DNA of 64,000 bases from Lentzea sp. NBRC 105346. GTDB taxonomy: Bacteria; Actinomycetota; Actinomycetes; Mycobacteriales; Pseudonocardiaceae. The notes beneath the pieces were generated by a model, which made no database searches, had not been told where the DNA came from, and saw only the letters and a program-made list of their open reading frames with translations. Positions 1-64,000 of the stretch are shown one piece after another (position 1 is the stretch's first letter; each line of letters opens with the position of its first letter). Position numbers and translations under genes: made by a program. The stretch is taken from positions 62,001-126,000 of the forward strand of contig NZ_BSTQ01000009.1 of assembly GCF_030269605.1 (NCBI RefSeq), in the 5' to 3' direction.

Positions 1-691
1 AGCGCGGGTCGACACGGCGGTAGTCGTCCGGTGCGAGCGAGTCGAGATCCGTCACCGTGCCGGTCAGGAAGCCACGGCCGACCGGCGAGTACGGCACCAC
101 GGCGACGCCGAGCTCGCGTGCGGCGGGCAGCACCTCGGCCTCCAGCCCGCGTTCCCACAGCGAGTACTCGCTCTGCAGCGCGGCGATCGGATGCACGGCG
201 TGGGCCCGCCGCAGTGTGTCGGCGCTGACCTCCGACAGCCCGATGTGCCGGATCTTGCCCAGGGCGACCAGGTCGGCGAGCGCGCCGACGGTGTCTTCGA
301 TCGGCACCTCGGGATCACGCCGGTGCAGGTAGTACACGTCGATGTGGTCGATTCCGAGCCGGGCCAGGGACGCGTCAACGGCCTGCCGGGCGTACTCCGG
401 CGTCGAGTCCACCGTCGCGACGCCGTCCTGCGGCCGGACGCCGAACTTGGTGGCCACGACGGCCTCGTCGCGGCGCCGTCCGGCCAGAGCGCGGCCCAGG
501 AGCTGCTCGTTGTGGCCGCCGCCGTAGACGTCCGCGGTGTCGAGGAGGTTCACCCCGAGATCGAGAGCGCGGTGGATCGTCGCGATGGACTGCTCGTCGT
601 CCGTGGCGCCGTAGAACTCGGACATGCCCATGAGGCCGAGCCCCAGGGCCGAGACCGATGGCCCGCTCGTGCCGAGCGTGCGCTGCTTCAT
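1..691 (-). CDS. Aldo/keto reductase (partial, 3' end off window)
   Basis: NADPH-dependent carbonyl reductase of the AKR superfamily, cytosolic. The minus-strand frame opens with ATG at 691 ([19 protein letters not shown]) and stays open to base 1, giving about 230 residues of an expected 320-340. The AKR catalytic tetrad is visible: Asp51 and Tyr56 in LLDTADVYG, Lys82 in VATKFG and His124 in VYYLHRRD. The substrate cannot be deduced. It is divergent from a MarR regulator, with a palindromic operator between the two starts, so it is probably that regulator's target. This is a common pairing for electrophile- or antibiotic-responsive reductases. Confidence 0.93.
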
Positions 692-729
692 GCCTGAACT
701 CCTTAGCTTGTCGTCGAGAGAAGCTTATG

Positions 730-764
730 AACTATAACTATTACTGTCAATAATGGTTGTAGTT
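730..764. promoter_or_regulatory. Palindromic operator between AKR and MarR genes
   Basis: A 14-bp imperfect inverted repeat (12 of 14 positions match) lies at 730-743 and 751-764 with a 7-bp spacer. It is AT-rich in an otherwise GC-rich background. A second, smaller repeat with 5-bp arms GGTTG/CAACC overlaps at 755-771. Position and symmetry fit a MarR dimer site that controls both divergent genes; binding is inferred. Confidence 0.7.
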
Positions 765-780
765 ACCAACCTCACCTACG

Positions 781-1197
781 ATGGTTGCCATGGACGCGCT
801 CTCCGCCGAGGTGGTGGCCCTGCTCGGGCGCATCACGGACCGCTACATCCGCGAATACGAGACGGCGGCCGCGCGGCACGGGATCACGCCGCAGCAGGCC
901 AAGGCGTTGCTCGCCCTAGAGGAGCCGCTGCCGATGCGGCGCGTCGCCGAACGCGTGGGGGTCGAACCGTCCAACATCACGGGCATCGTCGACCGGCTGC
1001 AGACGCGTGGACTCGTCGAACGGCAGGCCGACCCAACCGACCGGCGTATCAAGCTCATCGCCACGACCGACGCCGGGAAGTCCGCCGCTGCGGATCTGCG
1101 CGGCCACCTCCGGTTCGCGAGCGACCCGCTCGTCGCGCTCACCGAACCTCAGCGCCGTGCCCTCCGTGACCTGCTCCACCTGATGGCGGAGTCCTAG
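781..1197 (+). CDS. MarR-family transcriptional regulator
   Basis: A 138-residue winged-helix repressor of normal MarR length. Residues about 50-100 form the wHTH: MRRVAERVGVEPSNITGIVD is the recognition helix region, and the following DPTDRRIKLIATTDAG is the wing with the conserved D-x-R-D/R element. The N- and C-terminal helices would make the dimer interface. The first ATG (781) or the ATG at 790 could be the start; both lie close to the operator at 730-764. It most likely represses itself and the divergent aldo/keto reductase, with release by a small ligand that cannot be inferred. Confidence 0.9.
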   Translation: MVAMDALSAEVVALLGRITDRYIREYETAAARHGITPQQAKALLALEEPLPMRRVAERVGVEPSNITGIVDRLQTRGLVERQADPTDRRIKLIATTDAGKSAAADLRGHLRFASDPLVALTEPQRRALRDLLHLMAES

Positions 1198-1250
1198 CGG
1201 CCTGCGTCGACGGTCTCGGCTTCGGCTGTCGGGTTTCGCGCGGCCGGCGT

Positions 1251-1885
1251 GGTGTCGGTGGCGCCGGTTGGTGCACCTTGCGTGGGTGCCGCGGCGTTGG
1301 GGTGCCGGGGTGTGCTGGTGGTGGGTGGTCGGGGGATGCGCGGGCTGGCGGTTGGGGCGCTGTTTGGTGCACCTGGGGTGGTGCCGCGGCGGTGGGGTGC
1401 CGGGGTGTGCTGGTGGTGGGTGGTCGGGGGATGCGCGGGCTGGCGGTTGGGGCGCTGTTTGGTGCGCCTGCGGTGCTGCCGCGGCGGTGGGGATCGGGCG
1501 CTGTTGCGGTGGTTCGGGGCGTGGCTGGTGTCGGTGGCGCCGGTTGGTGCGCCTTGCGTGGGTGCCGCGGCGTTGGGGTGCCGGGGTGCGCTGATGGTGG
1601 TGAGTGGTTGGGGGATGCGCGGGCTGGCGGTTGGGGCGCCGTTTGGTGCACCTGGGGTGGTGCCGCGGCGCTGCGACCGGGGCCGCAGTTGTTGCTGTGG
1701 CTGACCGCAGTTGGTCCAGGGGCGGTGGCTGCGTCGTTGGTGTGCCTCGGGGGCCTGGCGCTTGTCTGCGGTTGGACATTCGCGGTACGGCGGGCGCTGC
1801 TTCGTGCACCTCGGGAGGTGCCGCGGCGTCTGAGTGTGACCGGGTCCGGGACGGCGCCGCCTGGTGCACCTGGACGGTGCCGGGG
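1251..1885. repeat. GC-rich direct-repeat tract
   Basis: A gene-free stretch (1198-2029) dominated by degenerate direct repeats. A block of about 70 bp beginning GGGGTGCCGGGGTG occurs at 1299, 1394 and 1575, that is, at offsets of 95 and 181 bp. A longer segment beginning GGTGTCGGTGGCGCCGG at 1251 recurs at 1527 (offset 276). A core reading TGGTGCACCT or TGGTGCGCCT followed by GGTGCCGCGGCG recurs about seven times down to about 1880 with irregular spacing. Open frames here on both strands are low-complexity (Pro/His/Arg or Gly/Trp/Val) and run out of the repeats, so they are not called as genes. Nothing recognisable is seen at 1886-2029. Confidence 0.75.
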
Positions 1886-2029
1886 CGCTCGGGTCCGGAG
1901 ACCTGGTCGAGGCTCGCGCTCAACCCGGCCGCGGGGCCGGGCAGGCGTGCGGGATTGGTTGGGCCCGCACGGGCTGGGTGCTGTGCCCGCCGACTGGGGG
2001 TTCGGTCGGGCACAGCGGCTCGAGGGAGG

Positions 2030-2302
2030 TCAGCGGTGGAGCTTGGCGCGCGAGCGGCCCGCCAGGACCGAGACGCCCGCTCCGGCCAGACCGACCTGGA
2101 GGGCCAGTTCGATCCAGTCGATGCCGCTCGTGTCGGCGACGCCGAGTACGGTCGCCGCCGCGGTGCCGAGCAGGGCCGAGACGATGCCGACGAGGATGGT
2201 CGCCAGCAACGACACGTGCTGCTTGCCCGGCACCACGAGGCGGCCCAGGCCACCGATGATCGCCCCGATGATGATTGCCGAGATGAGACCGGTGATCTCC
2301 AC
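2030..2302 (-). CDS. GlsB/YeaQ/YmgE-family membrane protein
   Basis: A 90-residue Transgly_assoc-type membrane protein with three hydrophobic segments. The Gly-rich first helix reads ISAIIIGAIIGGLGRLVVPG, followed by helices at about residues 31-53 and 65-82 and a basic tail (RSRAKLHR). Family members are small stress-associated inner-membrane proteins with no known enzymatic activity. The start is GTG at 2302, supported by an AGGGGG Shine-Dalgarno sequence about 6 nt upstream. It stands alone between the repeat tract and a hypothetical gene. Confidence 0.85.
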   Translation of the reverse strand: MEITGLISAIIIGAIIGGLGRLVVPGKQHVSLLATILVGIVSALLGTAAATVLGVADTSGIDWIELALQVGLAGAGVSVLAGRSRAKLHR

Positions 2303-2364
2303 GATTGCCCCCTGCGGTTCGAAGACTTGTGTCTCCAGAATCCGCTCGGCGCGCGCAGGGCGAA

Positions 2365-2850
2365 TCAGGCTTCACCCTGAGATGTCCCTGACCTCACCCC
2401 CAATACGCGCGCGGCTTCCTCGGACAGGGGGCGGCCCGGTATGTCCGGATCGCAGCCCACGCGCGGGAGCCGGGCGCGGATCGCCGTCGGGGATCGTTGC
2501 ATCGAGCGGGCCAGAGCGCGGATCCGTTCCACTGCCGAGTCGTCGGACGCGGTCAGCCACGCGTCGCGCAGCGCGGTGTCCAGTTCGGACGACCAGCGCT
2601 GGTTCGCGTTGGCCGGTAGGCGTTTGCCGCGGCCGTTGAGGCGCGTGTGGGCGTCCAGGACGCGGGCGACCAGCCGGCCGACCGCGATGCCGCCCGAGAC
2701 CGGCAGTCTCAGGCGGCCGTCGGCTATCACGGTGCCCGCCGCGTCGGCGCCCAGGAGGTCCAGCACGAGGCCTTCCTTGGGGGCCGTGGTGGCGCGCAGG
2801 GAGTAGGTCACGTCGCCCAGTTGGAGTTCGCTTGCGTAGGTGGATGTCAT
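2365..2850 (-). CDS. Hypothetical protein with Myb/SANT-like C-terminal helix segment
   Basis: A 161-residue protein, start ATG 2850 (MTSTYASELQLGDV). The first 60 residues look beta-rich (ELQLGDVTYSLRATTAPKEG, then a DGRLRLPVSG segment). The C-terminal half carries a W-x3-LD-x2-L-x2-AW pattern followed by ALARSMQRSPTAIRARL. That resembles the Myb/HTH-like module in which a helix with R-S-P/x-A-I-x-x-R-L forms the recognition element, so DNA binding is plausible but unproven. No Shine-Dalgarno sequence is evident before the ATG, so the mRNA may be leaderless. The frame is open further upstream, but that part overlaps the next gene and lacks a credible start. Confidence 0.7.
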   Translation of the reverse strand: MTSTYASELQLGDVTYSLRATTAPKEGLVLDLLGADAAGTVIADGRLRLPVSGGIAVGRLVARVLDAHTRLNGRGKRLPANANQRWSSELDTALRDAWLTASDDSAVERIRALARSMQRSPTAIRARLPRVGCDPDIPGRPLSEEAARVLGVRSGTSQGEA

Positions 2851-2882
2851 GGGGAGGACGTTAGACCGGGGGTCTGACAGTT

Positions 2883-4112
2883 TTAGTTCTTCACGAACAC
2901 GTCCGACTTGCCGTTGCGGTCCATGAACGACAGGTTCGAGGCCGACGACGCGAAGGCCACGCGGCCCGTGCGGGAGATCGTCGGCGCAACGGAGAAACCG
3001 TTGCCCTGCTTGCCGAATCGCTCGCTGAGGCGCTTGATCGAACCCGTGCGGAGGTCCTTCAGGAACACGTCGTCGAGGTTGTTGGTGTCGCCTGGGACCA
3101 GGTTCGCTGCCAGCGAACTGAAAACCACATATCGGCCGTCCGGCGACAGGGAGGGTTGGTACGGCTGTGCGTCGGAGACGGTCCCATCCATACGCGTGTT
3201 GACCCGGCGGATCTCCTTGGTGCGCAAGTCTTTCACGAAGATGTCCGGCGTGTCCTCGGTGTCGCCGGGCACCAGGTTGTCGCCCCACGCGACGAACGCG
3301 ACCAGTCCGCCGTCCGCCGTGATGGCCGGCATCAACGTGAACGACGACGATTGCGTGCCATCAAAGGAAACATTCACACGTTCGATCGACCCGGACCGGA
3401 TGTCCTTGACGAACATGTCGACCGAGCCGTTCGTGTCACCGGGCACGAGATTCGTTGCCGCGGAAGGGAAGACCACGAACTGCCCGGACGCCGACATGGC
3501 GATGCCGTGGTGCACGAGTTTGTCGCCCTGCGTCCCGTCGGCCGCGACACTCACGCGAGTGGTCACACCGGACTCCATGTCCCGCACGAACACGTCCGCG
3601 ACCCCGTTGGTGTCACCGGGAACCAAAGTGGTGGCATCCGACCGGAACGCGACGTACCGTCCGTCGGCGGACAGTGCGGGCGATCCGTAAGCGGGACCGT
3701 CACCACCGGAGACCCGCCGCACGCGACCGGTCCACATGTCGGTCAGGAAGACGTCGTCGACACCGTTGGTATCACCCGCCACCAGGTTCGTGGCGGACGA
3801 AACGAAAGCCACATAACGTCCATCGGCCGAGATGGCCGGCGGGTCGAACGACGGCCCGTCGCCACCACGCGAGGCGCTGCGCACGGACCCGGTCCACAGG
3901 TCCCGCACGAACACGTCGGACACGCCGTTGCGTTCGCCGTGCACCAGATCGGACGCCTCGGAGGGGAACGCGACGTAACGGCCGGAAGCGCTGATCACCG
4001 GAGTCAACGAGTCGCCGTCGCCGGACGTCACCTGTCTGAGCGACGACGCGGAGGCGGGCGCAGCAGAAGCGAGAACCAGCAGCCCGGCGACGAAGAGGGA
4101 TCTGATGAACAT
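2883..4112 (-). CDS. Secreted TolB/PD40-like beta-propeller protein
   Basis: A 409-residue exported protein. Residues 1-22 form a Sec signal peptide (basic MFIR start, hydrophobic core, ASAAPASA cleavage region). The rest consists of seven repeats of roughly 52-57 residues, each with a PD40 strand (ISADGRYVAFVS) followed by a loop of the form NLVPGDTNGVDDVFVKD and a TG turn. Seven repeats fit a closed seven-bladed propeller. The loops are rich in Asp and Asn (DTNGVDD-like), suggesting bound calcium, but this is an inference. No enzymatic domain is attached, so a binding or scaffolding role outside the cell is most likely. Confidence 0.88.
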   Translation of the reverse strand: MFIRSLFVAGLLVLASAAPASASSLRQVTSGDGDSLTPVISASGRYVAFPSEASDLVHGERNGVSDVFVRDLWTGSVRSASRGGDGPSFDPPAISADGRYVAFVSSATNLVAGDTNGVDDVFLTDMWTGRVRRVSGGDGPAYGSPALSADGRYVAFRSDATTLVPGDTNGVADVFVRDMESGVTTRVSVAADGTQGDKLVHHGIAMSASGQFVVFPSAATNLVPGDTNGSVDMFVKDIRSGSIERVNVSFDGTQSSSFTLMPAITADGGLVAFVAWGDNLVPGDTEDTPDIFVKDLRTKEIRRVNTRMDGTVSDAQPYQPSLSPDGRYVVFSSLAANLVPGDTNNLDDVFLKDLRTGSIKRLSERFGKQGNGFSVAPTISRTGRVAFASSASNLSFMDRNGKSDVFVKN

Positions 4113-4154
4113 GGACGTGCACCACCCAATGTCACGGGCGGCGACGCGCGAATC

Positions 4155-5219
4155 CTAGCCCGACGTGACCGAGGATCGGCCAACCTCGATGTCCGCGAGA
4201 TCGGCGGCGGTCCGCCCCGCGTGCCACCCGGCCGCGCTGCCGACGGACACGCGCATCGTCTTCGTCCGGGTGAACATCTGGTCGTACAGCTCGTCCACGG
4301 CCTGCTTGCGTTCGACGAGCACCGGCAGCAGCCGTTCATCGGACACCGGAGCAGCGGTCAGCCGTTCGCCGATCCGATGCGCGTAGGAGATCAGGAACGA
4401 CTGCCGGAACCCGCGGCTGCGCGCCTCGCCACCACCCGCGCCCGCCTGCACCATCGCCCTGGTCGCCTGCACCAGCAGGGACGTCGACAACAGCTCGGTG
4501 ATCTCCAGGTCGAGGTCCTCACCGACCAGCGCCACGAACCCGACGTTGCCGTAGACCACGGCGCGCGACCGGTGCGCGTCCGCGACCGCACCCACGAGCT
4601 GCGCCTTCGCCTTGAAGTAGCTCTTCTCGAGCCACATCCGGCGCGACGTCGCCACCTGCGGCGCGCCGGCGTCCAGCATCGCCCGTTCGAGGGCGTGGCG
4701 GTTCATCAGCTCCTGTGCCTTGGCGGACAGCGCCTCGGCCTCCTCGGGGAACTGCGTCGACTCCGCCTTCGCGAGCAGCCCGCGCACCCGGTTCAGCACC
4801 TTCTGGTCGACACCGAGCGGAACCGCGGAGCCCGTAGCGGTGCCCGGCAGCGGCAGAATTCGCGGCAGCACGCCCAACGAGCCCAAGAACTTCAGCAGAC
4901 GCGCAAGCGTCCGCGCGGTGTACTCCGGCGTCTCGATGTGCCGGACCGCCCACTGCGGAAGCAGGGGCCGGGAGCGATCCCACCACACCTCGGCGCCGAT
5001 CTCCGTCAGCTGCTGCAGCCACCGCGGGTGCATCGTCGACGGGTGATGACGTGCGCACGACGCCGTGATGGCGTCCACGACCAGGGACACCTCCGACTCG
5101 GTGAGGTTGCGCGACACCACCTGGTGCACGTCGTAGGGCAGCCACCCGCCGCGCCACAGCGCCTCGACGGCCTCTCCCAGCAGGTTCTCGTCCACGTCCG
5201 GCAGTATGCCGACGGGCAC
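4155..5219 (-). CDS. DUF2786 domain-containing protein
   Basis: A 354-residue cytosolic protein. The DUF2786 signature lies at about residues 140-175: RVRGLLAKAEST, then EEAEALSAKAQELM and NRH, a helical hairpin shared with actinobacterial and phage proteins of unknown function. The N-terminal 130 residues contain Trp-rich helices (EALWRGGWLPYDV); the C-terminal part has helices with many Arg residues (QATRAMVQAG, SRGFRQSFLISYAHRIGERL). The start is ATG 5219, with the divergent folP-like gene 61 bp away. The function is not known; no catalytic motif is recognisable. Confidence 0.82.
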   Translation of the reverse strand: MPVGILPDVDENLLGEAVEALWRGGWLPYDVHQVVSRNLTESEVSLVVDAITASCARHHPSTMHPRWLQQLTEIGAEVWWDRSRPLLPQWAVRHIETPEYTARTLARLLKFLGSLGVLPRILPLPGTATGSAVPLGVDQKVLNRVRGLLAKAESTQFPEEAEALSAKAQELMNRHALERAMLDAGAPQVATSRRMWLEKSYFKAKAQLVGAVADAHRSRAVVYGNVGFVALVGEDLDLEITELLSTSLLVQATRAMVQAGAGGGEARSRGFRQSFLISYAHRIGERLTAAPVSDERLLPVLVERKQAVDELYDQMFTRTKTMRVSVGSAAGWHAGRTAADLADIEVGRSSVTSG

Positions 5220-5280
5220 CGACAGTCATTGAGACGCCCGCCATGTGCCGCACGGGCGCGTGGCCTGATAGACAGGGGTT

Positions 5281-6114
5281 GTGATCGAGCTCCAGTTTCG
5301 TGGCCGGACCATCCTCCGGGACCGCCCGCTGGTGATGGCGATCATCAACCGCACCCCCGACTCGTTCTACGACAAGGGCGCGACCTACGCCGAGGACGAG
5401 GCGATGGAGGCCGTGCACCGGGTCGTCGACGAAGGTGCGGACATCGTTGACATCGGCGGTGTGAAGGCCGGCCCCGGCAACCTCGTGGACGCCGAGGAGG
5501 AGATCCGCCGCGTCGTCCCGTTCATCGCACGGGTGCGCGCCGCCTACCCGGACCTGATCATCAGCAGCGACACCTGGCGTTCCGAGGTCGGCCGCCTGGC
5601 CTGCGCGGAGGGCGCCGACCTGCTCAACGACACGTGGGCGGGCACGGACCCGAAGCTCGCCGAGGTCGCCGCCGAGTTCCAGGCGGGCTACGTCTGCTCG
5701 CACACGGGCGGCATCACACCTCGAACTCGGCCGCACCGCGTGACGTTCCCGGATATCGTCGGATCCGTTCTGGCAGAGACGACTACCAAGGCCGAAGAGG
5801 TCGCACGACTGGGCGTGCCGCGCAAGGGCATCCTCATCGACCCGACCCACGACTTCGGCAAGAACACCTGGCACGGCCTGGAGCTGCTGCGCCGCGCGAG
5901 CGAGCTGGCCGCGAGCGGATGGCCCGTGCTGATGGCGTTGTCCAACAAGGATTTCGTCGGGGAGACCCTCGGCGTCGAGCTGCACGAACGCGTCGAGGGC
6001 ACCCTCGTCGCAACGGCGATCGCGGCGGTGCAGGGGGCCGCCGTGTTCCGCGCGCACGAGGTGGCGCGCACCAGAAGAGTGCTCGAGACAGTGGCACGGT
6101 TGCAGGAGGTATGA
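5281..6114 (+). CDS. Dihydropteroate synthase homologue, FolP2-like
   Basis: A 277-residue pterin-binding TIM barrel. The first motif reads MAIINRTPDSFYDKG, where true DHPS has N-V-T-P-D-S-F. It is followed by DIVDIGGVKAGPG in place of the usual D-I-G-G-E-S-T-R-P-G, LLNDTWAG, LIDPTHDFGKNTW, and ALSNKDF in place of S-R-K-x-F. The Val-to-Arg, E-S-T-R and Arg-to-Asn changes match the actinobacterial FolP2 branch, reported in mycobacteria not to act as a DHPS, so folate synthesis should not be assumed. The start is GTG 5281. The stop overlaps the ATG of the next gene by 4 nt (ATGA), so the two are translationally coupled. Confidence 0.85.
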   Translation: MIELQFRGRTILRDRPLVMAIINRTPDSFYDKGATYAEDEAMEAVHRVVDEGADIVDIGGVKAGPGNLVDAEEEIRRVVPFIARVRAAYPDLIISSDTWRSEVGRLACAEGADLLNDTWAGTDPKLAEVAAEFQAGYVCSHTGGITPRTRPHRVTFPDIVGSVLAETTTKAEEVARLGVPRKGILIDPTHDFGKNTWHGLELLRRASELAASGWPVLMALSNKDFVGETLGVELHERVEGTLVATAIAAVQGAAVFRAHEVARTRRVLETVARLQEV

Positions 6115-7040
6115 CGGTGGGCGAGGTCTTCACCCGGTGGCAGGACTTCTCGGAAGATCTCGGAACGATTCGCGTCGAACGGGTGGAGCCCGCCGACCGC
6201 GCGGGACACAAGGCGGCGTTGCGCCGCGACGCGAGGGATGTCGCCGAGACGCCCTTGCTCCAACGGATGGCGCTCGCGTACCGGTACCTGAACACGCTGG
6301 CCGTCGGCGTGTGGGCGGGTGACGAGAGCTGGCGCGCGGACCTGCGTGACGTTACGACATCGCTCGTCCCCCAGGAGGATGAGAGCCAGGACGACGGCCT
6401 GCTCAGCTCGCTGATCGCGGTCTGCCTCGCCCAGCTGCTGCAGGACGCCCGGCTGCGCGGCGGTTCGGAGGCCGACCTGGTCGCGAAGGCCGCCTGGGAG
6501 CGCGCGCAGGAGTGGGCCGCGTTCGCCGACGACGCGCACGTCGAGCGGTTCCTGCAGAACTCGACCGAGGCCGGCGCGCGGGTCGTGACGGCGGGCGAGG
6601 TGCAGGAGGTCGTCGAACTGGCGATGGCCGCGGCCGACGACCAGGACGCCGAGCTGCTCGCCGCGCTGGAGGCGGAGGGCTTCGCCGCCGAACTGATGAA
6701 CGGCGTGTGGGTGATCGACGGCGAGTTCCGCAACCCGCTGCGCGCCGCCGCCCGCGCCGCCACGTTGATCGGTGAGAGCTGCGTACTCGCGCGCAACGAC
6801 CGGCAGTCCGTCGTGCTGCTGTGGCACGGCGGCACGCTCGCGATGGCGGACTCGAAGATTCCCCGTTGGCGGGTTTATCAGATCAAGGCTCCGGTGACGC
6901 CACAGTCGAAGTTCTCAGGTGGCGAAGGGCTGCCGCCCACTCGGGACACACACCCGCTGGCGCCCGCACCAGAACACGTCCGCCGATTGGCTGACGCCGT
7001 TGGTGTCAACCTGTCTCATCTGCTGGCCGCATTGCGGTGA
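6111..7040 (+). CDS. Hypothetical protein coupled to folP2-like gene
   Basis: A 309-residue protein starting at ATG 6111 inside the folP2-like stop codon. It has no signal peptide or membrane segment. The middle is strongly acidic and helical (VQEVVELAMAAADDQDAELL), and a conserved-looking segment, FAAELMNGVWVIDGEFRNPL, precedes VVLLWHGGTLAMADSKIPRW. The C-terminus is Pro-rich and then helical (LADAVGVNLSHLLAALR). No domain is recognised. Coupling to the pterin-barrel gene suggests a shared function or complex. Codon usage matches its neighbours, so this is a genuine gene. Confidence 0.72.
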   Translation: MTVGEVFTRWQDFSEDLGTIRVERVEPADRAGHKAALRRDARDVAETPLLQRMALAYRYLNTLAVGVWAGDESWRADLRDVTTSLVPQEDESQDDGLLSSLIAVCLAQLLQDARLRGGSEADLVAKAAWERAQEWAAFADDAHVERFLQNSTEAGARVVTAGEVQEVVELAMAAADDQDAELLAALEAEGFAAELMNGVWVIDGEFRNPLRAAARAATLIGESCVLARNDRQSVVLLWHGGTLAMADSKIPRWRVYQIKAPVTPQSKFSGGEGLPPTRDTHPLAPAPEHVRRLADAVGVNLSHLLAALR

Positions 7041-7088
7041 AAGGGTGATCTTTGGGTTTCGGTAACCTTTCCTCGCTAAGTTGGTGGC

Positions 7089-7373
7089 ATGCCAAGATTT
7101 GCTCTGTTCGACGTGGACGGACTGCGAAAATCCAGTACCGTCGAAGATTTTCCCTGGTCGGAGACGGACGTCACGCTGATCCGCGTTGATGCCAAGGGAG
7201 TTGTCCGGCAAGCCAAATCGTTGACCGAGAAACATTCTCTGCTCGCGGTGGCATCGGACAAAGATCTTGTTCTGGCGACGGGGCCAGAAGTGTTCGCCGT
7301 CGACGACATCGCCGCCGCACGTGCGGCGCTCAGGGCCTCGGTCGCACGAGAAGTCCTGTCAGCCCGCGGGTGA
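7089..7373 (+). CDS. Small hypothetical protein
   Basis: A 94-residue cytosolic protein (MPRFALFDVDGLRKSSTVED) with mixed alpha/beta character and no recognised domain. A GGTGGC element lies just before the ATG. Its last 44 bp overlap the 3' end of the convergent P450 gene. GC content is lower than around it at 7041-7270, which may mark a promoter region or recent acquisition. No function can be given. Confidence 0.55.
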   Translation: MPRFALFDVDGLRKSSTVEDFPWSETDVTLIRVDAKGVVRQAKSLTEKHSLLAVASDKDLVLATGPEVFAVDDIAAARAALRASVAREVLSARG

Positions 7374-8457
7374 ACGACACCCTCCACGTGACCTCGTCGG
7401 TGACGAGCGCGAGATCCGGATAACGCCGCAGCAACGTCGCGAAGGCGATCTCACCCTCCAGCCTGGCCAGCCGTGCGCCGAGGCAGTGGTGGATCCCATG
7501 GCCGAACGCCAGGTTCGGACCGCGATCGAAGAGCAGGACATCCGGGTTCTCGTACCGGGCCGGATCCCGGTTCGCCGCGGCGATGGACACCAGCACCAGG
7601 TCGCCCTCGGCGATCTCGGTGCCTCCGATGACAACGTCGTCCACCGCTATGCGCATCATTCCTGGACTGAGCGGCCCGTCGAACCGCAGGAGCTCGTCGA
7701 CCGCGGCCGGTACCAGGTCCGGATCGGCTTTCAGCGCCGCGAGCCGCTCCGGATTCCGGAGCAACGCCAGGGTTCCGTTTCCGATCAGCTGCACCGTCGT
7801 CTCGTGCCCCGCGACGATCAACGTGATCAGCATTCCGATCAGTTCGTCAACACTCAGCCGTTCATCACGCTGAGCCTGAATGAGCTCGGTGGCCAGGTCG
7901 TCACCAGGCTGTTTCCCGGCGACAAAGCCATTCAGATAGGTGATCAGCCGGCCATACGACTCGATCATGTCGTTCGGCCGCGTGAGGCCCGCGCTGAGCT
8001 CACGCAACAGCGAACGATCCTCGGCGGGCACGCCCAGCAGTTCGCAGATCACCGTGATGGGCAACGGGACCGCGAACGTGTCGATGACGTCGACGACCGG
8101 CGCGCCCGTCCAGTCGTCGAGCAGCTCGTCGGCGATCTGCTGGATTCGCGGTCGCAGCGCATCGACGCGACGCGCGCTGAACGCTCTGACGACGAGCTTG
8201 CGCAACCGGGTGTGGTCCGGTGGATCGGTGTGGTTCATCATCCCGATCATCGGGGCGATCGCGCTGCTCAGTCCGGGATGGTTCAGCGCGCTGACGACGT
8301 CGTCGTAGCGGGTCAGCAGCCACGGCGCGCTGCCGTCCGGCATCGCGACCCGGACCGGTCCCTGCTCGCGGCACAGGTCGTAGAACGGGAACGGATCCTG
8401 GTGGAAGACTTCGTCGATTCGCATGTGTCGAGCGTGTCGGTGCCGCCGATCGGGCAC
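7330..8457 (-). CDS. Cytochrome P450 (CYP107-like)
   Basis: A 375-residue soluble class I P450, a heme monooxygenase dependent on ferredoxin. All hallmarks are present: I-helix AGHETT at residues 216-221, ExxR as ELLR at 265-268, and the heme loop FGHGIHHCLGARLAR with axial Cys335. HTDPPDHTRLRKLV and AANRDPARYENPD are typical of actinomycete CYP107/CYP105-type enzymes. The start could be ATG 8457 or the internal ATG 8424 (MRIDEVFHQDPF), the latter giving a more usual N-terminus. No ferredoxin gene is adjacent. It is divergent from the LuxR-type regulator at 8510, which may control it. The substrate is unknown. Confidence 0.95.
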   Translation of the reverse strand: MPDRRHRHARHMRIDEVFHQDPFPFYDLCREQGPVRVAMPDGSAPWLLTRYDDVVSALNHPGLSSAIAPMIGMMNHTDPPDHTRLRKLVVRAFSARRVDALRPRIQQIADELLDDWTGAPVVDVIDTFAVPLPITVICELLGVPAEDRSLLRELSAGLTRPNDMIESYGRLITYLNGFVAGKQPGDDLATELIQAQRDERLSVDELIGMLITLIVAGHETTVQLIGNGTLALLRNPERLAALKADPDLVPAAVDELLRFDGPLSPGMMRIAVDDVVIGGTEIAEGDLVLVSIAAANRDPARYENPDVLLFDRGPNLAFGHGIHHCLGARLARLEGEIAFATLLRRYPDLALVTDEVTWRVSFTRGLTGLLVRPRP

Positions 8458-8509
8458 CTGAGTAGGCGATCACCCATGTTCGACGGCCCGATCACCTAGC
8501 CTGGGGTGC

Positions 8510-10807
8510 ATGGGGTGGCCGTTCGTGGGGAGGGCGGCCGAGCTCGCCGACGTCCGCCGCGCGCTGCGGGGCGCTGGGCTGATCGTGGCGGGGCCGGCCG
8601 GGGTGGGCAAGACGCGTCTGCTGGAGGCGGCCGGCGTGCCGTTGGTCCGCGCGACCACCGCCACGGCGTCGATTCCACTCGGCGTGCTCGCGCCTTGGTT
8701 GCCGCCGGACATCCCCGAAGGCCCGCTCGCGATGTTGCACGCGGCACGGGACTCGTTGCGCGGCAAGGTGATCGGCGTGGACGACGCGCACCTGCTCGAC
8801 GACACCAGCGCCGTGCTGCTGCATCAGCTGGCGCAACATCGCGAGGCGGTCGTGGTGGCCACGATCCGGTCCGGCACGCCGGCGCCGGCCCCAGTGGTGG
8901 CCCTGTGGAAGGACCAGTTGCTGGACCGGCTCGACCTGGAACCGCTGGGGTTCGCGGACTTCACGTCGGTGCTGACCGAGGTGCTGGGCGGGCCGGTGGA
9001 CAGCCGGGCGGCCGACCGGCTCTGGACCGCCACCGCGGGCAACTTGTTGTTGTTGCGGGAGTTGCTCCTCGCGGCTCCGCTGGCCGAGGTCGACGGCCTG
9101 TGGCGCCTGGACGGTCCGCTGCCCATGTCGCCACGGCTGGCCGAGCTGATCGACCACCGGCTGGGTGCGCTGGCGCCGGAGCAACGCCGGGTGCTCGAGC
9201 TGCTCGCGTTCGGCGAACCACTCGGCTTCGAGCTGTTCGATCCCGGTGTGCTGGAGTCGTTGGACGACTTCGTCACCGCGTCCGAGGAAGGGCTGCGGCT
9301 GGCGCATCCGTTGTACGGCGAGGCGTTGCGCGCGGGCTGCCCGCCGCTGCGGACGCACACCCATCAGCGCTACCTGGCGTCGGTGCTGGACGACCCGTTG
9401 CGCGTCGCCGTGCTGCGCCTGGACAGCGGCTCGGCGGACGACCCCGAGCTGTTGCTGACCGCGGCCGGGCGGGCGTGTCTCCTCGGAGACGTCGTGCTGG
9501 CCGAACGCCTGGCCCGCGCCGCCTGGGCTCTGGGTGGCGGACCGCCGGCGGCGCATCTGCTGGCGCAGGTGCTGGCGTTCACCGACCGTTCCGAGGAGGC
9601 CGAAGAGGTCTTCGCGATGGTCGCTTCCGCCGACGACCCGGTCGAGATCGTCGCCATGCGGGCCATGAACATCGGCTGGGGGCTCGGCCGCAGCGCGGAG
9701 GCGGCGGCCATGGTGGACACGCCACTGGTGCAGGCGAACCTGTTGTTCGACGCGGGAAAGTACGCCGAAGCGCTGGCGGTGTTACCCGGCGCCGAACCGG
9801 CGGAGGCCGTGATCGAGGCGTTGATCAACGCCGTTCAGGGCCGCGAGCCGCGCGAGATTCCGGAGTTGGAGACGTGGGAGGCGGTGCCGCTCGGCGCCGA
9901 GATGTTCACTTCGGCGAAGGTTTTCATTCGCACCATGTACGGCGATTTGCAGGGCGTGGAGGAGATCGCGGTCGAGGCCCATCGGTCCAGGAGCGAATGG
10001 GACTCCATGCGTTCCCACTGGGCCATCGTGCGGGCCGGTCTCGCGCGGGCGCGCGGGCGGCTCGACGATGCGATGGTGCTGCTGCGGGAGGCCCAGCCGG
10101 TCCGTCCGTTCTTCCGGCTGTGCGAGCTCGCGCACGTGGAGGCGTTGCGCGGCAACGACGCCCGCGATCTGCTCGCCGCCGCGGAAGCTTTGGTGCCACA
10201 GGGGCAACGGCCGTACCGATGCGGGCTGTGGCAGGCGCGGATCTGGGCGGGTGGCGCGTCGCCGCTCGAGTTCGCCGACGACGCCCGCGCACACGGGGAG
10301 CACGCCGTGGAGGCGATGCTGTTGCACGAGGCCGTGCGGCTCGGTCACGCCGGCGAGGCAGTCGACCGGCTGGTCGAACTCGCGTCGTTCGTGCACGGGC
10401 GGCTCGTGCCGCTGTACGGCGATCACGCGTTGGCGTTGGTGCGCAACGACAACGCGTCGCTCGAACGGGTGGCCTCAGGGTTCGAGGAGGCAGGGGTCAT
10501 GCTGCACGCGGCCGAAGCCGCTGCGGCGTCAGGGAACCGTGCGCTGTTCGCCCGGCTGGTGGCGCGCTGTCAGAGTGCGCGCACGCCCGCGTTGGCGAGG
10601 TTCACGGTGCCGCGGCTGACGAAGCGGGAGCTGGAGGTCGCTTCGCTCGCGGCCCGCGGGCTGACCAACCGGGAGATCGCGGAGTCCCTGGTGACTTCCG
10701 TGCGGACCATCGACAACCACCTGTCGAGCGTCTACGCGAAGTTGGGCATTGGAGCCAGGAGCGAGCTCACCGACGCGATGGGTTTCGTGACGGGAATCGT
10801 TCGATAG
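8510..10807 (+). CDS. LuxR-family giant regulator (LAL, AAA-ATPase plus LuxR HTH)
   Basis: A 765-residue LAL-type regulator. Walker A is GPAGVGKTRL at residues 28-37, followed by a Walker B-like segment GVDDAHLLDD at about 85-95 and a long helical, TPR-like middle. The C-terminal LuxR HTH (about 703-760) reads LTKRELEVASLAARGLTNRE, then the recognition helix VRTIDNHLSSVYAKLGI. LAL proteins usually activate secondary-metabolism or sugar-uptake genes after ATP and ligand binding. The ATG lies 8 nt after a TAGCCT hexamer (8497-8502), suggesting a leaderless mRNA. Neighbouring P450 and hydrolase genes are candidate targets. Confidence 0.92.
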   Translation: MGWPFVGRAAELADVRRALRGAGLIVAGPAGVGKTRLLEAAGVPLVRATTATASIPLGVLAPWLPPDIPEGPLAMLHAARDSLRGKVIGVDDAHLLDDTSAVLLHQLAQHREAVVVATIRSGTPAPAPVVALWKDQLLDRLDLEPLGFADFTSVLTEVLGGPVDSRAADRLWTATAGNLLLLRELLLAAPLAEVDGLWRLDGPLPMSPRLAELIDHRLGALAPEQRRVLELLAFGEPLGFELFDPGVLESLDDFVTASEEGLRLAHPLYGEALRAGCPPLRTHTHQRYLASVLDDPLRVAVLRLDSGSADDPELLLTAAGRACLLGDVVLAERLARAAWALGGGPPAAHLLAQVLAFTDRSEEAEEVFAMVASADDPVEIVAMRAMNIGWGLGRSAEAAAMVDTPLVQANLLFDAGKYAEALAVLPGAEPAEAVIEALINAVQGREPREIPELETWEAVPLGAEMFTSAKVFIRTMYGDLQGVEEIAVEAHRSRSEWDSMRSHWAIVRAGLARARGRLDDAMVLLREAQPVRPFFRLCELAHVEALRGNDARDLLAAAEALVPQGQRPYRCGLWQARIWAGGASPLEFADDARAHGEHAVEAMLLHEAVRLGHAGEAVDRLVELASFVHGRLVPLYGDHALALVRNDNASLERVASGFEEAGVMLHAAEAAAASGNRALFARLVARCQSARTPALARFTVPRLTKRELEVASLAARGLTNREIAESLVTSVRTIDNHLSSVYAKLGIGARSELTDAMGFVTGIVR

Positions 10808-10842
10808 AGGCGACCGCGACGGCTTCTCGCTATAAGCGAACG

Positions 10843-11769
10843 ATGAGCAGATTCGTGAGCCGTCGTGGACTCCTTCGGGGAGGTGCCGGACTCGCCGCCG
10901 GCACCGCGGTACTCGCCAGTGGCGTCTCCCAGGCGAACGCCAAAGGGAACGACAGCCCGGTCCGTCCCATCGCGGTGCCGGAGCAGGTGAAGGCGGCCGA
11001 GGGCTTCGTCGACGTCGGCGGTGCGCGGCTGTGGTACTGGGACACCGGTGGCAACGGAACGCCGATCGTGTTGCTGCATCCCGCTTCCGGGAGCGGACAG
11101 AGCTGGCCTTACCAGCAGCCGTTCTTCGCGAAGGCCGGGTACCGGGTGATCGGCTATTCGCGGCGTGGGCACTACCGGTCCGACGCGGGACCGGCGGGTA
11201 ATCCGGGTACCGGCTCCGGAGACCTGCACCGCCTCGTCGAAGCCCTTGGCCTCTCGAAGTTGCACGTCATCGGCGCCGCGGCGGGTGGCGGCGTCGCGCT
11301 CGACTACGCCGTGTCCCATCCGGATCGCGTGCTGAGCCTCGTGCTCGCGGGCAGCCTCACCGGCATCTCGGCCCCGGACTACACCGCGCTGATCGGCAGG
11401 CTGCGGCCCGCGGGGTTCAACGCTCTGCCCGCGGAGTTCCGCGAACTGGGACCGGCCTACCGCGCAGCGGACCCGGACGGCACCGCCCGGTGGCTGGAGA
11501 TTCAGAAACGCGCCGTCGGCACCAACGTCTCGCAGCCCAACGCGAACACCATCACCTGGGCGACGATCGAGGCGTTCCGGGTGCCGACCCTGTTGATGTG
11601 GGGCGACGCCGACCTCTACACGCCACCACCCGTGCAGCGGGTGCTGGCCGGACACTTCCCGCGCGTCGAGACCGTGGTCGCGAACGAGTGCGGGCACAAC
11701 CCGCACTGGGAGCGGTCGGACGTCTTCAACCCGGCGGTGCTGAGGTTCATCCGCGGCCGGTCCAGGTGA
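10843..11769 (+). CDS. Tat-exported alpha/beta hydrolase-fold protein lacking the nucleophile Ser
   Basis: A 308-residue alpha/beta-hydrolase-fold protein. The N-terminus has a twin-arginine signal (SRRGLLRGG at residues 6-14, hydrophobic core, ANA cleavage site near 33). The core matches the family: IVLLHPASGSGQSW (oxyanion region), RVIGYSRRGHYRSD, LMWGDADLYTPP (acid) and ECGHNPHW (His). At the nucleophile elbow, where G-x-S-x-G is expected, the sequence is GAAAG (residues 144-148), so the Ser position is Ala. It may be non-hydrolytic, or may use another residue. It follows the LuxR regulator by 35 nt and its end overlaps the convergent jetC-like gene by 23 bp. Confidence 0.88.
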   Translation: MSRFVSRRGLLRGGAGLAAGTAVLASGVSQANAKGNDSPVRPIAVPEQVKAAEGFVDVGGARLWYWDTGGNGTPIVLLHPASGSGQSWPYQQPFFAKAGYRVIGYSRRGHYRSDAGPAGNPGTGSGDLHRLVEALGLSKLHVIGAAAGGGVALDYAVSHPDRVLSLVLAGSLTGISAPDYTALIGRLRPAGFNALPAEFRELGPAYRAADPDGTARWLEIQKRAVGTNVSQPNANTITWATIEAFRVPTLLMWGDADLYTPPPVQRVLAGHFPRVETVVANECGHNPHWERSDVFNPAVLRFIRGRSR

Positions 11770-14700
11770 ACCGCACGCTCGTGACCGCGTCGTCACTGGT
11801 CACGAGCTGGTGGATCGCGATGCCCGGCAGTTCGCGGTAGTCGCCCCAGTCGGAGTCCGAGGTGAGCACCAGGTCGAGATCGCACGACACGAGCAGCTCC
11901 AGCAGTCCGCTCCGGTTCGCACTGTCCATTCCGGACAGCGCGTCGTCGAGGACGACCAGTCGTGGCGCGGTCGCCGGGTAGTGCGCTGCGATGACGGCGA
12001 TCAGCGGGACATACCGGAACATCGCCTGTTCGCCGCGGGAAAGCGCTTTTTGGGCGCGCTTCGTGAGCGGCTGCCAGGCCTTGCCGCGGTCGATCTCCAG
12101 GACGAGCCGGTGCCACGGTGCCGATGGATCCTGGAACAGCAAGGCTTCGGCGTCGGGAGCGACCTCCGGCCGCAACCGCATGCCGAAGCCCTCGAGCCGC
12201 GGGTTGACGGTCGCCGCCAGCTCCTCGTCGGCGCGAACCCGATCGGCCATGGTCTCGCGGACGGTGTCCGTGAACGTCCGGTCAAACAGCTCACGCTCGG
12301 CCGTCGCGATGTGGTCGTTCACGACATCGCGCTGTTCGTGCAGCCAGTCGATCAGCTCGGCCGGCGTCACCGGCCTGCGGTCGAGCGTCACGACAAGATC
12401 GGGCTCCAGGGTCAGCCCGATGCGGTTGCCGAGGATCAGCCGGGCGTCCTGGACGGCGTGGGTCAGCAGGAGTTCCGCGTCGGCGACCGTCTTGGACCGT
12501 GCTTCCAGCCCATCGTCGTGCAGGTCGCGAACGCGTTTCTCGGCCGCGTCCCTGGCGGCGATCACAGCCTCGCGTTCCGCTACGCGGGCCGCGTGTTTCT
12601 CGGCCAGTGTCCCGACCGCGCGTTCCAGCGTGCTCCGGCGTTCGCGCAGGTCCGCGAGCTCCGTCGTGATCTCCGTCCGCCGGGCGCGAAGCCGGGTCAG
12701 CTCGGCCTCGTCGGTGGCGACGCCGAGCTCCTGTGCCTGCAGGATCGCCGTCCGCTCGGCCTCGACGGCGTGCTCACGGCTGGTCGCCGCGCGGGCCCTG
12801 GCCTCGGTGGCCGTGCGTTCGGCCTGTTCGGCCTCGCGCTTGCGGTCGAGCCATGCCGCCTCGGCCTGCCGGAACGCGCTGATCGCGTCGAGCAGCTCGT
12901 CGAGTTCCTGTTCGGTCGACGGCAGGTCGTTGTCCGGTATCGCTTGTGCCACTTGGGCTTCCGCGTCATCGCTGACCTGTTGCGCCCTCGCGACCGTGGC
13001 GCGCAGCGCGGCTGTGCGCGCCTGTGCCCGGATGTGCGCGGTCATATCCAAGTCGTGTCGGCCGGGACGGGTGGCGAGGTCGTTCGCGAGCGCTTCTTTG
13101 CGCGCGGCGATCCGTTGCTCGGTCTCCTGGAGTTCGTCCAGGTCGGCCTTCAGCTGGTCGATCAACGTCGTCAGCTCGCCGACGCGCCGTTGTGCGGCCA
13201 GCTCGCGCGCATCGGCACCGATGTAGGTGGGCTCGGGCTTCGTCCAGCGCCCGCGCAGGCTGCCGAGCCGCCAGGTGCCGTCCGCGCCGACCGCGGCGGG
13301 GTGGTCGGGCGCGGACTCACCGAACGCGATGCCGCCGAGCAACCGTTGTACCGCAGGCGCTTCGGCGACGAGCATGTCCAGCAGGCTGGCGCCCGGCGCC
13401 GGGGTCGCGAGCACCTCTTCGGCGAACGTGTCGTGGTCCAGCAGGTTCGGGCTGTCGGGCGTCACCCACGCGTCGAGCAGGCCGGACGCTTCCAGCGCGG
13501 CCTCGATCGACGCGCAGAGGCCGAGCGGCATGTGCGGCCGGAACTCGACGAGCCGCCACAGCGGTGCACCCTTCGCGGTGGCCCGTTCGGTGTCGCGCGT
13601 GTACGGCGCGGGCGGCGGCACGTCGACCTGGTTGGCGAGCTTCTCGCGCAACGCCGTGTACTGCGGGAGCTGGTTTCGTTGTGCCGTACGGGTTTCCTCG
13701 AGCTGCTGTTCCTGGCGGCTCAGCTCAGCCCGGGCCCCTGCGACGGCATCGTCGATCTCGGTGATGTCGACGACGATCAGCTCTCGGCAGCCCGCCGCCC
13801 AAGCGGCGAGATCCTCGTCCTGCTTCGCCTGTGCCGCTTGGAGTTCCTCCGCCGCTCGGGCTTCCGCGGCCTCGGCCTGTTCGAGCTCCGCGCGTTCGGC
13901 GTCGAGGAGGGCCCGCGCGGCGTCCCGTGCCATGACGGCGTTGTCATACCGGACAACGGCGTTGCGCTGCGCGCGAATCCTGGTCTCGTCGCCGGGAACC
14001 TCGTTTTCCACCTTGGCTTTGCGGGCTGCTTCGGCCGCGCGTTCCGCTTGCTGTGCGGCGGTTCTCGCCAGCTCGTCGTCCGCGTCGGCGCGTGCCTTCA
14101 GCGCCGCGGCGAGCTGCGCCGCCTCCTCGGCGCGCGCCCGCGCCCGTTCGCTGGTGGGGGCACTGTGGAGGCGGGCGTCGATCTCGGCCGCTTCCTGCGT
14201 GAGGCGTTGTTCGTCCCGAGTGGCCTCACTCAATGCCTGCCTGGTCACGTCGTACTCGGGGTCGGTGTCTTGGGAGAGCCCAGCGAGCTTCTCGGTGGCG
14301 GTGCGCAACTCGGCCGCGGCCTCGCGGGCGACGAGCCGGGCGTGGTCGTTGCGCCGCTCCAGCAACGTGGTGACGACCGCGATGGCGTCGTCGATGCGAT
14401 CGCGCTTCTCCTGTTGCCGCTCAAGGCGTTCCCGGCCGGTCTTCGCCAGCTCGAGCGGCGGCTTCGTGAGGTCGAGTTCTGCCGAGGTGAGCAGCCTGAG
14501 CAACGACTCGTACCGGTCCTCGCTCATGCCGTCGAAGAGCGTGGCGCGCAATACGGCTTTGTAGTCGTGCGGGTCGCCGTGCACCTCGCCGTTTGGTCCG
14601 ATGGCCCTCGCCAGGTTCACGCGCGTGATCGGGCGCGCCGCCTCGTTGACCAGGACGAGGTCGCCGATCCTTAGGGTGGTGGTGAAGTAGCTGACCTGCA

Positions 14701-15004
14701 CTTCAGTGGTGCTCGTGGACGCCTGCAGCCGTGCGCCACACGTGAGGAACTCGCCGTCGCGCTCGAACTCCAGCCACACGAAGCCGGCGCGAATGCCCTC
14801 GGTGGTGTCGCCGACGAGGTTCCAGTGCATTGCCTCGGGCATTTTTGCCGCGAGCAGATGAGGCACCAGCAGTTCGAGCGCCTTGGACTTGCCCGACCCG
14901 TTCGGCCCTCTGATCAGCAGCCTGCCGTCGTGGAACGTGAAGGTCTCGTCGTGGAAGCGCCAGACGTTGAGAATCCCGGCGCGGGTGGGACGCCATCTGG
15001 TCAT
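11747..15004 (-). CDS. JetC/MukB-like SMC ATPase (TIGR02680 family), short form
   Basis: A 1085-residue SMC-like ATPase, the motor of a Wadjet/MukBEF-type condensin. The N-terminal head has Walker A GPNGSGKS at residues 33-40. Long Ala/Glu/Arg-rich coiled coils fill about 200-480 and 620-880 with a hinge-like region between. The C-terminal head has the ABC signature SRGEQA (near 989), Walker B RLVVLDDALSGMD (Asp-Asp at about 1020-1021, where TIGR02680 proteins usually have Asp-Glu) and TSDSDW, which matches the family's T-S-x-x-x-W element. Family members are normally about 1350 residues, so this one is short. ATG 15004 overlaps the jetB-like stop (ATGA). Confidence 0.85.
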   Translation of the reverse strand: MTRWRPTRAGILNVWRFHDETFTFHDGRLLIRGPNGSGKSKALELLVPHLLAAKMPEAMHWNLVGDTTEGIRAGFVWLEFERDGEFLTCGARLQASTSTTEVQVSYFTTTLRIGDLVLVNEAARPITRVNLARAIGPNGEVHGDPHDYKAVLRATLFDGMSEDRYESLLRLLTSAELDLTKPPLELAKTGRERLERQQEKRDRIDDAIAVVTTLLERRNDHARLVAREAAAELRTATEKLAGLSQDTDPEYDVTRQALSEATRDEQRLTQEAAEIDARLHSAPTSERARARAEEAAQLAAALKARADADDELARTAAQQAERAAEAARKAKVENEVPGDETRIRAQRNAVVRYDNAVMARDAARALLDAERAELEQAEAAEARAAEELQAAQAKQDEDLAAWAAGCRELIVVDITEIDDAVAGARAELSRQEQQLEETRTAQRNQLPQYTALREKLANQVDVPPPAPYTRDTERATAKGAPLWRLVEFRPHMPLGLCASIEAALEASGLLDAWVTPDSPNLLDHDTFAEEVLATPAPGASLLDMLVAEAPAVQRLLGGIAFGESAPDHPAAVGADGTWRLGSLRGRWTKPEPTYIGADARELAAQRRVGELTTLIDQLKADLDELQETEQRIAARKEALANDLATRPGRHDLDMTAHIRAQARTAALRATVARAQQVSDDAEAQVAQAIPDNDLPSTEQELDELLDAISAFRQAEAAWLDRKREAEQAERTATEARARAATSREHAVEAERTAILQAQELGVATDEAELTRLRARRTEITTELADLRERRSTLERAVGTLAEKHAARVAEREAVIAARDAAEKRVRDLHDDGLEARSKTVADAELLLTHAVQDARLILGNRIGLTLEPDLVVTLDRRPVTPAELIDWLHEQRDVVNDHIATAERELFDRTFTDTVRETMADRVRADEELAATVNPRLEGFGMRLRPEVAPDAEALLFQDPSAPWHRLVLEIDRGKAWQPLTKRAQKALSRGEQAMFRYVPLIAVIAAHYPATAPRLVVLDDALSGMDSANRSGLLELLVSCDLDLVLTSDSDWGDYRELPGIAIHQLVTSDDAVTSVRFTWTGRG

Positions 15005-15822
15005 GCTCTGTACCTGGCCGCGGCGGGAAGTGCCTTTGTGGTGTGGCCTTCTTGTTCGACCAGCCCGAACCGGGTCAGGACGTCGATGGCTGCTTGCGTC
15101 AGCTCTTCTACGCTCGTCTCCCGGTAAGCCCGGTACTTCTGGCTGAGGGTTCGCACGTCGTCGTGCAGCTCTTGTGTGGTCGCCGGGAGCCGGTTCAGCA
15201 GGGCGAGCGCGACCGTCTCGGCGTGGCCGTCGCCGGGGAACCTCTCCTGGGTGGCCAGCCCTTCGGGGTCGACGAGAAGGACACCCTCCTTGCGTTGCTC
15301 GACAACGAAACCCGCTTCTTCGAGGGGTTCTTTGGGCACCCTCTGGTTGGTGTACACGACGGGTTCGTCGACGAGCGCGCGCATGAGCTCTTTCTCTTTG
15401 TCCGCTTTCCGGGTGAGCCGGCTGATCAACTCGCGGTCGACCAGGTACTTGCCTTCATACGGCCGCAGGATCGCATGCCGCTCGAGGAACTCGAAGACGT
15501 CGTCGAACGTCTCGTCGCCTTGGACTCTGTTCTGGAGCACCGCCTTCGTGGTGACCGGTGTGTGCTGGAGTTCCGCGAGCGCGAGGCACAGCAGTTCGTA
15601 GCGCCGCCGGTCGAACGGCTTGTTCTCGGCTGTCAGCGCGGGTGCCTTGCTGTTGCTCGTCTTTCGCAGCAGGACGTACCGCTTCTCGACGTAGAGGGGC
15701 CAGCCGCAGTGCTCCTCGAACCACGTTCGTATCTCTTGTGCGTTCCTGACGACCAGATCGAACCCGTCATGATCGCTGGTGAGCAGCGGGTTGGCCAGCA
15801 GCAGCCGGATGCCTTCGTTCAC
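15001..15822 (-). CDS. JetB/MukE-like DUF2398 (TIGR02678) protein
   Basis: A 273-residue kleisin-associated, MukE-like subunit. Family features are LLLANPLLT at the N-terminus, IRTWFEEHCGWPLYVEK, FDRRRYELLCLALAELQ, and MRALVDEPVVYTNQ followed by VVEQRKEGVLLVDPEG. DUF2398 proteins are usually 370-400 residues; the Tyr-rich segment after DEPVVY is missing here. The start is GTG 15822, which overlaps the jetA-like stop by 4 nt (GTGA), and its own stop overlaps jetC's ATG. The three genes thus form one coupled operon. Its expected role is to join the JetC head dimer and load it on DNA. Confidence 0.83.
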   Translation of the reverse strand: MNEGIRLLLANPLLTSDHDGFDLVVRNAQEIRTWFEEHCGWPLYVEKRYVLLRKTSNSKAPALTAENKPFDRRRYELLCLALAELQHTPVTTKAVLQNRVQGDETFDDVFEFLERHAILRPYEGKYLVDRELISRLTRKADKEKELMRALVDEPVVYTNQRVPKEPLEEAGFVVEQRKEGVLLVDPEGLATQERFPGDGHAETVALALLNRLPATTQELHDDVRTLSQKYRAYRETSVEELTQAAIDVLTRFGLVEQEGHTTKALPAAARYRA

Positions 15823-16343
15823 CGCGCACCGCGCACGTCGATCAGGAAGTCGGGTCCGGTGAAGGTGCCTTTCGGCGTCTCGATCGTGGCGTTGCCGCGG
15901 GCGTCGCGCAGCGTGATGTGGGTGCGTCCGTTGTTCGCGGTTCTCGTGCCGGTTTCGTCCGGTTTCGCGCTCAGTGCTCTGGCGATGAGGTCGAGGAGTT
16001 CCTGGAAGGTGCTCTCGTCGAGTTCCTTCAGCCGGGAGATTCTGATCGGGCCGTTGGTGGTGAAGTCCGCTCTGGGCTGCTCGTTCTGGTGCTTGCGGCG
16101 GACAGGCGGGACCTTGCCGATCGTGCCGAGGTACTCCTTGTCCGTCCGTTTGAGGCGGGGCGGCACCTTTACCGGTGGTGCGTCGTGCCAGCTCGTGGTG
16201 CTGGGGATGAGCTCCTCGTCGGGGTGGGCCAGGTGCGCGTGGCGGGCCGGCTGCAGGCCGAAGGTCTCGTTGAACAGGCGGTGCGCGTCCTCGTCGGTCG
16301 CTGCGGTCGCGAAGCGGCGGGCGAGCGCCCTGAAGTCCGTCAC
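15819..16343 (-). CDS. JetA/MukF-like DUF2397 protein, C-terminal domain only
   Basis: A 174-residue protein corresponding only to the C-terminal third of DUF2397 (TIGR02677) proteins, which are normally about 480-510 residues. Matching elements are FATAATDEDAHRLFNETFGL, the TSWHDAPPVKVPPRLKRT segment, GPIRISRL, then FQELLDLIARAL and TFTGPDFLIDV. The N-terminal winged-helix and kleisin-like regions are absent. It is not an obvious decay product: the GTG start at 16343 has a perfect AGGAGGT Shine-Dalgarno sequence 5 nt upstream and its stop is coupled to jetB. In MukBEF-type machines the kleisin bridges the ATPase heads, so this truncation should change the architecture. Confidence 0.78.
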   Translation of the reverse strand: MTDFRALARRFATAATDEDAHRLFNETFGLQPARHAHLAHPDEELIPSTTSWHDAPPVKVPPRLKRTDKEYLGTIGKVPPVRRKHQNEQPRADFTTNGPIRISRLKELDESTFQELLDLIARALSAKPDETGTRTANNGRTHITLRDARGNATIETPKGTFTGPDFLIDVRGAR

Positions 16344-16456
16344 GTGTCACCTCCTGTCCGGGCGTCACCGTAGCTGGCGCTATCGGGAGGAGCTATATCG
16401 CGCGTACTGGTCGCGCGTGGGCCCGGAAGTCGGTCACGATCGATTGGTCTGTTCGG

Positions 16457-16471
16457 GTCACATAGCGTGAC
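16457..16471. promoter_or_regulatory. Inverted repeat upstream of the condensin-like operon
   Basis: GTCAC-ATAGC-GTGAC is a perfect 5-bp inverted repeat with a 5-bp spacer, about 115 bp upstream of the jetA-like start in a 172-bp gap. It could be a repressor site for the operon. Short palindromes occur by chance, so support is weak. Confidence 0.3.
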
Positions 16472-16515
16472 TGTGTTCAGTCCATGCGGTAGAGAAGTCG
16501 CTTGCGCAGGAGGCG

Positions 16516-16805
16516 TCAGAGCAAGGTCTCGCCTTGCCGCGGTGGTTTATGGAAGACCGGCGGAACTGGGAGAACACCTTCCCGCTCGAGGTCGGCGACC
16601 GTGACCAGCGGACCTGAGATCACGTGTTCCAGCAGCGAGGCCTGTACGGGTTCCACACCAGCTTGTTGATCGGCAGGCGCAACCGATCCTCTATCCGGCC
16701 GTCGCCGCGCATCCGTGGTCCGAGCGATGACCCGTACTCGGCGATCGCGGCCGCGAATTCGTCGATGTTGGTCGTGGGGAGCGAGTGTGCCTTCAATGGC
16801 TTCAT
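16516..16805 (-). pseudogene. Frameshifted small gene upstream of the condensin-like operon
   Basis: A coding-looking minus-strand gene that changes frame. It starts at ATG 16805 behind a GGGAGG Shine-Dalgarno sequence (7-nt spacing): MKPLKAHSLPTTNIDEFAAA, then RMRGDGRIEDRL and LPINKLVW. That frame ends soon after (PRCWNT). The next frame carries on sensibly with SLLEHVISGPLVTVADLERE and PPVFHKPPRQ to a stop at 16516. The shift lies near 16640-16660. This may be a pseudogene, a sequencing error, or a genuine frameshift site; no slippery heptamer is obvious. No domain is recognised. It lies on the strand of the jetABC-like operon, 172 bp ahead of it. Confidence 0.5.
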
Positions 16806-17208
16806 CGAGCGGCCTCCCGACTAGATCGACGTTCTTTCGAGACTCGTTGCGATCGGTTATGCAAGTCAAGCAATGGATGATGTAGATTGCTTTGCCACTC
16901 GAACGTCACAAAATTTCAACGATGTGATTAACTGGTATGGTTTAGTTGGGCGTCTTTTGTTGGTGTCTCGGTCAGTTTGATCAGGCAAAACCGTCACTCG
17001 TGTGGATCAGTTGTTCATCCATGTGCACGCATTCGATTTCTCGATATCGGCGCTGAATCGAGTGCTTGTCCGAAGAGTGCGGTGAGGCTCAACAGGGGTC
17101 TTGTCACCGAGTCCGCGTGCGAGGCCCCGAGTTGGTCATTCGGCCAGTATCGGATCGAACGGTCCGCTACCGTCTGGTGACGTTGGGTGAGAACGACCAG
17201 GGGGGCCG
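16806..17208. other. AT-rich non-coding region
   Basis: About 400 bp with clearly lower GC than the rest of the window, especially 16840-16980, and no credible gene on either strand. It separates the minus-strand condensin-like operon from plus-strand T7SS cassette 1 and probably holds the promoters of both. The low GC may also mark an old insertion boundary. A G-run (17201-17206) just before ATG 17209 is the Shine-Dalgarno sequence of the YbaB/EbfC gene. Confidence 0.5.
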
Positions 17209-17730
17209 ATGACCGATCCCGACCAGATCCTCAGCCAGTACGAGGGCAAGCTGGCCGAGGCGCAGCGCAAGAGTGATGCGATCCGCGAGAGCCTCGCGAA
17301 CCTGCGCGTGACCGAGCGCAGTGCGGACGGGCAGATCACCGTCACGGTGAACGACGCGGGCAATCTCGTGGACCTGAAGCTCGGCAATGCGTTGCAGCGC
17401 AAGGACGGCGACACCGTCGGCCAGGAAGTGTTGCGCGTCGTGCAGGCCGCACAGAGTCGCGTCGCGACTGCAGTGCAGGAGGCCCTGTCACCGGTGTTGG
17501 GCGGTGACTCAGAGGCGATGCATTTCATGGTGGACAAGCTGCGCAGCGCACAGCCACCTCCTCCGCCGCAGTACGTTGCGGGCGGCGGTGGGTACGGCTC
17601 TGGCCAGCCCCGGCTCGGCTCGCTTGAGGACGATGCGCCGCCTCCACCTCCGCCGCCACGGGCTCGCCCGCCGCGACCACATCGGGGCGACGATGACGGT
17701 GACTTCAGCGACGAGGGCTTCCTGCGATGA
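17209..17730 (+). CDS. YbaB/EbfC-family protein (T7SS cassette 1)
   Basis: A 173-residue protein. Residues 1-105 match YbaB/EbfC nucleoid-associated proteins: a first helix QILSQYEGKLAEAQRKSD, beta strands GQITVTVNDAGNLVDLKLG, then a helix ending near 105. The tail is a Pro-rich, disordered region (PPPPPQ, PPPPPPPRARPPRPH) with an acidic end. EbfC-like proteins of this type often head clusters with WXG/EspC-type T7SS substrates in actinomycetes. Here it overlaps the next gene by 4 nt (ATGA). The same order recurs at 54305, which supports a joint function. Confidence 0.85.
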   Translation: MTDPDQILSQYEGKLAEAQRKSDAIRESLANLRVTERSADGQITVTVNDAGNLVDLKLGNALQRKDGDTVGQEVLRVVQAAQSRVATAVQEALSPVLGGDSEAMHFMVDKLRSAQPPPPPQYVAGGGGYGSGQPRLGSLEDDAPPPPPPPRARPPRPHRGDDDGDFSDEGFLR

Positions 17731-18029
17731 ACTACCGGATCAGTCCCGAGGAGATGGAAGCCCACTCGAAGAAGCTGAGCGACGTCGGTGACCGCGTCAA
17801 CACGGCGTTGGGGGCCGGCGAGGCATCCTCACACCCGGAGGCATTCGGCCTGCTCGGCATCCCGTTGATGGGGATTTGCTCGGCCGCGCAGTTCATGGCG
17901 ATGAATGTGCTCCGTGATGCGGCTGAGGCCGCGCTCGACCACGTGAAGCGGGTTGACGCCTGGCGCGAGGACGTCAAGAACAACGAGGAAACCCAGACCG
18001 CCGTGTTCGACGGGATGTACAACGAATGA
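17727..18029 (+). CDS. EspC-like (WXG100-superfamily) T7SS protein
   Basis: A 100-residue, all-helical protein (MNYRISPEEMEAHSKKLSDV). It resembles the ESX EspC/DUF2580-type family: an N-terminal helix, a Gly/Pro turn (FGLLGIPLMG), and a long second helix ending DAWREDVKNNEE. The canonical Trp-x-Gly is not present. Such proteins are secreted by, or act as partners for, type VII secretion substrates. Both ends overlap neighbouring genes by 4 nt (ATGA), so the cassette is coupled. No T7SS machinery (EccC, EccD and so on) lies in this window. Confidence 0.75.
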   Translation: MNYRISPEEMEAHSKKLSDVGDRVNTALGAGEASSHPEAFGLLGIPLMGICSAAQFMAMNVLRDAAEAALDHVKRVDAWREDVKNNEETQTAVFDGMYNE

Positions 18030-19138
18030 GCTCGAATCCTCTCGTCCGCAAGGGCGAGGAAACAGCCGCTACCGAGGGCGCGGGGCTCTTCCACGATGCC
18101 ACCGAAGCGGTGAAGGGTTTCTCGGAAGGCCATTGGGCCGAAGGCTTGCTCAACGCGGGCGGAGCGATCGCCGGCGTCGCCGGGTTCATGGTGGACCCGA
18201 TCGCGGGCCTGATCAGCGCCGGCTTCGGCTGGCTGATCGAGCACGTCGACTTCCTGCGTGAGCCGCTCGACTGGCTCACCGGCGACCAGCAGACCCTCGA
18301 CGGCATGTCGAAGACCTGGTCCTCGGTCTCCAGTTACATGGAGGAGACCGCCACCCTGCTCAAGGATGCGGTCCAGAGGGACACCGCGTCCTGGCAGGGT
18401 AAGGACTCTGAGAATTACCGGGAGTTCGGCGTCGAGCGTGCCGATGTCTACGGCACGGTGTCCACAGTCGCCCGCGGCATGTCGATGCTGATCACGCTGT
18501 GCAAGACGATCCTCAAGGTGGTCCGCGACATCGTGCGTGACCTCATCAGTGAGGCGGTTGCGAAGCTGATCAGCATTTGCATCCGCTGGGCGCCCGCGGT
18601 GGCCGCGTTCGGCGCGGGTGTGGCCGGCGCGATCGCCGAGGCGGTGCCGACCGCGATCAAGTACGCCAACAAAGCGCTGGACTGGTGTCGCAAGCTCACC
18701 AAGGCGTTCGGCAAAGCGGGAGGCTTGTTCAAACACCTCGACAGCCTCCTCGAACGGGCGCAGAAGTTCCTGACGAAGAGTGGCGACAACCTTGCCGCCA
18801 CGTTCAAAGCTACTCAGGCCGCTGATGCTCGACGGGTTAACGACTATGTCAACCGTGGCGACACGGGTATTCCGTTCGGCATGATCGGCCGAGACGCGGT
18901 CAAGGAGGCCAAGCAGGTCGTCATCGATGGCACTACCGGTCTGCCCGGACAGTTCCTCCGCAAGGAAGGGCTTGAGTTCGGCAAGGAAGTCGCCAAGGGA
19001 TTCGACCAGTGGCAGGAGTCCGGCTCGCCGTGGAAGACCTGGCGCGAACTGAAGCAGGAGGAGTTGCAGAAGGACGCTGAAAAGCGCGTTGAGGCTCAGC
19101 AAACCGAGGCACGACGCCGAGAGCGGGAGCAAAAGTGA
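18026..19138 (+). CDS. Large WXG-type T7SS substrate without recognisable toxin domain
   Basis: A 370-residue protein. Residues 20-200 match the N-terminal module of the RHS protein at 55101: a Gly-rich hydrophobic hairpin (GGAIAGVAGFMVDPIAGLIS), LIEHVDFLREPLDWLTGD and a WXG-like turn (SWQGKDSENYREF). Hydrophobic helices follow at about 150-220. The C-terminus is a short basic and acidic helical region ending in coiled coil (EKRVEAQQTEARRRER) with no known toxin fold. It may be a toxin of unknown type, a structural partner, or a substrate whose toxin tip was lost. No immunity gene is evident unless the next membrane protein plays that part. Confidence 0.72.
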   Translation: MSSNPLVRKGEETAATEGAGLFHDATEAVKGFSEGHWAEGLLNAGGAIAGVAGFMVDPIAGLISAGFGWLIEHVDFLREPLDWLTGDQQTLDGMSKTWSSVSSYMEETATLLKDAVQRDTASWQGKDSENYREFGVERADVYGTVSTVARGMSMLITLCKTILKVVRDIVRDLISEAVAKLISICIRWAPAVAAFGAGVAGAIAEAVPTAIKYANKALDWCRKLTKAFGKAGGLFKHLDSLLERAQKFLTKSGDNLAATFKATQAADARRVNDYVNRGDTGIPFGMIGRDAVKEAKQVVIDGTTGLPGQFLRKEGLEFGKEVAKGFDQWQESGSPWKTWRELKQEELQKDAEKRVEAQQTEARRREREQK

Positions 19139-20079
19139 TCAAGCTCCTCCACAAGCTGATCGCCTTCCTGATCGTCCCCCTACTCGGGTACCTGGTCGGT
19201 GCGACGATCTTCATCCAGTTCTACGACGAGATCGAGACCGGTGATCTCGCCAACGCCGAGTACGTCGCGGTCGCGAGGAGTTGTGAGCGGCAGGGCCCGC
19301 TGACACTGCGCGGATTCGGCTACTGGTGGGAGTGTCGGGCAGACGTCACGAGGGTGGCCGAAAACGTCACCCGGACGATGAGCACTCGCGGGTTTCTCAG
19401 GCCCGAGCACATCGGGAAGAAGGTGGCCGTCAATACCACTCGTGCCGGCCGCGAGATCGTTCCGGAGGAGCGCCCGTACCAGGGGCTGGGAGGGTTTCTC
19501 CTCATCCCGTTCGGCATCCTGTGGCTCTTCGTGATCGCTTACGTGGCGAACCCGTTGCTGAGGAAGTACGTCCCGAAGCCGGGCGATCGAGTCGAGCCAC
19601 CGGAACCGCAGCCGGAGGTCGAGGAGGAACCCAGTCGTGAGGTATTCGTCTGGGGCGGCCGCAAACGCTGGTTGAAGGGGCCGTGGCTGTGGCTCGTCAT
19701 GACGTTCTCCGCTTTCGTCGCAGTGAACTTCGCGGAATCAGCGTTCAAGTGGCACAACGACATCAGTTTGATCATCTTCCTGACGTTTGCCTGTGTGCCG
19801 GTTCTGCTCATCGCCAACGGGTTGCGCCGTTTCGTTTTCGCCCCGGACATCGGGATCTCGCCGGAGGGGCTGGCCTGGGGCAAGAAGAAGCTGACCTGGT
19901 CCGAAGTGCAGTGGGTGCACCTGTCAGCGAAGAACGTGCTGTCGATCCAGCCGCACATCGGTGAAGTGGTGCGGATCGGCAGGTTCGGCGCCGAGCAAGC
20001 GACTCGTATACATGTGGCGATGGGGCATTTCAGCCGCGTTCCGTACACGCGTGAGGATGGCTCCGTACCGGTCACCTGA
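19135..20079 (+). CDS. Four-helix membrane protein (DUF6346-like) after T7SS cassette 1
   Basis: A 314-residue membrane protein. TM helices are at about 5-29, 121-143, 182-203 and 210-231. An extracytoplasmic loop after the first TM carries ARSCERQGPLTLRGFGYWWE and CRADV, a Cys pair typical of actinobacterial DUF6346-type proteins. The linker at 150-170 is Pro/Glu-rich (EPPEPQPEVEEEPSR). The C-terminal domain (about 235-314) is soluble and beta-rich, resembling a PH-like fold (LTWSEVQWVHLSAKN). ATG 19135 overlaps the upstream stop, so it belongs to the cassette. It could be an immunity protein, but this is speculative. Confidence 0.7.
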   Translation: MIKLLHKLIAFLIVPLLGYLVGATIFIQFYDEIETGDLANAEYVAVARSCERQGPLTLRGFGYWWECRADVTRVAENVTRTMSTRGFLRPEHIGKKVAVNTTRAGREIVPEERPYQGLGGFLLIPFGILWLFVIAYVANPLLRKYVPKPGDRVEPPEPQPEVEEEPSREVFVWGGRKRWLKGPWLWLVMTFSAFVAVNFAESAFKWHNDISLIIFLTFACVPVLLIANGLRRFVFAPDIGISPEGLAWGKKKLTWSEVQWVHLSAKNVLSIQPHIGEVVRIGRFGAEQATRIHVAMGHFSRVPYTREDGSVPVT

Positions 20080-20148
20080 GCGTCATGGTGGGCCATAACT
20101 CGCAAGCCAGCACGGGTACCCGCCGCTTGGCCGATCGGCTACAGAAGG

Positions 20149-20177
20149 TTGACAGGCTGGACGCTGGACTCTAGACA
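20149..20177 (+). promoter_or_regulatory. Near-consensus promoter, leaderless start of the beta-helix gene
   Basis: TTGACA (20149-20154) and TAGACA (20172-20177) are separated by 17 bp, close to the principal sigma factor consensus in actinomycetes. Transcription would begin about 20184, only a couple of bases before ATG 20186, so the mRNA should be leaderless. There is no Shine-Dalgarno sequence. Confidence 0.7.
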
Positions 20178-20185
20178 TCCGAGGT

Positions 20186-22624
20186 ATGGCGGCTCCGGCG
20201 GTGATGCTTGCGGTGACTCTCGTGGTTGGCGGACTGATGCCCGTTGGGGCTGGCGGTCCAGCGACTATCTACGTTTCGCCTAGTGGGAACGACGCTGCAC
20301 CGGGCACGAAGGCGCAGCCGGTGAAAACGTTGGTCAAAGCTCGTGACCTGGCGAGAACCCGCAGTGCTCCGATGACTGTGGAGATCGCTGGCGGCACCTA
20401 CCGGCTGACGGCACCACTGGAGCTGGACGCGCGCGACCACGACGTCACGTACCAGGCGGCACCGGGGGAGCGGCCGCTGATCAGTGGCGGTGTGCGGGTC
20501 ACCGGTTGGCGGAAGGACGGCGACCTGTGGTCGGCGCCCGCGCCGAAGCAGCTGAAGAACACGCGGCAGCTCTACGTCGACGGGGCGCGGGCGCAGCGGG
20601 CCAGGGGGCAGGTGGCGGTCACGGCTACCGCTACCGGGTACGAAGGTGATGTCCAGTGGCGCAACCCGAGTGACGTCGAGTTCGTGTACACCGGCGGCGA
20701 CGGGTTGTGGGCCAACTGGTACGGGCTTGGGCCCTGGACCGAGGCGCGCTGTCCGGTGCAGAGCGTCGATCAACGGAAGATCACGATGGCGCAGCCGTGC
20801 TGGGACAACTCGACCAAGCGGCCGCTCGATCCGGATCATCCGACGCGGTCCATTCACGAGGTTGGGCCCGGTGACCTCCACGCCGGCCGGAAGCCCGCGT
20901 ATGTGGAGAACGCGTTCGAGTTCCTGGACGAGCCAGGTGAGTGGTACTTCGATCGAAAGGCCCGAAGGATCTACTACCTGCCTCGGCCCGGTGAGGATCT
21001 CGCGAAGGCCGACGTCGAGGTGCCGGTGCTGGAAAAGCTGGTGAACGTCAACGGGAGTAAGAACCTCACGTTCGACGGACTGCGGTTCGCCTACGCCACG
21101 TGGTTGCGGCCCAGTAGCGGTGAAGGGTTGTCGGAGATTCAGGCGACCATCTCGCTCACCGGCGCGAAAGCGTATGACACACAAGGGTTGTGTCACCGCA
21201 TCGCCGGCGGGACGTGTCCGTTCGGCGCGTGGACCAAGGGGCCCGGCAACGTGTCGGTTGAGCACGCCGACAAAGTGAGGTTCCTGAACGACGACTTCGT
21301 GCACCTTGGGGCGGCTGGGCTCGACCTCGGGCACGGCGCCAGCAACATCACGGTGCGGGACAGCGTCTTCACCGACATCTCGGGCAACGGGGTGCAGATC
21401 GGTGACGTCGACCAACCGGAACCGAAGGACCCCAAGGACATCACGCACCACATCGACGTGAACAACAACCACCTTTACGCGCTGCCGGTGGAGTTCCGCG
21501 GCGGGGTGGCGATCTTCAACGGGTACACGCAGCACACGACGATCGCGCACAACCAGATCGACCACACGGCGTACAGCGGCATCTCCACCGGGTGGGGTGG
21601 CTGGCTCGACAAGGTGAAGGAGCCCGGTCAGCCGAACATCAGCGGCGACAACAAGATCGCGGACAACCTCATCTTCGACCACATGCTCGTGCTGTCCGAC
21701 GGGGCCGGGATCTACAACAACGGCGCGACCGGTGGTACCGAGATCAGCGGCAACGTCGTGCGCGACCAGCGCGGGCCTGGGCACGGGATCTACACCGACA
21801 ACGGGTCGAGCAACATCACCATCAAGGGCAACGTCCTCGTCGGCAACGCGCACGACTGGGCCGGGCTGCGCAAGAACTACCGCGACAACGACGGCTCGTA
21901 CTGGCCGATGAACATCGTCGACAACTACTGGCAGCAGGGCGATCCCGACAAGGCCGTCAAGGGTGCCACGATCAAGGGCAACCGCATCATCGCCACGATC
22001 AAGGACGCGCCGAAGTCCATTGTGGACAACGCTGGTGTGCAGCACAAGGAGGTGCTGAGCCGCGATATCGGCAAGCCGGGCGTCCCAGCGGCGATCGACC
22101 GGGTGTCGGCGTACGGCGGCGACGGGTTCGCCTACGTGGCGTGGACCAGGCCGGTGTACGACGGCGGGAGCGACATCACGTCGTACACGGTCGAGGTGGC
22201 GGGTAAGCGGCTCACCGTGACCGACATCGACAAGCTCGGGTACGTCAAGGTGCCCGGACTGACGAACGGCACCAGCTACGACGTGAAGGTCACGCCGAAC
22301 AACGGGAAGGGCGCGGGCATTCCGGCGGTGACGTCCGTGAAGCCGGCCGCCAAGACCGTGACGGTGCCGGGGGCGCCGGAGAACGTGCACGTGAACTACG
22401 GCGACGGCAAGGCGACGGTCTACTTCTCGCCGCCCGCCAAGGACGGTGGCAGTCCGGTGATCGCCTACACGGTCACCGGGATCGACGGTCAGCAGGTGGT
22501 CGGGCGCAAGGTGTTGCTGCGGAAGAAGGACACCTTCGTGGTGATCAGCGGTGTCCCCAGCGGCACGAAGTTCACCGTCACGGCGACCAATGAGGCGGGG
22601 ACCGGGCCGGGCGCGGCGGGGTAG
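20186..22624 (+). CDS. Secreted right-handed beta-helix protein with two FN3 domains
   Basis: An 812-residue exported protein. A signal peptide covers residues 1-26. The pectate-lyase-like start IYVSPSGNDAAPGTKAQPV leads into a long parallel beta-helix (to about 630) with stacked turns such as NITVRDSVFTDISGNGVQIG, HTTIAHNQIDHTAYSG and GTEISGNVVRDQRGPGHG. Two fibronectin type III domains follow (about 633-715 and 725-812, e.g. YVAWTRPVYDGGSDITSYTV). It probably binds or cleaves extracellular polysaccharide. The catalytic residues cannot be named, so the reaction is open. It is transcribed alone from the promoter at 20149. Confidence 0.85.
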   Translation: MAAPAVMLAVTLVVGGLMPVGAGGPATIYVSPSGNDAAPGTKAQPVKTLVKARDLARTRSAPMTVEIAGGTYRLTAPLELDARDHDVTYQAAPGERPLISGGVRVTGWRKDGDLWSAPAPKQLKNTRQLYVDGARAQRARGQVAVTATATGYEGDVQWRNPSDVEFVYTGGDGLWANWYGLGPWTEARCPVQSVDQRKITMAQPCWDNSTKRPLDPDHPTRSIHEVGPGDLHAGRKPAYVENAFEFLDEPGEWYFDRKARRIYYLPRPGEDLAKADVEVPVLEKLVNVNGSKNLTFDGLRFAYATWLRPSSGEGLSEIQATISLTGAKAYDTQGLCHRIAGGTCPFGAWTKGPGNVSVEHADKVRFLNDDFVHLGAAGLDLGHGASNITVRDSVFTDISGNGVQIGDVDQPEPKDPKDITHHIDVNNNHLYALPVEFRGGVAIFNGYTQHTTIAHNQIDHTAYSGISTGWGGWLDKVKEPGQPNISGDNKIADNLIFDHMLVLSDGAGIYNNGATGGTEISGNVVRDQRGPGHGIYTDNGSSNITIKGNVLVGNAHDWAGLRKNYRDNDGSYWPMNIVDNYWQQGDPDKAVKGATIKGNRIIATIKDAPKSIVDNAGVQHKEVLSRDIGKPGVPAAIDRVSAYGGDGFAYVAWTRPVYDGGSDITSYTVEVAGKRLTVTDIDKLGYVKVPGLTNGTSYDVKVTPNNGKGAGIPAVTSVKPAAKTVTVPGAPENVHVNYGDGKATVYFSPPAKDGGSPVIAYTVTGIDGQQVVGRKVLLRKKDTFVVISGVPSGTKFTVTATNEAGTGPGAAG

Positions 22625-22634
22625 ATTCGCCCGC

Positions 22635-23090
22635 GTGGATGTCCTGGGCTGGCGCGGAACCCTCGTGCGGGGGTTCCGCGTGCTCGGCGTCCAGGTCGAC
22701 GCGGTGGTGGAGATCGACGAGCAGGCGCACGCGCGGCGGGGCGAGCCGATGCTGGACCACGACACCCTCGCGATGTGGGAGTGGCCGGGCAGCGCTGCGC
22801 CCAGTGTGACGAAGCTGGTCGGCGTGCTGAGCCGGGAACCCGACTGGCGCAAGGGACTCAGGGCCGTGGGCCGGATGCGCGGCTTCTGCGCCGGGGCGAT
22901 CGTCGGCCGGGACGACGAGGCGTGCCGGTTGGAGTGCGCGTACTTCGGGGTGAGCATCCTCGACGCCGACGGCGAGCTGATCCAAGCCGGTAGTGCCGAG
23001 AGGGCACCGCGGGCGCGACGCAGGACGCTCGACCGGTGGGTCGAGGAGCTGGCCTACGGCAGGTTGATCGACGACGGGGTGCTCGCGTAG
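22635..23090 (+). CDS. Hypothetical protein
   Basis: A 151-residue cytosolic protein, start GTG 22635 (VDVLGWRGTLVRGFRVLGVQ), 10 bp after the preceding stop. It has a mixed alpha/beta pattern: a beta-like start, DHDTLAMWEWPGS, GFCAGAIVGRDDEACRL and ECAYFGVSILDADGEL. The C-terminus is basic then helical. No known domain is recognised. Its 3' end overlaps the convergent TGT-like gene by 37 bp. Confidence 0.6.
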   Translation: MDVLGWRGTLVRGFRVLGVQVDAVVEIDEQAHARRGEPMLDHDTLAMWEWPGSAAPSVTKLVGVLSREPDWRKGLRAVGRMRGFCAGAIVGRDDEACRLECAYFGVSILDADGELIQAGSAERAPRARRRTLDRWVEELAYGRLIDDGVLA

Positions 23091-24082
23091 CGCCACGCGT
23101 TGAGGAACGGCGGCGTGCGCCAGTCAGGGAGCTCGGCCTGGATCTCGGTGTGCAGGGCCGCGGCCATGTTGCAACGCTCCCGCCACGCCAGCGCCCGCTC
23201 CGGCACGCTGAGCAGCTGATCGCGCAGCAATCCCATGAGTTCAAGGGAATGCCGGAACGCGACGGAGGGTGCCGTGGCCAGCCAGTCGAGGGTGCGGCCG
23301 TTGCACGTCGTGCACTCGCACTCCCACAGGTGGCTGAGATCCGGCGTCAGCTGGACGGCGGCGGCCAGCTTGTCCACCGACACGTAGCTCAGGAAGTGCG
23401 GCGAGAAGGCGGCCACGGCCGGTCGGTGGAACCCGCCGCCGGTGGACACCGGGTAGATGTGGCGCAACCCCGTCGTGGTGCCGACCGCGGCGGCCATGGC
23501 GCCGTGGCACAGCGCGCCGAGGGCGGAGACATCGGACCGCAGCAGGACGACCGGGACGCCCACCGACAACAGTTCGAGCAGGCCGGTCACGACCGCGCGG
23601 ACGCCCAGCGGGTCAGCGGCATGTTCCAACGCGACCGCGATCGGGACCTCGGCGAACGCCACCTCGTGGAGCAGGATCTCCCGGTCCTGCTGGACTTTCA
23701 GCCAGTCGGCGTGCAGCGGCAGCGTCGCGATGAAGCCCGGACCCAGCCGCATCGTGCGGTGCAGGATCGTTTGCAGGCCGCGGATGTCGAGTTTGGCTAC
23801 GTAACCCGAATCGGTGAGAACTCGGCCTTGCTGGCACAGCAGCCATGTCCGGTCGAACGCCGCGCGCGCCGGTTTGCGGTGGTTGCCGGCGTACAGCTGG
23901 GCGTCGCACAACACCGGCCGCTCGTAGCCGCGTGCCCGTAGTTCCTGGGCTTTCGTGACCGCGCGGGGTCCCGAGATGACGAGTCCGCCCGCCAGCTCCG
24001 CGGCCTGGTCCGCGTCCTTGACCGTGCACTGGACCAGCAGTGTGCCGTCCACAAGAACCAGGCTAACGAGCGCGCCGGGCAC
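23054..24082 (-). CDS. tRNA-guanine-transglycosylase-like (TGT-fold) protein, substrate unknown
   Basis: A 342-residue protein (start GTG 24082). Several elements recall queuine/archaeosine TGTs. LTDSGYVAKLDI lies where TGT has the catalytic D-S-G-G-x-Q motif (Asp plus Ser-Gly kept, second Gly and Gln lost). Near the C-terminus, WECECTTCNGR has the C-x-C-x2-C zinc pattern. A His follows 18 residues later in AFRHSLELMGLLRDQL, which parallels TGT's I-H-N-L-x-Y-Y-x-x-L-M-x-x-L-R. The second catalytic Asp region (D-x-x-D-C-x-x-P-T-R) is not recognisable. It is not a normal Tgt and may act on another nucleobase or be inactive. Only 12 bp separates its start from the next, divergent gene. Confidence 0.5.
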   Translation of the reverse strand: MPGALVSLVLVDGTLLVQCTVKDADQAAELAGGLVISGPRAVTKAQELRARGYERPVLCDAQLYAGNHRKPARAAFDRTWLLCQQGRVLTDSGYVAKLDIRGLQTILHRTMRLGPGFIATLPLHADWLKVQQDREILLHEVAFAEVPIAVALEHAADPLGVRAVVTGLLELLSVGVPVVLLRSDVSALGALCHGAMAAAVGTTTGLRHIYPVSTGGGFHRPAVAAFSPHFLSYVSVDKLAAAVQLTPDLSHLWECECTTCNGRTLDWLATAPSVAFRHSLELMGLLRDQLLSVPERALAWRERCNMAAALHTEIQAELPDWRTPPFLNAWRYASTPSSINLP

Positions 24083-24094
24083 CCGTACGGTTTG

Positions 24095-25063
24095 ATGTCG
24101 GCCGTGCGTGCCCAGGACTGCACAGTTTTCGACCGCGTCCGCCTGCTCGCCGGCTGGGTCGGGGCGGGCAGAGCGGTGACCGCTCGTGCGGTCCTGCGGC
24201 CCGCGGACGTGCCCCAGGCCGCGGACGCCCTCGGGATCGGCGTGCCGATGCGGATCCGCAGTGCCGCCGAACTGCCCGAGCTGCACGCGCCGTGGACCGC
24301 CGCGCTCGCGCTGGGCGTCATCCGGATTCGCGAGGGCAGGGCGACCCGCGGCTTCGACGCCGAGCTCGACGAGCGCGACTGGCTCGTTGCACTCGCGGCC
24401 GTCGCGGGCGACCTCCTCGACGACGAGGAAGGCGACGACGCCACGAGGATCTGCCGGCGGACACTCCACGAGCTGGACGACGGGGCGCCGGCGTGCCGGT
24501 TCGACCCCGCGTTGCTCGATCTTCTGCACGACTTCGGCGCGATCGACGAGGAAGCCCGGCTCACGTCGCTGGGCACCGTGGCCGCCGAGCACTTAATGCC
24601 ATACCACGCGGTGGATCTCGTGCCCGCGCACCGGATCTGCCTGCTGCGCATCACCCTGCGGTATGTGCGGCCGAGCTGCTGGCGGAAGATCCTGGTGCCC
24701 GCGACGTTCACGCTCGGGTACGTGCACCAGATCGTCCAGGTCGCGATGTCGTGGGACGAGGACGCCCCGCACGTGTTCACCGTGGGGCGCAGGCAGTTCG
24801 ACGCCACCGGCCACGACGACATCTCCATCGGCGAGGCGTTCACCGTGGCGCGGCGGACCGTGGTCTACGACTTCGGTGCCGAGTACCGGCACGAGATCAC
24901 GCTCGAACGGGTCGAGGAGGCGGTGCCGGGGCAGCAGTACCCGTACTGCGTCGCCAGCGCGTCGCCGTGCGACCTCGACGACGTGAACCGCGAGCTCGCC
25001 TGGCTGACACCGAAGCCTGAATTGGAGATCAACCTCGGCGTGGCGTTGCGCCGTTCGGGCTAA
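24095..25063 (+). CDS. PRiA4b ORF-3-like (IS1096 passenger TnpR-type) domain protein
   Basis: A 322-residue protein; ATG 24095 is preferred over TTG 24092. The C-terminal half matches the plasmid pRiA4b ORF-3 / IS1096 passenger family: ICLLRITLRYVRPSCWRKIL, LVPATFTLGYVHQIVQVAM, VYDFGAEYRHEITLERV and YPYCVASASPCDLDDVN. The first 180 residues are an unrelated acidic, helical region (LLDDEEGDDATRICR). In this family the domain has no proven activity, and many chromosomal members are not in insertion sequences; no transposase or terminal repeat is seen here. The next gene follows after 20 bp. Confidence 0.75.
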   Translation: MSAVRAQDCTVFDRVRLLAGWVGAGRAVTARAVLRPADVPQAADALGIGVPMRIRSAAELPELHAPWTAALALGVIRIREGRATRGFDAELDERDWLVALAAVAGDLLDDEEGDDATRICRRTLHELDDGAPACRFDPALLDLLHDFGAIDEEARLTSLGTVAAEHLMPYHAVDLVPAHRICLLRITLRYVRPSCWRKILVPATFTLGYVHQIVQVAMSWDEDAPHVFTVGRRQFDATGHDDISIGEAFTVARRTVVYDFGAEYRHEITLERVEEAVPGQQYPYCVASASPCDLDDVNRELAWLTPKPELEINLGVALRRSG

Positions 25064-25083
25064 CGCGTGTCAGCCTCCCGCGC

Positions 25084-25719
25084 GTGCGGACCAGGTTGAC
25101 GCCGATCCAGCAGGCGGTGGTGGACACCGGCCGCTCGCTCCCTCAGCTCAAGGACCCGCTGGAGGTCGAGCTGACCATCAGCGCGTGCCTGAACAAGCTC
25201 GCCGCCGACGAGCAGCTGTGGGACGCCGTCGTGCGGCACCTCGCGACCGTGCCCAGCCGGCGCAGCCAGGCGCTGCTGCGGGCGCTGCAGGGACTGTTGC
25301 CCGGCCGGCCCAGTGAGTGGGCCGCGCACGCGGCCGACACGGCCGGCGCCAACGAGCCGCCATGGGACCTCGGGAAGCTGACCTTTGGAGAGTGCTGGAT
25401 CGGCGACCGGTCTGTCGAGGCCGGGTACCTCGTCCTGTTCACGACCTACGCCTACGACGAGCCGCACGCCATGGTGTTCATGATCGACGAGATCAGCGGC
25501 AGCATCGTCCGGCACGCCTTCCTCACCCGTGAGGTCGAGGACACGCGGGTCCGGTTGGCCGAACAGGTGCAGCTGCACTCGATCAGTGCCGAGGCGGCGC
25601 ACTGGCTGCTCGGCAGGAGCTACGACCGCTTCGAGAGGCGGCCTGGCCTGGGTGTCAGCGTCGACGTGCACCACACCCGGCTGGTCGCGAGGCGGCGGAT
25701 CGGCCTCGCGTTGCGCTGA
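25084..25719 (+). CDS. Hypothetical protein
   Basis: A 211-residue cytosolic protein (GTG 25084, MRTRLTPIQQAVVDTGRSLP). The N-terminal half is helical (VELTISACLNKLAADEQLWD, SRRSQALLRALQGLL). The C-terminal half is beta-rich (EAGYLVLFTTYAYDEPHAMV, MVFMIDEISGSIVRHAFLT). No domain is recognised. It lies 20 bp after the ORF-3-like gene on the same strand and shares the strong terminator at 25719-25754, so the two probably form an operon. Confidence 0.65.
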   Translation: MRTRLTPIQQAVVDTGRSLPQLKDPLEVELTISACLNKLAADEQLWDAVVRHLATVPSRRSQALLRALQGLLPGRPSEWAAHAADTAGANEPPWDLGKLTFGECWIGDRSVEAGYLVLFTTYAYDEPHAMVFMIDEISGSIVRHAFLTREVEDTRVRLAEQVQLHSISAEAAHWLLGRSYDRFERRPGLGVSVDVHHTRLVARRRIGLALR

Positions 25720-25754
25720 CGCCGGGCGACCATGGCGAAGTGGTCACCCGGCGT
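25719..25754. terminator. Strong hairpin terminator after 25084 gene
   Basis: Arms of 13 bp (25719-25731 and 25742-25754, 12 of 13 paired) enclose a 10-nt loop. The hairpin begins on the last base of the upstream stop codon. There is no clear U-run, as is usual for actinomycete terminators. It can work from either strand. Confidence 0.75.
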
Positions 25755-25780
25755 CGTTCATGGCGCCCGTTCGACGTTCA

Positions 25781-25800
25781 GATTCGAACTATTTCGAATC
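25781..25800. promoter_or_regulatory. Perfect palindrome GATTCGAA-4-TTCGAATC
   Basis: A perfect 8-bp inverted repeat with a 4-bp spacer lies in an AT-rich gap (25755-25874) between two 3' ends. No start codon lies close downstream on either strand, so its use as an operator is doubtful. It may be a protein-binding site or part of a terminator region. Confidence 0.4.
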
Positions 25801-25874
25801 GGTGAGCGGCGCAGGTTTTTGTTAAGTTTGTTTACGTTCGCCATTTCCCCAGCTCCCCCGTGAGCCGTGCTTTG

Positions 25875-26006
25875 TCAAGCCTTGCTTGCGTCCCTCGTGA
25901 TGGTGTAGGAGGTCGCCTCCTGCTCGTGTGAGTCGACCGAATTGATGAGCCCGCCCCAAAGCGCTGTCACGGCGAGCATCACCGCAAGAGTGAGCTTATT
26001 CGTCAT
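25875..26006 (-). CDS. Small membrane or secreted peptide downstream of the SARP gene
   Basis: A 43-residue peptide (ATG 26006, MTNKLTLAVMLAVTALWGGL). It has a short basic start, one hydrophobic helix (about residues 5-22) and a polar tail (NSVDSHEQEATSYTITRDA). It could be a single-span membrane peptide or a cleaved secreted peptide. It lies 120 bp downstream of the AfsR/SARP-type regulator on the same strand. That recalls the afsR-afsS order of Streptomyces, although the sequence does not resemble AfsS. No Shine-Dalgarno sequence is evident. Confidence 0.45.
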   Translation of the reverse strand: MTNKLTLAVMLAVTALWGGLINSVDSHEQEATSYTITRDASKA

Positions 26007-26126
26007 GGCGTGGCACGGTACCCCACTCGGTGGTGGAGCCCTTCTAAGGGGGAGGGGTTGTCCTCGCCTGTGTATGTACATCCGACGCGAATGAGGTTTG
26101 CGTCATTCGATCGAGTGAAGGTTCAA

Positions 26127-29105
26127 TCAAGTCTGATCACGCACAGGTAGATCCGGCGCGCTCCGCGCAATCGTTCCGTCGGTTCGAGGGCCGGGAATTT
26201 CCTGATGGGATGCGCCGTGGTCATGGAGGTGGATGAGCAGCACATCGTTCTCGTGGGCCCCGGAGGCGCGCAGCTCGGCAACTGCCTGCTGCCAGCAGCG
26301 ATCCGCCGCCGCCGGATCGTTCTGGACGGCGAACGTGTGGCCGAGCACGTGCAGGCCGCGGGACCGCTTGTGGGGATCGCGGCAAAGCCGCGCCGATTTC
26401 TCCGCCGCCTCGGCCGCCTCGGTGAACGAGCCCAGGTCGAACAGGGTCTCGGCCATTATCAGCAGCGCATCGCCCATCCCGGCCTTGTCGCCGCTGTGGC
26501 TGTGGGCTTCGAGTGCGTTTCGCGCGCACTCCAGCGCTTTCGCGCTCTGCCCGTGCTCGTGGTTGATCCGCGCCAGCTCCGTGAGCGTATTTCCTTGACC
26601 TCGATGATCGCCGACCTGTTTGCGCATCTCGAGGGCCTGAGCGTGGTACTGGAGTGCGATGTCGTCCCGTTCCAGCCGGTGATGCGCATTGGCGATCTGG
26701 TCCAGCGTGTACGCCTCGATGCTGCGGTCGTTCATTCTTTTTAACAGTTCCAGAACCTGTTCGTATACCTCGATGGCAATGCGTGCCTGCCCGATCCGGA
26801 GGTGCACGCTCGCCAGGTTGTGCCGGCACACGGCGCTGAGTTCCAGGTGTCCCATCTCGTCGGCCAGCGCCGCTCCCGCGCGGAGGCTTTGCTCCGCGTC
26901 GTCGAACCGGCCGAGCCAGTGCTGGACGACTCCGATGTTGTTCAACGTGCCGCACTGGGCTTCCCGGTCGCCCAGCGAGCGGGCCGACCGCAGGGCGATC
27001 TCGTGGCTGGACAGGAGATCCGGGTAGTAGCCCAGCCGGTCGAAAGCCTCGTGCATGTTCGCCGAGATCCGCCAGGCGTGGTCGTGGAAGTCGTTCTCGG
27101 CGGCGCGGGAGACGGCTGCGGCGAGATTCGGCTGCTCCAGTTCGAACCACTCGAGAGCCTCTTCTAACGTCGCGAACTCCCTCGCGTGCACCGACGAGAT
27201 GCCGCTCAACGCGGGAACCTGGGTTCGGTCCGGGGTGACGCGGAACGCCGCGTTGGCCGCCGACTTCAGGTACCAGTCGAGCAAACGGCGCAGAGCGGAC
27301 TCCCGGTCGTGCTCGTTTTCCTTGCGCTGCGCCAGATCCACGGCGTAGTCGTGCAGGAGATCGTGCAGCCGGTAGCGGCTGGATGAGCTCTGCCGGACCA
27401 GATTCGCCTTCGCGAGCACGCGCAGATGGTCGGCGCCCCCGCGGTAGTCCTCGCCGAGCGCTGCGCACGCGGCTATCACGTCGAACTCGGCCCCCGGATG
27501 CAGGCCCAGCAGGCGGAAGGCCCGCACGGTGGCCGGCGGCAGGGCCTGCAACGACCACGAGAACACCCCGGACAAGGTCGCGCCTTCGTCGTCGCTGTGG
27601 GGCGCGTCGAGCGCGTCGAGGCCGCGTTGCCGGAACTCTTCGGCGAGTTCCGTCAGCGGGGTGTAGGGCCGTTCGACGACGTGTTGCGCGATGATCTTGA
27701 GTCCGAGTGGCAGACCCGCCGCGATCCGGGTCAGGGCGGCGAGCCCGCCGGCCTCGTCGTTTCGTCCCGTGCCCAGAAGTTCGGCCTGCAGCAGAGCGAT
27801 CGACTCGGGGGCGGTCATCGGGTCGACCCTGAGCGTTTGCACGCCCTCGCGGATGGTGAGTCCCGCGAGCTGGCTCCTGGCGGTCACCAGACAGCAGCAG
27901 CCCGCGGTCGCGGCAAGCACGGGGCGCACCTGTGCGGTCTCCCGGACATTGTCGAGAATGAGCAGAATCTTCTTGTCTCGCAATAACTTGTGCAGTCGCA
28001 CCCGCTGCTCGTCGATCGTCGGCTGCGGCACCGCGGCGAGCCGCACCCCCAGCGACGCCAGCAAGATGGCGATGGCGTCCTCCGCCGCCATGGGCTTCTC
28101 CGGTCCGAAACCGCGAAGATCGAGGAAGAGCTGACCGTCCGGGAAGCGCTTCTTCCGGAAATGTGCCCATCGGGTGGCGAGACTCGTTTTACCCGCGCCG
28201 GGCATTCCATGTAACAGGACCACTTGCCCGCGCGCCGTGTCGAGTAGTGCGTCGAGCTGGGCGAGCAGCTCCTTGCGGCCGGTGAAGTTGTGGACATCCC
28301 GCTGCTGCAGCTCGGGCGGCTCGAAATCGGCCTTGGCGACGACTCCGGTGCCCGCCTGCTTGCGCAGTATGGCTTGGTAAAGCGTGCGCATTTCCGGCCC
28401 CGGCTCGGCGCCGAGCTCCTGGTCGAGAAGAGCGCAGAAGTCCTCGTAGACCTCAAGGGCTTTCGGGTACTTTCCCACTCCGTCGAGCGACTCCATGTAC
28501 TGGCGGACGAACGTCTCCTCGGTAGCGTGCTCCTCCGTCAATCGGCCAACCGCGCTCATTACCTCGTGATATTCGCCGAGCTGGAGCTGACTGTCGAACA
28601 ACAGGTAGTAGGCGGGAAGGCGATCGAATTGCTCCATTTGTGCACGACAGTGGTCCGACCAGGTTCCCTGCACGTCGTCGAGGGGTGTGCCCTGCCATAA
28701 TGCCAGCGCTTCTTGAAGCAGCGTTTTGGCCAGGAAGTAGTCGTCCGCCTGCGACGCGTGCCTCGCGGTCGTCACGAGATGGCGGAAGCGGTGCAGGTCA
28801 ACGAGCATCGGGTCCAGCTGCAGGCGGTAGGAGCCCCCCTCTTTGACCAGGTCGGCTTCGGTTCCGGCATCGGTGAGCGCCTTGCGTATCTTGCTGATGA
28901 TGGGTTGAAGCCGCCCTCGTACGGTATTGAAGGTTTCTCCGCGCCAGAGTTCGCTGACGATCAGTTCAATCGATACCGGGCGGCCGACGTCGTGTAACAG
29001 CAAAGTGAGAACGCCACGTTGCTTCGCAGTGCCGAGATGGATGTCGGCACCGTCGATCAACAGGCGAGTCCGCCCCAAGATCTTGAATTCCACCACCAGC
29101 GTCAC
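26127..29105 (-). CDS. AfsR/SARP-family regulator (BTAD, NB-ARC, TPR)
   Basis: A 992-residue pleiotropic activator-type protein. Order of parts: OmpR-like winged helix (about 1-95, TAKQRGVLTLLLHDVGRPVS), BTAD domain (about 100-255, LVDLHRFRHLVTTARHASQA), NB-ARC ATPase with Walker A HGMPGAGKTS (about 300), LILDNVRETAQVRPVL as Walker B region and GLPLGLKIIAQ, then at least six TPRs (680-970). The start is GTG 29105. Such proteins bind direct heptamer repeats and switch on antibiotic or developmental genes. It is divergent from the GT-B-like gene at 29303; two CGCAATT direct repeats (29158 and 29181) lie in the shared promoter region and may be its site. Confidence 0.93.
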   Translation of the reverse strand: MTLVVEFKILGRTRLLIDGADIHLGTAKQRGVLTLLLHDVGRPVSIELIVSELWRGETFNTVRGRLQPIISKIRKALTDAGTEADLVKEGGSYRLQLDPMLVDLHRFRHLVTTARHASQADDYFLAKTLLQEALALWQGTPLDDVQGTWSDHCRAQMEQFDRLPAYYLLFDSQLQLGEYHEVMSAVGRLTEEHATEETFVRQYMESLDGVGKYPKALEVYEDFCALLDQELGAEPGPEMRTLYQAILRKQAGTGVVAKADFEPPELQQRDVHNFTGRKELLAQLDALLDTARGQVVLLHGMPGAGKTSLATRWAHFRKKRFPDGQLFLDLRGFGPEKPMAAEDAIAILLASLGVRLAAVPQPTIDEQRVRLHKLLRDKKILLILDNVRETAQVRPVLAATAGCCCLVTARSQLAGLTIREGVQTLRVDPMTAPESIALLQAELLGTGRNDEAGGLAALTRIAAGLPLGLKIIAQHVVERPYTPLTELAEEFRQRGLDALDAPHSDDEGATLSGVFSWSLQALPPATVRAFRLLGLHPGAEFDVIAACAALGEDYRGGADHLRVLAKANLVRQSSSSRYRLHDLLHDYAVDLAQRKENEHDRESALRRLLDWYLKSAANAAFRVTPDRTQVPALSGISSVHAREFATLEEALEWFELEQPNLAAAVSRAAENDFHDHAWRISANMHEAFDRLGYYPDLLSSHEIALRSARSLGDREAQCGTLNNIGVVQHWLGRFDDAEQSLRAGAALADEMGHLELSAVCRHNLASVHLRIGQARIAIEVYEQVLELLKRMNDRSIEAYTLDQIANAHHRLERDDIALQYHAQALEMRKQVGDHRGQGNTLTELARINHEHGQSAKALECARNALEAHSHSGDKAGMGDALLIMAETLFDLGSFTEAAEAAEKSARLCRDPHKRSRGLHVLGHTFAVQNDPAAADRCWQQAVAELRASGAHENDVLLIHLHDHGASHQEIPGPRTDGTIARSAPDLPVRDQT

Positions 29106-29212
29106 ACCCTTCGCTGGTCCTCCCCGTCCACAGGCGTTCCAGTGTGCACCTTACGAACGCAATTCCCGGAGAGAACTGTTCGCAATTGCTCCATTCGGTG
29201 AGTGGTGAGGGT

Positions 29213-29302
29213 GCTTGCGGAGGGGAGCAAGCCGGTGGCAAGTCCACCGCAAACAACGTTCCCATCCTTTGCTCATCGGGCAGTCGAGCAAGGGGGACGT
29301 TC
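29213..29302 (+). promoter_or_regulatory. Structured 5' leader with Shine-Dalgarno-sequestering helix
   Basis: Three stems can be drawn upstream of ATG 29303: 29213-29218 with 29227-29232 (6 bp), 29233-29238 with 29244-29249 (6 bp), and a longer helix. In the longer one, 29269-29274 pairs with 29286-29291 and AACG.TCCC (29255-29263) pairs with the GGG-ACGTT region (29294-29301). The last helix buries the G-run Shine-Dalgarno (29292-29296). This arrangement is typical of translational regulation by a ligand or protein. No known riboswitch class is matched; a cobalamin-like GGTGG-AAGTCC stretch lacks the B12 box. Confidence 0.5.
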
Positions 29303-30493
29303 ATGACGAAGGCGGAGTGGTTGCAGGTGCCGGTCGGGCTGGACGCGCCGCGGTGGGTGACGCGACCCGGCCTGCTCACCGTGCTGGTGGTCGTGCACAC
29401 GGTCACCAGTGGTCAGCGCCTGCTGGAGGCGATCGAGCTCGTCGAGCGCGACGCCAGGGTTCAGGTCGTCTACACCAGGGCTCCGGACGTGTTCGCCAAC
29501 GGTGTCGACGACTTCCTCGACGCGACCAAAGGCGTTGTCCTGTCATGGGAACAGGCGATCCGGGAGCGGTTCGACCTGGCCGTCGCGGCCGCTTACGGCG
29601 GACTGCCGCAACTCCACGCGCCGTTGGTCGTGATGCCGCACGGGGCGGGGTACGGCAAGACCAGCGGGGACGGCGCGGTCGTCTACGGCCTCGACGCGCA
29701 ACGGCTGACGCACAACGGAAAGCTGCTCGCCGAGGCAGTTGTTCTGTCGCACGAGCACCAGCTGGACGTGTTGCGCGCGCAGTGTCCGTCAGCGGTCGAT
29801 GCCGCTGTCGTCGCTGGAGACCCTTGCTACGACCGGATGATCGCCAGCCTGCCGCACCGCGATCGATACCGGGCCGACCTCGGTGTGGGCCCCGGTGAGA
29901 ACCTCGTGGTGGTGAGTTCGACCTGGGGGACGCAGTCCTTGTTCGCGCGCTTCGCGGACCTCGTCCCGCGGCTGCTCGACGAGTTGCCGTCGCGGCACTG
30001 CGTGGCCGCACTGATGCATCCGGCTGTGTGGTTCGGGCACGGCGAGCGCCAGGTCAGGGCGTGGCTCGCCGACAGCGCCGACGCGGGTCTCAAGGTGATC
30101 GGCCCGCATGTCGACTGGCGGGCGGTCCTCGTCGCCGCCGACCACGTCGTGGCCGATCACGGCTCGGTAGGTGTCTACGCCGCGGCGATCGGCCGGCCCG
30201 TGCTGCTGGCCGAGCCGGCTCCGCACGCGGTGACCTCGGGCGGGTCGGCGCAGGACGTGTTGCGCCGCAACGCGGTCACCTGTCGGATGGACCGGCCGTT
30301 GCGCGGTCAGCTGGAGGAGGCGCACGACCGCGCCGAGGATCTGCGCGACCTGGTCGCGGGTCTTCTCACGTCGTGTCCCGGACGTTCGACCGCCCTGATC
30401 CGGGAGGCCATGTACCGGCTGCTGGGCCTTTCCGTCCCTGGGAAGCATCGCGCCCCCGAGCCGGTGACCATCACCGCGGAGGTGGACCGATGA
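29303..30493 (+). CDS. GT-B-like protein (CDP-glycerol transferase/epimerase-like), paralogue A
   Basis: A 396-residue protein of GT-B-like architecture. N-terminal Rossmann half: LLTVLVVVHTVTSGQRLLEA, APLVVMPHGAGYGKTS, VVAGDPCYDRM. C-terminal half: LVVVSSTWGTQSLFARFADL, LMHPAVW, then VLVAADHVVADHGSVGVYAA followed by IGRPVLLAEP. The last pattern is that of the donor-binding half of TagF-type CDP-glycerol transferases and related epimerases. Substrate and reaction are unknown. ATG 29303 follows an AAGGGGGA Shine-Dalgarno sequence. A paralogue lies at 45290-46864; each faces an NB-ARC STAND gene. Its stop overlaps the next small ORF (ATGA). Confidence 0.75.
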   Translation: MTKAEWLQVPVGLDAPRWVTRPGLLTVLVVVHTVTSGQRLLEAIELVERDARVQVVYTRAPDVFANGVDDFLDATKGVVLSWEQAIRERFDLAVAAAYGGLPQLHAPLVVMPHGAGYGKTSGDGAVVYGLDAQRLTHNGKLLAEAVVLSHEHQLDVLRAQCPSAVDAAVVAGDPCYDRMIASLPHRDRYRADLGVGPGENLVVVSSTWGTQSLFARFADLVPRLLDELPSRHCVAALMHPAVWFGHGERQVRAWLADSADAGLKVIGPHVDWRAVLVAADHVVADHGSVGVYAAAIGRPVLLAEPAPHAVTSGGSAQDVLRRNAVTCRMDRPLRGQLEEAHDRAEDLRDLVAGLLTSCPGRSTALIREAMYRLLGLSVPGKHRAPEPVTITAEVDR

Positions 30494-30735
30494 TCGTGCA
30501 CTGGGAGGATCCCGTCGCCGCGTGCTGCACGCCGGACCAGGTGCGCGATTCTGTGGCCATGTCGCTGCAGGCCTGGGTCACGGCCGGCCTCAACCTGAAC
30601 CTGCTGGTGCGACACGGTTTGCCGGTGTGGTGCGCGGAGCACCGGGCGGCCGGGTCGCGCACTTCATGTGGGCGGCTGCGGGTCAGCGCCGACGAGGTTG
30701 TCGAGCAGGTCGGACACGGCTCGCGCCCTGGGTGA
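30490..30735 (+). CDS. Small ORF coupled to GT-B-like gene
   Basis: An 81-residue frame starting in the GT-B-like stop codon (ATGA overlap): MIVHWEDPVAACCTPDQVRD, then helical AMSLQAWVTAGLNLNLLVRH and a Cys/His pair in VWCAEHRA. The last 72 bp run antisense through the 3' end of the STAND gene and look like read-over. The gene may therefore be truncated, with only about residues 1-55 original. No domain is recognised, and no equivalent is seen in the second module. Confidence 0.5.
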   Translation: MIVHWEDPVAACCTPDQVRDSVAMSLQAWVTAGLNLNLLVRHGLPVWCAEHRAAGSRTSCGRLRVSADEVVEQVGHGSRPG

Positions 30736-32793
30736 CCCGAGCGAGGTGAACAGGTGGGCGGCCGCGCGCAGGTGTTCCACCGCCTCGGTGTCGTCACCGC
30801 GGTTCCGGGCGACCAGGGCGAGCACCTCGTGCGAACGGGCGGCACCTTCGGGCGAACCGAGCTCACGCATCAACCCGAGCGTTTCCCCGGCGATGTCGTC
30901 CGCACGATCGAACTCCCGCGCGCGGCAGTGCACTTCCGCCTGTGTCACCAGCACTCTGGCTCGGTTGTACGGATCAGGCTCCGGCAGTGCGTCGAATATG
31001 GCCAGCGCACGCGCCAAGCTGGTCTGTGCCTCGGTGAACTGGCCGACGTGGCTCATCGCGGTGCCGAGGTGGATGAGGCTCAACCCCAGGCTCCGGTGTG
31101 CGCCCAGCATCTGGTTGGCGTCCACCAGCGCCGAGAACTCCGTGACCGCTTCGGCGGTCCGGCCGGTTTCCGCGTACAACAACGCCAGCGCTTCGCGCGC
31201 GTCGGCGGCACCTCGCTGGTCGCCGTTGGCGGTGGCGAGCTCCATGGAAGCCCGGAGGTGCTGTTCGGCCTCGTGGTGCAGGCCGAGCGTCGTGCTGACC
31301 CGGCCGAGCCGCTTGAGCATGTCCGCCTCGGCGAACCGGTTTCCCCAACGCCGGGCGGCGTCGACACCGCGCTGGTCGATGGCCAGTCGGTCACGATAGT
31401 GCTTGCGGTGCAACAACAACGGCCACATCACGTCCGACAGGTGCCAGGTCAGCTCGGCCCACCCCGATGCCATCGCGGCCTGCCCGGCCGCGATGAGGTT
31501 CGCGCGTTCCAGCTCGAGCCAGGCCAGCGCGTCCTCACGGGAGTCGAACCGGGGGAGTTCCGCGGGGGCGCTGTGAAACGCGTAGTCGAGCCGCCGCCGA
31601 TGTGGCGTCACGATCCGGTCGGCGGCCATGGCACCGGCCAGGTACCACTCGAGCACATGCCTGAGCGGTGCCTCGCGGTCCTCGATCTGTTGTCGTGCGT
31701 GCAGTTTCACGAGGTCGTGGTACCGATAGCGGTCTTCGGCCACCTCCTCCAGCAGACTGTTGTCGATCAGCTGATCCAGCACTCGGCGTGCACCCGCGAG
31801 GCCGCATCCCAGCACCGAGGCGGCCACCGCGGGGCCGAACGTCTGACCGGGGTGCAGCGCGAGCGTTCGATAGGCCGTCGCGACGTGGTGGTCGAGCGCG
31901 CGATAGGAAAGGTCGAAGGTCGTCTGGATCGACAGTTCCGTGGACGGCGACAGCGTCGCGAGCCGGAACTGCTCGTCGGCGAGTTCGCTGACGACTCGGC
32001 GTACCGGCCACTTCGGGTGTGAGGCGAGCCGTGCGGCCGCCATGCGCACGGCGATCGGCAGCCCGCCGCACAGCCCGGCCAGAGCTTCGGCGCCGTCGGG
32101 CTCCGCACCGATCCGGTCATCGCCCACCGCCTTCGCCAGCAGTGCGACCGCCGATGACGCCACCAGTGGGCGGATGTCGAGCAGGCGAGCGCCGTCCGCG
32201 AACAGTCCGGTCAGGCGCGTGCGGCTGGTGACGACCACGGCACTGGTCGACGAGTTCGGCAGCAGCGGGCGGACCTGCAGCGCGTCGGAGGCGTTGTCGA
32301 GCAACAGGATCAGCGACCTCCGGGCGGTGAGCGAGCGGTACAGCGCCGCCTGCTCGGCGAGATCGACCGGAACGTGCTGAGGTGCCAGCCCGAGCCCGCG
32401 GAGGAACAGTCCCAGCGCCTCCTGGGGGCTCATCGGCGGCTCGCCGCCGAACCCGCCGAGGTCCACGTACATCTGCCCGTCGGGATATCGGTCGTGGACC
32501 CGGTGCGCCCACTGCATCGCCAGCGCCGTCTTGCCGACTCCGCCCGGACCGGTGAGCACCGCGAGCATCCGTTCGCCCGAACGGGCCAGCTCGTCGAGCT
32601 CCGCGAGCTCCGACTCACGATCGGTGAAGTGCGCGGGTGCGGGCAGCAGCTGCCTCGGGACCGGGGCCTGGGGAATCCCGGTGTGGAAATGGATGTCGCC
32701 ATGAACCGCACCGGCCTGGACGACGCCGCCGTGGATCGTGCCGGCCATCTCGTTGCGGACCTCGCCGGGCGTGCTCGAGTCCCCCGCGTCCAT
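30664..32793 (-). CDS. NB-ARC/TPR STAND protein with N-terminal RHIM/PP-like motif, copy A
   Basis: A 709-residue NLR-like STAND ATPase. Residues 14-37 hold a short beta motif, TIHGGVVQAGAVHGDIHFH, whose V-V-Q-A-G core resembles the bacterial amyloid-signalling motif related to RHIM and fungal PP. NB-ARC follows: Walker A LTGPGGVGKTALAM (about 80-95), SLILLLDNASDALQVRPLL (Walker B), VVVTSRTRL, GGLPIAVRMAAARL, a winged helix (LDQLIDNSLLEEV) and TPRs to the C-terminus. ATG 32793 has a G-rich Shine-Dalgarno sequence. There is no effector domain, so partner recruitment through the motif is the likely output. It converges on the GT-B-like operon. Confidence 0.85.
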   Translation of the reverse strand: MDAGDSSTPGEVRNEMAGTIHGGVVQAGAVHGDIHFHTGIPQAPVPRQLLPAPAHFTDRESELAELDELARSGERMLAVLTGPGGVGKTALAMQWAHRVHDRYPDGQMYVDLGGFGGEPPMSPQEALGLFLRGLGLAPQHVPVDLAEQAALYRSLTARRSLILLLDNASDALQVRPLLPNSSTSAVVVTSRTRLTGLFADGARLLDIRPLVASSAVALLAKAVGDDRIGAEPDGAEALAGLCGGLPIAVRMAAARLASHPKWPVRRVVSELADEQFRLATLSPSTELSIQTTFDLSYRALDHHVATAYRTLALHPGQTFGPAVAASVLGCGLAGARRVLDQLIDNSLLEEVAEDRYRYHDLVKLHARQQIEDREAPLRHVLEWYLAGAMAADRIVTPHRRRLDYAFHSAPAELPRFDSREDALAWLELERANLIAAGQAAMASGWAELTWHLSDVMWPLLLHRKHYRDRLAIDQRGVDAARRWGNRFAEADMLKRLGRVSTTLGLHHEAEQHLRASMELATANGDQRGAADAREALALLYAETGRTAEAVTEFSALVDANQMLGAHRSLGLSLIHLGTAMSHVGQFTEAQTSLARALAIFDALPEPDPYNRARVLVTQAEVHCRAREFDRADDIAGETLGLMRELGSPEGAARSHEVLALVARNRGDDTEAVEHLRAAAHLFTSLGSPRARAVSDLLDNLVGADPQPPT

Positions 32794-33099
32794 GGCACAC
32801 CCCCGCCGTGCGCTCGCAGCTGCGTAAACATGACAAACGTACGGTAAGGACGCTCTCCATCAGTGCGGTTCGGAGTCGAAACCACCCGTGATGCCTAGGC
32901 CGCCGCGGGATCCGGCCAGGTCCGTGACGGGGAGTCACCCCCTTGTGGGTGATCACCGGTCGACGGACCTATTGCGACAATCCGTAACGTATGTGCGAAC
33001 CGCCTTGTGGTGATTCGGCGAACTGTGCACTTTGGCTGTAGCTCGAACGTGTTTGTTTGGTTACTGTCCGATATGTCGATCACAGGCGGAGGGACGATC
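32794..33099. other. Divergent intergenic region with nested inverted repeats
   Basis: This gap separates the STAND gene (minus) from the permease gene (plus) and must hold both promoters. It contains GTGAC/GTCAC arms (32924-32928 and 32934-32938) and an overlapping TCACCC/GGGTGA pair (32935-32940 and 32947-32952), so two alternative hairpins or a compound operator are possible. PucR at 37203 or a SARP could act here. No gene is seen. Confidence 0.4.
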
Positions 33100-34419
33100 A
33101 TGGCCGCTCTCCTCGGGCATGACGACCAAGCCCTCACGCGTGTCCCTGACCAGGCGCGCTACCCCTGGGTGTCGGTTGCGACCCAGCGCTTCGGGCAGTC
33201 GTCCGCGCTGAGCCAGTTGCTGCTGGGCGCGACACTCGGGTTCGGCATGACGTTCTGGGACGCCTTCATCGCGCTCAGCCTCGGCGCGATCCTGCTCGAC
33301 CTCCTCGCGATCGCCGTCGGCATCATCGGGCAGCGGGAGGGGCTCGCCACCGCGATGCTCGCCCGCTGGACCGGGTTCGGGCACGCCGGCAGCGCCATGC
33401 TCGGGCTGATCGTCGCGCTCAGTGCGACCGGGTGGTTCGGCATTCAGACCGGGCTCGCGGGCGCGACGCTCGCGGGGGTCACCGGCTTCAATCACCCTGC
33501 CGTGTGGTCGGTGGTGCTCGGGGCGCTTGTCACCATCATCGCGGCCTACGGCTTCCGGTGGATGGCTTGGACGGCGTACATCGCCGTGCCGCTGTTCCTG
33601 ATCGTGACCACCTGGGTCCTCATCAAGGTCATCGACAACCACGGGATCGGCACGCTGTTCAGCGAGTCGCCGCCGGGACCGAAGATCAGCATGCTCACCG
33701 CGATCACGTTGGTGACCGGGTCGTTCATCGTCGGGGCGGCGATCGCGCCGGACATGACGCGGTTCAACCGGTCGTCGTGGGACGTGGTCAAGCAGACGGT
33801 CATCGGCATCACGTTCGGTGAATGGGTCGTCGGCTGCTCGGGCATCGTGCTCGCGCACGCGTTGCGGAGCAACGACATCGTTGCCGTCGTCACCGACCAG
33901 GCGGGATGGCTGGGCGGGCTCGTGGTGATCACCGCCGTGATGAAGATCAACGACTGGAACCTCTACTCGGCGTCGCTCGGACTGGTGAACTTCTTCGACG
34001 CCGTCTTCGACATCCGCGTCAGCCGGGCGCAGGTGTCGATTCTGATCGGCGCGACGGGCACGTTCCTCGCCGCGGCGGGCATCCTCGCCGAGTTCACCGG
34101 CTACCTGTCGATGCTCGGAGTCGTGTTCCCGGCCGTGCCCGGCATCATGCTGGCCGAGTACTTCGTGGTGCGCCGCTGGCGCCGCGAGATCGTCGGGACC
34201 CGGCCGCACGTGCCGAGATCCGCGCCGGCCTGGGTGCCGGTGACCGTCGTCATCTGGCCCGTGGCCGCGATCGTCGGTGAGAAACTTCCGTTCGGACAGT
34301 CGAGCATCAACGCGCTGGTGCTCGCGTTCGTGCTCTACGTCTCGGCGGGCCGGCTGGACCTCCTGCGCATGCGGTGCCGGAGGGCGACCAACCGCAGGGT
34401 GGAGCCGACGGCCGCCTGA
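33100..34419 (+). CDS. NCS1-family cytosine/purine permease
   Basis: A 439-residue membrane transporter with about 12 TM helices, of the nucleobase:cation symporter-1 (CodB-like) family. Typical features are a soluble N-terminus ending RYPWVSVATQRFGQSSALSQ, GATLGFGMTFWDAFIALSLG, SATGWFGIQTGLAGAT, GSFIVGAAIAPDMTRFNRS and INDWNLYSASLGLVNFFD. ATG 33100 is preferred over ATG 33073 because of the GGAGGGA Shine-Dalgarno sequence 7-8 nt upstream. It leads the operon with the hydantoinase-like, DUF917 and PucR genes, so its substrate is probably a hydantoin, purine or pyrimidine ring compound. Confidence 0.9.
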   Translation: MAALLGHDDQALTRVPDQARYPWVSVATQRFGQSSALSQLLLGATLGFGMTFWDAFIALSLGAILLDLLAIAVGIIGQREGLATAMLARWTGFGHAGSAMLGLIVALSATGWFGIQTGLAGATLAGVTGFNHPAVWSVVLGALVTIIAAYGFRWMAWTAYIAVPLFLIVTTWVLIKVIDNHGIGTLFSESPPGPKISMLTAITLVTGSFIVGAAIAPDMTRFNRSSWDVVKQTVIGITFGEWVVGCSGIVLAHALRSNDIVAVVTDQAGWLGGLVVITAVMKINDWNLYSASLGLVNFFDAVFDIRVSRAQVSILIGATGTFLAAAGILAEFTGYLSMLGVVFPAVPGIMLAEYFVVRRWRREIVGTRPHVPRSAPAWVPVTVVIWPVAAIVGEKLPFGQSSINALVLAFVLYVSAGRLDLLRMRCRRATNRRVEPTAA

Positions 34420-34429
34420 GGAAGGGACC

Positions 34430-35989
34430 ATGCACATCGGAATCGACGTCGGTGGCACGAACACCGACGCCGTGCTCGTCGATGGCCGCCGCGTGCTCGC
34501 GACGGCCAAGGTCGAGACGACGCTGGACGTCACCAGCGGAATCGTCCTGGCGATCCAGAAGTTGCAGATCACCCGCGCCTTCCGGCCCGAGGACATCCGG
34601 GCGGTGATGATCGGCACGACGCACTTCGTCAACGCGCTCGCCGACGGCACCGGGCTGGCGCGCACGGCCGCCGTGCGGCTCGGACTGCCTGCCACCGGGG
34701 CACTTCCGCCGTTCGTCGACTGGCCCGACGGGCTGCGGGACGCCATCGGCGGGCACGCCTACCTGTGCCACGGCGGCCACGAGTACGACGGCCGGGTGAT
34801 CTCGCCGCTGAACGAGGACGAACTGCGCGGCGTCGCCAGGGACATCGCGGACCAGGGCGTGCGCAGCGTCGCGATCTCGTCCGTCTTCTCGCTGGTGAAC
34901 TCCGACTTCGAACGCCAGGCGGCCGAGATCCTGACCGCCGAGGTGCCCGGCCTGATGGTCAGCTTCTCGCACGAGATCGGCCGGATCGGCTTGCTGGAGC
35001 GGGAGAACGCCACCATCGTCAACGCCGCGCTGCGCGAGCCGGCCGAGCAGATCGCGGACGGGCTGGTGGCGTCGCTGACGTCGTACGGCATCCACGCGCC
35101 GGTGTACCTCAGCCAGAACGACGGCACGCTGATGGACCTCGAGTACGCGCGTTGCTACCCGGTCGCCACCTTCGCCTCGGGGCCGACGAACTCCATGCGC
35201 GGCGGCGCTTTCCTGTCCGGGCTCGACGAGTGCGTGGTCGTGGACGTCGGCGGCACGACGACCGACATCGGCGTTCTGCACAACGGCTTCCCGCGCGAGG
35301 CGCCGTCCGAGGTGTCGATCGGCGGGGTGCGCACGAACTTCCGGATGCCCGACGTGACGTCGCTTCCGCTCGGCGGCGGCAGCGTCGTGCGCGGGGACGT
35401 GATCGGGCCGGACAGCGTCGGGAGGCTGTTGTCGCGCAAGGCTTTGGTGTTCGGCGGCGACACGCTCACCGTCACCGATCTCGCCGTGGCCGCCGGTCGC
35501 GCGGACATCGGTGACGCGGGCCGCGTCGCGCACGTCGACCGGTCGCTGGCGTCGACGGTGCTGAAACGGATCGCCGGTCGCGTCGCGGGTGTCGTCGACC
35601 GCATGCGCACCAGCCCGGAGCCGCTGCCGGTCGTACTCGTCGGCGGCGGCAGCGTGCTGCTGCCCGACGAACTGGACGGCGTGACGACCATCGTGCGGCC
35701 CTACCAGCACGATGTCGCCAACGCCATCGGCGCGGCCATCGCCCAGGTCGGCGGCGAGGTCGACCGCGTCTTCCCGGTGGACGCACGGCGGCGTGACGAA
35801 ACCCTTGACGCGGCACAACAGGAGGCCGTCGACAAGGCGGTCGCGGCGGGGGCGCGCGCGGACACCGTGCGGATCGTCGAGGTGCAGGAGATCCCGCTGG
35901 CGTACCTGCCCGGCAACGCGAGCCGGATCCGCGCGCGGGCCGTCGGCGACCTCGCGTTCGAGGACGTGGCGAGACGGGCGCGCGCCTGA
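34430..35989 (+). CDS. Hydantoinase/oxoprolinase (HyuA-like) family protein
   Basis: A 519-residue ATP-dependent ring-opening enzyme family member. The N-terminal Hydant_A_N part has the actin-like phosphate loop GIDVGGTNTDAVLVDG and IGTTHFVNALADG. The core has VATFASGPTNSMRGGAFLSG, VVVDVGGTTTDIGVL, LPLGGGSVVRG and VVLVGGGSVLLP. The expected reaction is ATP-driven hydrolysis of a cyclic amide, but this short single-chain form lacks the HyuB partner and its true substrate is unknown. ATG 34430 lies 10 bp after the permease stop with a GAAGGG Shine-Dalgarno sequence. Confidence 0.88.
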   Translation: MHIGIDVGGTNTDAVLVDGRRVLATAKVETTLDVTSGIVLAIQKLQITRAFRPEDIRAVMIGTTHFVNALADGTGLARTAAVRLGLPATGALPPFVDWPDGLRDAIGGHAYLCHGGHEYDGRVISPLNEDELRGVARDIADQGVRSVAISSVFSLVNSDFERQAAEILTAEVPGLMVSFSHEIGRIGLLERENATIVNAALREPAEQIADGLVASLTSYGIHAPVYLSQNDGTLMDLEYARCYPVATFASGPTNSMRGGAFLSGLDECVVVDVGGTTTDIGVLHNGFPREAPSEVSIGGVRTNFRMPDVTSLPLGGGSVVRGDVIGPDSVGRLLSRKALVFGGDTLTVTDLAVAAGRADIGDAGRVAHVDRSLASTVLKRIAGRVAGVVDRMRTSPEPLPVVLVGGGSVLLPDELDGVTTIVRPYQHDVANAIGAAIAQVGGEVDRVFPVDARRRDETLDAAQQEAVDKAVAAGARADTVRIVEVQEIPLAYLPGNASRIRARAVGDLAFEDVARRARA

Positions 35990-36141
35990 GACGGACCGTT
36001 GGTAGCGAGTCGTGCGCCGAACGGCCGAGGCGTTCGACCACGTTTCTGAAGGGATTTCGCGTCCTGCGGGTAGCTGAACAGCGAAAACGTCCTCATTTGT
36101 GCCTCATGACGTGGTGCCGGTCGCCCGTTAGCCTCTCCGGC

Positions 36142-37206
36142 ATGCGCCTGATCACCCCCGACGACGTCGACCGGCTGGCGGTCGGCGTGATCATGTTGGG
36201 CAGCGGGGGCGGCGGCGGTGAGCAGGACGTTCACGTCGTCACGACCATGCTCCGCCACGCGATCCGGACCAACGGGCCGGTCCGCGTGCTCGACGTCGAG
36301 GAGATCGACCCGGACGCGCTCGGCGTGCGCGCCGGCCTGATCGGCGCGCCGACCGTGATGATCGAGAAGCTGCCGTCCGGGAACGAGGCCGCCGAGGCGC
36401 TGCGGGCCGTCCGGCCGGAGGGCGAACCGCCGGTGAGCGCGGTGATCGGCTGGGAGATCGGTGGCTGCAACGGCCTGTTCCCGTTGCTGCTCGCCGCACA
36501 GCTCGGCCTGCCGTACGTGGACGTCGACGGCATGGGCCGCGCGTTCCCGCGCATCGACCAGACCACGTACGACGCCGCCGGCCTGCCGATCACGCCGCTC
36601 GCGATCACCGAGCCGAGCGGGAACCGGGCGCTGCTCGACTCCTCGGCCATCGAGAAGCTCGCGCGCACGGTCATGGTCGACTTCGGCGGCTGGGCGATGA
36701 TGGTCGCCCGGCCGTTGCGCATCGGAGACGCTGCCAAAGCCGGCATTCCGGGAACCCTGGCCCGAGCGTTGGAGCTCGGCGGAATCTGGGCGTCGCCGCA
36801 GGAGTCGCACGGCACACGCGGACGTGCGGAGGCCTCGGGGGGATTCCTGGTAGCGCGCGGAAAGGTGGTCGAGGTGTGGCGCGAGTCGACCGGCGAGTTC
36901 CCGCGCGGAACCGTCGCGGTGCGGCGACTCGACGAGGACGACTCGTACGTGCGGCTGGAGATGCAGGGCGAGTACCTCGTCGTGCTGGCCGACGGCGAGC
37001 CGCTGGTGACGACACCGGACCTGATCTGCTGCCTGGACGCGGAGTCGGGCCGGGCCATCGGCACCGAACGGCTCAGCTACGGCACCGTGATCGACATCGT
37101 GGCGCTGCCCGCACCACCGCAGTGGGTGCGACCGCGGATGCTCGGCCGGGTCGACCCGCGTGCGTTCGGGTACGACCTCGACTACCTCCCCTTTGGACAG
37201 TCGTGA
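36142..37206 (+). CDS. DUF917 family protein (HyuA-associated)
   Basis: A 354-residue DUF917 protein. Features: MRLITPDDVDRLAVGVIMLG followed by a Gly-rich loop (SGGGGGE) and VSAVIGWEIGGCNGLFPLLL. Further on it has GLPYVDVDGMGRAFPRIDQT and MVDFGGWAMMVARPL. DUF917 genes are regularly adjacent to short HyuA-like genes and PucR regulators, and the product is thought to be the second subunit or next enzyme. The activity is not established. The start is ATG 36142, 7 nt after a TAGCCT hexamer (36130-36135), so it may also have its own leaderless transcript. Its stop overlaps the pucR-like start (GTGA). Confidence 0.87.
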   Translation: MRLITPDDVDRLAVGVIMLGSGGGGGEQDVHVVTTMLRHAIRTNGPVRVLDVEEIDPDALGVRAGLIGAPTVMIEKLPSGNEAAEALRAVRPEGEPPVSAVIGWEIGGCNGLFPLLLAAQLGLPYVDVDGMGRAFPRIDQTTYDAAGLPITPLAITEPSGNRALLDSSAIEKLARTVMVDFGGWAMMVARPLRIGDAAKAGIPGTLARALELGGIWASPQESHGTRGRAEASGGFLVARGKVVEVWRESTGEFPRGTVAVRRLDEDDSYVRLEMQGEYLVVLADGEPLVTTPDLICCLDAESGRAIGTERLSYGTVIDIVALPAPPQWVRPRMLGRVDPRAFGYDLDYLPFGQS

Positions 37207-38735
37207 CGGCCGACTCGCTGACCGTCCGCGATCTGCTCGGCGTCGGGGCACTCCCGGACTGCGAGGTGCTCGCCGGCGCGCGCGGCATCGACACCGAGGT
37301 GCTCGACGTCCGGCTCGCCGCGGACATCGGGGCCGTCGAGGCCTGTTCGGCGGGCGACCTGGTGATCCTCACCGGTCATGCGCCCTACCTGGTCGAGGTG
37401 GCGTTGCGCCGGGCGTACAGCGCGGACGTGCGCGCCGTCGTGCTCGTCCGGCCGGAAGCGGGTTCGTACCAGCCGCCGTCCGCGGCAACGTTGTCGTTCG
37501 CCAACCGGCTCGGCGTGCCCCTGCTGCAGACCCAGGCGGGCGATCCGTTGCTCGTCGCCGACGCGCTGCGCACCGCGGTCCGCCGCCCCGACCTGTCCGC
37601 GGCCCGGTTGCTCAACGCCGTGACCGCGCGGATGCGGCGGCGCAAACCGGACCCGGCGTCCGTGCTGCCGATCCTGGCCGACGAACTCGGGGTGACGGCC
37701 GCCGTCGTGAGTGCGGACGGCACCGCGATCGAGGGCACCACCCCGCCGGGACTGCCGCAGTCCCTGCTCGCGGGCAGCGTCGCCGGGGCCGCGGAGGTCG
37801 ACGAGGGCTGGGCCGTCGCCGTGCCGGTCGAGAGCGACCGGACCGGGCACGTGCGGCTGTGGCTGGTCTCGCACGTGCGGTCCGGTGGCGGCCGGTGGAT
37901 CGAGACCGTCACGCAGGTCAGCCAGGTCGCGTCGTGGGCGCTGGGCAAGTGGGTCGCCGAGGAGCGGCTCGACGTGGAACGCCGGGCGCGGTCGCGAGGA
38001 TCCCTGCTCGCCGAGCTGCTGGCGTGCGGTGACGACGTGCCGCCGCACCTCGTGCAGCAGGCCGTGCTCGCGGGCTGGCGGCTGGACGGCTGGCACACCG
38101 GGGTCTACGCGGTGCCGCAGACCCCGGACCACCGGATCGCGTTGGACACCAACCGAACCGAGTTCCTGCGCGCGGGGCTGGCCCGGCGTGGCCTGCACGG
38201 TCAGCTCGTCGAGGGCGCCGACGGCTGGTCGTTCTGGCTCACCAACGACGGCGAACCGCCGCAGTCGCAGCACCGCGAGCTGACCCTGCGGCTGCAACAG
38301 GCGGTGGCCATGTGCGACCTCGTCGCGGGTGTCGGCCGGCCGCATCCCGGCGCGCGCGGCATCGCCCGAACCCTCGGCGAGGCAAGGGAAGCCGCCGGGA
38401 TGGCCGGACCGGCGCAGGTCGTGCACATCGACGAGCTCGGCGTCCGGCGGTTGCTGTCGCTGGCCGCCGAGACACCGGCCCTGGTCGAACAGGCTTCGCG
38501 GTTGCTCGACCCGCTGGCCGGGGTGGAGGACGGCCAGCTGTTGCGGACGCTCGCGGTGTATCTCGACGAGGAGTCGGTAACGTCCGCCGCGGCCGCACGC
38601 CTTGGGGTGCACCGGAACACGGTGTCGCAGCGGATCAGCCGGGCGGAGCAGTTGCTCGGGGTGAGTCTGGAGAACGCCGACGAGCGGCTGGCGGTGCACC
38701 TGGCCTGCCGGGCCGCGCGTGCCGCCGACGACTAG
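37203..38735 (+). CDS. PucR-family transcriptional regulator
   Basis: A 510-residue regulator. The N-terminal PucR ligand-sensing domain (about 1-120) reads [20 protein letters not shown] and [27 protein letters not shown]-like middle follows. The C-terminal HTH_30 is [20 protein letters not shown] then [17 protein letters not shown]. PucR proteins induce purine/allantoin or related catabolic genes. GTG 37203 is inside the DUF917 stop, so this is the last gene of the catabolic operon and probably its activator. Its 3' end overlaps the convergent WYL gene by 4 bp. Confidence 0.92.
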
Positions 38736-39673
38736 CCGTACAGCGCGCTGAGTTCTCCGGCGATGCGGGCCAGTTCTTGGCGCACGGGTTCGGAGTCGAC
38801 CACCTCGATCGCACTGCCCCAGCCCGCGAGCCACTGCGCGATCATCACCGGGGCCGGGGCGGCGAGCCTGACCTCGACCCGCCCATCCGGCCGGGTTTCG
38901 CCGACCTCGCACTGACGGCCGAACTGGTCGCGCAGCACCCACACGTGCCGCTGCGCGATCAGCACGGTCGCCTCGACGGTCGAGCGCTTGCGTTCCACCT
39001 CGGCGACCGTCCGTTCCCACGCCTCCGCGAGCTCGAAGTCGCCGGGACGCTCGGCTGGCAGGTCGGTGACGTCGGCGGTCGCGATGCGGTCGACGCGGAA
39101 GGTGCGCTGGCCGTGGTCGGTGCCGGCGAGGAAGTACCAGATGTCGTCCTTGTCGACGAGGCCCCACGGGTCGACGAGGCGTTGCGTGGTCTGCCGATCG
39201 CGGTTGGTGTAGCCGATCCGGACCTTGCGGCGGCGGACCACCGCGGTCTGCAGCACGTCGACGAGCTCCGGACGGTCCTTCGTGTGCGCGCCCCACGCGG
39301 CGGGGTCGATCACGACGGCGCCCGCGGCCGCCTCGGCGTCCGCACGGAAGGTGCCCGGCAGGGCGCCGACCAGCTTGCGCAGCGCGGACTTCGCCTCCTT
39401 CGACACGGCGGCGGCCGGACCCGCCAGCAGGAACAACGCCTGTGCCTCCGTCGCGGTGAGGCCGCTGAGGTCGGTGCGGGCTCCGCCGAGCAACGACCAG
39501 CCGCCGCCGCGGCCGGGTTGCGGGTACACGGGCACGCCCGCGGCGGAGAGCGCTTCGAGGTCGCGGCGGGCCGTGGCCACGGAGACCTCGAGCTCGTCGG
39601 CCAGCTCCGCGGCCGTGACCCGGTCGCGGGTCTGCATGTACAGCAGCATGGCGACGAGGCGGTCAGCACGCAT
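38732..39673 (-). CDS. WYL-domain regulator (YafY/DeoR-type HTH)
   Basis: A 313-residue regulator. The N-terminal winged helix is MRADRLVAMLLYMQTRDRVT then AAELADELEVSVATARRDLE and ALSAAGVPVYPQPGRGGG. A middle WYL domain (about 140-225) has VRRRKVRIGYTNRDRQTT, RLVDPWGLVDKDDIWYFLAG and FRVDRIATADV. The C-terminal WCX-like part ends VVDSEPVRQELARIAGELSA. WYL regulators sense nucleic acids or small ligands, sometimes in stress or defence loci. The start is ATG 39673; the long upstream extension of the frame is not needed. It is divergent from the nSTAND gene. Confidence 0.92.
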   Translation of the reverse strand: MRADRLVAMLLYMQTRDRVTAAELADELEVSVATARRDLEALSAAGVPVYPQPGRGGGWSLLGGARTDLSGLTATEAQALFLLAGPAAAVSKEAKSALRKLVGALPGTFRADAEAAAGAVVIDPAAWGAHTKDRPELVDVLQTAVVRRRKVRIGYTNRDRQTTQRLVDPWGLVDKDDIWYFLAGTDHGQRTFRVDRIATADVTDLPAERPGDFELAEAWERTVAEVERKRSTVEATVLIAQRHVWVLRDQFGRQCEVGETRPDGRVEVRLAAPAPVMIAQWLAGWGSAIEVVDSEPVRQELARIAGELSALYG

Positions 39674-39883
39674 GCGGCCAGTGTGGCAGTCAAAGTGCTC
39701 ATCGGCTGCGCACTTATGCGGCCGCGCTCGCACAGGCGTCCCCGGCGCAGGGGGACCCCCTAATTTCAATTCTCCCAGATGACACCGACAGTTCGGGGGC
39801 GTCGAGCGGAGTTGTCCACAGGCATGGTGCAAGGATCGGCGAAACGTCGTGATCGCCCCCACCACGCCTGGCACGCTGCGGAT

Positions 39884-42595
39884 GTGCCCAGGTCAGAACG
39901 TCCGCTGCCGAACGACGGGACACCGCTCAGCGGCTTCGCGACGGACCTGCGGTCGTTGCGGCAACGGGCGGGCGGACCGCCGTACCGCGAGCTGGGCCGG
40001 CGCGCCGGTTACTCGGCGGCGACGTTGTCCGAGGCGGCGGGCGGAAAGCGGTTGCCGAGCCTCGACGTGACGCTGGCGTTCGTGCGCGCGTGTGACGGCG
40101 ACACCGATGAGTGGGAGAACCGGTGGCACGCCATCGCGGCCGGTGCCAGTCCCGCGCCGGCCGTCGACCACGCTCCCGCGCCGTACACGGGGCTCGCGCC
40201 GTTCGGGCCCGGCGACGCGGACCGGTTCTTCGGCCGCGAGCGGCTGACCGAGGATCTGCTGGCACGCAAGGAATCCCTCATCACGGTGTTCGGCGCCTCG
40301 GGGTCAGGCAAGTCGTCGCTGCTGCGGGCCGGGCTGGCGCCGCGGTTGCGCGGCCGGGTCGTGGTCGTCACGCCGGGCGATCGGCCGTTCGAACGGTGTG
40401 CGCAGCAGATCGCACGCGTCAGCGGGTTGCCGCAGGCTCAGCTCGACGATCCGCGCGACCTGCACCTGTTGTTGCGGCAGGCGGCCATCGACCGCGGGGT
40501 CGTGCTGATCGTGGACCAGTTCGAGGAGGTCTTCACGCTGTGCGGCGAGGAGGAGCGCGGCCGGTTCATCGCCGCGCTCGCCGCCGCCGCGACCGGGAAC
40601 GTCCGCGTGGTCCTGGGGGTCCGCGCGGATTTCTTCGCCCACTGCTCGATGTACGCGGAGCTGGTCGAGTCCGCGCACGTGACCGTGGGGCCGATGTCGC
40701 CGGACGAGCTGCGCCGCGCGATCACCAAGCCCGCGCTCGGCGCGGGCGGCAAGGTGGAGAACGCGTTGCTGGCGCACCTCGTCGCACAGGTGCACGGCAG
40801 TGCGGGCGTGCTTCCGTTGCTGTCACACGCTTTGCTCGAAACGTGGCGGCGCAGGCAGGGCACCATGATGACCCTCGCCGGCTTCCACGCGTCAGGTGGC
40901 ATCGACGGCGCGCTCGCGAAGACCGCGGAGTCGGTGTACGGCGAGTTCGATGTGCGGCAACGGTTGCTCGCGCGGAACCTCTTCCGCCGACTCACGGCAC
41001 CCGGCGACGGGACCGAGGACACCAAGCGCCGCATCGGGATCGACGAGCTCGACGACGACCCGGACCTCGCGGTCGTCCTGGACCGCCTGACGTCCGCGCG
41101 CCTGCTCGTGCGCGACCAGGACGGCGTCGAGATCACGCACGAGGCGTTGATCCGGGCGTGGCCGCGGCTGACGGAGTGGCTGAACGCCGACCGCGACGGC
41201 CTGCGCGTACACCGGCAGCTCACCGAGGCGGCGCGGCAGTGGGAGTCGCTGGGGCGCGACCCCAGCCTGTTGTTCCGTGGCACCCGGCTCGCCGTCGCGC
41301 GCGAATGCGAGACGGGGCTCAACGCTTCCGAGCAGGCGTTCCTCGACGCGAGCCTCACCGAACAGCAGGCCGACGAGGCGTGGGCACGCCGGCGGACGCG
41401 GCGGCTGCGGCAGCTCATCGCGCTGCTCAACGTCGTTGTCGCGCTGCTCGCGGTCGCGGTGTTCGTCGCGGTCGACGCGCAACGGATGGCCGAGCGTGAA
41501 CGCAACGTCGCCGTGGCGCGCAAGGCGATTCAGGACGCCGATCTCCTGCGCGGTGACGACCCGCGGCTCGCGGCGCGGGTGGCGCTCGCCGCGTACCGGC
41601 TCGCGCCGAGTCCCGAGGCGCGCAACGGCTTGGTCAACGCGCACGCGACGCACTCGCGGTTTCAGGACGGGCCGTCGTTGCCGGTACCGGGTCCGCTTCC
41701 GGGTGTCCCAGCGCCCTCGCCGGCGTTGCCGGCCGACGCCGTGCACCCGGACCACAAGCTCTTCAGCCTCACCGGCACCTATCCGGTCGTGGTCCGCGGT
41801 GCGGACGAACGCCGGATCGTCACCGCGGGAGACGACGTCCGCCTGTGGGACGCGACGTGCGAGATGCCGTGCGAGATCGGCCGGATCGAGGGCAAGGCCG
41901 ACGCGGTGGCGTTGCGGCCGGACAACCGCGTGCTCGCCGTGTCGAGCGGCCGGTCGACCCGGTTGTGGGACATCGAGGATCCGCGAAACCCCAAGCAGCT
42001 CAAGGTGTTCCTGTACGACGCGCAGTGGGCGGTGTTCAACCGGGACGGCTCGGTCCTCGCGACCGGCAGCGAGACGTCGCCGGTGTCGTTGTGGGACATG
42101 GCATCGCCGGCCGAACCGCGGCGGGTGGCCGTCGTCGGGCTGAGCACCGGCGACAACGGCGGCGCGTTCGGCCCGACGGGTCTGTTCGCCACCACCAACC
42201 CGGACGGCACGCTTTCCCTGTGGGACACCAAGGATCCCACGCGTGTGCGCAACCTCATGACGGTCAACCGCAATCCCGGCCGCTACCACGCGCCTTCGTT
42301 CAGCAAGGACGGGCACGTGCTCGGCGCGTTGAACGGCGACCGGTCCGCCACGGTGTGGCGCGTCGAAGACGACAAGCTCCTGGACGCACCGCTGGAGGCG
42401 GCGTCCGCGGCCGACATGTCGATGCTGACGTTCCCCGCGGACGGAACCGTTCGCGGCTATGGCCGGGGCACCGCGACGACGTGGACACCGGACGTCTCGA
42501 AGGTCGCCGAAGAGGTCTGCCGGGCGGGGCCGTTGGACGCCGAGCAGTGGAAGCGGTTCTTCCCCGGTGTGCCACGCCAGACGGAATGCCGCTGA
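39884..42595 (+). CDS. HTH-nSTAND1-WD40-like membrane protein
   Basis: A 903-residue STAND protein. The N-terminal XRE-like HTH is DLRSLRQRAGGPPYRELGRR then AGYSAATLSEAAGGKRLPSL. The nSTAND1 ATPase has YTGLAPFGPGDADRFFGRE, Walker A FGASGSGKSSLLRAGLAPRL and Walker B VLIVDQFEEVFTLC. A winged-helix/arm region follows, then one TM helix at about 510-530 (LIALLNVVVALLAVAVFVAV). The C-terminal WD40-type propeller (DVRLWDATCE, STRLWDIEDP, VSLWDMASP, LSLWDTKDP) would face outside. This layout is a common actinomycete signalling protein, possibly in immunity. GTG 39884 (VPRSERPLP) is the preferred start over ATG 39779. Confidence 0.87.
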   Translation: MPRSERPLPNDGTPLSGFATDLRSLRQRAGGPPYRELGRRAGYSAATLSEAAGGKRLPSLDVTLAFVRACDGDTDEWENRWHAIAAGASPAPAVDHAPAPYTGLAPFGPGDADRFFGRERLTEDLLARKESLITVFGASGSGKSSLLRAGLAPRLRGRVVVVTPGDRPFERCAQQIARVSGLPQAQLDDPRDLHLLLRQAAIDRGVVLIVDQFEEVFTLCGEEERGRFIAALAAAATGNVRVVLGVRADFFAHCSMYAELVESAHVTVGPMSPDELRRAITKPALGAGGKVENALLAHLVAQVHGSAGVLPLLSHALLETWRRRQGTMMTLAGFHASGGIDGALAKTAESVYGEFDVRQRLLARNLFRRLTAPGDGTEDTKRRIGIDELDDDPDLAVVLDRLTSARLLVRDQDGVEITHEALIRAWPRLTEWLNADRDGLRVHRQLTEAARQWESLGRDPSLLFRGTRLAVARECETGLNASEQAFLDASLTEQQADEAWARRRTRRLRQLIALLNVVVALLAVAVFVAVDAQRMAERERNVAVARKAIQDADLLRGDDPRLAARVALAAYRLAPSPEARNGLVNAHATHSRFQDGPSLPVPGPLPGVPAPSPALPADAVHPDHKLFSLTGTYPVVVRGADERRIVTAGDDVRLWDATCEMPCEIGRIEGKADAVALRPDNRVLAVSSGRSTRLWDIEDPRNPKQLKVFLYDAQWAVFNRDGSVLATGSETSPVSLWDMASPAEPRRVAVVGLSTGDNGGAFGPTGLFATTNPDGTLSLWDTKDPTRVRNLMTVNRNPGRYHAPSFSKDGHVLGALNGDRSATVWRVEDDKLLDAPLEAASAADMSMLTFPADGTVRGYGRGTATTWTPDVSKVAEEVCRAGPLDAEQWKRFFPGVPRQTECR

Positions 42596-42712
42596 TCGTT
42601 ACACCCTTTGCCGTAACGCAACGCCATTGTGATCACCTGATCGGGTTAGCGATTTGTCGCAAATGGAGGAGGACTCTCTGGGGCGTCGATCCGGTACGAA
42701 AGGGGCGTCCCG

Positions 42713-43288
42713 ATGAGCACGATTCTCTACGCGCAGCGCACGGTCAGCCGCTATACCGCCAAACCCGGCGAGACGTCGCGACCGGCCCTGGTCCTCGACG
42801 CCGTCGCGGCGCTCGTGCCCGCGGAGGTGCTCGCCGCCCACGCCCTGATCATCCCGATGCTGACCACCAAGGCGATGACCGCGCAGGGCGAGGTCGTCAC
42901 GGTGATCAGCCAGGCGAACGCGGCGACGCTCGGCTGGGTGTTCTGGGCGCTGCTGCTGCTCGCGTCCGGCGTGTACCTCGTCGGCAGAGTCGGGCAGAAC
43001 CTGTTCCACAGAGGCGATTTCATGCGCATGCTCATCCCGCCGGCCGCGTTCGTGTGCTGGGCCATGATGATGCAGTCGACCGTGTTCGACGGCGCTTATC
43101 CGGCGGTGGACACCGGTGCCCGCAACGCCGGCGCGATTCTCGGCGTGATCACGCTTGGGGTGCTCGCCGGTGTGCTGGCCAACAGTGCCGCGGAGACCGA
43201 TCTTTCGGCGCCCAAGCACGAGATGCACGAGCCGAGTCTGAACGGGCACCTCGCTACTGACGACACCAAGGAGTTCGCGGCGGTCTGA
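42713..43288 (+). CDS. Hypothetical four-helix membrane protein
   Basis: A 191-residue membrane protein. Hydrophobic stretches lie at about residues 28-52, 74-93, 104-122 and 137-157, joined by short loops (AKPGETSRPALVLDAVAALV before the first, VGQNLFHRGDF before the third). The C-terminus is polar (KHEMHEPSLNGHL). ATG 42713 follows an AAAGGGG Shine-Dalgarno sequence. It lies between two STAND genes on the same strand, 117 bp after the first and 100 bp before the second. A membrane effector role beside the RHIM-like STAND protein is possible, but no matching motif is seen in it. Confidence 0.65.
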   Translation: MSTILYAQRTVSRYTAKPGETSRPALVLDAVAALVPAEVLAAHALIIPMLTTKAMTAQGEVVTVISQANAATLGWVFWALLLLASGVYLVGRVGQNLFHRGDFMRMLIPPAAFVCWAMMMQSTVFDGAYPAVDTGARNAGAILGVITLGVLAGVLANSAAETDLSAPKHEMHEPSLNGHLATDDTKEFAAV

Positions 43289-43388
43289 CCCAGGCGGGTG
43301 ATCGCGCCTGTGGATTTCCGTTAAACGCTGTCCTTCACGTTTTACCCGGCCGATACGCTCGACTGATCAAGGGCCGGGGAGGCGTGGC

Positions 43389-45332
43389 GTGGACAACGTG
43401 ATGAGCGGTCAGGCGGGCAACGTCGTGCAGGCGGCGTCGGTCGGCGAGATCCACTTCCACGGGGTCGAGCTACCCAAGCCGCATCAGCTGCCCTCCGCGA
43501 TCGACCGGCTCGTCAACCAGAAGCGGGTGCTGGGCGAACTCGACGAGGCGCTGGCCCTGCGTGGTGACAAGCCGGTGATCCGGGTGCTGCGCGGGCAGCG
43601 TGGCAGCGGGAAGTCGACGGTCGCGGTGAAGTGGCTGGACGACACCCGCGAGCAGTTTCCGGACGGCCAGCTCTACGCGGATCTCGGCGCGTGGACCGAC
43701 GAGGCCGAGGCGCCCAGCGAGGTGCTCGCCGAGTTCATCGCCGCACTCGGCCTGGGCCGCGACCAGATTCCGGCCGGGCTGGGGGCCCGGTCCGGACTGT
43801 TCAAGTCGATGACCGACGGCCGGTCGTTCCAGGTTCTGCTGGACGACGCGGTGACGCCCGCGCAGGTACGGCCGTTGCTGCCTGGTCGTGGCGGGTCGAT
43901 GGTGCTGGTGACCGGGCACGGTGCGTTCGCCGCGTTGCATCAGGAGAACGCCCGGCAGCTCGACATCGCGCCGCTCGAACCGGAGATGGCGGTTGAGCTG
44001 CTGCGGACCATCATCGGCGACCGGGCGGACGAGCCGGGCCGGGACGTGTTGGTGGAGAAGTGCGCCGGGCTGCCGGCGGCGCTGTGCGTGGCGGGTCTGG
44101 TGCTGGCCGAGTCGCAGGGCATGTCTGTGCGGGATCTCTTGGACGAGCTCGACGAGGTCGGCATCACCGGCATGACGGTCGGTGGCGAGCCATCGCTCGG
44201 CCAGGTGTTCGGCGTCGGCTACGAGCGGTTGAGCACCGAGTCGCAGCGGTGGTACCGCGTCATCGGGCTGCATCCGCGCTGGGAGGATGTGCCCCTCGCC
44301 GCTCTCGGTGCCGATCGGCGGGCATTGCGGGAGCTCGAAGTGATGCGGATCGTCGAGTTTCCGCGGTCCGGGCGGCTGACCGTGAACAAGCTTGTGCACG
44401 AGCACGCCCGGCGGGTCGCGGAAGCCGTCGACCCGCCGGAGGTGCGCGCCGCGGTGCGGCGGATGATGCTGCGCTGGTACGAGGCGAGGGCGGTGGCCGC
44501 CGACGAGTCTCTTGTGGGAGCGCGGCCGTGGCGCAAGCGCTACTTCCCGGAGTCCCTTGTGGACGAACCGTTCGCTGCGAAGGACGTGGCGGCGCAGTGG
44601 ATGCGGGACGAGCGGCTGAACCTGCGCGCGGCGGTGAAGCTGGCCGCCGACCTGGACGAGCCTCGAACGGTGCTGCGGCTGTGCGTGACGCAGTGGTGGT
44701 TGCTGGAGTCGGAGAAGTACGCCGACGACGTGCTCGCGACGCACCCGCTCGGGATCACGGCCGCCGAGCACCTCGAACTGCCTGATCTCAAAGCGTTGTT
44801 GCTGGTGCAGCAGGGGTTCGCGATGAGGTTCCGGTATCGGCCGGCCGAGGCGCGGGAGTTGTTCGAGCAGGCTGCCGGGGTGGCGGTTGACCCGGAGCTC
44901 AAAGCGACCGCGGTGGAGGGTGCTGGGCTCGCGGCGTTCGACGCCGGGAACGAGGCCGAGGCCCAGAGGTTGTTGCGGCACAACCTGGAACTCGCCGAGG
45001 ACATCAAGGATCCGAGGCGCCGCGCATTGGCGTGCCTGCACCTCGCCAAGGTCGAAGAGGCTGATCGGGCGCTGGAGTTGCTGGAGCGCGCGAAAGCGGA
45101 GTTCGAGTCGTCCGAGCCGGTGAACTTCGCGAAGGTACTGCTGTGGCAAGGGCGTAAGAGCGGTCGCCGGGAGTTGTTGCTGGAGGCGCTCGCGATCATG
45201 ACCGAGCTCGACCGGCAGCTCGACCGCGCGGAGATCCTCGTGGCGCTCGGCGAGTACCGGCAGGCGTTGGAGATCTACACCGAGCGCGGTCAGATCTGGG
45301 CCGCGAAGGCCCTCCAGGAGCGGCTGGACTGA
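43389..45332 (+). CDS. NB-ARC-like STAND protein with N-terminal RHIM/PP-like motif, copy B
   Basis: A 647-residue STAND ATPase starting at GTG 43389. Residues 10-24 read GNVVQAASVGEIHFH, closely matching the N-terminal motif of the STAND protein at 30664 (V-V-Q-A and I-H-F-H kept). Next come Walker A LRGQRGSGKSTVAV (about 63-76), VLLDDAVTPAQVRPLLPG (Walker B), MVLVTGHGAFAALHQ, CAGLPAALCVAGLVLAESQG, a winged-helix region and TPR-like helices to the C-terminus. No separate effector domain is present. Its 3' end overlaps the convergent GT-B-like paralogue by 43 bp. Confidence 0.82.
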   Translation: MDNVMSGQAGNVVQAASVGEIHFHGVELPKPHQLPSAIDRLVNQKRVLGELDEALALRGDKPVIRVLRGQRGSGKSTVAVKWLDDTREQFPDGQLYADLGAWTDEAEAPSEVLAEFIAALGLGRDQIPAGLGARSGLFKSMTDGRSFQVLLDDAVTPAQVRPLLPGRGGSMVLVTGHGAFAALHQENARQLDIAPLEPEMAVELLRTIIGDRADEPGRDVLVEKCAGLPAALCVAGLVLAESQGMSVRDLLDELDEVGITGMTVGGEPSLGQVFGVGYERLSTESQRWYRVIGLHPRWEDVPLAALGADRRALRELEVMRIVEFPRSGRLTVNKLVHEHARRVAEAVDPPEVRAAVRRMMLRWYEARAVAADESLVGARPWRKRYFPESLVDEPFAAKDVAAQWMRDERLNLRAAVKLAADLDEPRTVLRLCVTQWWLLESEKYADDVLATHPLGITAAEHLELPDLKALLLVQQGFAMRFRYRPAEARELFEQAAGVAVDPELKATAVEGAGLAAFDAGNEAEAQRLLRHNLELAEDIKDPRRRALACLHLAKVEEADRALELLERAKAEFESSEPVNFAKVLLWQGRKSGRRELLLEALAIMTELDRQLDRAEILVALGEYRQALEIYTERGQIWAAKALQERLD

Positions 45333-46864
45333 AGCCACACCCGGTGTGGAAAGTCCTCGAGCGGGTGGCGTTCGAGCCACGCCAGCACCAGCGGAGCCCA
45401 CACGCGGCCGTCGCCGTCCGGTGAGGTGAACGCGATGCAGCCGGTCCGGGTGCCGACGAGCCACGTGGTGTCGTCGATGGGCGCGGTCGCGACCATCGCA
45501 CCGGGGAGCGCGGCGAGCGTGCCGGTGATCCAGGCGTGGGCGTCGCCGGGCCGGGCGTGCACGACCGCGTCCGCGAGTTCCAGTGCCGTCGCGGTGGGTT
45601 CGTCGGTCGACACGACGAGATAGGTGTGTGCCGGCAGCGGGCGGGGGTCGGTGGCGTGCCGGACGACGGTGCCGTTCAGGGAGTTGTCCGACACGGTGTA
45701 CTCGATCCGCACGGCCTCGACCGTTGGCGGCCGGACTCGCCACTGGGGCAGCGGGACGGCGTGTGTGGGGGCGGCGTCGGCGGGCTCGGGAAGGTCGAGC
45801 AGCCGGTACAGCTCGGTGCGCAGCAGCCGGGCCGACGAACCGGGCACGGACGTGGTGAGGCCGGTGATGTCGTCGTGCGTGCGTTGGTCGTGCAACGCCG
45901 CGCGGACCTGCGGTTCCAGCGGTGTGGAGCGGTCGAGCCGGTCGGCCGCGGCGACGAAGCGGCCGACGGGGGATCCGGGGTCGAGCCGGTCGTGTGGCCA
46001 GGTGGCCAGCAGCGTCGGTGTGCCCAGCGCGGCGCCGTAGAACGTGACGCTGCCGTGGTCGCCGACCACGAGGTCCGCGCTGACCAGGCCCGCGCGCCAG
46101 CCCTCGGCCCGCGGGATGAGCGCGACACCGGCGCGTAGGCAGGCGTCTAACCAGCGTTCGACCTGCCAGCGTGAGTGCAGCGCCTGCACGTTGGGGTGCA
46201 GGGCGATCGCGATCGCGTACTCGTCCAGCGGGAGTTCCGCGCGCAGGGTTCGGACCAGGTCCGGCGTCGCGTCGAACAGCGACGACGGGCCCCACGTCGA
46301 CGAGACGAACACGAGTTTTTGGTCGGGGCGCACGCCCGCCGCGTCGCGATAGGTGTGCCGCAGCGGCCGGCTCGCCAGCATTCGGTCGAAGCACGGGTCG
46401 CCGGCGACGACCGCGGCGCCTAGCGCCTCGGGGCACGAGCGGCGCAGCCGGTCGAGTTGCTCGTCGTGTGAGAACACGAGCGACGACGCGATCACGCGGC
46501 CGTTGTGCAGCAGCGAGGCCGGTTCCATGCCGAAGACCGAGCCGTTCAGGAACTTGTTGTAGCCGGTCCCGTGGGGCAGCACGACCAGCGGCGTGCCGAG
46601 CTCGTGCAGGCGGCCGTGGCTGGCCGCGATCGCCAGGTCGGCGTGCCCCGGCTCGTCCCACGGCACGGTGCGGAAGCCGTGGGCCGCCAGGTAAGGGTCG
46701 ACGTCAGCGGTGAACGGCGAGGAGTTCGTGCAGGTGACGGCCACCTCGACCCGCGGGTCGGTCGCCACCAGCGGCAGCACGTCCAGCAGCCGCGTGGCCG
46801 ACGTGACGTTGTGCACGACGCCGAGCACGGTTCGCTGCGGTCGTCTCGTGCCTGCGTCGAACAC
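45290..46864 (-). CDS. GT-B-like protein with extra C-terminal domain, paralogue B
   Basis: A 524-residue paralogue of the 29303 protein. Shared elements: TVLGVVHNVTSATRLLDVLP, TPLVVLPHGTGYNKF, AAVVAGDPCFDRMLASRPL, KLVFVSSTWGPSSLFDATPD, and LVSADLVVGDHGSVTFYGAA then LGTPTLLATWP. It adds about 140 residues with no known match (VEAVRIEYTVSDNSLNGTVV to WAPLVLAWLERHPLEDFPHR). The start is GTG 46864, immediately after a strong promoter with a palindromic spacer, so the mRNA should be leaderless. The KAS III gene lies 33 bp upstream on the same strand. The substrate is unknown; a role shared with the facing STAND gene is suggested by the repeated arrangement. Confidence 0.75.
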   Translation of the reverse strand: MFDAGTRRPQRTVLGVVHNVTSATRLLDVLPLVATDPRVEVAVTCTNSSPFTADVDPYLAAHGFRTVPWDEPGHADLAIAASHGRLHELGTPLVVLPHGTGYNKFLNGSVFGMEPASLLHNGRVIASSLVFSHDEQLDRLRRSCPEALGAAVVAGDPCFDRMLASRPLRHTYRDAAGVRPDQKLVFVSSTWGPSSLFDATPDLVRTLRAELPLDEYAIAIALHPNVQALHSRWQVERWLDACLRAGVALIPRAEGWRAGLVSADLVVGDHGSVTFYGAALGTPTLLATWPHDRLDPGSPVGRFVAAADRLDRSTPLEPQVRAALHDQRTHDDITGLTTSVPGSSARLLRTELYRLLDLPEPADAAPTHAVPLPQWRVRPPTVEAVRIEYTVSDNSLNGTVVRHATDPRPLPAHTYLVVSTDEPTATALELADAVVHARPGDAHAWITGTLAALPGAMVATAPIDDTTWLVGTRTGCIAFTSPDGDGRVWAPLVLAWLERHPLEDFPHRVWLQSSRSWRAFAAQI

Positions 46865-46872
46865 GAACGATG

Positions 46873-46901
46873 ATCATAGACTGTCCACAGTGGACTGTCA
46901 G
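46873..46901 (-). promoter_or_regulatory. Promoter with 21-bp palindrome in the spacer, before GT-B paralogue B
   Basis: On the minus strand, CTGACA (46901-46896) and TATGAT (46878-46873) are separated by exactly 17 bp, which is close to consensus. A 21-bp palindrome GACTGTCCAC-A-GTGGACTGTC (46879-46899, 9 of 10 positions symmetric) covers the spacer. A bound repressor would block the promoter. Transcription should begin at or next to GTG 46864. Confidence 0.65.
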
Positions 46902-47836
46902 GGGAACTCGATGACCTGGCCGGCGTAGGCCAGGCCGCCGCCGAACCCGAACAGCAGGGTGGGGGTGCCCGACGGGACGGCCTTGTCGGCGGCGAGTTTG
47001 GACAGGGCGAGCGGGACGCTGGCGGCGGAGGTGTTGCCGGAGGTGACGACGTCCTGGGCGATGACGGCGTTGACGGCGCCGAGCTTGCGCGCCAGCGGTT
47101 CGATGATGCGCAGGTTGGCCTGGTGGAACACCACGGCGCCGAGGTCTTCGGGGGTGATGCCGGCGCGGTTGCAGACCTCGCGGGCGATGCCGGGCAGGGA
47201 TTGGGTGGCCCAGCGGAAGACGGCCTGGCCTTCCTGGGCGAAGGTGCCGGGGTTGCCCTCGATGCGCACCGCACTGCCCAGCGACGGCACCGAGCCCCAG
47301 ACGACGGGGCTGATGGCGGGTTTGTCGGCGGCGGTGATGACGACGGCACCGGCGCCGTCGGCGGTCAGGACGCAGGTGGTGCGGTCGGTCCAGTCGGTGA
47401 AGTCGGTGAGGCGTTCGGCGCCGATGACGATGGCGTTGCGGGCGGCGCCGGCGCGGATGGCGTGGTCGGCGGTGGCCAGGGCGTGGCAGAAGCCGGAGCA
47501 CGCGACGTTGACGTCGATGGTGGCCGGGGAGCCGAGGCCGAGGGTGTCGGCGACGCGGGCGGCGACGTTGGGGGAGCGGTCGATCGCGGTGGTGGTGGCC
47601 GTGATGACCAGGTCGATGTCCGCGGGGGTCAGGCCGGAGCCGCTCAGGGCGTGTTCGGCGGCCTTCGCGGCCATGAAGTCGACCGTCTCGGTGGGGTCGG
47701 CGATGTGTCTGGTCTTGATGCCGACCCGGCTCTGGATCCACTCGTCGCTCGTGTCGACGATCTTGGCGATGTCGTTGTTCGTCAGCACCTTCGCCGGCTG
47801 GTAGTGGCCGGCGGCGAGCACGCGGGACCCGGTCAT
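46898..47836 (-). CDS. fabH: 3-oxoacyl-ACP synthase III (KAS III, FabH-like)
   Basis: A 312-residue thiolase-fold condensing enzyme that joins an acyl-CoA starter to malonyl-ACP. The catalytic triad is intact: Cys113 in VNVACSGFCHAL, His238 in AVVFHQANLRIIEP and Asn268 in VTSGNTSAAS. The N-terminus VLTNNDIAKIVDTSDEWIQS and R-V-G-I are typical of FabH. No acp, fabD or fabF genes are near, so this is an extra copy rather than part of the core fatty-acid cluster. It could prime a specialised acyl chain. The start is ATG 47836; the GT-B-like gene follows 33 bp downstream but has its own promoter. Confidence 0.92.
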   Translation of the reverse strand: MTGSRVLAAGHYQPAKVLTNNDIAKIVDTSDEWIQSRVGIKTRHIADPTETVDFMAAKAAEHALSGSGLTPADIDLVITATTTAIDRSPNVAARVADTLGLGSPATIDVNVACSGFCHALATADHAIRAGAARNAIVIGAERLTDFTDWTDRTTCVLTADGAGAVVITAADKPAISPVVWGSVPSLGSAVRIEGNPGTFAQEGQAVFRWATQSLPGIAREVCNRAGITPEDLGAVVFHQANLRIIEPLARKLGAVNAVIAQDVVTSGNTSAASVPLALSKLAADKAVPSGTPTLLFGFGGGLAYAGQVIEFP

Positions 47837-47940
47837 GGGAACAGCATGGCAGAGTCCGCGCGAGCCGGGCTCGAAGGTGATCTTCATCGGGCGGCCGGAG
47901 TGCGATACTGCTCGGGGGAACTCGAGCGGGAGTGGTGGCC

Positions 47941-48825
47941 GTGAACCACACGTCCGATGAGCTCGGCACGGGGACGGCCCGGATCGAAAGACCCGGTGCC
48001 GCCGGTTTCGTGGTGCTTTCCGGCACGTTCGACGACGACGCCGCCGGGGCGCTGCACACGGCGCTGGCCGACGTGGTGCAGAGCGCCGGCCGGGGCGGCA
48101 AGGTGGTCGTCGACACACGTGACATGGGGCTCGCCGGTGCGAAGGCGCTGAGCGTGCTGCTGCGTGCGCGGCAGGCCGCGCTGGCGGCCGGGTGCATGTT
48201 CTCGCTCATCGACACCGACCAGGAGATCCACGGTCTGATGAAGGTGTCCGCCGCGCAGCAACGCGTGGTCGACGCCGAGATCAACAGCACCCGCCTGGCC
48301 CTGCTGGCCGACGTCCGCGACCGGCTGCGCGGCGACCCGTCGGCCTTGGTCCACGACGAGTTCCTCGGCGTCGCCGACCGGCGGACCGTGCTGGACGCGA
48401 TCATCGTCGCCGCGGTCGTCGTGGGCGACGCCGACGCCTGTGACCTGCAGCTTTACCACTCCAAGACCGGCGTGCTGACCATCGAACGGCAGCGTGGCTT
48501 CTCCCCTGCCTTCCTCGACTTCTTCGCGGCGGTCGACGCCGGCGTCCCCAGCGCGTGCGGCGCGGTCCTCGCGACCGGGGAATCCGTCCTCGTCGACGAC
48601 ATCGCTGCCAGCCCGCTCTTCGCGGACCTCGCCACGTTCGAGGCCCTCATGCTGGCGGGCACGAGGGCCGTGTGGTCGTACCCGCTGCGTGATGCCCGCG
48701 ACGAACTGCTGGGCGTGTTGTCCTTCCACTACCGCACGACGCGCCCGCGCGATGGACGGCCGGAGCTCGTCGCGCGCACCGCGGCGCAGGCGCTCAGCGT
48801 CGTCTCGCCTGACGGTCGCGGCTGA
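47941..48825 (+). CDS. STAS-GAF sensor protein
   Basis: A cytosolic regulator of 294 residues from GTG 47941; GTG 47932 or 47935 are alternatives, but the GGGAG sequence fits 47941 best. The N-terminal STAS-like domain (about 10-110) reads GFVVLSGTFDDDAAGALHTA and GKVVVDTRDMGLAGAKALSV. It lacks the usual D-S-S phosphorylatable Ser, having GLAGAK instead. The GAF domain (about 140-290) has CDLQLYHSKTGVLTIERQRG, ACGAVLATGESVLVDDIAAS and VWSYPLRDARDELLGVLSFH. There is no output domain (ANTAR, HTH or PP2C), so it probably acts by protein interaction, perhaps in an anti-sigma network. It is divergent from the KAS III gene. Confidence 0.8.
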   Translation: MNHTSDELGTGTARIERPGAAGFVVLSGTFDDDAAGALHTALADVVQSAGRGGKVVVDTRDMGLAGAKALSVLLRARQAALAAGCMFSLIDTDQEIHGLMKVSAAQQRVVDAEINSTRLALLADVRDRLRGDPSALVHDEFLGVADRRTVLDAIIVAAVVVGDADACDLQLYHSKTGVLTIERQRGFSPAFLDFFAAVDAGVPSACGAVLATGESVLVDDIAASPLFADLATFEALMLAGTRAVWSYPLRDARDELLGVLSFHYRTTRPRDGRPELVARTAAQALSVVSPDGRG

Positions 48826-48905
48826 TTTTCGTGTTGTCGCTTGTTGGCTTTGGACGCGGCCTGCGGCCGCGACACGAGGCATGCCTCCTTCGTCGGCGTG
48901 CCTCG

Positions 48906-49001
48906 TACCGAGACGGTGGTTGGCTGCCGTCGTGGTCCCGATCCTGTCCAGACTTGCGTTCGTTCGGTGTGGTTGCGGGCGTGGCTGGGATGAGGTGGCT
49001 T
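48906..49001 (+). repeat. Left inverted repeat of the HNH unit
   Basis: Begins TACCGAGACGGTGGTTGG and includes GCGGGCGTGG near its inner end. It is the inverse of 50352-50450. It lies 80 bp downstream of the STAS-GAF gene and 100 bp upstream of the HNH gene. Confidence 0.8.
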
Positions 49002-49101
49002 GCGTTTTGATCGTTTTTTGAACGAGGTTCACCCGTTCGTGTGGCTTGTTTTCGCTGGTACACGGCCTGTTTGCTGGTGATCTTGCGGTAGTGTCGAACA
49101 C

Positions 49102-50328
49102 GTGGTCGACACGGATCTGTCCCTCCTCTCCAGCGGTGAGCTGCTTGACGGCTTCGCCGAGATGGAGCGTGAGATCCGTGCGCGTCATGAGCGGCTGCTG
49201 CGCTGGATCGCCGAGATGGACCGGCGTGGCCTGGCGGCCGAGCTGGGCTACAAGGACTTGGTCGGGGTGTTGAAGGACCGGGTGCACTGGGATCCGAGCG
49301 TGTCGAAGGCGAAGCTGCGCCGGGCGCGGCTGCTGACGCATCAGCTGGGCCCGTCCGGCGCGACGATCGAGCCCGAACTTCCGGCCACCGCCGAGGCGCT
49401 TGCTGAGGGCGCGTTGACCGAGGAGCATGTCGACGCGATCGCCAGGGCGATGAAGAACGTGCCTGCCGATGCCGCGCCTGACAAGACGGCGTTCGTCGAG
49501 CGGGAGCTGGCGGAGTTCGGCCGGACGTTCGAGCCGGGCGCGATCCGCGACTTCGGCAAGAAGATCATCTATCGGATGTTCCAGAACGACGAGGAACCCG
49601 ACGAGAAGGATCCGGCGCCACCGAGTGACCAGCTGATCGCCCGCATGGAACGCGGCCGCTGCCGCGGCAGCTTCGATCTCGGCCCGGAGACCGGCGCCAA
49701 GCTCCTGGGCGCGCTGGACCCGCTGGCCAAGCCCCGCCCCACCGGCCCGGACGGCCCCGACACGCGCACCTATGCCGAACGGCAGGGCGACGCCTTCGCC
49801 GAGCTGATCAACCTGGTGCTGCGCGCCGACGTCCTGCCCGAGCACGGCGGCGAGACCGTCACCCTCGCCGTGACCGTGTCCTACGACGACCTGGCCGCGA
49901 AGACCGGTCACGCGGTGCTGGACAACCAGGAACGCATCCCGGTCAAGCAGCTGCGCAAACTCGCCTGCGAGGCAGGCGTCATCCCGATCGTGATGGGCAG
50001 CCGCTCGCAGCCCCTCAACGTCGGCCGCAAGGCGCGGTTGTTCAACAGTGGCCTACGCCGAGCGCTGGTCGCGCGGGACAGGGGCTGTGCCTTCCCGGGC
50101 TGCGACCGGCCGCCACGGCACTGCGAAGGCCACCACATCAAACACTGGGCCGACGGCGGCAAAACCAGCCTGCACAACGGCGTGCTGCTCTGCCGACGAC
50201 ATCACGACCTGATCCACCACAGCGACTGGGAAGTGAAGCTGCTCAACGGAATCCCGTACTTCATCCCACCGGCGTTCCTCGATCCGCTACGGCAGCCGAG
50301 ACGTAACCCGCTGCACATGGTGAGCTGA
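49102..50328 (+). CDS. DUF222 and HNH endonuclease domain protein (13E12 family)
   Basis: A 408-residue protein. DUF222 fills about residues 10-300 (helical: LRWIAEMDRRGLAAELGYKD, LPATAEALAEGALTEEHVDA, TRTYAERQGDAFAELINLVL). The C-terminal HNH nuclease (about 330-385) is complete: RDRGCAFPGCDRPPRHCEGH, then HIKHWADGGKTSLHNGVLLC and RRHHDLIHH, with two C-x(n)-C pairs for zinc and the H-H/N/H metal site. The start is GTG 49102. Family members occur in many copies in actinomycete genomes. Their biological role (homing-like nuclease, defence, or domesticated element) is unresolved. It is bounded by inverted repeats. Confidence 0.93.
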   Translation: MVDTDLSLLSSGELLDGFAEMEREIRARHERLLRWIAEMDRRGLAAELGYKDLVGVLKDRVHWDPSVSKAKLRRARLLTHQLGPSGATIEPELPATAEALAEGALTEEHVDAIARAMKNVPADAAPDKTAFVERELAEFGRTFEPGAIRDFGKKIIYRMFQNDEEPDEKDPAPPSDQLIARMERGRCRGSFDLGPETGAKLLGALDPLAKPRPTGPDGPDTRTYAERQGDAFAELINLVLRADVLPEHGGETVTLAVTVSYDDLAAKTGHAVLDNQERIPVKQLRKLACEAGVIPIVMGSRSQPLNVGRKARLFNSGLRRALVARDRGCAFPGCDRPPRHCEGHHIKHWADGGKTSLHNGVLLCRRHHDLIHHSDWEVKLLNGIPYFIPPAFLDPLRQPRRNPLHMVS

Positions 50329-50351
50329 CGCATGGGAAAAACGGTGCCAAC

Positions 50352-50450
50352 TCCAGCCAGCTCATCCCAACCACGCCCGCAACCGCACCGAACAAACGCA
50401 ACCCGGCCAACGGATCGGGACCACGACGGCGGCCAACCACCGTCTCGGTA
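50352..50450 (-). repeat. Right inverted repeat of the HNH unit
   Basis: The reverse complement matches 48906-49001 closely; see the element entry. Its outer end touches the 62-nt hairpin at 50450-50511, and its inner end lies 24 bp after the HNH stop codon. Confidence 0.8.
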
Positions 50451-50511
50451 CGTTGGCATTTTCGTGCGGGACAGGCGCCCTAGCGCCTGGCCCGCACGAA
50501 AATGCCAACGT
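50450..50511. terminator. 62-nt near-perfect hairpin
   Basis: Arms of 29 bp with a single mismatch (50471 opposite 50490) enclose a 4-nt loop at 50479-50482. The outer 21 bp (50450-50470 and 50491-50511) are perfectly complementary. It sits between the convergent HNH and LppU-like genes, where it can terminate both. It is much longer than a usual actinomycete terminator, and may be a REP-type element or the end structure of the neighbouring mobile unit. Confidence 0.75.
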
Positions 50512-50559
50512 GTCGCGGCGCAGCCGCGTTAAAGCACAAAGTCAAGACGCCCCGACCGG

Positions 50560-51180
50560 TCAGGACGGGTCGCCGAAGCAGATCGTCGCCGGCGGCTTGA
50601 ACCGCGCATCGGAGCCGGTGAAGTAGGACAGGTGCTGCTTGGCGTCGCCGCACTCCTGCCCGGTGGCGCTCACCTTGTCGAGCAGCTTCGTCACCTTCAC
50701 CCGAGCCTTCGAGCAGTCCACGAGCTTCGGCGGCGTCTTGGCGTCGATGTCGTCGAAGCAGTCGCCCACGTGGCCGTTGAGCGCGAGGCAGAGCGCGACG
50801 TTGTTCTTCCGCGGGCTCTTGATCGCCACCCGGTAGAAGCCCTCGGAGCAGTTCCACTCGCCCTTGTCGACACCGGCGATCGACACCATGTACGGCGATG
50901 TGTCGCAGCCCGTCTTCACCGCGTCCGCGTCGTCTCCGGCGCCGGTCAGCTGCACGCAGTCGCCGACGTTGAGCTGGGCGGCCTGCTTCTCCGGATGGGG
51001 CAGCCTGATCGCGATGCCGACACCCGCGGCGACGAGGAGCAGCGCGCCGAACCCGATCAGGACCTTGACCGCGGGGGACAGCCCCTTCTTGACCGGCGGA
51101 GGTGGCGCCCATTGCTGCTGCCACTGCTGCTGGGGCCACTGCTGTGGATTCTGCTGGGGTGGAAAGTGCGGTTGAGACAC
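50560..51180 (-). CDS. LppU/SCO3897-family membrane-anchored protein
   Basis: A 206-residue protein. The N-terminus is a Gln/Pro/Trp-rich cytosolic tail (PPQQNPQQWPQQQWQQQ, PPPP). One TM helix lies at about 36-58 (SPAVKVLIGFGALLLVAAGV). An external domain carries Cys residues in GDCVQLTG, VKTGCDTSPYMVSIAG, NCSEGFYR, ALCLALNGHVGDCFDD and VDCSKARVK, consistent with disulfide bonds. The LppU/SCO3897 family has no known activity. It is 5 bp from the 3' end of the response regulator on the same strand and may be co-transcribed with the two-component genes. Confidence 0.78.
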   Translation of the reverse strand: MSQPHFPPQQNPQQWPQQQWQQQWAPPPPVKKGLSPAVKVLIGFGALLLVAAGVGIAIRLPHPEKQAAQLNVGDCVQLTGAGDDADAVKTGCDTSPYMVSIAGVDKGEWNCSEGFYRVAIKSPRKNNVALCLALNGHVGDCFDDIDAKTPPKLVDCSKARVKVTKLLDKVSATGQECGDAKQHLSYFTGSDARFKPPATICFGDPS

Positions 51181-51185
51181 AACCT

Positions 51186-51821
51186 TCAGACGCTACCAAG
51201 ATAGGTGAGCACGGCGAGGACGCGGCGGTTGTGGTTCTCGTCATCGGTGATCCCGAGCTTGCCGAACAACGAGGTGGTGTACTTGCTGATGGCGCTCGGG
51301 CTCAGGAAGAGTCGCTCGCCGATGGCCTGGTTGGACAGTCCCTGCGCCATCAGCCCGAGCACCTCGTGCTCCCGCTCGGTGAGCCGGTCGGTGGGCCGGC
51401 TGGAGAGCAGTTTGGTGACGACGGCCGGATCCAGCGCGGTCCCGCCGCCGGCGACGCGTTCGAGGGCGTCCATGAACTGGTCCGCGTCGAAAACGCTTTC
51501 CTTGAGGAAGTAGCCGATGCCACCGGCGCCGTCGGCCAGCAGCTCGCGGGCGTACAACTGCTCGACGTGCTGGGACAGCACCAGAACCGGCAGTCCGGGC
51601 ACCTCGCGGCGGGCGGCCAGCGCGGCGCGCAGACCCTCGTCCGACTGGGTCGGCGGCATGCGGACGTCCACAATGGAGACTTCCGGGCGCAACGTCAGCA
51701 GCGCGTCGAGCGTCTCGGGCCCGGTGGTCGCGGTCGCCACCACGTCGTGCCCGTACGCCTCCAGGAGCCGGACCATGCCGTCCCGCAGGAGATAGAGGTC
51801 CTCGGCTACCACGATTCGCAT
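51186..51821 (-). CDS. NarL/LuxR-type response regulator
   Basis: A 211-residue regulator. Receiver domain: VVAEDLYLLRDGMVRLLEAY, phospho-acceptor Asp in VSIVDVRMPP (about residue 53), Ser in VLVLSQHVEQ and Lys in GYFLKESV. The C-terminal LuxR HTH is RLTEREHEVLGLMAQGLSNQ then AIGERLFLSPSAISKYTTSL. ATG 51821 lies inside the end of the kinase gene (16-bp overlap), so the pair is translationally coupled. The likely target is the divergent acyltransferase or the LppU-like gene. Confidence 0.94.
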   Translation of the reverse strand: MRIVVAEDLYLLRDGMVRLLEAYGHDVVATATTGPETLDALLTLRPEVSIVDVRMPPTQSDEGLRAALAARREVPGLPVLVLSQHVEQLYARELLADGAGGIGYFLKESVFDADQFMDALERVAGGGTALDPAVVTKLLSSRPTDRLTEREHEVLGLMAQGLSNQAIGERLFLSPSAISKYTTSLFGKLGITDDENHNRRVLAVLTYLGSV

Positions 51822-52999
51822 GGCACCACCAATACCGCACGGGTCGGGCCGCCGGCCGGGCTGGTGATCTCGCACGTGCCGTCGAAGACCGCGAGACGTC
51901 GGCGCAGACCCGCTAGGCCGCCGTCGGCGCGCAGGACGGCTCCGCCCCGGCCGTCGTCCTCGACCTCGACGGCGAGACCGGAGTCGTTGCGGGAGATGGA
52001 GATCCGCGCCGTAGAAGCGTGCGCGTGCTTGACCGCGTTGGTGAGCAGCTCGGCGATGCCGAAGTACACCGCGGACTCGATCGGTGGATCCAAAAGGGGC
52101 CGGACCTCGGCGCTGACGACGGTCGCAAGCGGGCTGTCCAGGGCGAGCGCGCGGACGGCGTCGACGAGCCCGCGTTCGGTCAGCACCGGCGGGCTGATGC
52201 CGCGGACCAGGTCGCGGAGTTCGCTCAACGACGTGGCGGCGCCGGCCCGCGCCTCCCGCAGCAGCGCCTTGGCCCCCTCCGGGTCGGTTTCCATCAGTTT
52301 TTCAGCCGTGGCCAGGGAAAGCCCGAGCCCGACCAGGCGGGCCTGCGCCCCGTCGTGCAGGTCCCGTTCGATCCGCCGGATCTCGGCGGCCTGCGCGATC
52401 GTCGTGTCCGCGCGCTGGGCCGTCAGCTCGCCCACCACCATGGCCGGCGACGCGCGCAGGAACCGGACGGCCACCGGCTCGGCCACTCGCCACGCGTACG
52501 GAGCACTCACGAGCCCCAGCAAGAACACCGGGTTGACGAACGCGAGGGCCACCGCGGCTGGCGGAACGGCGGCGGCCACGCCGATGGTCACCGGCGCGAT
52601 CAGGACGAACCGCAGGTCGCGCCACGTGGCGGGATCGCGAAACCACAGCCGCATCCGCTGGTCGCGCACCGCGTCCCGGCTGCTGCGCTCGTAGGAGAAG
52701 CCGTTCCACCAGTACCCGGTCGACATCCGGGTGACCGGCACAGCCTGCCGGTATCCGGCGGTGATCACGGTGCCGGTCCAGCTCGCGACGAGGGCGCGGA
52801 TCATCCGGCACACCGGACGAGACAGGGCGAACGTGCCGATGCACGCCCACACGAGCGGCGCGATCGCCGACCACGGGTTGCCGCCCCACCAGAGCCACAA
52901 CGCCATCGCGGCCGCCCACACGGCCGGGACCGGCATCGTGACGACCGCCAGGACGCACGCCCGCCAAAACCCCACACAGGCGTTCTTCAGCCACTTCAT
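51806..52999 (-). CDS. NarL-partner sensor histidine kinase (HisKA_3)
   Basis: A 397-residue membrane kinase. Four TM helices lie in the first 215 residues, in two pairs (about 8-60, and 130-180 including TIGVAAAVPPAAVALAFV). The dimerisation/phospho-acceptor part has IRRIERDLHDGAQARLVGLG with the phospho-His in D-L-H-D-G-A-Q. The HATPase_c domain has AELLTNAVKHAHASTARIS, VEVEDDGRGG and GGLAGLRRRLAVFDG. The start is ATG 52999 (MKWLKNACVGF). There is no large external sensor loop, so it may sense the membrane state itself. It is divergent from the acyltransferase at 53131, with a 131-bp shared promoter gap. Confidence 0.93.
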   Translation of the reverse strand: MKWLKNACVGFWRACVLAVVTMPVPAVWAAAMALWLWWGGNPWSAIAPLVWACIGTFALSRPVCRMIRALVASWTGTVITAGYRQAVPVTRMSTGYWWNGFSYERSSRDAVRDQRMRLWFRDPATWRDLRFVLIAPVTIGVAAAVPPAAVALAFVNPVFLLGLVSAPYAWRVAEPVAVRFLRASPAMVVGELTAQRADTTIAQAAEIRRIERDLHDGAQARLVGLGLSLATAEKLMETDPEGAKALLREARAGAATSLSELRDLVRGISPPVLTERGLVDAVRALALDSPLATVVSAEVRPLLDPPIESAVYFGIAELLTNAVKHAHASTARISISRNDSGLAVEVEDDGRGGAVLRADGGLAGLRRRLAVFDGTCEITSPAGGPTRAVLVVPCESW

Positions 53000-53130
53000 G
53001 ACGTCCACTGTGCACCATGCGGCGCCTGCGGACAGTGGGTCCAGCCACACCGTTCCGTGGGGTCAGACCCGTACCGGCGCACCGGCGCACTCCCTAACTT
53101 CGAGTCCACATCGGACGAAATGAGGGGAAC

Positions 53131-54180
53131 ATGCGAAGGCTGTGGTTCGTCGACAACCTGCGGATCTTGCTGACCGCACTGGTGGTTCTGCACCACGTGG
53201 CGGCCACGTACAGCGGGCTGCCCGCCTGGTACTACACCGAGCAACCCACCAGCGGGATCACGGGGTTGCTGCTGACGGTCTTCATGTTGGTGAACCAGGC
53301 GTGGTTCATGGGTGCGTTCTTCCTGCTGTCCGGCCACTTCACGCCGGGGTCGTACGACCGCAAGGGACCGCGTGCCTTCCTGTGTGACCGGTTGATCCGC
53401 CTGGGCATCCCGCTGGTGGTGTTCTACTTCGTGCTCAACCCGATCCTGTATCTCGGCACCGGCCACGGCGGCTACCTGGACACCATCGGCAGCGGGCCGT
53501 TGTGGTTCGTGCTCGCGCTCCTCGTGTTCGACGGCGCCTACGCCGCCTTCCGGCTCGCCAAACCGCAGGTGCGGCAACGAGACCCGCGGCCGCTCACGTT
53601 CCGCGCGGTGATCGGGTTCGTGCCGGTGCTGGCACTGGTCACCTTCGCTCTGCGGACCGTGATCCCGATCGGCTTCACCGTTCCGGTCGTCGACTTTCCG
53701 ACCAGCGCCTACCTTCCGCAGTACGCCGGCCTCTTCGTGCTGGGAACGCTCGCCTACCGGCGGGGCTGGTTCCACGCCGTCACCGCGCGAATGGGCTGGG
53801 CCGGGCTCGGCCTCGCGGTCGGCGCCACGCTCGTGTTCCTCCCGCTCGCGCTGGCCGGTGGGGGCGACGCGTGGCTCGGGCACGGCACCCTGAGCTCGCT
53901 GTTCTACGCGTTGTGGGACTCCACCTTCGCGGTCGGCCTCGTGCTGGCGCTGCTCGCCTTGTTCCGGGCCAAGCTCAACACCCAGTGGCGCTTGGCGGAT
54001 CGCGCGTTCGCCGTCTATGTGCTGCACGCGTTCGTGGTGACGGCGGCGGGGCACGCCCTCGCGGTGGTGGACCTGTCCACGCACGTGAAATTCGCCCTCG
54101 CGTCGCTTGTGGTGCTTCCGGTCTGTTTCCTGCTCGCGGGCCTGATTCGCCGGATTCCCGGGGTTCGCCGCGTGCTCTGA
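53131..54180 (+). CDS. Membrane acyltransferase (acyltransferase 3/OpgC-like)
   Basis: A 349-residue integral membrane protein with about 10 TM helices. Family features: MRRLWFVDNLRILLTALVVL with the catalytic-type His pair in VVLHHVAATY, FFLLSGHFTPGSYDRKGPRA, FLCDRLIRLGIPLVVFYFVL and GPLWFVLALLVFDGAYAAF. Such enzymes transfer acetyl or succinyl groups to envelope glycans or secondary metabolites. Its place opposite a two-component system suggests control of surface acylation, which is an inference. Confidence 0.9.
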   Translation: MRRLWFVDNLRILLTALVVLHHVAATYSGLPAWYYTEQPTSGITGLLLTVFMLVNQAWFMGAFFLLSGHFTPGSYDRKGPRAFLCDRLIRLGIPLVVFYFVLNPILYLGTGHGGYLDTIGSGPLWFVLALLVFDGAYAAFRLAKPQVRQRDPRPLTFRAVIGFVPVLALVTFALRTVIPIGFTVPVVDFPTSAYLPQYAGLFVLGTLAYRRGWFHAVTARMGWAGLGLAVGATLVFLPLALAGGGDAWLGHGTLSSLFYALWDSTFAVGLVLALLALFRAKLNTQWRLADRAFAVYVLHAFVVTAAGHALAVVDLSTHVKFALASLVVLPVCFLLAGLIRRIPGVRRVL

Positions 54181-54304
54181 GGCGGTTTGAGCTGTTTGTC
54201 CTCGGCCGTTCGGATGGCGGTGGAACGTTTCTCCCATGTGCGGAACCTCGGGCTGAGAGCCTTCGTCGGACTGTGCGTTCACGCGCCCGCGGAAGGGATC
54301 GGCG

Positions 54305-54778
54305 ATGAGTGGCCCGACAGCGAATGGCAACCTCAGCTCGACCGCGGGAGTGGACCAGTGGGTCGCCCGCGCGAGGGCGAAAGCCGAGCGGTACCAGGAG
54401 ATGAAGGCGCAGGCCGGGCAGATCTCGGTGACCGAGACGTCCCGGGACGGGCTCGTCACCGTGTCGATCGACTCGAGCGGCAACGTCACCGACATGCGGA
54501 TCACCGACCAGGTGCGGGAGCTCTCCGGCGCCGAGGTCGCGGCCGCCGTGCTCATGACGATGCGGCGGGCGCAGGCGAAGCTGCCGGAGAAGCTGGCCGA
54601 GGTGATGGCCGCGACGATCGGCGACGACGCCCAGACCGTCGACACGATCGTCGGCAACTACCGCGCGAAGTTCCCCGAACCGCCGTCCGACGAACCACAA
54701 CCGCCTGGCCGGCCGGCGCCGCGCCCTGCCAATGACGATGACGACTTCGGCGGCGAGTCCGTCATGAACGAGGAGTGA
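54305..54778 (+). CDS. YbaB/EbfC-family protein (T7SS cassette 2)
   Basis: A 157-residue counterpart of the 17209 protein. YbaB-like core (about 15-115): a helix VDQWVARARAKAERYQEMKA, strands LVTVSIDSSGNVTDMRITD and a helix AAVLMTMRRAQAKLPEKLAE. The tail is Pro-rich and acidic (EPPSDEPQPPGRPAPRP, DDDDFGGE). ATG 54305 follows a GGGATCGGCG context. It heads the RHS toxin operon and its stop overlaps GTG 54775 of the next gene, if that start is used. Confidence 0.83.
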   Translation: MSGPTANGNLSSTAGVDQWVARARAKAERYQEMKAQAGQISVTETSRDGLVTVSIDSSGNVTDMRITDQVRELSGAEVAAAVLMTMRRAQAKLPEKLAEVMAATIGDDAQTVDTIVGNYRAKFPEPPSDEPQPPGRPAPRPANDDDDFGGESVMNEE

Positions 54779-55104
54779 TCGCGGTGGCCGAGGGATACCA
54801 GGTGGTGACCACCGAGCTGCACAACCATGTGGCGGCGGTGCGACGGGTGGCGGACACGCTGGGGCAGGCGATGGACGCGGCCCAGTCGGTCACGATGGGC
54901 GTGCAGGCGTACGGGATGATCTGCGGCCCGCTGTTCGTGCCGATCGTGATGGCGGTCAGCGCTCCCGGCCTGATCACGTTGAAGATCGCCCAGGAGTCGA
55001 TCGGCAAGCTGGCCGACGAGGTCAAGGCGACCGCCGAGCACTACGACACGATCGACCAGGCCACCGCCAGAGCGTTCGCGGGCATCGAGGAGAGATTGTC
55101 GTGA
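54775..55104 (+). CDS. EspC-like (WXG100-superfamily) T7SS protein, cassette 2
   Basis: A 106-109-residue all-helical protein: GTG 54775 (overlapping the previous stop) or GTG 54784 with a GAGGAG Shine-Dalgarno sequence. Helix one reads VVTTELHNHVAAVRRVADTL. It is followed by a hydrophobic Gly-rich turn (GMICGPLFVPIVMAVSAPGL) and a third helix ending EERLS. It occupies the same place as the 17727 gene in cassette 1 and should be the partner or chaperone for secretion of the RHS protein that follows (4-nt GTGA overlap). Confidence 0.72.
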   Translation: MIAVAEGYQVVTTELHNHVAAVRRVADTLGQAMDAAQSVTMGVQAYGMICGPLFVPIVMAVSAPGLITLKIAQESIGKLADEVKATAEHYDTIDQATARAFAGIEERLS

Positions 55105-58100
55105 CCAATCCCCTTCTGGCGGAGAAGAAGGACTCGACGACCTGGCACACCGGCATCAACCTGATCGACGACGCCGCCGGGGTGTACGACGCGGTGGAGT
55201 CGGGCAGCTGGATCGAGGGCGGCATCGCCGCGCTCGGCACCGGCATGGACCTGCTGACCATCGCGATGAACCCGGTCGGCACGCTGATCTCCTACGGCCT
55301 CAACTTCCTGATCGAGCACGTCAAGCCGTTGAAGGACGCACTGGACCTGCTCGCCGGTGACGTCGACCAGATCACCGCCTACTCGCAGACGTGGGCGAAC
55401 ATCGGCAAGGCGGTGGGTGAGGCCGCCAAGAACCTGACCGACGCGGCGTCCCGGGACACGGCGAACTGGGCGGGCGCGGCCGCGGACACCTACCGGCAGC
55501 ACGTCGAGGGCAAGGTCAACGGCCTGTCCACCGCGGTGACGTGCGCGAACGCCATCAGCACGGTCGTCAAGGTCGTCGGCATGATCACCGGCGTGGTGCG
55601 CGGCCTGGTCCGCGACATGGTCACCCAGGCGGTCGGCGACTTCATCCAGGACGCGCTCGAAGAGATCTTCACCCTCGGGCTCGGCACGCCGCTCGTGGTC
55701 GCCCAGGTCGTCGAGCAGGTCGCGGCGTGGACCGAGAAGATCGGCGCGACGATCAAGAAGCTGATCAACTCGGTCGAGAAGCTGCGCCCGATCATGAGCA
55801 AGCTCGAGGAGATCTGGCACGGCGTCCAGAAGGTCATGTCCGAGCTGCACGGCGGCGGCGGGGAACCGCACGTCCCGCACGGCGAGACCGGCGGCGGCAT
55901 GCACGTCTCCTCGGCCGAGCCGCACACGGGACATGTCGCTGGCGGCGAGACGCACGTGTCCAGCGTGGGCGGCGAAACGCACGTCTCCAAAGCACCCGAG
56001 ACGCACGGCACGAGCACTCCGCACGAGGGCGGCACGACCCACACCTCCGGAGACGGCTCCGCGCCACACGGCGGCGAGCCGCACGGCACGACCGGCGAGA
56101 GCGGCGGCACCCGGTCGTCCGGCGCCGACGACTCCATCAGCTCCCACAACGAAAACCCCAGCGCGAACTCCAAGCCGAACGAGGGCACCCCGGCGGTCGG
56201 TGACCCCGTCGATGTGTCCACCGGCGTGATGCTGACGACGGCCACCGACGTGGACCTGCCGGGCGCACTGCCGCTCGTGATCGCCCGCACGCACCGGTCG
56301 ACGCACCGGCTGGGCCGCTGGTTCGGCCGGTCCTGGGCATCCACATTGGATCAGAAGGTCGAGGTCGAGGCGGACGCGGTGCACTTCGCCGCCGCGGACG
56401 GGATGCTGCTGAAGTTCCCGGTGCCCGCCGACTCCGGGTTCGTGCTGCCGGTCGAGGGGGCGCCGCTGCGGCTGGCCCGCACCGCGGACGGCTACACCGT
56501 CACGGATCGCAAGCAGGGCAGGACTTTCCACTTCGCCGGCACCGAGTCCCGGCTGCCGATCACCGCGATCACCGACCGCAACGGCAACCGGATCGACGTC
56601 GACTACGACGCGGCGGGCACGATCACCGGGATCCGCCATTCCGGCGGTTACCACCTCCGCGTCGACACGAACGACGGGTTGATCACCGGGATCGCACTGC
56701 GCCGGGCGGACGGCCCCGACGTGCCGTTGATCGGTTATCACTACCACGACCGCAACCTGGCCGAGGTCGCCAACTCCTCGGGTTCGCAGATGCGGTACGA
56801 GTACGACGCGGACGGCCGGATCGTCCGCTGGGAGGACCGCAACGGCGTCTGGTACCGCTTCACGTACGACCGCGAAGGCCGGTGCGTCAAGGGAGACGGC
56901 AAGGACGGATTCCTCAGCTATACCTTCGAATACGCGAACCTCGTCACCAAGTCGACGAACTCGCTCGGCTACACCACGACCTACCACCTCAACGAACGGC
57001 TGCAGGTGGTCCGCGAGGTCGACCCGCTCGGCAACGCCGTGACGTCCGAATGGGACTCCCACCACCGGTTGCGCTCGCGCACCGACGCCCTCGGCCGCAC
57101 CGTGCGCTGCGAGTACGACGCGGACGGCAACCTGGCCGTGTTCACCCGTGCGGACGGCGAAGTGCTGCGCACCGAGTACAACGAGCTCGGCCTGCCCACG
57201 ACCGTCGTGGAACCGGACGGCGCGGTCTGGACGCAGGAGTACGACGAGCGCGGCAACCGCACGTCGGTCACCGACCCGACCGGAGCGCGCACCGGTTACA
57301 CGTTCGACGACCGCGGCAACCTCGCGACGATCACCGACGCGCTCGGCCAGACCAGCACGCTGCGGCACGACGCGGCGGGTCTGCTGCAGGCGTCGACAGA
57401 TCCCGCGGGCGCGACCACCACCTACGAACGCGATGTGCTGGGCCGCGTCTCGGTCGTCACCGACCCGGCGGGTGGCGTCACGCGCCTGGCGTGGACCGTC
57501 GAGGGCAAACCGTTGTCCCGCACGCTGCCGGACGGCTCGACCGAGCGCTGGCACTACGACGGCGAGGGCAACGCGGTCCGCCGCACCGACGCGCTGGGCC
57601 GCGACAGCATGACCGAGTTCGGCTGCTTCGACCTCCCGCTCGTCGAGATCGCGGCGGACGGTTCGCGCACGGAGTTCGGCTACAACACCGAACTGCGGCC
57701 CACGTCGGTCACCAACCCGCAGGGCCTGGTGTGGCGCTACGAGTACGACGCGTGCGGCCGGCTGGTGCGCGAGACCGACTTCGACGGCCGCGTGCAGAAC
57801 TACGAACGCGACGCCGCCGGCCAGCTCGTCGCCCGCACGAACGGCGCCGGCGAGACCGCCCGGTACCGGTACGACCCGATGGGCAACGTGATCGAGGAGA
57901 TCACGGACGGCGTCCGCACCACGTTCGCCTACGACCCGCTCGGCCGCGTGCTGCGCGCCACCAACCCCGACGCGGACACCGTCTTCGTCCGCGACGTTCT
58001 GGGCCGGGTCGTCGAGGAGACGACGAACGGGATGACGGTCGCGTCCCGCTACGACGTGATCGGCAGGCGGGTCGGCCGCACCACACCGTCCGGAGTGGAC

Positions 58101-59576
58101 AGTGTGTGGGAGTACGACCCGGCTAACCGGCCCGTCGCGGTGCACACCGCCGGGCGCACGGTGCGATTCCGGCACGACGTCGCCGGCCGTGAGGTGGAGC
58201 GCGATCTCGGCGCGGCCACGCTCGTCCAGACGTGGGACGGCAACCACCGGCTGCGCACCCAGGCGGTGTCCGGTCACGGCCAGGGTGGTCTGCTGCTGCG
58301 CCGCTCCTACCGTTATCGGTCGGACGGCTACCTGGAGGGTGTCGTCGACCAGCTCACCGGGCCGCGCGACTACGACCTCGACGCCCGCGGCCGGGTGACG
58401 GGTGTGCGCGGTGGGCCGGAATCCCAGCAGTACCAATACGATCCGGCCGGCAACGTCGTCCATGCGGCGTGGCCCACGGCCGCTGTGGAGTCGGCCGCGG
58501 GTCCCCGCGTGTACGAGGGCACACTTCTGCGGCGCGCCGGTTCCGTGCACTACCAGCACGACCGGCAGGGCCGCGTGGTGCTGCGCAGGCAGACCCGCTT
58601 GTCCCGCAAGGCGGACGTCTGGCACTACACCTGGAGCTCCGACGACCGGCTGCTCGCGGTCACCACCCCGGACGGAACGCGCTGGCGGTACCGGTACGAC
58701 GCGCTCGGCCGCCGGTTCGCCAAGCAGCGGCTCGCCGCGGACGGCGTGACCGTGGCCGAGGAGACGATCTTCCACTGGGACGACAAGAACCTCGTCGAGC
58801 AGTCTCACGGCGGCGGGGCGACGACGTGGGAGTACGAACCCGGCACCTTCCGCCCGGTGAGCCAGCTCGACCGTGACGGCGTGGACGCCCGGTTCTACGC
58901 CATCGTCACGGACCTGGTCGGCACCGCCACCGAACTGGTGGACGCGGCGGGCGAGGTGGCGTGGCGCGGTCAGGAGTCGTTGTGGGGTGTGCGCGCCGAT
59001 TCCGGAGTCGGTTGCCCGCTGCGCTTCCCGGGCCAGTACCACGATCCGGAGAGCCGGCTCAACTACAACTACCACCGGTACTACGACCCGGAGACCGGCC
59101 GCTACCAGAGCAACGACCCGCTGGGGCTGGAGGGCGGCCCGAACCCGAGCGCGTACGTGCCGAACCCGACGGCGTGGATGGACCCGCTCGGACTGGAGAA
59201 GTGCCCGCTGGGCCAGTACGCCGACACGTTGCGCGGCGAGAACCAGGCCGCCACACCACGTGTCGCCGCCGAGTACACGTCGCCGTCCGGCAAGAAGTAC
59301 TACGCGCACAGCAGTGAGGGGGTGCCGCTGCCGGACCACCTGAAAGCGGAGATGGAGAAGATCGCGCCGGTCGGCGGCAGGCACGGTTCGTGTGCCGAGG
59401 TCAACGCGATCTCCAAGGCGGTCGCAGCGGAGGGCGTGGAGGCGATGCAGAACGGTTCCGTGCGTGCCGTCCGGGTGAAGCCGGTCAACAGCCCCACCAC
59501 CATGCACGGAACATCCCTCGCGCCCTGCGACACTTTCTGCCAACCCCTCTTGCGGGCGCTCGGAATCACGTGGTGA
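55101..59576 (+). CDS. T7SS-type RHS polymorphic toxin with YwqJ-like deaminase tip
   Basis: A 1491-residue toxin. Parts in order: WXG-type N-terminal module (1-240; SWIEGGIAALGTGMDLLTIA, ANWAGAAADTYRQHVEG); a His/Gly/Glu/Thr-rich linker (250-350); DUF6531 (VGDPVDVSTGVMLTTATDVD, then LPGALPLVIARTHRST); about 25 YD repeats; and the RHS core end motif LNYNYHRYYDPETGRYQSND-PLGLEGG followed by NPTAWMDPLGLE. The C-terminal 100 residues are a zinc deaminase-like domain with GSCAEVNAISKAV and LAPCDTFCQPLL, the C-A-E and P-C-x-x-C zinc motifs of the YwqJ family. It is expected to deaminate nucleic acid bases in target cells. The SUKH-3 immunity gene follows after 13 bp. Confidence 0.9.
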   Translation: MTNPLLAEKKDSTTWHTGINLIDDAAGVYDAVESGSWIEGGIAALGTGMDLLTIAMNPVGTLISYGLNFLIEHVKPLKDALDLLAGDVDQITAYSQTWANIGKAVGEAAKNLTDAASRDTANWAGAAADTYRQHVEGKVNGLSTAVTCANAISTVVKVVGMITGVVRGLVRDMVTQAVGDFIQDALEEIFTLGLGTPLVVAQVVEQVAAWTEKIGATIKKLINSVEKLRPIMSKLEEIWHGVQKVMSELHGGGGEPHVPHGETGGGMHVSSAEPHTGHVAGGETHVSSVGGETHVSKAPETHGTSTPHEGGTTHTSGDGSAPHGGEPHGTTGESGGTRSSGADDSISSHNENPSANSKPNEGTPAVGDPVDVSTGVMLTTATDVDLPGALPLVIARTHRSTHRLGRWFGRSWASTLDQKVEVEADAVHFAAADGMLLKFPVPADSGFVLPVEGAPLRLARTADGYTVTDRKQGRTFHFAGTESRLPITAITDRNGNRIDVDYDAAGTITGIRHSGGYHLRVDTNDGLITGIALRRADGPDVPLIGYHYHDRNLAEVANSSGSQMRYEYDADGRIVRWEDRNGVWYRFTYDREGRCVKGDGKDGFLSYTFEYANLVTKSTNSLGYTTTYHLNERLQVVREVDPLGNAVTSEWDSHHRLRSRTDALGRTVRCEYDADGNLAVFTRADGEVLRTEYNELGLPTTVVEPDGAVWTQEYDERGNRTSVTDPTGARTGYTFDDRGNLATITDALGQTSTLRHDAAGLLQASTDPAGATTTYERDVLGRVSVVTDPAGGVTRLAWTVEGKPLSRTLPDGSTERWHYDGEGNAVRRTDALGRDSMTEFGCFDLPLVEIAADGSRTEFGYNTELRPTSVTNPQGLVWRYEYDACGRLVRETDFDGRVQNYERDAAGQLVARTNGAGETARYRYDPMGNVIEEITDGVRTTFAYDPLGRVLRATNPDADTVFVRDVLGRVVEETTNGMTVASRYDVIGRRVGRTTPSGVDSVWEYDPANRPVAVHTAGRTVRFRHDVAGREVERDLGAATLVQTWDGNHRLRTQAVSGHGQGGLLLRRSYRYRSDGYLEGVVDQLTGPRDYDLDARGRVTGVRGGPESQQYQYDPAGNVVHAAWPTAAVESAAGPRVYEGTLLRRAGSVHYQHDRQGRVVLRRQTRLSRKADVWHYTWSSDDRLLAVTTPDGTRWRYRYDALGRRFAKQRLAADGVTVAEETIFHWDDKNLVEQSHGGGATTWEYEPGTFRPVSQLDRDGVDARFYAIVTDLVGTATELVDAAGEVAWRGQESLWGVRADSGVGCPLRFPGQYHDPESRLNYNYHRYYDPETGRYQSNDPLGLEGGPNPSAYVPNPTAWMDPLGLEKCPLGQYADTLRGENQAATPRVAAEYTSPSGKKYYAHSSEGVPLPDHLKAEMEKIAPVGGRHGSCAEVNAISKAVAAEGVEAMQNGSVRAVRVKPVNSPTTMHGTSLAPCDTFCQPLLRALGITW

Positions 59577-59589
59577 AAGGCGGCACCGA

Positions 59590-60060
59590 ATGACGGTCGT
59601 CGACGGCTTCTCGCCGGAGCTCGTGGCCGCTCTCGAGGCGAGTGGCTGGACGCGGGACCGCCGGGTCGACATCGAACAGTGGGACGCGGTGCTCAGCGTC
59701 GAGGGGTACCACCTGTCCGATGTGGCGCGGGAACTGCTGGAGAGCCTCGGTGACCTGCGCGTGCAGCCGGTGTTCGAAGGCGAGTACCGGTCCTCGCTGT
59801 ACTTCGAGCCGGAGGCGGCGGGCGCGGGTGCGATCGACATCGCCGAGGAGCTGGAAGGGCTGTTCGGCCAGCGGTTCTACCCGCTCGCGGAGTGGATCTC
59901 CGCGAGCTGCGTGTTCGTGGGTGAGCACGGCAAGGTGGCGTCGTACGACGACGTCGAGATGCTCGACATCGGTGACACGGTCAACGAGGGCCTGGAGGTC
60001 ATGGTGCTCGGAACACGCGCTCCCCGCGTGATCCGGAACACGCACTACCCGCAGTGGTGA
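59590..60060 (+). CDS. SUKH-3-family immunity protein
   Basis: A 156-residue protein matching SUKH-3 immunity proteins: VAALEASGWTRDRRVDIEQW at the N-terminus, then GYHLSDVARELLESLGDLRV, EELEGLFGQRFYPLAEWIS and GKVASYDDVEMLDIGDTVNE. Families of the SUKH fold commonly neutralise RHS/T7SS toxins with nuclease or deaminase tips. ATG 59590 lies 13 bp after the toxin stop behind AAAGGCGG. It should bind the YwqJ-like domain of the upstream protein in the producing cell. Confidence 0.87.
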   Translation: MTVVDGFSPELVAALEASGWTRDRRVDIEQWDAVLSVEGYHLSDVARELLESLGDLRVQPVFEGEYRSSLYFEPEAAGAGAIDIAEELEGLFGQRFYPLAEWISASCVFVGEHGKVASYDDVEMLDIGDTVNEGLEVMVLGTRAPRVIRNTHYPQW

Positions 60061-60137
60061 AAATTCGATGCAACCTCGCGCCACGCCGCGCGCATTGGTA
60101 ACGCGTCACTGTCCTGACCAGCAACACTGGGAGAGTC

Positions 60138-60365
60138 ATGTCGCGTTTTCGAATCGCCCTCGGCGTGGCGGCGATCGTCGCTTCGGCCGTGGGCATCGCC
60201 GTTCCCGCCCTCGCCGGTGCCGCCGAGGAGCCGCCCCGTGCCGAGCTCACGCCCCAGGTGCGGCAGGCGCCCGACACCCAGCCGAAGTTCGCCGGCGACC
60301 CGTTTGAGGGCAAGTGCGTGTACTGGCTCAAGGGTGAGGACCACCTGCGGGAGTGCGACCACTGA
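60138..60365 (+). CDS. Small secreted protein leading a sigma-factor operon
   Basis: A 75-residue exported protein. The signal peptide covers residues 1-28 (MSRFRIALGVAAIVASAVGI, cleavage near ALAGAA). The mature part has two Cys residues (GKCVYWLKGEDHLRECDH) that could form a disulfide. ATG 60138 follows TGGGAGAG. Its 3' end overlaps the start of the sigma-factor gene by 13 nt, so the two are co-transcribed and coupled. The function is unknown. Confidence 0.72.
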   Translation: MSRFRIALGVAAIVASAVGIAVPALAGAAEEPPRAELTPQVRQAPDTQPKFAGDPFEGKCVYWLKGEDHLRECDH

Positions 60366-60874
60366 GTCACGACGAGGAGTTCCACCGGTACGCCGCAGGC
60401 CGTGCGCACGGCCTGCGGTCTACCGCGTTTCTGCTGTGCGGCGACTGGCATCACGCCGAGGACCTCACGCAGACCGCGTTGCTCAAGCTCTATCTGATGT
60501 GGCCGCGCCTTGAGCACCACGGGGGACTGGACGCCTACGCGCGCCGCATCATCGTGCGCACGTATCTCGCCGAACGACGGTTGATCTGGCGCAAGCGGGA
60601 ACGGCTCACGGACCTGCCGCCGGAGCCGGTCGCACCGTCCGATGTGGAGCTCGAGGAACGGATCATCGTGCGGCGTGCGCTCGCCGCCGTGCCGCCCAAA
60701 CAGCGGGCGGCGCTCGTGCTGCGCTACTGGAACGACCTGAGCGTCGAGGACACCGCCGAGGCGCTCGGCTGTTCGGTCGGCACGGTCAAGAGCCAGTGCG
60801 CGCGCGGCCTCGCCACGCTGCGGCAACGGCTGGGACCGCATTTCACCCTGAAGGGAGGTGCTGTTGATGCGTGA
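60353..60874 (+). CDS. SigE-type (SigM-like) sigma-70 family factor
   Basis: A 173-residue actinobacterial ECF-like sigma factor. Region 2: EEFHRYAAGRAHGLRSTAFL then LCGDWHHAEDLTQTALLKLY and LMWPRL. Region 4: ALAAVPPKQRAALVLRYWND then LSVEDTAEALGCSVGTVKSQ. GTG 60353 is the first start and overlaps the upstream gene by 13 nt. The anti-sigma-like membrane protein overlaps its stop. It probably answers an envelope signal and may direct its own operon. Confidence 0.9.
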   Translation: MRPLSHDEEFHRYAAGRAHGLRSTAFLLCGDWHHAEDLTQTALLKLYLMWPRLEHHGGLDAYARRIIVRTYLAERRLIWRKRERLTDLPPEPVAPSDVELEERIIVRRALAAVPPKQRAALVLRYWNDLSVEDTAEALGCSVGTVKSQCARGLATLRQRLGPHFTLKGGAVDA

Positions 60875-61175
60875 TGACGACGTCAAGCCGTTGTTCGACC
60901 TGATCACGTCCGAGCAGCCGCCGCTGGGCATCGACATCGGCCGCATCTCCGAGCGCGGGCGGCGCACGCGGCGGCGTCGCAAGACCCTCGCGGTGGTGGG
61001 CAGTTCGGCCGCGGTGTGCGGCGCGATCGTGCTGAGCGTGTTCGCGCTGGCCGACCGTGCTCCTGTAGAGCCGGCTACGCGGCTGCCGACGAGCACGGTG
61101 ACGACCACGACACCCAGCACCGGGGCGAGCTGCTATCTCACGCCGGGAGGGCCCTGCCCGCAGAACGGCCGATGA
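60867..61175 (+). CDS. Small membrane protein, probable anti-sigma partner
   Basis: A 102-residue single-span protein. ATG 60867 has an AAGGGAGGT Shine-Dalgarno sequence 7 nt upstream. It has an N-terminal cytosolic segment (MRDDDVKPLFDLITSEQPPL, then a basic stretch RGRRTRRRRK), a TM helix at about 42-62 (LAVVGSSAAVCGAIVLSVFA) and a Thr/Pro-rich external tail with two Cys residues (SCYLTPGGPCPQ). The order sigma-then-membrane protein, with an 8-nt overlap, is typical of sigma/anti-sigma pairs, although no known anti-sigma domain is recognisable. Confidence 0.65.
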   Translation: MRDDDVKPLFDLITSEQPPLGIDIGRISERGRRTRRRRKTLAVVGSSAAVCGAIVLSVFALADRAPVEPATRLPTSTVTTTTPSTGASCYLTPGGPCPQNGR

Positions 61176-61204
61176 CGTTGTCCGTTGTGGACGGATACAA
61201 CAAA

Positions 61205-61227
61205 GGCAGGGAGCCGCACTCCCTGCC
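61205..61227 (+). terminator. Hairpin terminator after the sigma operon
   Basis: GGCAGGGAG (61205-61213) and CTCCCTGCC (61219-61227) form a perfect 9-bp stem with a 5-nt loop, 30 bp after the preceding stop codon. It separates the sigma operon from the rox promoter. Confidence 0.85.
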
Positions 61228-61250
61228 ACTATCAACGTATAACGCATCGG

Positions 61251-61269
61251 GGGGCTTGCCGCAAGACCC
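61251..61269 (+). promoter_or_regulatory. Rifamycin-associated element (RAE) upstream of rox
   Basis: GGGGCTTGCCGCAAGACCC matches the 19-bp RAE known upstream of rifamycin-inactivation genes (GGGGCTTGCGGCAAGGCCC) at 17 of 19 positions and keeps the palindromic CTTGC/GCAAG core. It lies 47 bp before the rox ATG and 8 bp after a TATAAC hexamer (61238-61243). RAE mediates induction by rifamycins, so this gene is probably inducible by the drug it degrades. Confidence 0.85.
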
Positions 61270-61303
61270 CGGTGATGCCGCAGAATTCGCCGGCCGAAGC
61301 TGA

Positions 61304-62743
<1,440 letters not shown>

Positions 62744-62877
62744 TTGAAACGGAGCCCGAGCTCGCGGAGCTCTACGCGAAGGGTGTCGTGCTGGACGCCG
62801 CCCAGGCCCGGCACCCGGCCACACTCGTGGAACGTTCGGGGGCAAGGGCTTGGGCCGAGTCGGGGGGCACGTTGTGA
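62744..62877 (+). pseudogene. Possible gene remnant between rox and the FAD oxidoreductase
   Basis: Just after the rox stop, a plus-strand frame reads ELAELYAKGVVLDAAQARHP then ATLVERSGARAWAESGGTL and ends at a TGA (62875-62877) that overlaps the next gene's GTG by the usual 4 nt. The amino-acid usage and coupling look like the 3' end of a real gene, but no start is available; GTG 62788 would give only 29 residues. It may be the tail of a gene whose 5' part was replaced when rox arrived. No family is recognised. Confidence 0.4.
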
Positions 62878-64000
62878 AGGTCGTGGTGATCGGGGCCGGA
62901 ATCGCCGGCCTGCTGGTGGCGCACGTGATCGGCGGCGACGTCGTGGTGCTGGAACGCGACAAGCTGTCCGACGAACCCCGTTATCGCGCCGGGGTGCCGC
63001 AGGGCAGGCACGTGCACGGGTTGCTCGTGCGCGGTGCGGAGATCATGGAGGACCTGCTTCCCGGTCTGCGTCAGGAGCTGGTGGCGGCCGGGGCGTACCT
63101 GACCGACGCGGGCGACGCGCGGTTGCTCAACACACACGGCTGGGCCGCCGGAGGCCGGACCGGACTGCCGCTGCTCACGGTCACCCGTCCACTGCTGGAG
63201 ACGCACATCCGCCGCCGCGTCACCGCCAAGGTGCTCGACGGTGTGCACGTGACCGGCCTGTCGTTCAGCGGATCCACTGTGGATGGTGTGCTGACCGGTG
63301 ACGGCCGGATCGACGCCGACCTCGTGGTCGACGCCTCCGGCCGTTCGTCGAAGCTGGCGACGTGGCTCGCGGCGGCCGGAGTCGTTGTGCCGCAACCATC
63401 CGTGGTCGACTCACGCACCGGCTACGCGACCCGCCTCTACACCGCGCCACCGGACTTTCCGGCGGTGCTCGCCGAGTCGTTGTCCGCGCCGAGCACCCCG
63501 CGCGGCTGCGCCGTGATGCGGGTCGAGGGCGACCGGCTGATGGTGACCGCGCAGGGCGCCGGTGGCGACCACCCGCCGCGCGATCCCTCGGGGTACCAGG
63601 AGTTCCTGGAGTCGTTGCGGCTGCCGGTCGCCGAGATGTTGCGACCGGCCGAACCCCTGTCGCCCGTGTACCTGTTCGCCCGGACCGCCAGCCGCCGCAA
63701 CGCGTTCGAGGACACCCGCTCGTGGCCCGGCGGCCTGGTCGCGATCGGCGACGCCGTCTGTTCGTTCAACCCGGTGTACGGGCAGGGGATGACCGTGGCC
63801 GCGATGGAGGCGCTGCTGTTCCGGCGGCACCAAGACTTCAGTGCCGCGGGGTGCGTTTCCTTTCAACGCAGGATCGCCAGGACCACGCGGTCGTCGTGGC
63901 TGTTGTCGAGCGGCGCCGACCGGGGCTGGGTCGGTGACGCCCGGCCGGGTCCGGCTTCCCGCGTGTTCGCCTGGTACATGAAGAAGTGGCAGATCGCGAT
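62874..64000 (+). CDS. FAD-dependent oxidoreductase (partial, 3' end off window)
   Basis: The first 375 residues of a class A flavoprotein oxidoreductase. FAD motifs: MKVVVIGAGIAGLLVAHVIG, ADLVVDASGRSSKLATWLAA (D-A-S-G-R) and GGLVAIGDAVCSFNPVYGQG followed by MTVAAMEALLF (G-D-A). VPQGRHVHGLLVRGAEIMED is typical of the 2-polyprenyl-6-methoxyphenol hydroxylase-like group common in actinomycete tailoring pathways. The start is GTG 62874, overlapping the stop of the fragment frame. It is probably co-transcribed with rox. Substrate unknown; the frame is open at base 64000. Confidence 0.88.
   Translation, partial: MKVVVIGAGIAGLLVAHVIGGDVVVLERDKLSDEPRYRAGVPQGRHVHGLLVRGAEIMEDLLPGLRQELVAAGAYLTDAGDARLLNTHGWAAGGRTGLPLLTVTRPLLETHIRRRVTAKVLDGVHVTGLSFSGSTVDGVLTGDGRIDADLVVDASGRSSKLATWLAAAGVVVPQPSVVDSRTGYATRLYTAPPDFPAVLAESLSAPSTPRGCAVMRVEGDRLMVTAQGAGGDHPPRDPSGYQEFLESLRLPVAEMLRPAEPLSPVYLFARTASRRNAFEDTRSWPGGLVAIGDAVCSFNPVYGQGMTVAAMEALLFRRHQDFSAAGCVSFQRRIARTTRSSWLLSSGADRGWVGDARPGPASRVFAWYMKKWQIA

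Follow-up and report, generated by a model that had tools for sequence, protein, structure and literature searches.

Does the recurrence of two gene families in one unusual geometry mean that their products act together? The question is raised by a 64,000-nucleotide stretch of the Lentzea sp. NBRC 105346 genome (contig NZ_BSTQ01000009.1; hereafter, the window), in which two NB-ARC STAND genes each meet, tail to tail, one of two GT-B-like genes (Table 1). To our knowledge, the triggers and outputs of actinomycete NB-ARC proteins are mostly unknown, and no description of this GT-B/STAND pair was found in the open PMC literature.

All four ORFs were placed correctly in the initial annotation of the window and have coding-type GC content by codon position. 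Both STAND proteins exceed the Pfam NB-ARC cutoff of 23.5 bits (39.2 and 30.3); TPRs are strong in STAND 1, and STAND 2 reaches 12.7 bits for TPR_12 (cutoff, 30.1). The GT-B-like genes are indeed paralogues, with 45% identity over 377 alignment columns, and for gene 1 a start at 29303, where the family profile match begins, is favored over 29144. The reported 43-bp overlap of the second pair was confirmed. A small ORF said to couple the first pair (30471-30866, minus strand) did not hold up: its GC content at the three codon positions (0.55/0.77/0.83) is atypical compared with that of the adjacent STAND gene (0.75/0.49/0.86), its frame is rich in Arg and Pro, and neither Pfam nor NCBIfam gave a match. 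As this ORF is apparently noncoding, pair 1 is a plain convergent pair with a 170-bp gap. A third convergent GT-B/NB-ARC pair lies elsewhere in the same genome (G000:C2).

Table 1. Features of the two convergent pairs and their neighbor (positions are those of the window)
Feature	Position	Strand	Basis
SARP-type regulator (BTAD, NB-ARC, TPR), divergent from GT-B gene 1	26127..29105	-	Pfam BTAD, 1.1e-30
GT-B-like gene 1 (short type: GT-B domain only)	29303..30493	+	ORF and family profile
STAND 1, NB-ARC STAND with TPR, partner 1	30664..32793	-	Pfam NB-ARC and TPR; partner-lineage profile score 743
STAND 1 N-terminal peptide VVQAGAVHGDIHFH	32683..32724	-	RHIM-reminiscent only
STAND 2, NB-ARC STAND, partner 2	43389..45332	+	Pfam NB-ARC; partner-lineage profile score 649
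STAND 2 N-terminal peptide VVQAASVGEIHFH	43422..43460	+	
GT-B-like gene 2 (full type: GT-B plus half-kinase domain)	45290..46864	-	Paralogy, fold model
GT-B gene 2 C-terminal domain (PfkB/ribokinase-family kinase, degenerate C-terminal half; no GAGD)	45290..45769	-	
43-bp overlap, 3' ends of STAND 2 and GT-B gene 2	45290..45332		

The GT-B-like label is backed by a confident structure model of the second protein, a predicted two-domain GT-B fold with a pLDDT of 94.5. This predicted fold resembles those of the wall teichoic acid polymerase TagF (PF04464) and UDP-GlcNAc 2-epimerase (WecB/MnaA), but identity is only 11% and 12%, respectively. Neither window protein matches PF04464, a profile search gave no TagF chain, and the epimerase likeness is one of fold only, with no Pfam match; moreover, unlike the epimerase, the window GT-B is coupled to a STAND. 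The two proteins returned no match in Pfam (up to an E value of 1), NCBIfam, PHROG, or PADLOC. Based on the model, the conserved GT-B-like protein may be an enzyme active on carbohydrates or may bind a ligand, as part of a module reading (developed below) that, taken whole, we hold tentatively at close to an even chance.

In full-type proteins, the C-terminal domain shows homology to the PfkB/ribokinase-family kinases encoded beside some of the GT genes, specifically to their C-terminal half. The domain alignment matched the adjacent-gene PfkBs in hhalign (97.4%; E value, 1e-11), and the domain scored 65.9 bits by HMM against the kinase at locus L124; ribokinase-family chains dominate its Foldseek list, each as a weak hit. 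In three relatives (L060, L064, and L124), a full PfkB gene between the GT and NB-ARC genes takes the place of the domain. Neither the N-terminal half of these kinases nor their catalytic motif, GAGD, is present in the domain: G[ASCT]GD occurs in 0 of 47 rows, and GAGD is present in the five neighboring kinases. The full-type domain is a half of a PfkB-type sugar kinase that is catalytically dead and was probably retained for binding or docking. No such domain was found in or after the short-type GT-B gene 1.

Co-occurrence and convergence of the two families extend beyond this genome, to Pseudonocardiaceae, Streptomyces, and other actinomycetes. In the HMM count over all samples, 132 of the 144 GT-B-like genes with enough flanking sequence have a convergent NB-ARC gene within 3 kb (79/82 in the genome-contig sample, 36/44 in the class sample, 14/15 in the family sample, and 3/3 in the own genome); after collapsing of the GTs, the counts are 120/132 at 90% identity and 79/89 at 70% identity. 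From the 68 NB-ARC matches in the 9.39 Mb of the own genome, we estimate that ∼1% of genes would have a convergent NB-ARC gene within 3 kb of the 3' end by chance; the observed geometry far exceeds this expectation. The class sample comprised all places outside the own genome except four in genome G430 and the fragments G323:C78 and G511:C64, and the family sample comprised 13 regions hand-picked among the matches listed. For the main locus set, the best 80 of 119 relatives gave 79 loci with 87 GT-like ORFs, of which 69 have an adjacent convergent NB-ARC gene. Among the other 18, the NB-ARC gene follows after one or two genes in nine and was found by tblastn only in three (L011, L036, and L041); the rest are three fragments, two ORFs at contig ends, and one codirectional case (L080). 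No GT ORF was called in 3 of the 79 loci (L040, L052, and L069), and L040 and L052, the latter with only a short NB-ARC piece near the GT, entered the HMM count as misses. The GT family was found in 30 of 345 genomes (class draw) and 87 of 150 genomes (family draw, own genome included), with up to 10 matches per genome and seven records of plasmid-borne copies.

The tail-to-tail overlap could itself be a device by which opposing transcripts repress each other, a proposal compatible with the other readings discussed here. Overlaps of at least 4 nt occur in 64% of the 69 convergent GT/NB-ARC pairs versus 22% of 104 other convergent pairs at the same loci, and two plasmid copies have a 38-bp overlap in the RefSeq annotation. 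A simple scan, crude for a GC-rich genome, found no terminator-like site near the window overlap (0.3 expected by chance). Such mutual repression is nonetheless improbable given the gap in window pair 1, the nine loci with intervening genes, and the loci in which the pair is kept despite a changed orientation (both genes codirectional, with NB-ARC and then GT in L100 and L101 and with GT and then NB-ARC in L176 and in the second copy of L080). The linkage of GT-B and NB-ARC outlasts orientation change.

The conserved geometry may come in part from descent. Taken to its limit, this explanation holds that an old chance neighborhood was passed on through vertical inheritance and block transfer, without joint function; it would account for the dominance of a single geometry and for GTs with no nearby NB-ARC gene (L040, L089, L096, L108, L146, and the distant L131 and L132), which indicate that GT-B can persist alone. 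However, the pair is kept while its flanks vary from locus to locus, and no additional gene family has a constant position around it. GT and NB-ARC partner distances correlate across 132 pairs (r = 0.77), and paralogous pairs within a genome keep their own partners: for 38 pairs in 16 genomes, r was 0.675, compared with 0.244 ± 0.099 for within-genome partner shuffles (0/2,000 reached the observed value). The covariation is raised by four Lentzea loci whose tandem pairs are orthologous; the test was rerun without three of them and also with all near relatives removed. Close relatives carry part of the signal, with r falling to 0.298 upon their removal, but this value still compared with 0.038 ± 0.076 for shuffles, again with 0/2,000 reaching it (11 genomes, 28 pairs). 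A tree was built from partners (every third pair, the window pairs, and L135) and, of 65 other matches, 22 own-genome NB-ARC ORFs from 20 regions, together with the SARP-type regulator. All 42 sampled partners fall in one clade (42/42; support, 0.993), which also takes in 2 of the 23 nonpartner sequences (L161 and L165). Such a dedicated NB-ARC lineage, alongside linkage that withstands reorientation, makes descent alone very improbable. The proposal that the paired products work together thus gains support from the cross-genome association and from partner distances that covary beyond shared species history.

Within the pair, it is the GT-B domain that forms the constant core. Its mean pairwise identity is 0.49, compared with 0.31 for NB-ARC, 0.28 for TPR, and 0.30 for the C-terminal domain, and 60 of the 65 positions conserved at ≥90% sit in the GT-B domain, including H98, H133, D160, H223, and D269. 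Over this unchanging GT-B, the STAND N termini vary in class: a Gln-type peptide is found in many species, many of the Streptomyces copies have a helical domain of hydrophobic character, and 41 of 132 fit neither pattern. (The Streptomyces partner at L043, found by the single-protein partner-defining search, gave only TPR and a weak AAA_22 match in Pfam.) The swapping of the N terminus over a constant GT-B argues that the GT-B lies upstream of the STAND or is guarded by it.

Both window STANDs had been credited with a RHIM motif. An N-terminal V-V-Q-A..H-F-H peptide is present in each, but the RHIM label is weak because neither has the second of the glutamines found in the RHIM-like BASS3 peptide that has been tested. 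A loose regular expression for the peptide matched 62 of 132 STAND N termini versus 38 of 132 control stretches (up to 500 residues) and 25 of 132 GTs. The bacterial amyloid-signaling (BASS) NLR/effector clusters of Dyrka et al. (2020), to the extent that they are covered in the sections used of PMC7889193, PMC8086366, and PMC9815663, share with the present loci an NLR-like STAND gene adjoining a second gene in multicellular actinobacteria and a short Gln-containing peptide at the STAND N terminus. Relative to those accounts, the window peptides differ in the missing glutamine, the partner is a conserved GT-B-like protein rather than BELL, CHAT, or TIR and has no peptide above control, and the geometry is mostly tail to tail. 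PADLOC-DB 2.0.0 gave no match for either GT or STAND 2; for STAND 1, its matches were limited to a generic TPR and one weak hit.

These comparisons bear on whether the GT-B is instead an effector, turned on by a STAND that senses the trigger and then modifying an envelope polymer, nucleotide sugar, or protein so that infection or growth is stopped. In favor of this, conservation within the pair is highest in the enzyme domain, clusters of an NLR gene plus an effector gene have been described in bacteria (PMC7889193, in the section used), and the portion of Kaur et al. (PMC7159879) drawn on here places glycosyltransferase domains among the effectors of related NTP-dependent conflict systems. 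However, the STAND seemingly brings an exchangeable N-terminal module that would be redundant if the GT-B were the effector, and GT-B genes persist without a STAND. An effector templated through a motif common to both proteins is not supported, as peptide matches in the GTs fall below the control. We consider an effector role fairly unlikely overall.

Alternatively, the pair could serve metabolic or developmental regulation, with the GT-B (and PfkB or half-kinase) sensing or making a sugar metabolite, an AfsR-related STAND relaying this to gene expression, and the SARP acting as the transcription factor of the short type. The window STANDs are similar to AfsR/SARP regulators in their NB-ARC and TPR architecture, of which the TPR part is below cutoff in STAND 2, and the best NCBIfam match of both is the AfsR model, albeit far below its cutoff. 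PfkB kinases adjoin some GTs, and recurring neighbors, judged by eye, look like ordinary genes with no sign of a defense neighborhood. An NB-ARC gene lies 5' of the GT at 13 of 22 short-type genes versus 12 of 119 full-type genes; among 10 of those 13 that were scanned (all but L103, L129, and L148), BTAD was found in 7 (the window, L064, L066, L079, L098, L104, and L107) and not detected in L060, L121, and L130. The window SARP may thus belong to the short-type module as a third component. Unlike AfsR/SARP regulators, though, neither window partner STAND has a BTAD domain, and no BTAD or other DNA-binding domain was detected in the three partner STANDs scanned. The patchy multicopy distribution, plasmid copies, and fast-evolving STANDs are also more like conflict systems, and we regard this explanation as unlikely.

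The reading that we tentatively prefer, at just under an even chance, is a two-protein enzyme-and-switch module in which a carbohydrate-active GT-B is monitored by a fast-evolving STAND with interchangeable outputs. The NB-ARC/TPR protein would be a switch dedicated to the GT-B, triggered by a change in enzyme state, substrate, or product brought about by a phage, a competitor, or a metabolic upset. Once triggered, the STAND would assemble and act through its exchangeable N terminus, an amyloid-like peptide in many species and a helical, hydrophobic domain in many of the Streptomyces copies. For the short type, a transcriptional output may come from the neighboring SARP regulator. The position of the enzyme upstream of the STAND, the trigger, the outcome, the catalytic activity, and the amyloid nature of the peptide are parts that we infer. 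Overall, the observation made in the initial annotation is partly confirmed, and its interpretation is partly supported: the association and covariation favor two products that work together, and the GT-B may make a signal, modify an envelope target, or be guarded.

Plant NLRs guard host proteins. Somewhat more doubtfully, the pair may represent a new class of surveillance module in which the STAND guards a GT-B enzyme, a captured sugar kinase has decayed to a sensor or docking half-domain, and the overlapping, mostly tail-to-tail unit duplicates and spreads while its receptor output is swapped. Actinomycete genomes can hold dozens of NB-ARC proteins, as the count for this genome illustrates, and a receptor lineage with one fixed enzymatic partner offers a defined pair for asking whether bacterial NLRs guard metabolic enzymes. 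With a dead kinase domain and varied output modules, the direction of signaling would be accessible through simple deletions in Streptomyces.

The GT-B-like gene (GT) and its convergent NB-ARC STAND gene form a real, widespread and covarying two-gene module, whose enzyme family is unnamed. The coordinates of the two convergent pairs proposed in the initial annotation were borne out, including the 3' overlap of pair 2; the small coupled ORF proposed for pair 1 did not hold up, its codon-position GC being unlike that of the adjoining gene. The two GT-B-like proteins share 45% identity over 377 columns, and the two STANDs share 32% over 645 columns. A third GT-B-like gene in the same genome (at G000:C2) also has a convergent NB-ARC gene. 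Because the genome holds 68 NB-ARC matches per 9.39 Mb, we estimate the chance of a convergent NB-ARC within 3 kb of a given gene at about 1%. The 938-aa HTH, nSTAND1 and beta-propeller protein between the two pairs is a different STAND type. The FabH-like family represented beside pair 2 is absent among neighbor families present in at least four loci. GC content is lower (0.63-0.66) across 14001-22000 of the window, a stretch that is possibly foreign.

Features of the window and of fetched relative loci (L-numbers; positions within each locus)
Feature	Coordinates	Strand	Remark
SARP regulator (BTAD, NB-ARC, TPR)	26127-29105	-	divergent from GT-B gene 1
GT-B-like gene, pair 1	29303-30493	+	
Small ORF	30471-30866	-	
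NB-ARC STAND, pair 1	30664-32793	-	170 bp from GT-B gene 1
HTH, nSTAND1 and beta-propeller protein	39779-42595		
NB-ARC STAND, pair 2	43389-45332	+	
GT-B-like gene, pair 2	45290-46864	-	43-bp overlap with STAND 2
FabH-like ketoacyl-ACP synthase gene	46898-48118		same strand as GT-B gene 2, just upstream
Small protein between tandem pairs (example), L004	11653-12102		
L080, GT-B then NB-ARC	12177-16495		co-directional
L176, GT-B then NB-ARC	4920-9273		co-directional, 26-bp overlap
L131, GT-B	3001-4353		
L131, kinase	2036-2971		
L132, GT-B	5800-7176		
L132, kinase	7212-8126		
L134, GT-B fragment	2537-3459		directly after 178-aa protein

Scanning the genomes of 84,980 species yielded 119 relatives, from which 79 loci were kept, all actinomycetes by record title. 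Initial gene calling placed a convergent NB-ARC immediately adjacent to 69 of 87 GT-like ORFs; an HMM-based recount found one for 79 of the 82 GTs with sufficient flank (3 further GTs were cut off by short flanks). The three misses were L040, L052, where the NB-ARC is reduced to a short piece, and a second L080 copy, where the NB-ARC is co-directional. For a sample unranked by similarity to the window gene, whole genomes were searched with the family profile, giving positives in 2/198 genomes at phylum level, 30/345 at class level and 87/150 at family level, the window's own genome among them each time. The class sample (46 regions) had a convergent NB-ARC at 36 of 44 sufficiently complete GT genes; it was just upstream in the same direction in L100 and L101, divergent in L130 and lacking at five GTs, two of these from a distant subfamily (L131 and L132). 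Three more class regions held GT fragments only. Within 13 hand-picked regions of the family sample, 14/15 GTs were convergent with NB-ARC. Overall, counting the three copies in the window's own genome, 132 of 144 GTs have a convergent NB-ARC; some loci of the two collections come from one species or from nearly identical ones, and collapsing GTs at 90% or 70% identity gives 120/132 or 79/89. Two plasmid copies annotated in RefSeq are arranged alike, their genes overlapping by 38 bp and labelled "hypothetical protein" and "ATP-binding protein."

Little else travels with the pair. The commonest family within five genes occurs in 11 loci at scattered positions, and no neighbor gene is shared in one place by more than about five loci, most of them from related species. 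Across the 132 convergent pairs, GT distances correlate with NB-ARC distances (r = 0.77). As a control for species history, partners were shuffled only within the 16 multi-pair genomes (38 pairs); the observed r of 0.675 was reached in 0/2000 shuffles (mean, 0.244; standard deviation, 0.099; maximum, 0.643). Dropping GTs more than about 80% identical between genomes left 11 genomes and 28 pairs, with r = 0.298 versus 0.038 ± 0.076 (shuffle maximum, 0.297; 0/2000), and dropping three of four Lentzea loci gave 0.428 versus 0.135 ± 0.081 (0/2000); the covariation thus rests in part on close relatives. All 42 sampled partner NB-ARCs fall in one clade (support, 0.993), and 21/23 other NB-ARCs of the window's own genome fall outside it. 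The earlier proposal that the two products work together is supported by this covariation and by an association extending well beyond one genome, and a joint function is very likely.

Overlaps of at least 4 nt occur in 64% of 69 GT/NB-ARC pairs versus 22% of 104 other convergent pairs in the same loci. An antisense role for this geometry would be compatible with any other reading, and we consider it improbable; four further copies, not counted among the convergent ones, have co-directional partners, with NB-ARC first in L100 and L101 and GT first in L080 and L176. The L080 and L176 STAND N-termini are of yet another type, and L176 is from an IMG/VR contig. Between the two tandem pairs of four Lentzea loci (L004, L005, L006 and L008) lies a gene for a small protein of ~148 aa whose N-terminus is hydrophobic.

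The C-terminal domain of the full-type GT-B protein is a dead half-kinase, which the short type, including window GT-B gene 1, lacks. Residues 366-524 of GT-B protein 2, modelled alone (pLDDT, 92.1), retrieved almost exclusively ribokinase/PfkB-family kinases with Foldseek, each match being weak (E = 0.06 or worse). Three loci (L060, L064 and L124) have a full-length PfkB-family gene between a short GT-B gene and NB-ARC, and in L131 and L132 a PfkB-type kinase adjoins GT. The domain profile scored 65.9 bits against the L124 kinase and between 5 and 19 bits against the remaining four; compared profile to profile with all five, the domain matched the kinase C-terminal half (97.4%, E = 1e-11). 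At E values up to 1, this profile found 130 ORFs in the loci, 124 being GT ORFs and 6 lying at short GTs. The GAGD motif is present in 5/5 neighboring kinases and in 0/47 domain copies. The L131 and L132 kinases are intact and stand without NB-ARC, an arrangement that is possibly a relic of an ancestral metabolic pair. Metabolic or developmental regulation by the present module ranks third among the mechanisms considered and seems unlikely.

An NB-ARC gene lies 5' of 13/22 short-type GTs versus 12/119 full-type GTs, where it mostly belongs to the neighboring pair of a tandem duplicate. BTAD was found in 7 of the 10 scanned among those 13 (the window, L064, L066, L079, L098, L104 and L107) and was undetected in L060, L121 and L130; in L107 and L121 the fetched stretch ends within the 5' gene. 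SARP/BTAD NB-ARC regulators thus recur 5' of short-type genes, and SARP, short-type GT-B and STAND may form a three-gene module.

Mean pairwise identity over 86 full pairs is 49% for the GT-B domain, 30% for the half-kinase, 31% for NB-ARC, 28% for TPR and 26% for the STAND N-terminus. These N-termini fall into at least two classes, one with V-Q-A...H peptides, as in the window STANDs, and one, mainly in Streptomyces, with a glycine-rich hydrophobic helical stretch. Loose regular expressions assigned 62 of 132 N-termini to class one, 29 to class two only and 41 to neither, the class-one expression also matching 38/132 control stretches. The 178-aa protein of L134 has a hydrophobic helical start resembling Streptomyces partner STAND N-termini. 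Because the output ends vary while the enzyme stays constant, we infer that the enzyme acts upstream of the STAND.

BASS signalosomes, as described in PMC7889193, comprise an NLR and an effector sharing one amyloid motif; unlike these, the GT-B partner carries no amyloid motif above the control rate. The initial RHIM label for the window STANDs is weak, as their peptides lack the second glutamine of the tested BASS3 peptide VDLRDAKGVQVGDGNVQINRF (PMC8086366, Table 2); in a Streptomyces example in PMC9815663, foci were lost when either of the conserved glutamines was replaced by proline. For other conflict systems, glycosyltransferase effectors are mentioned by Kaur et al. (PMC7159879). That GT-B itself is the effector ranks next after guarding, though we doubt it. 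Searches of the open-access PMC library listed no paper on the GT-B/STAND pair. The likeliest mechanism, held tentatively, is that the STAND guards or monitors the enzyme, and an anti-phage function of the pair is at most a possibility.
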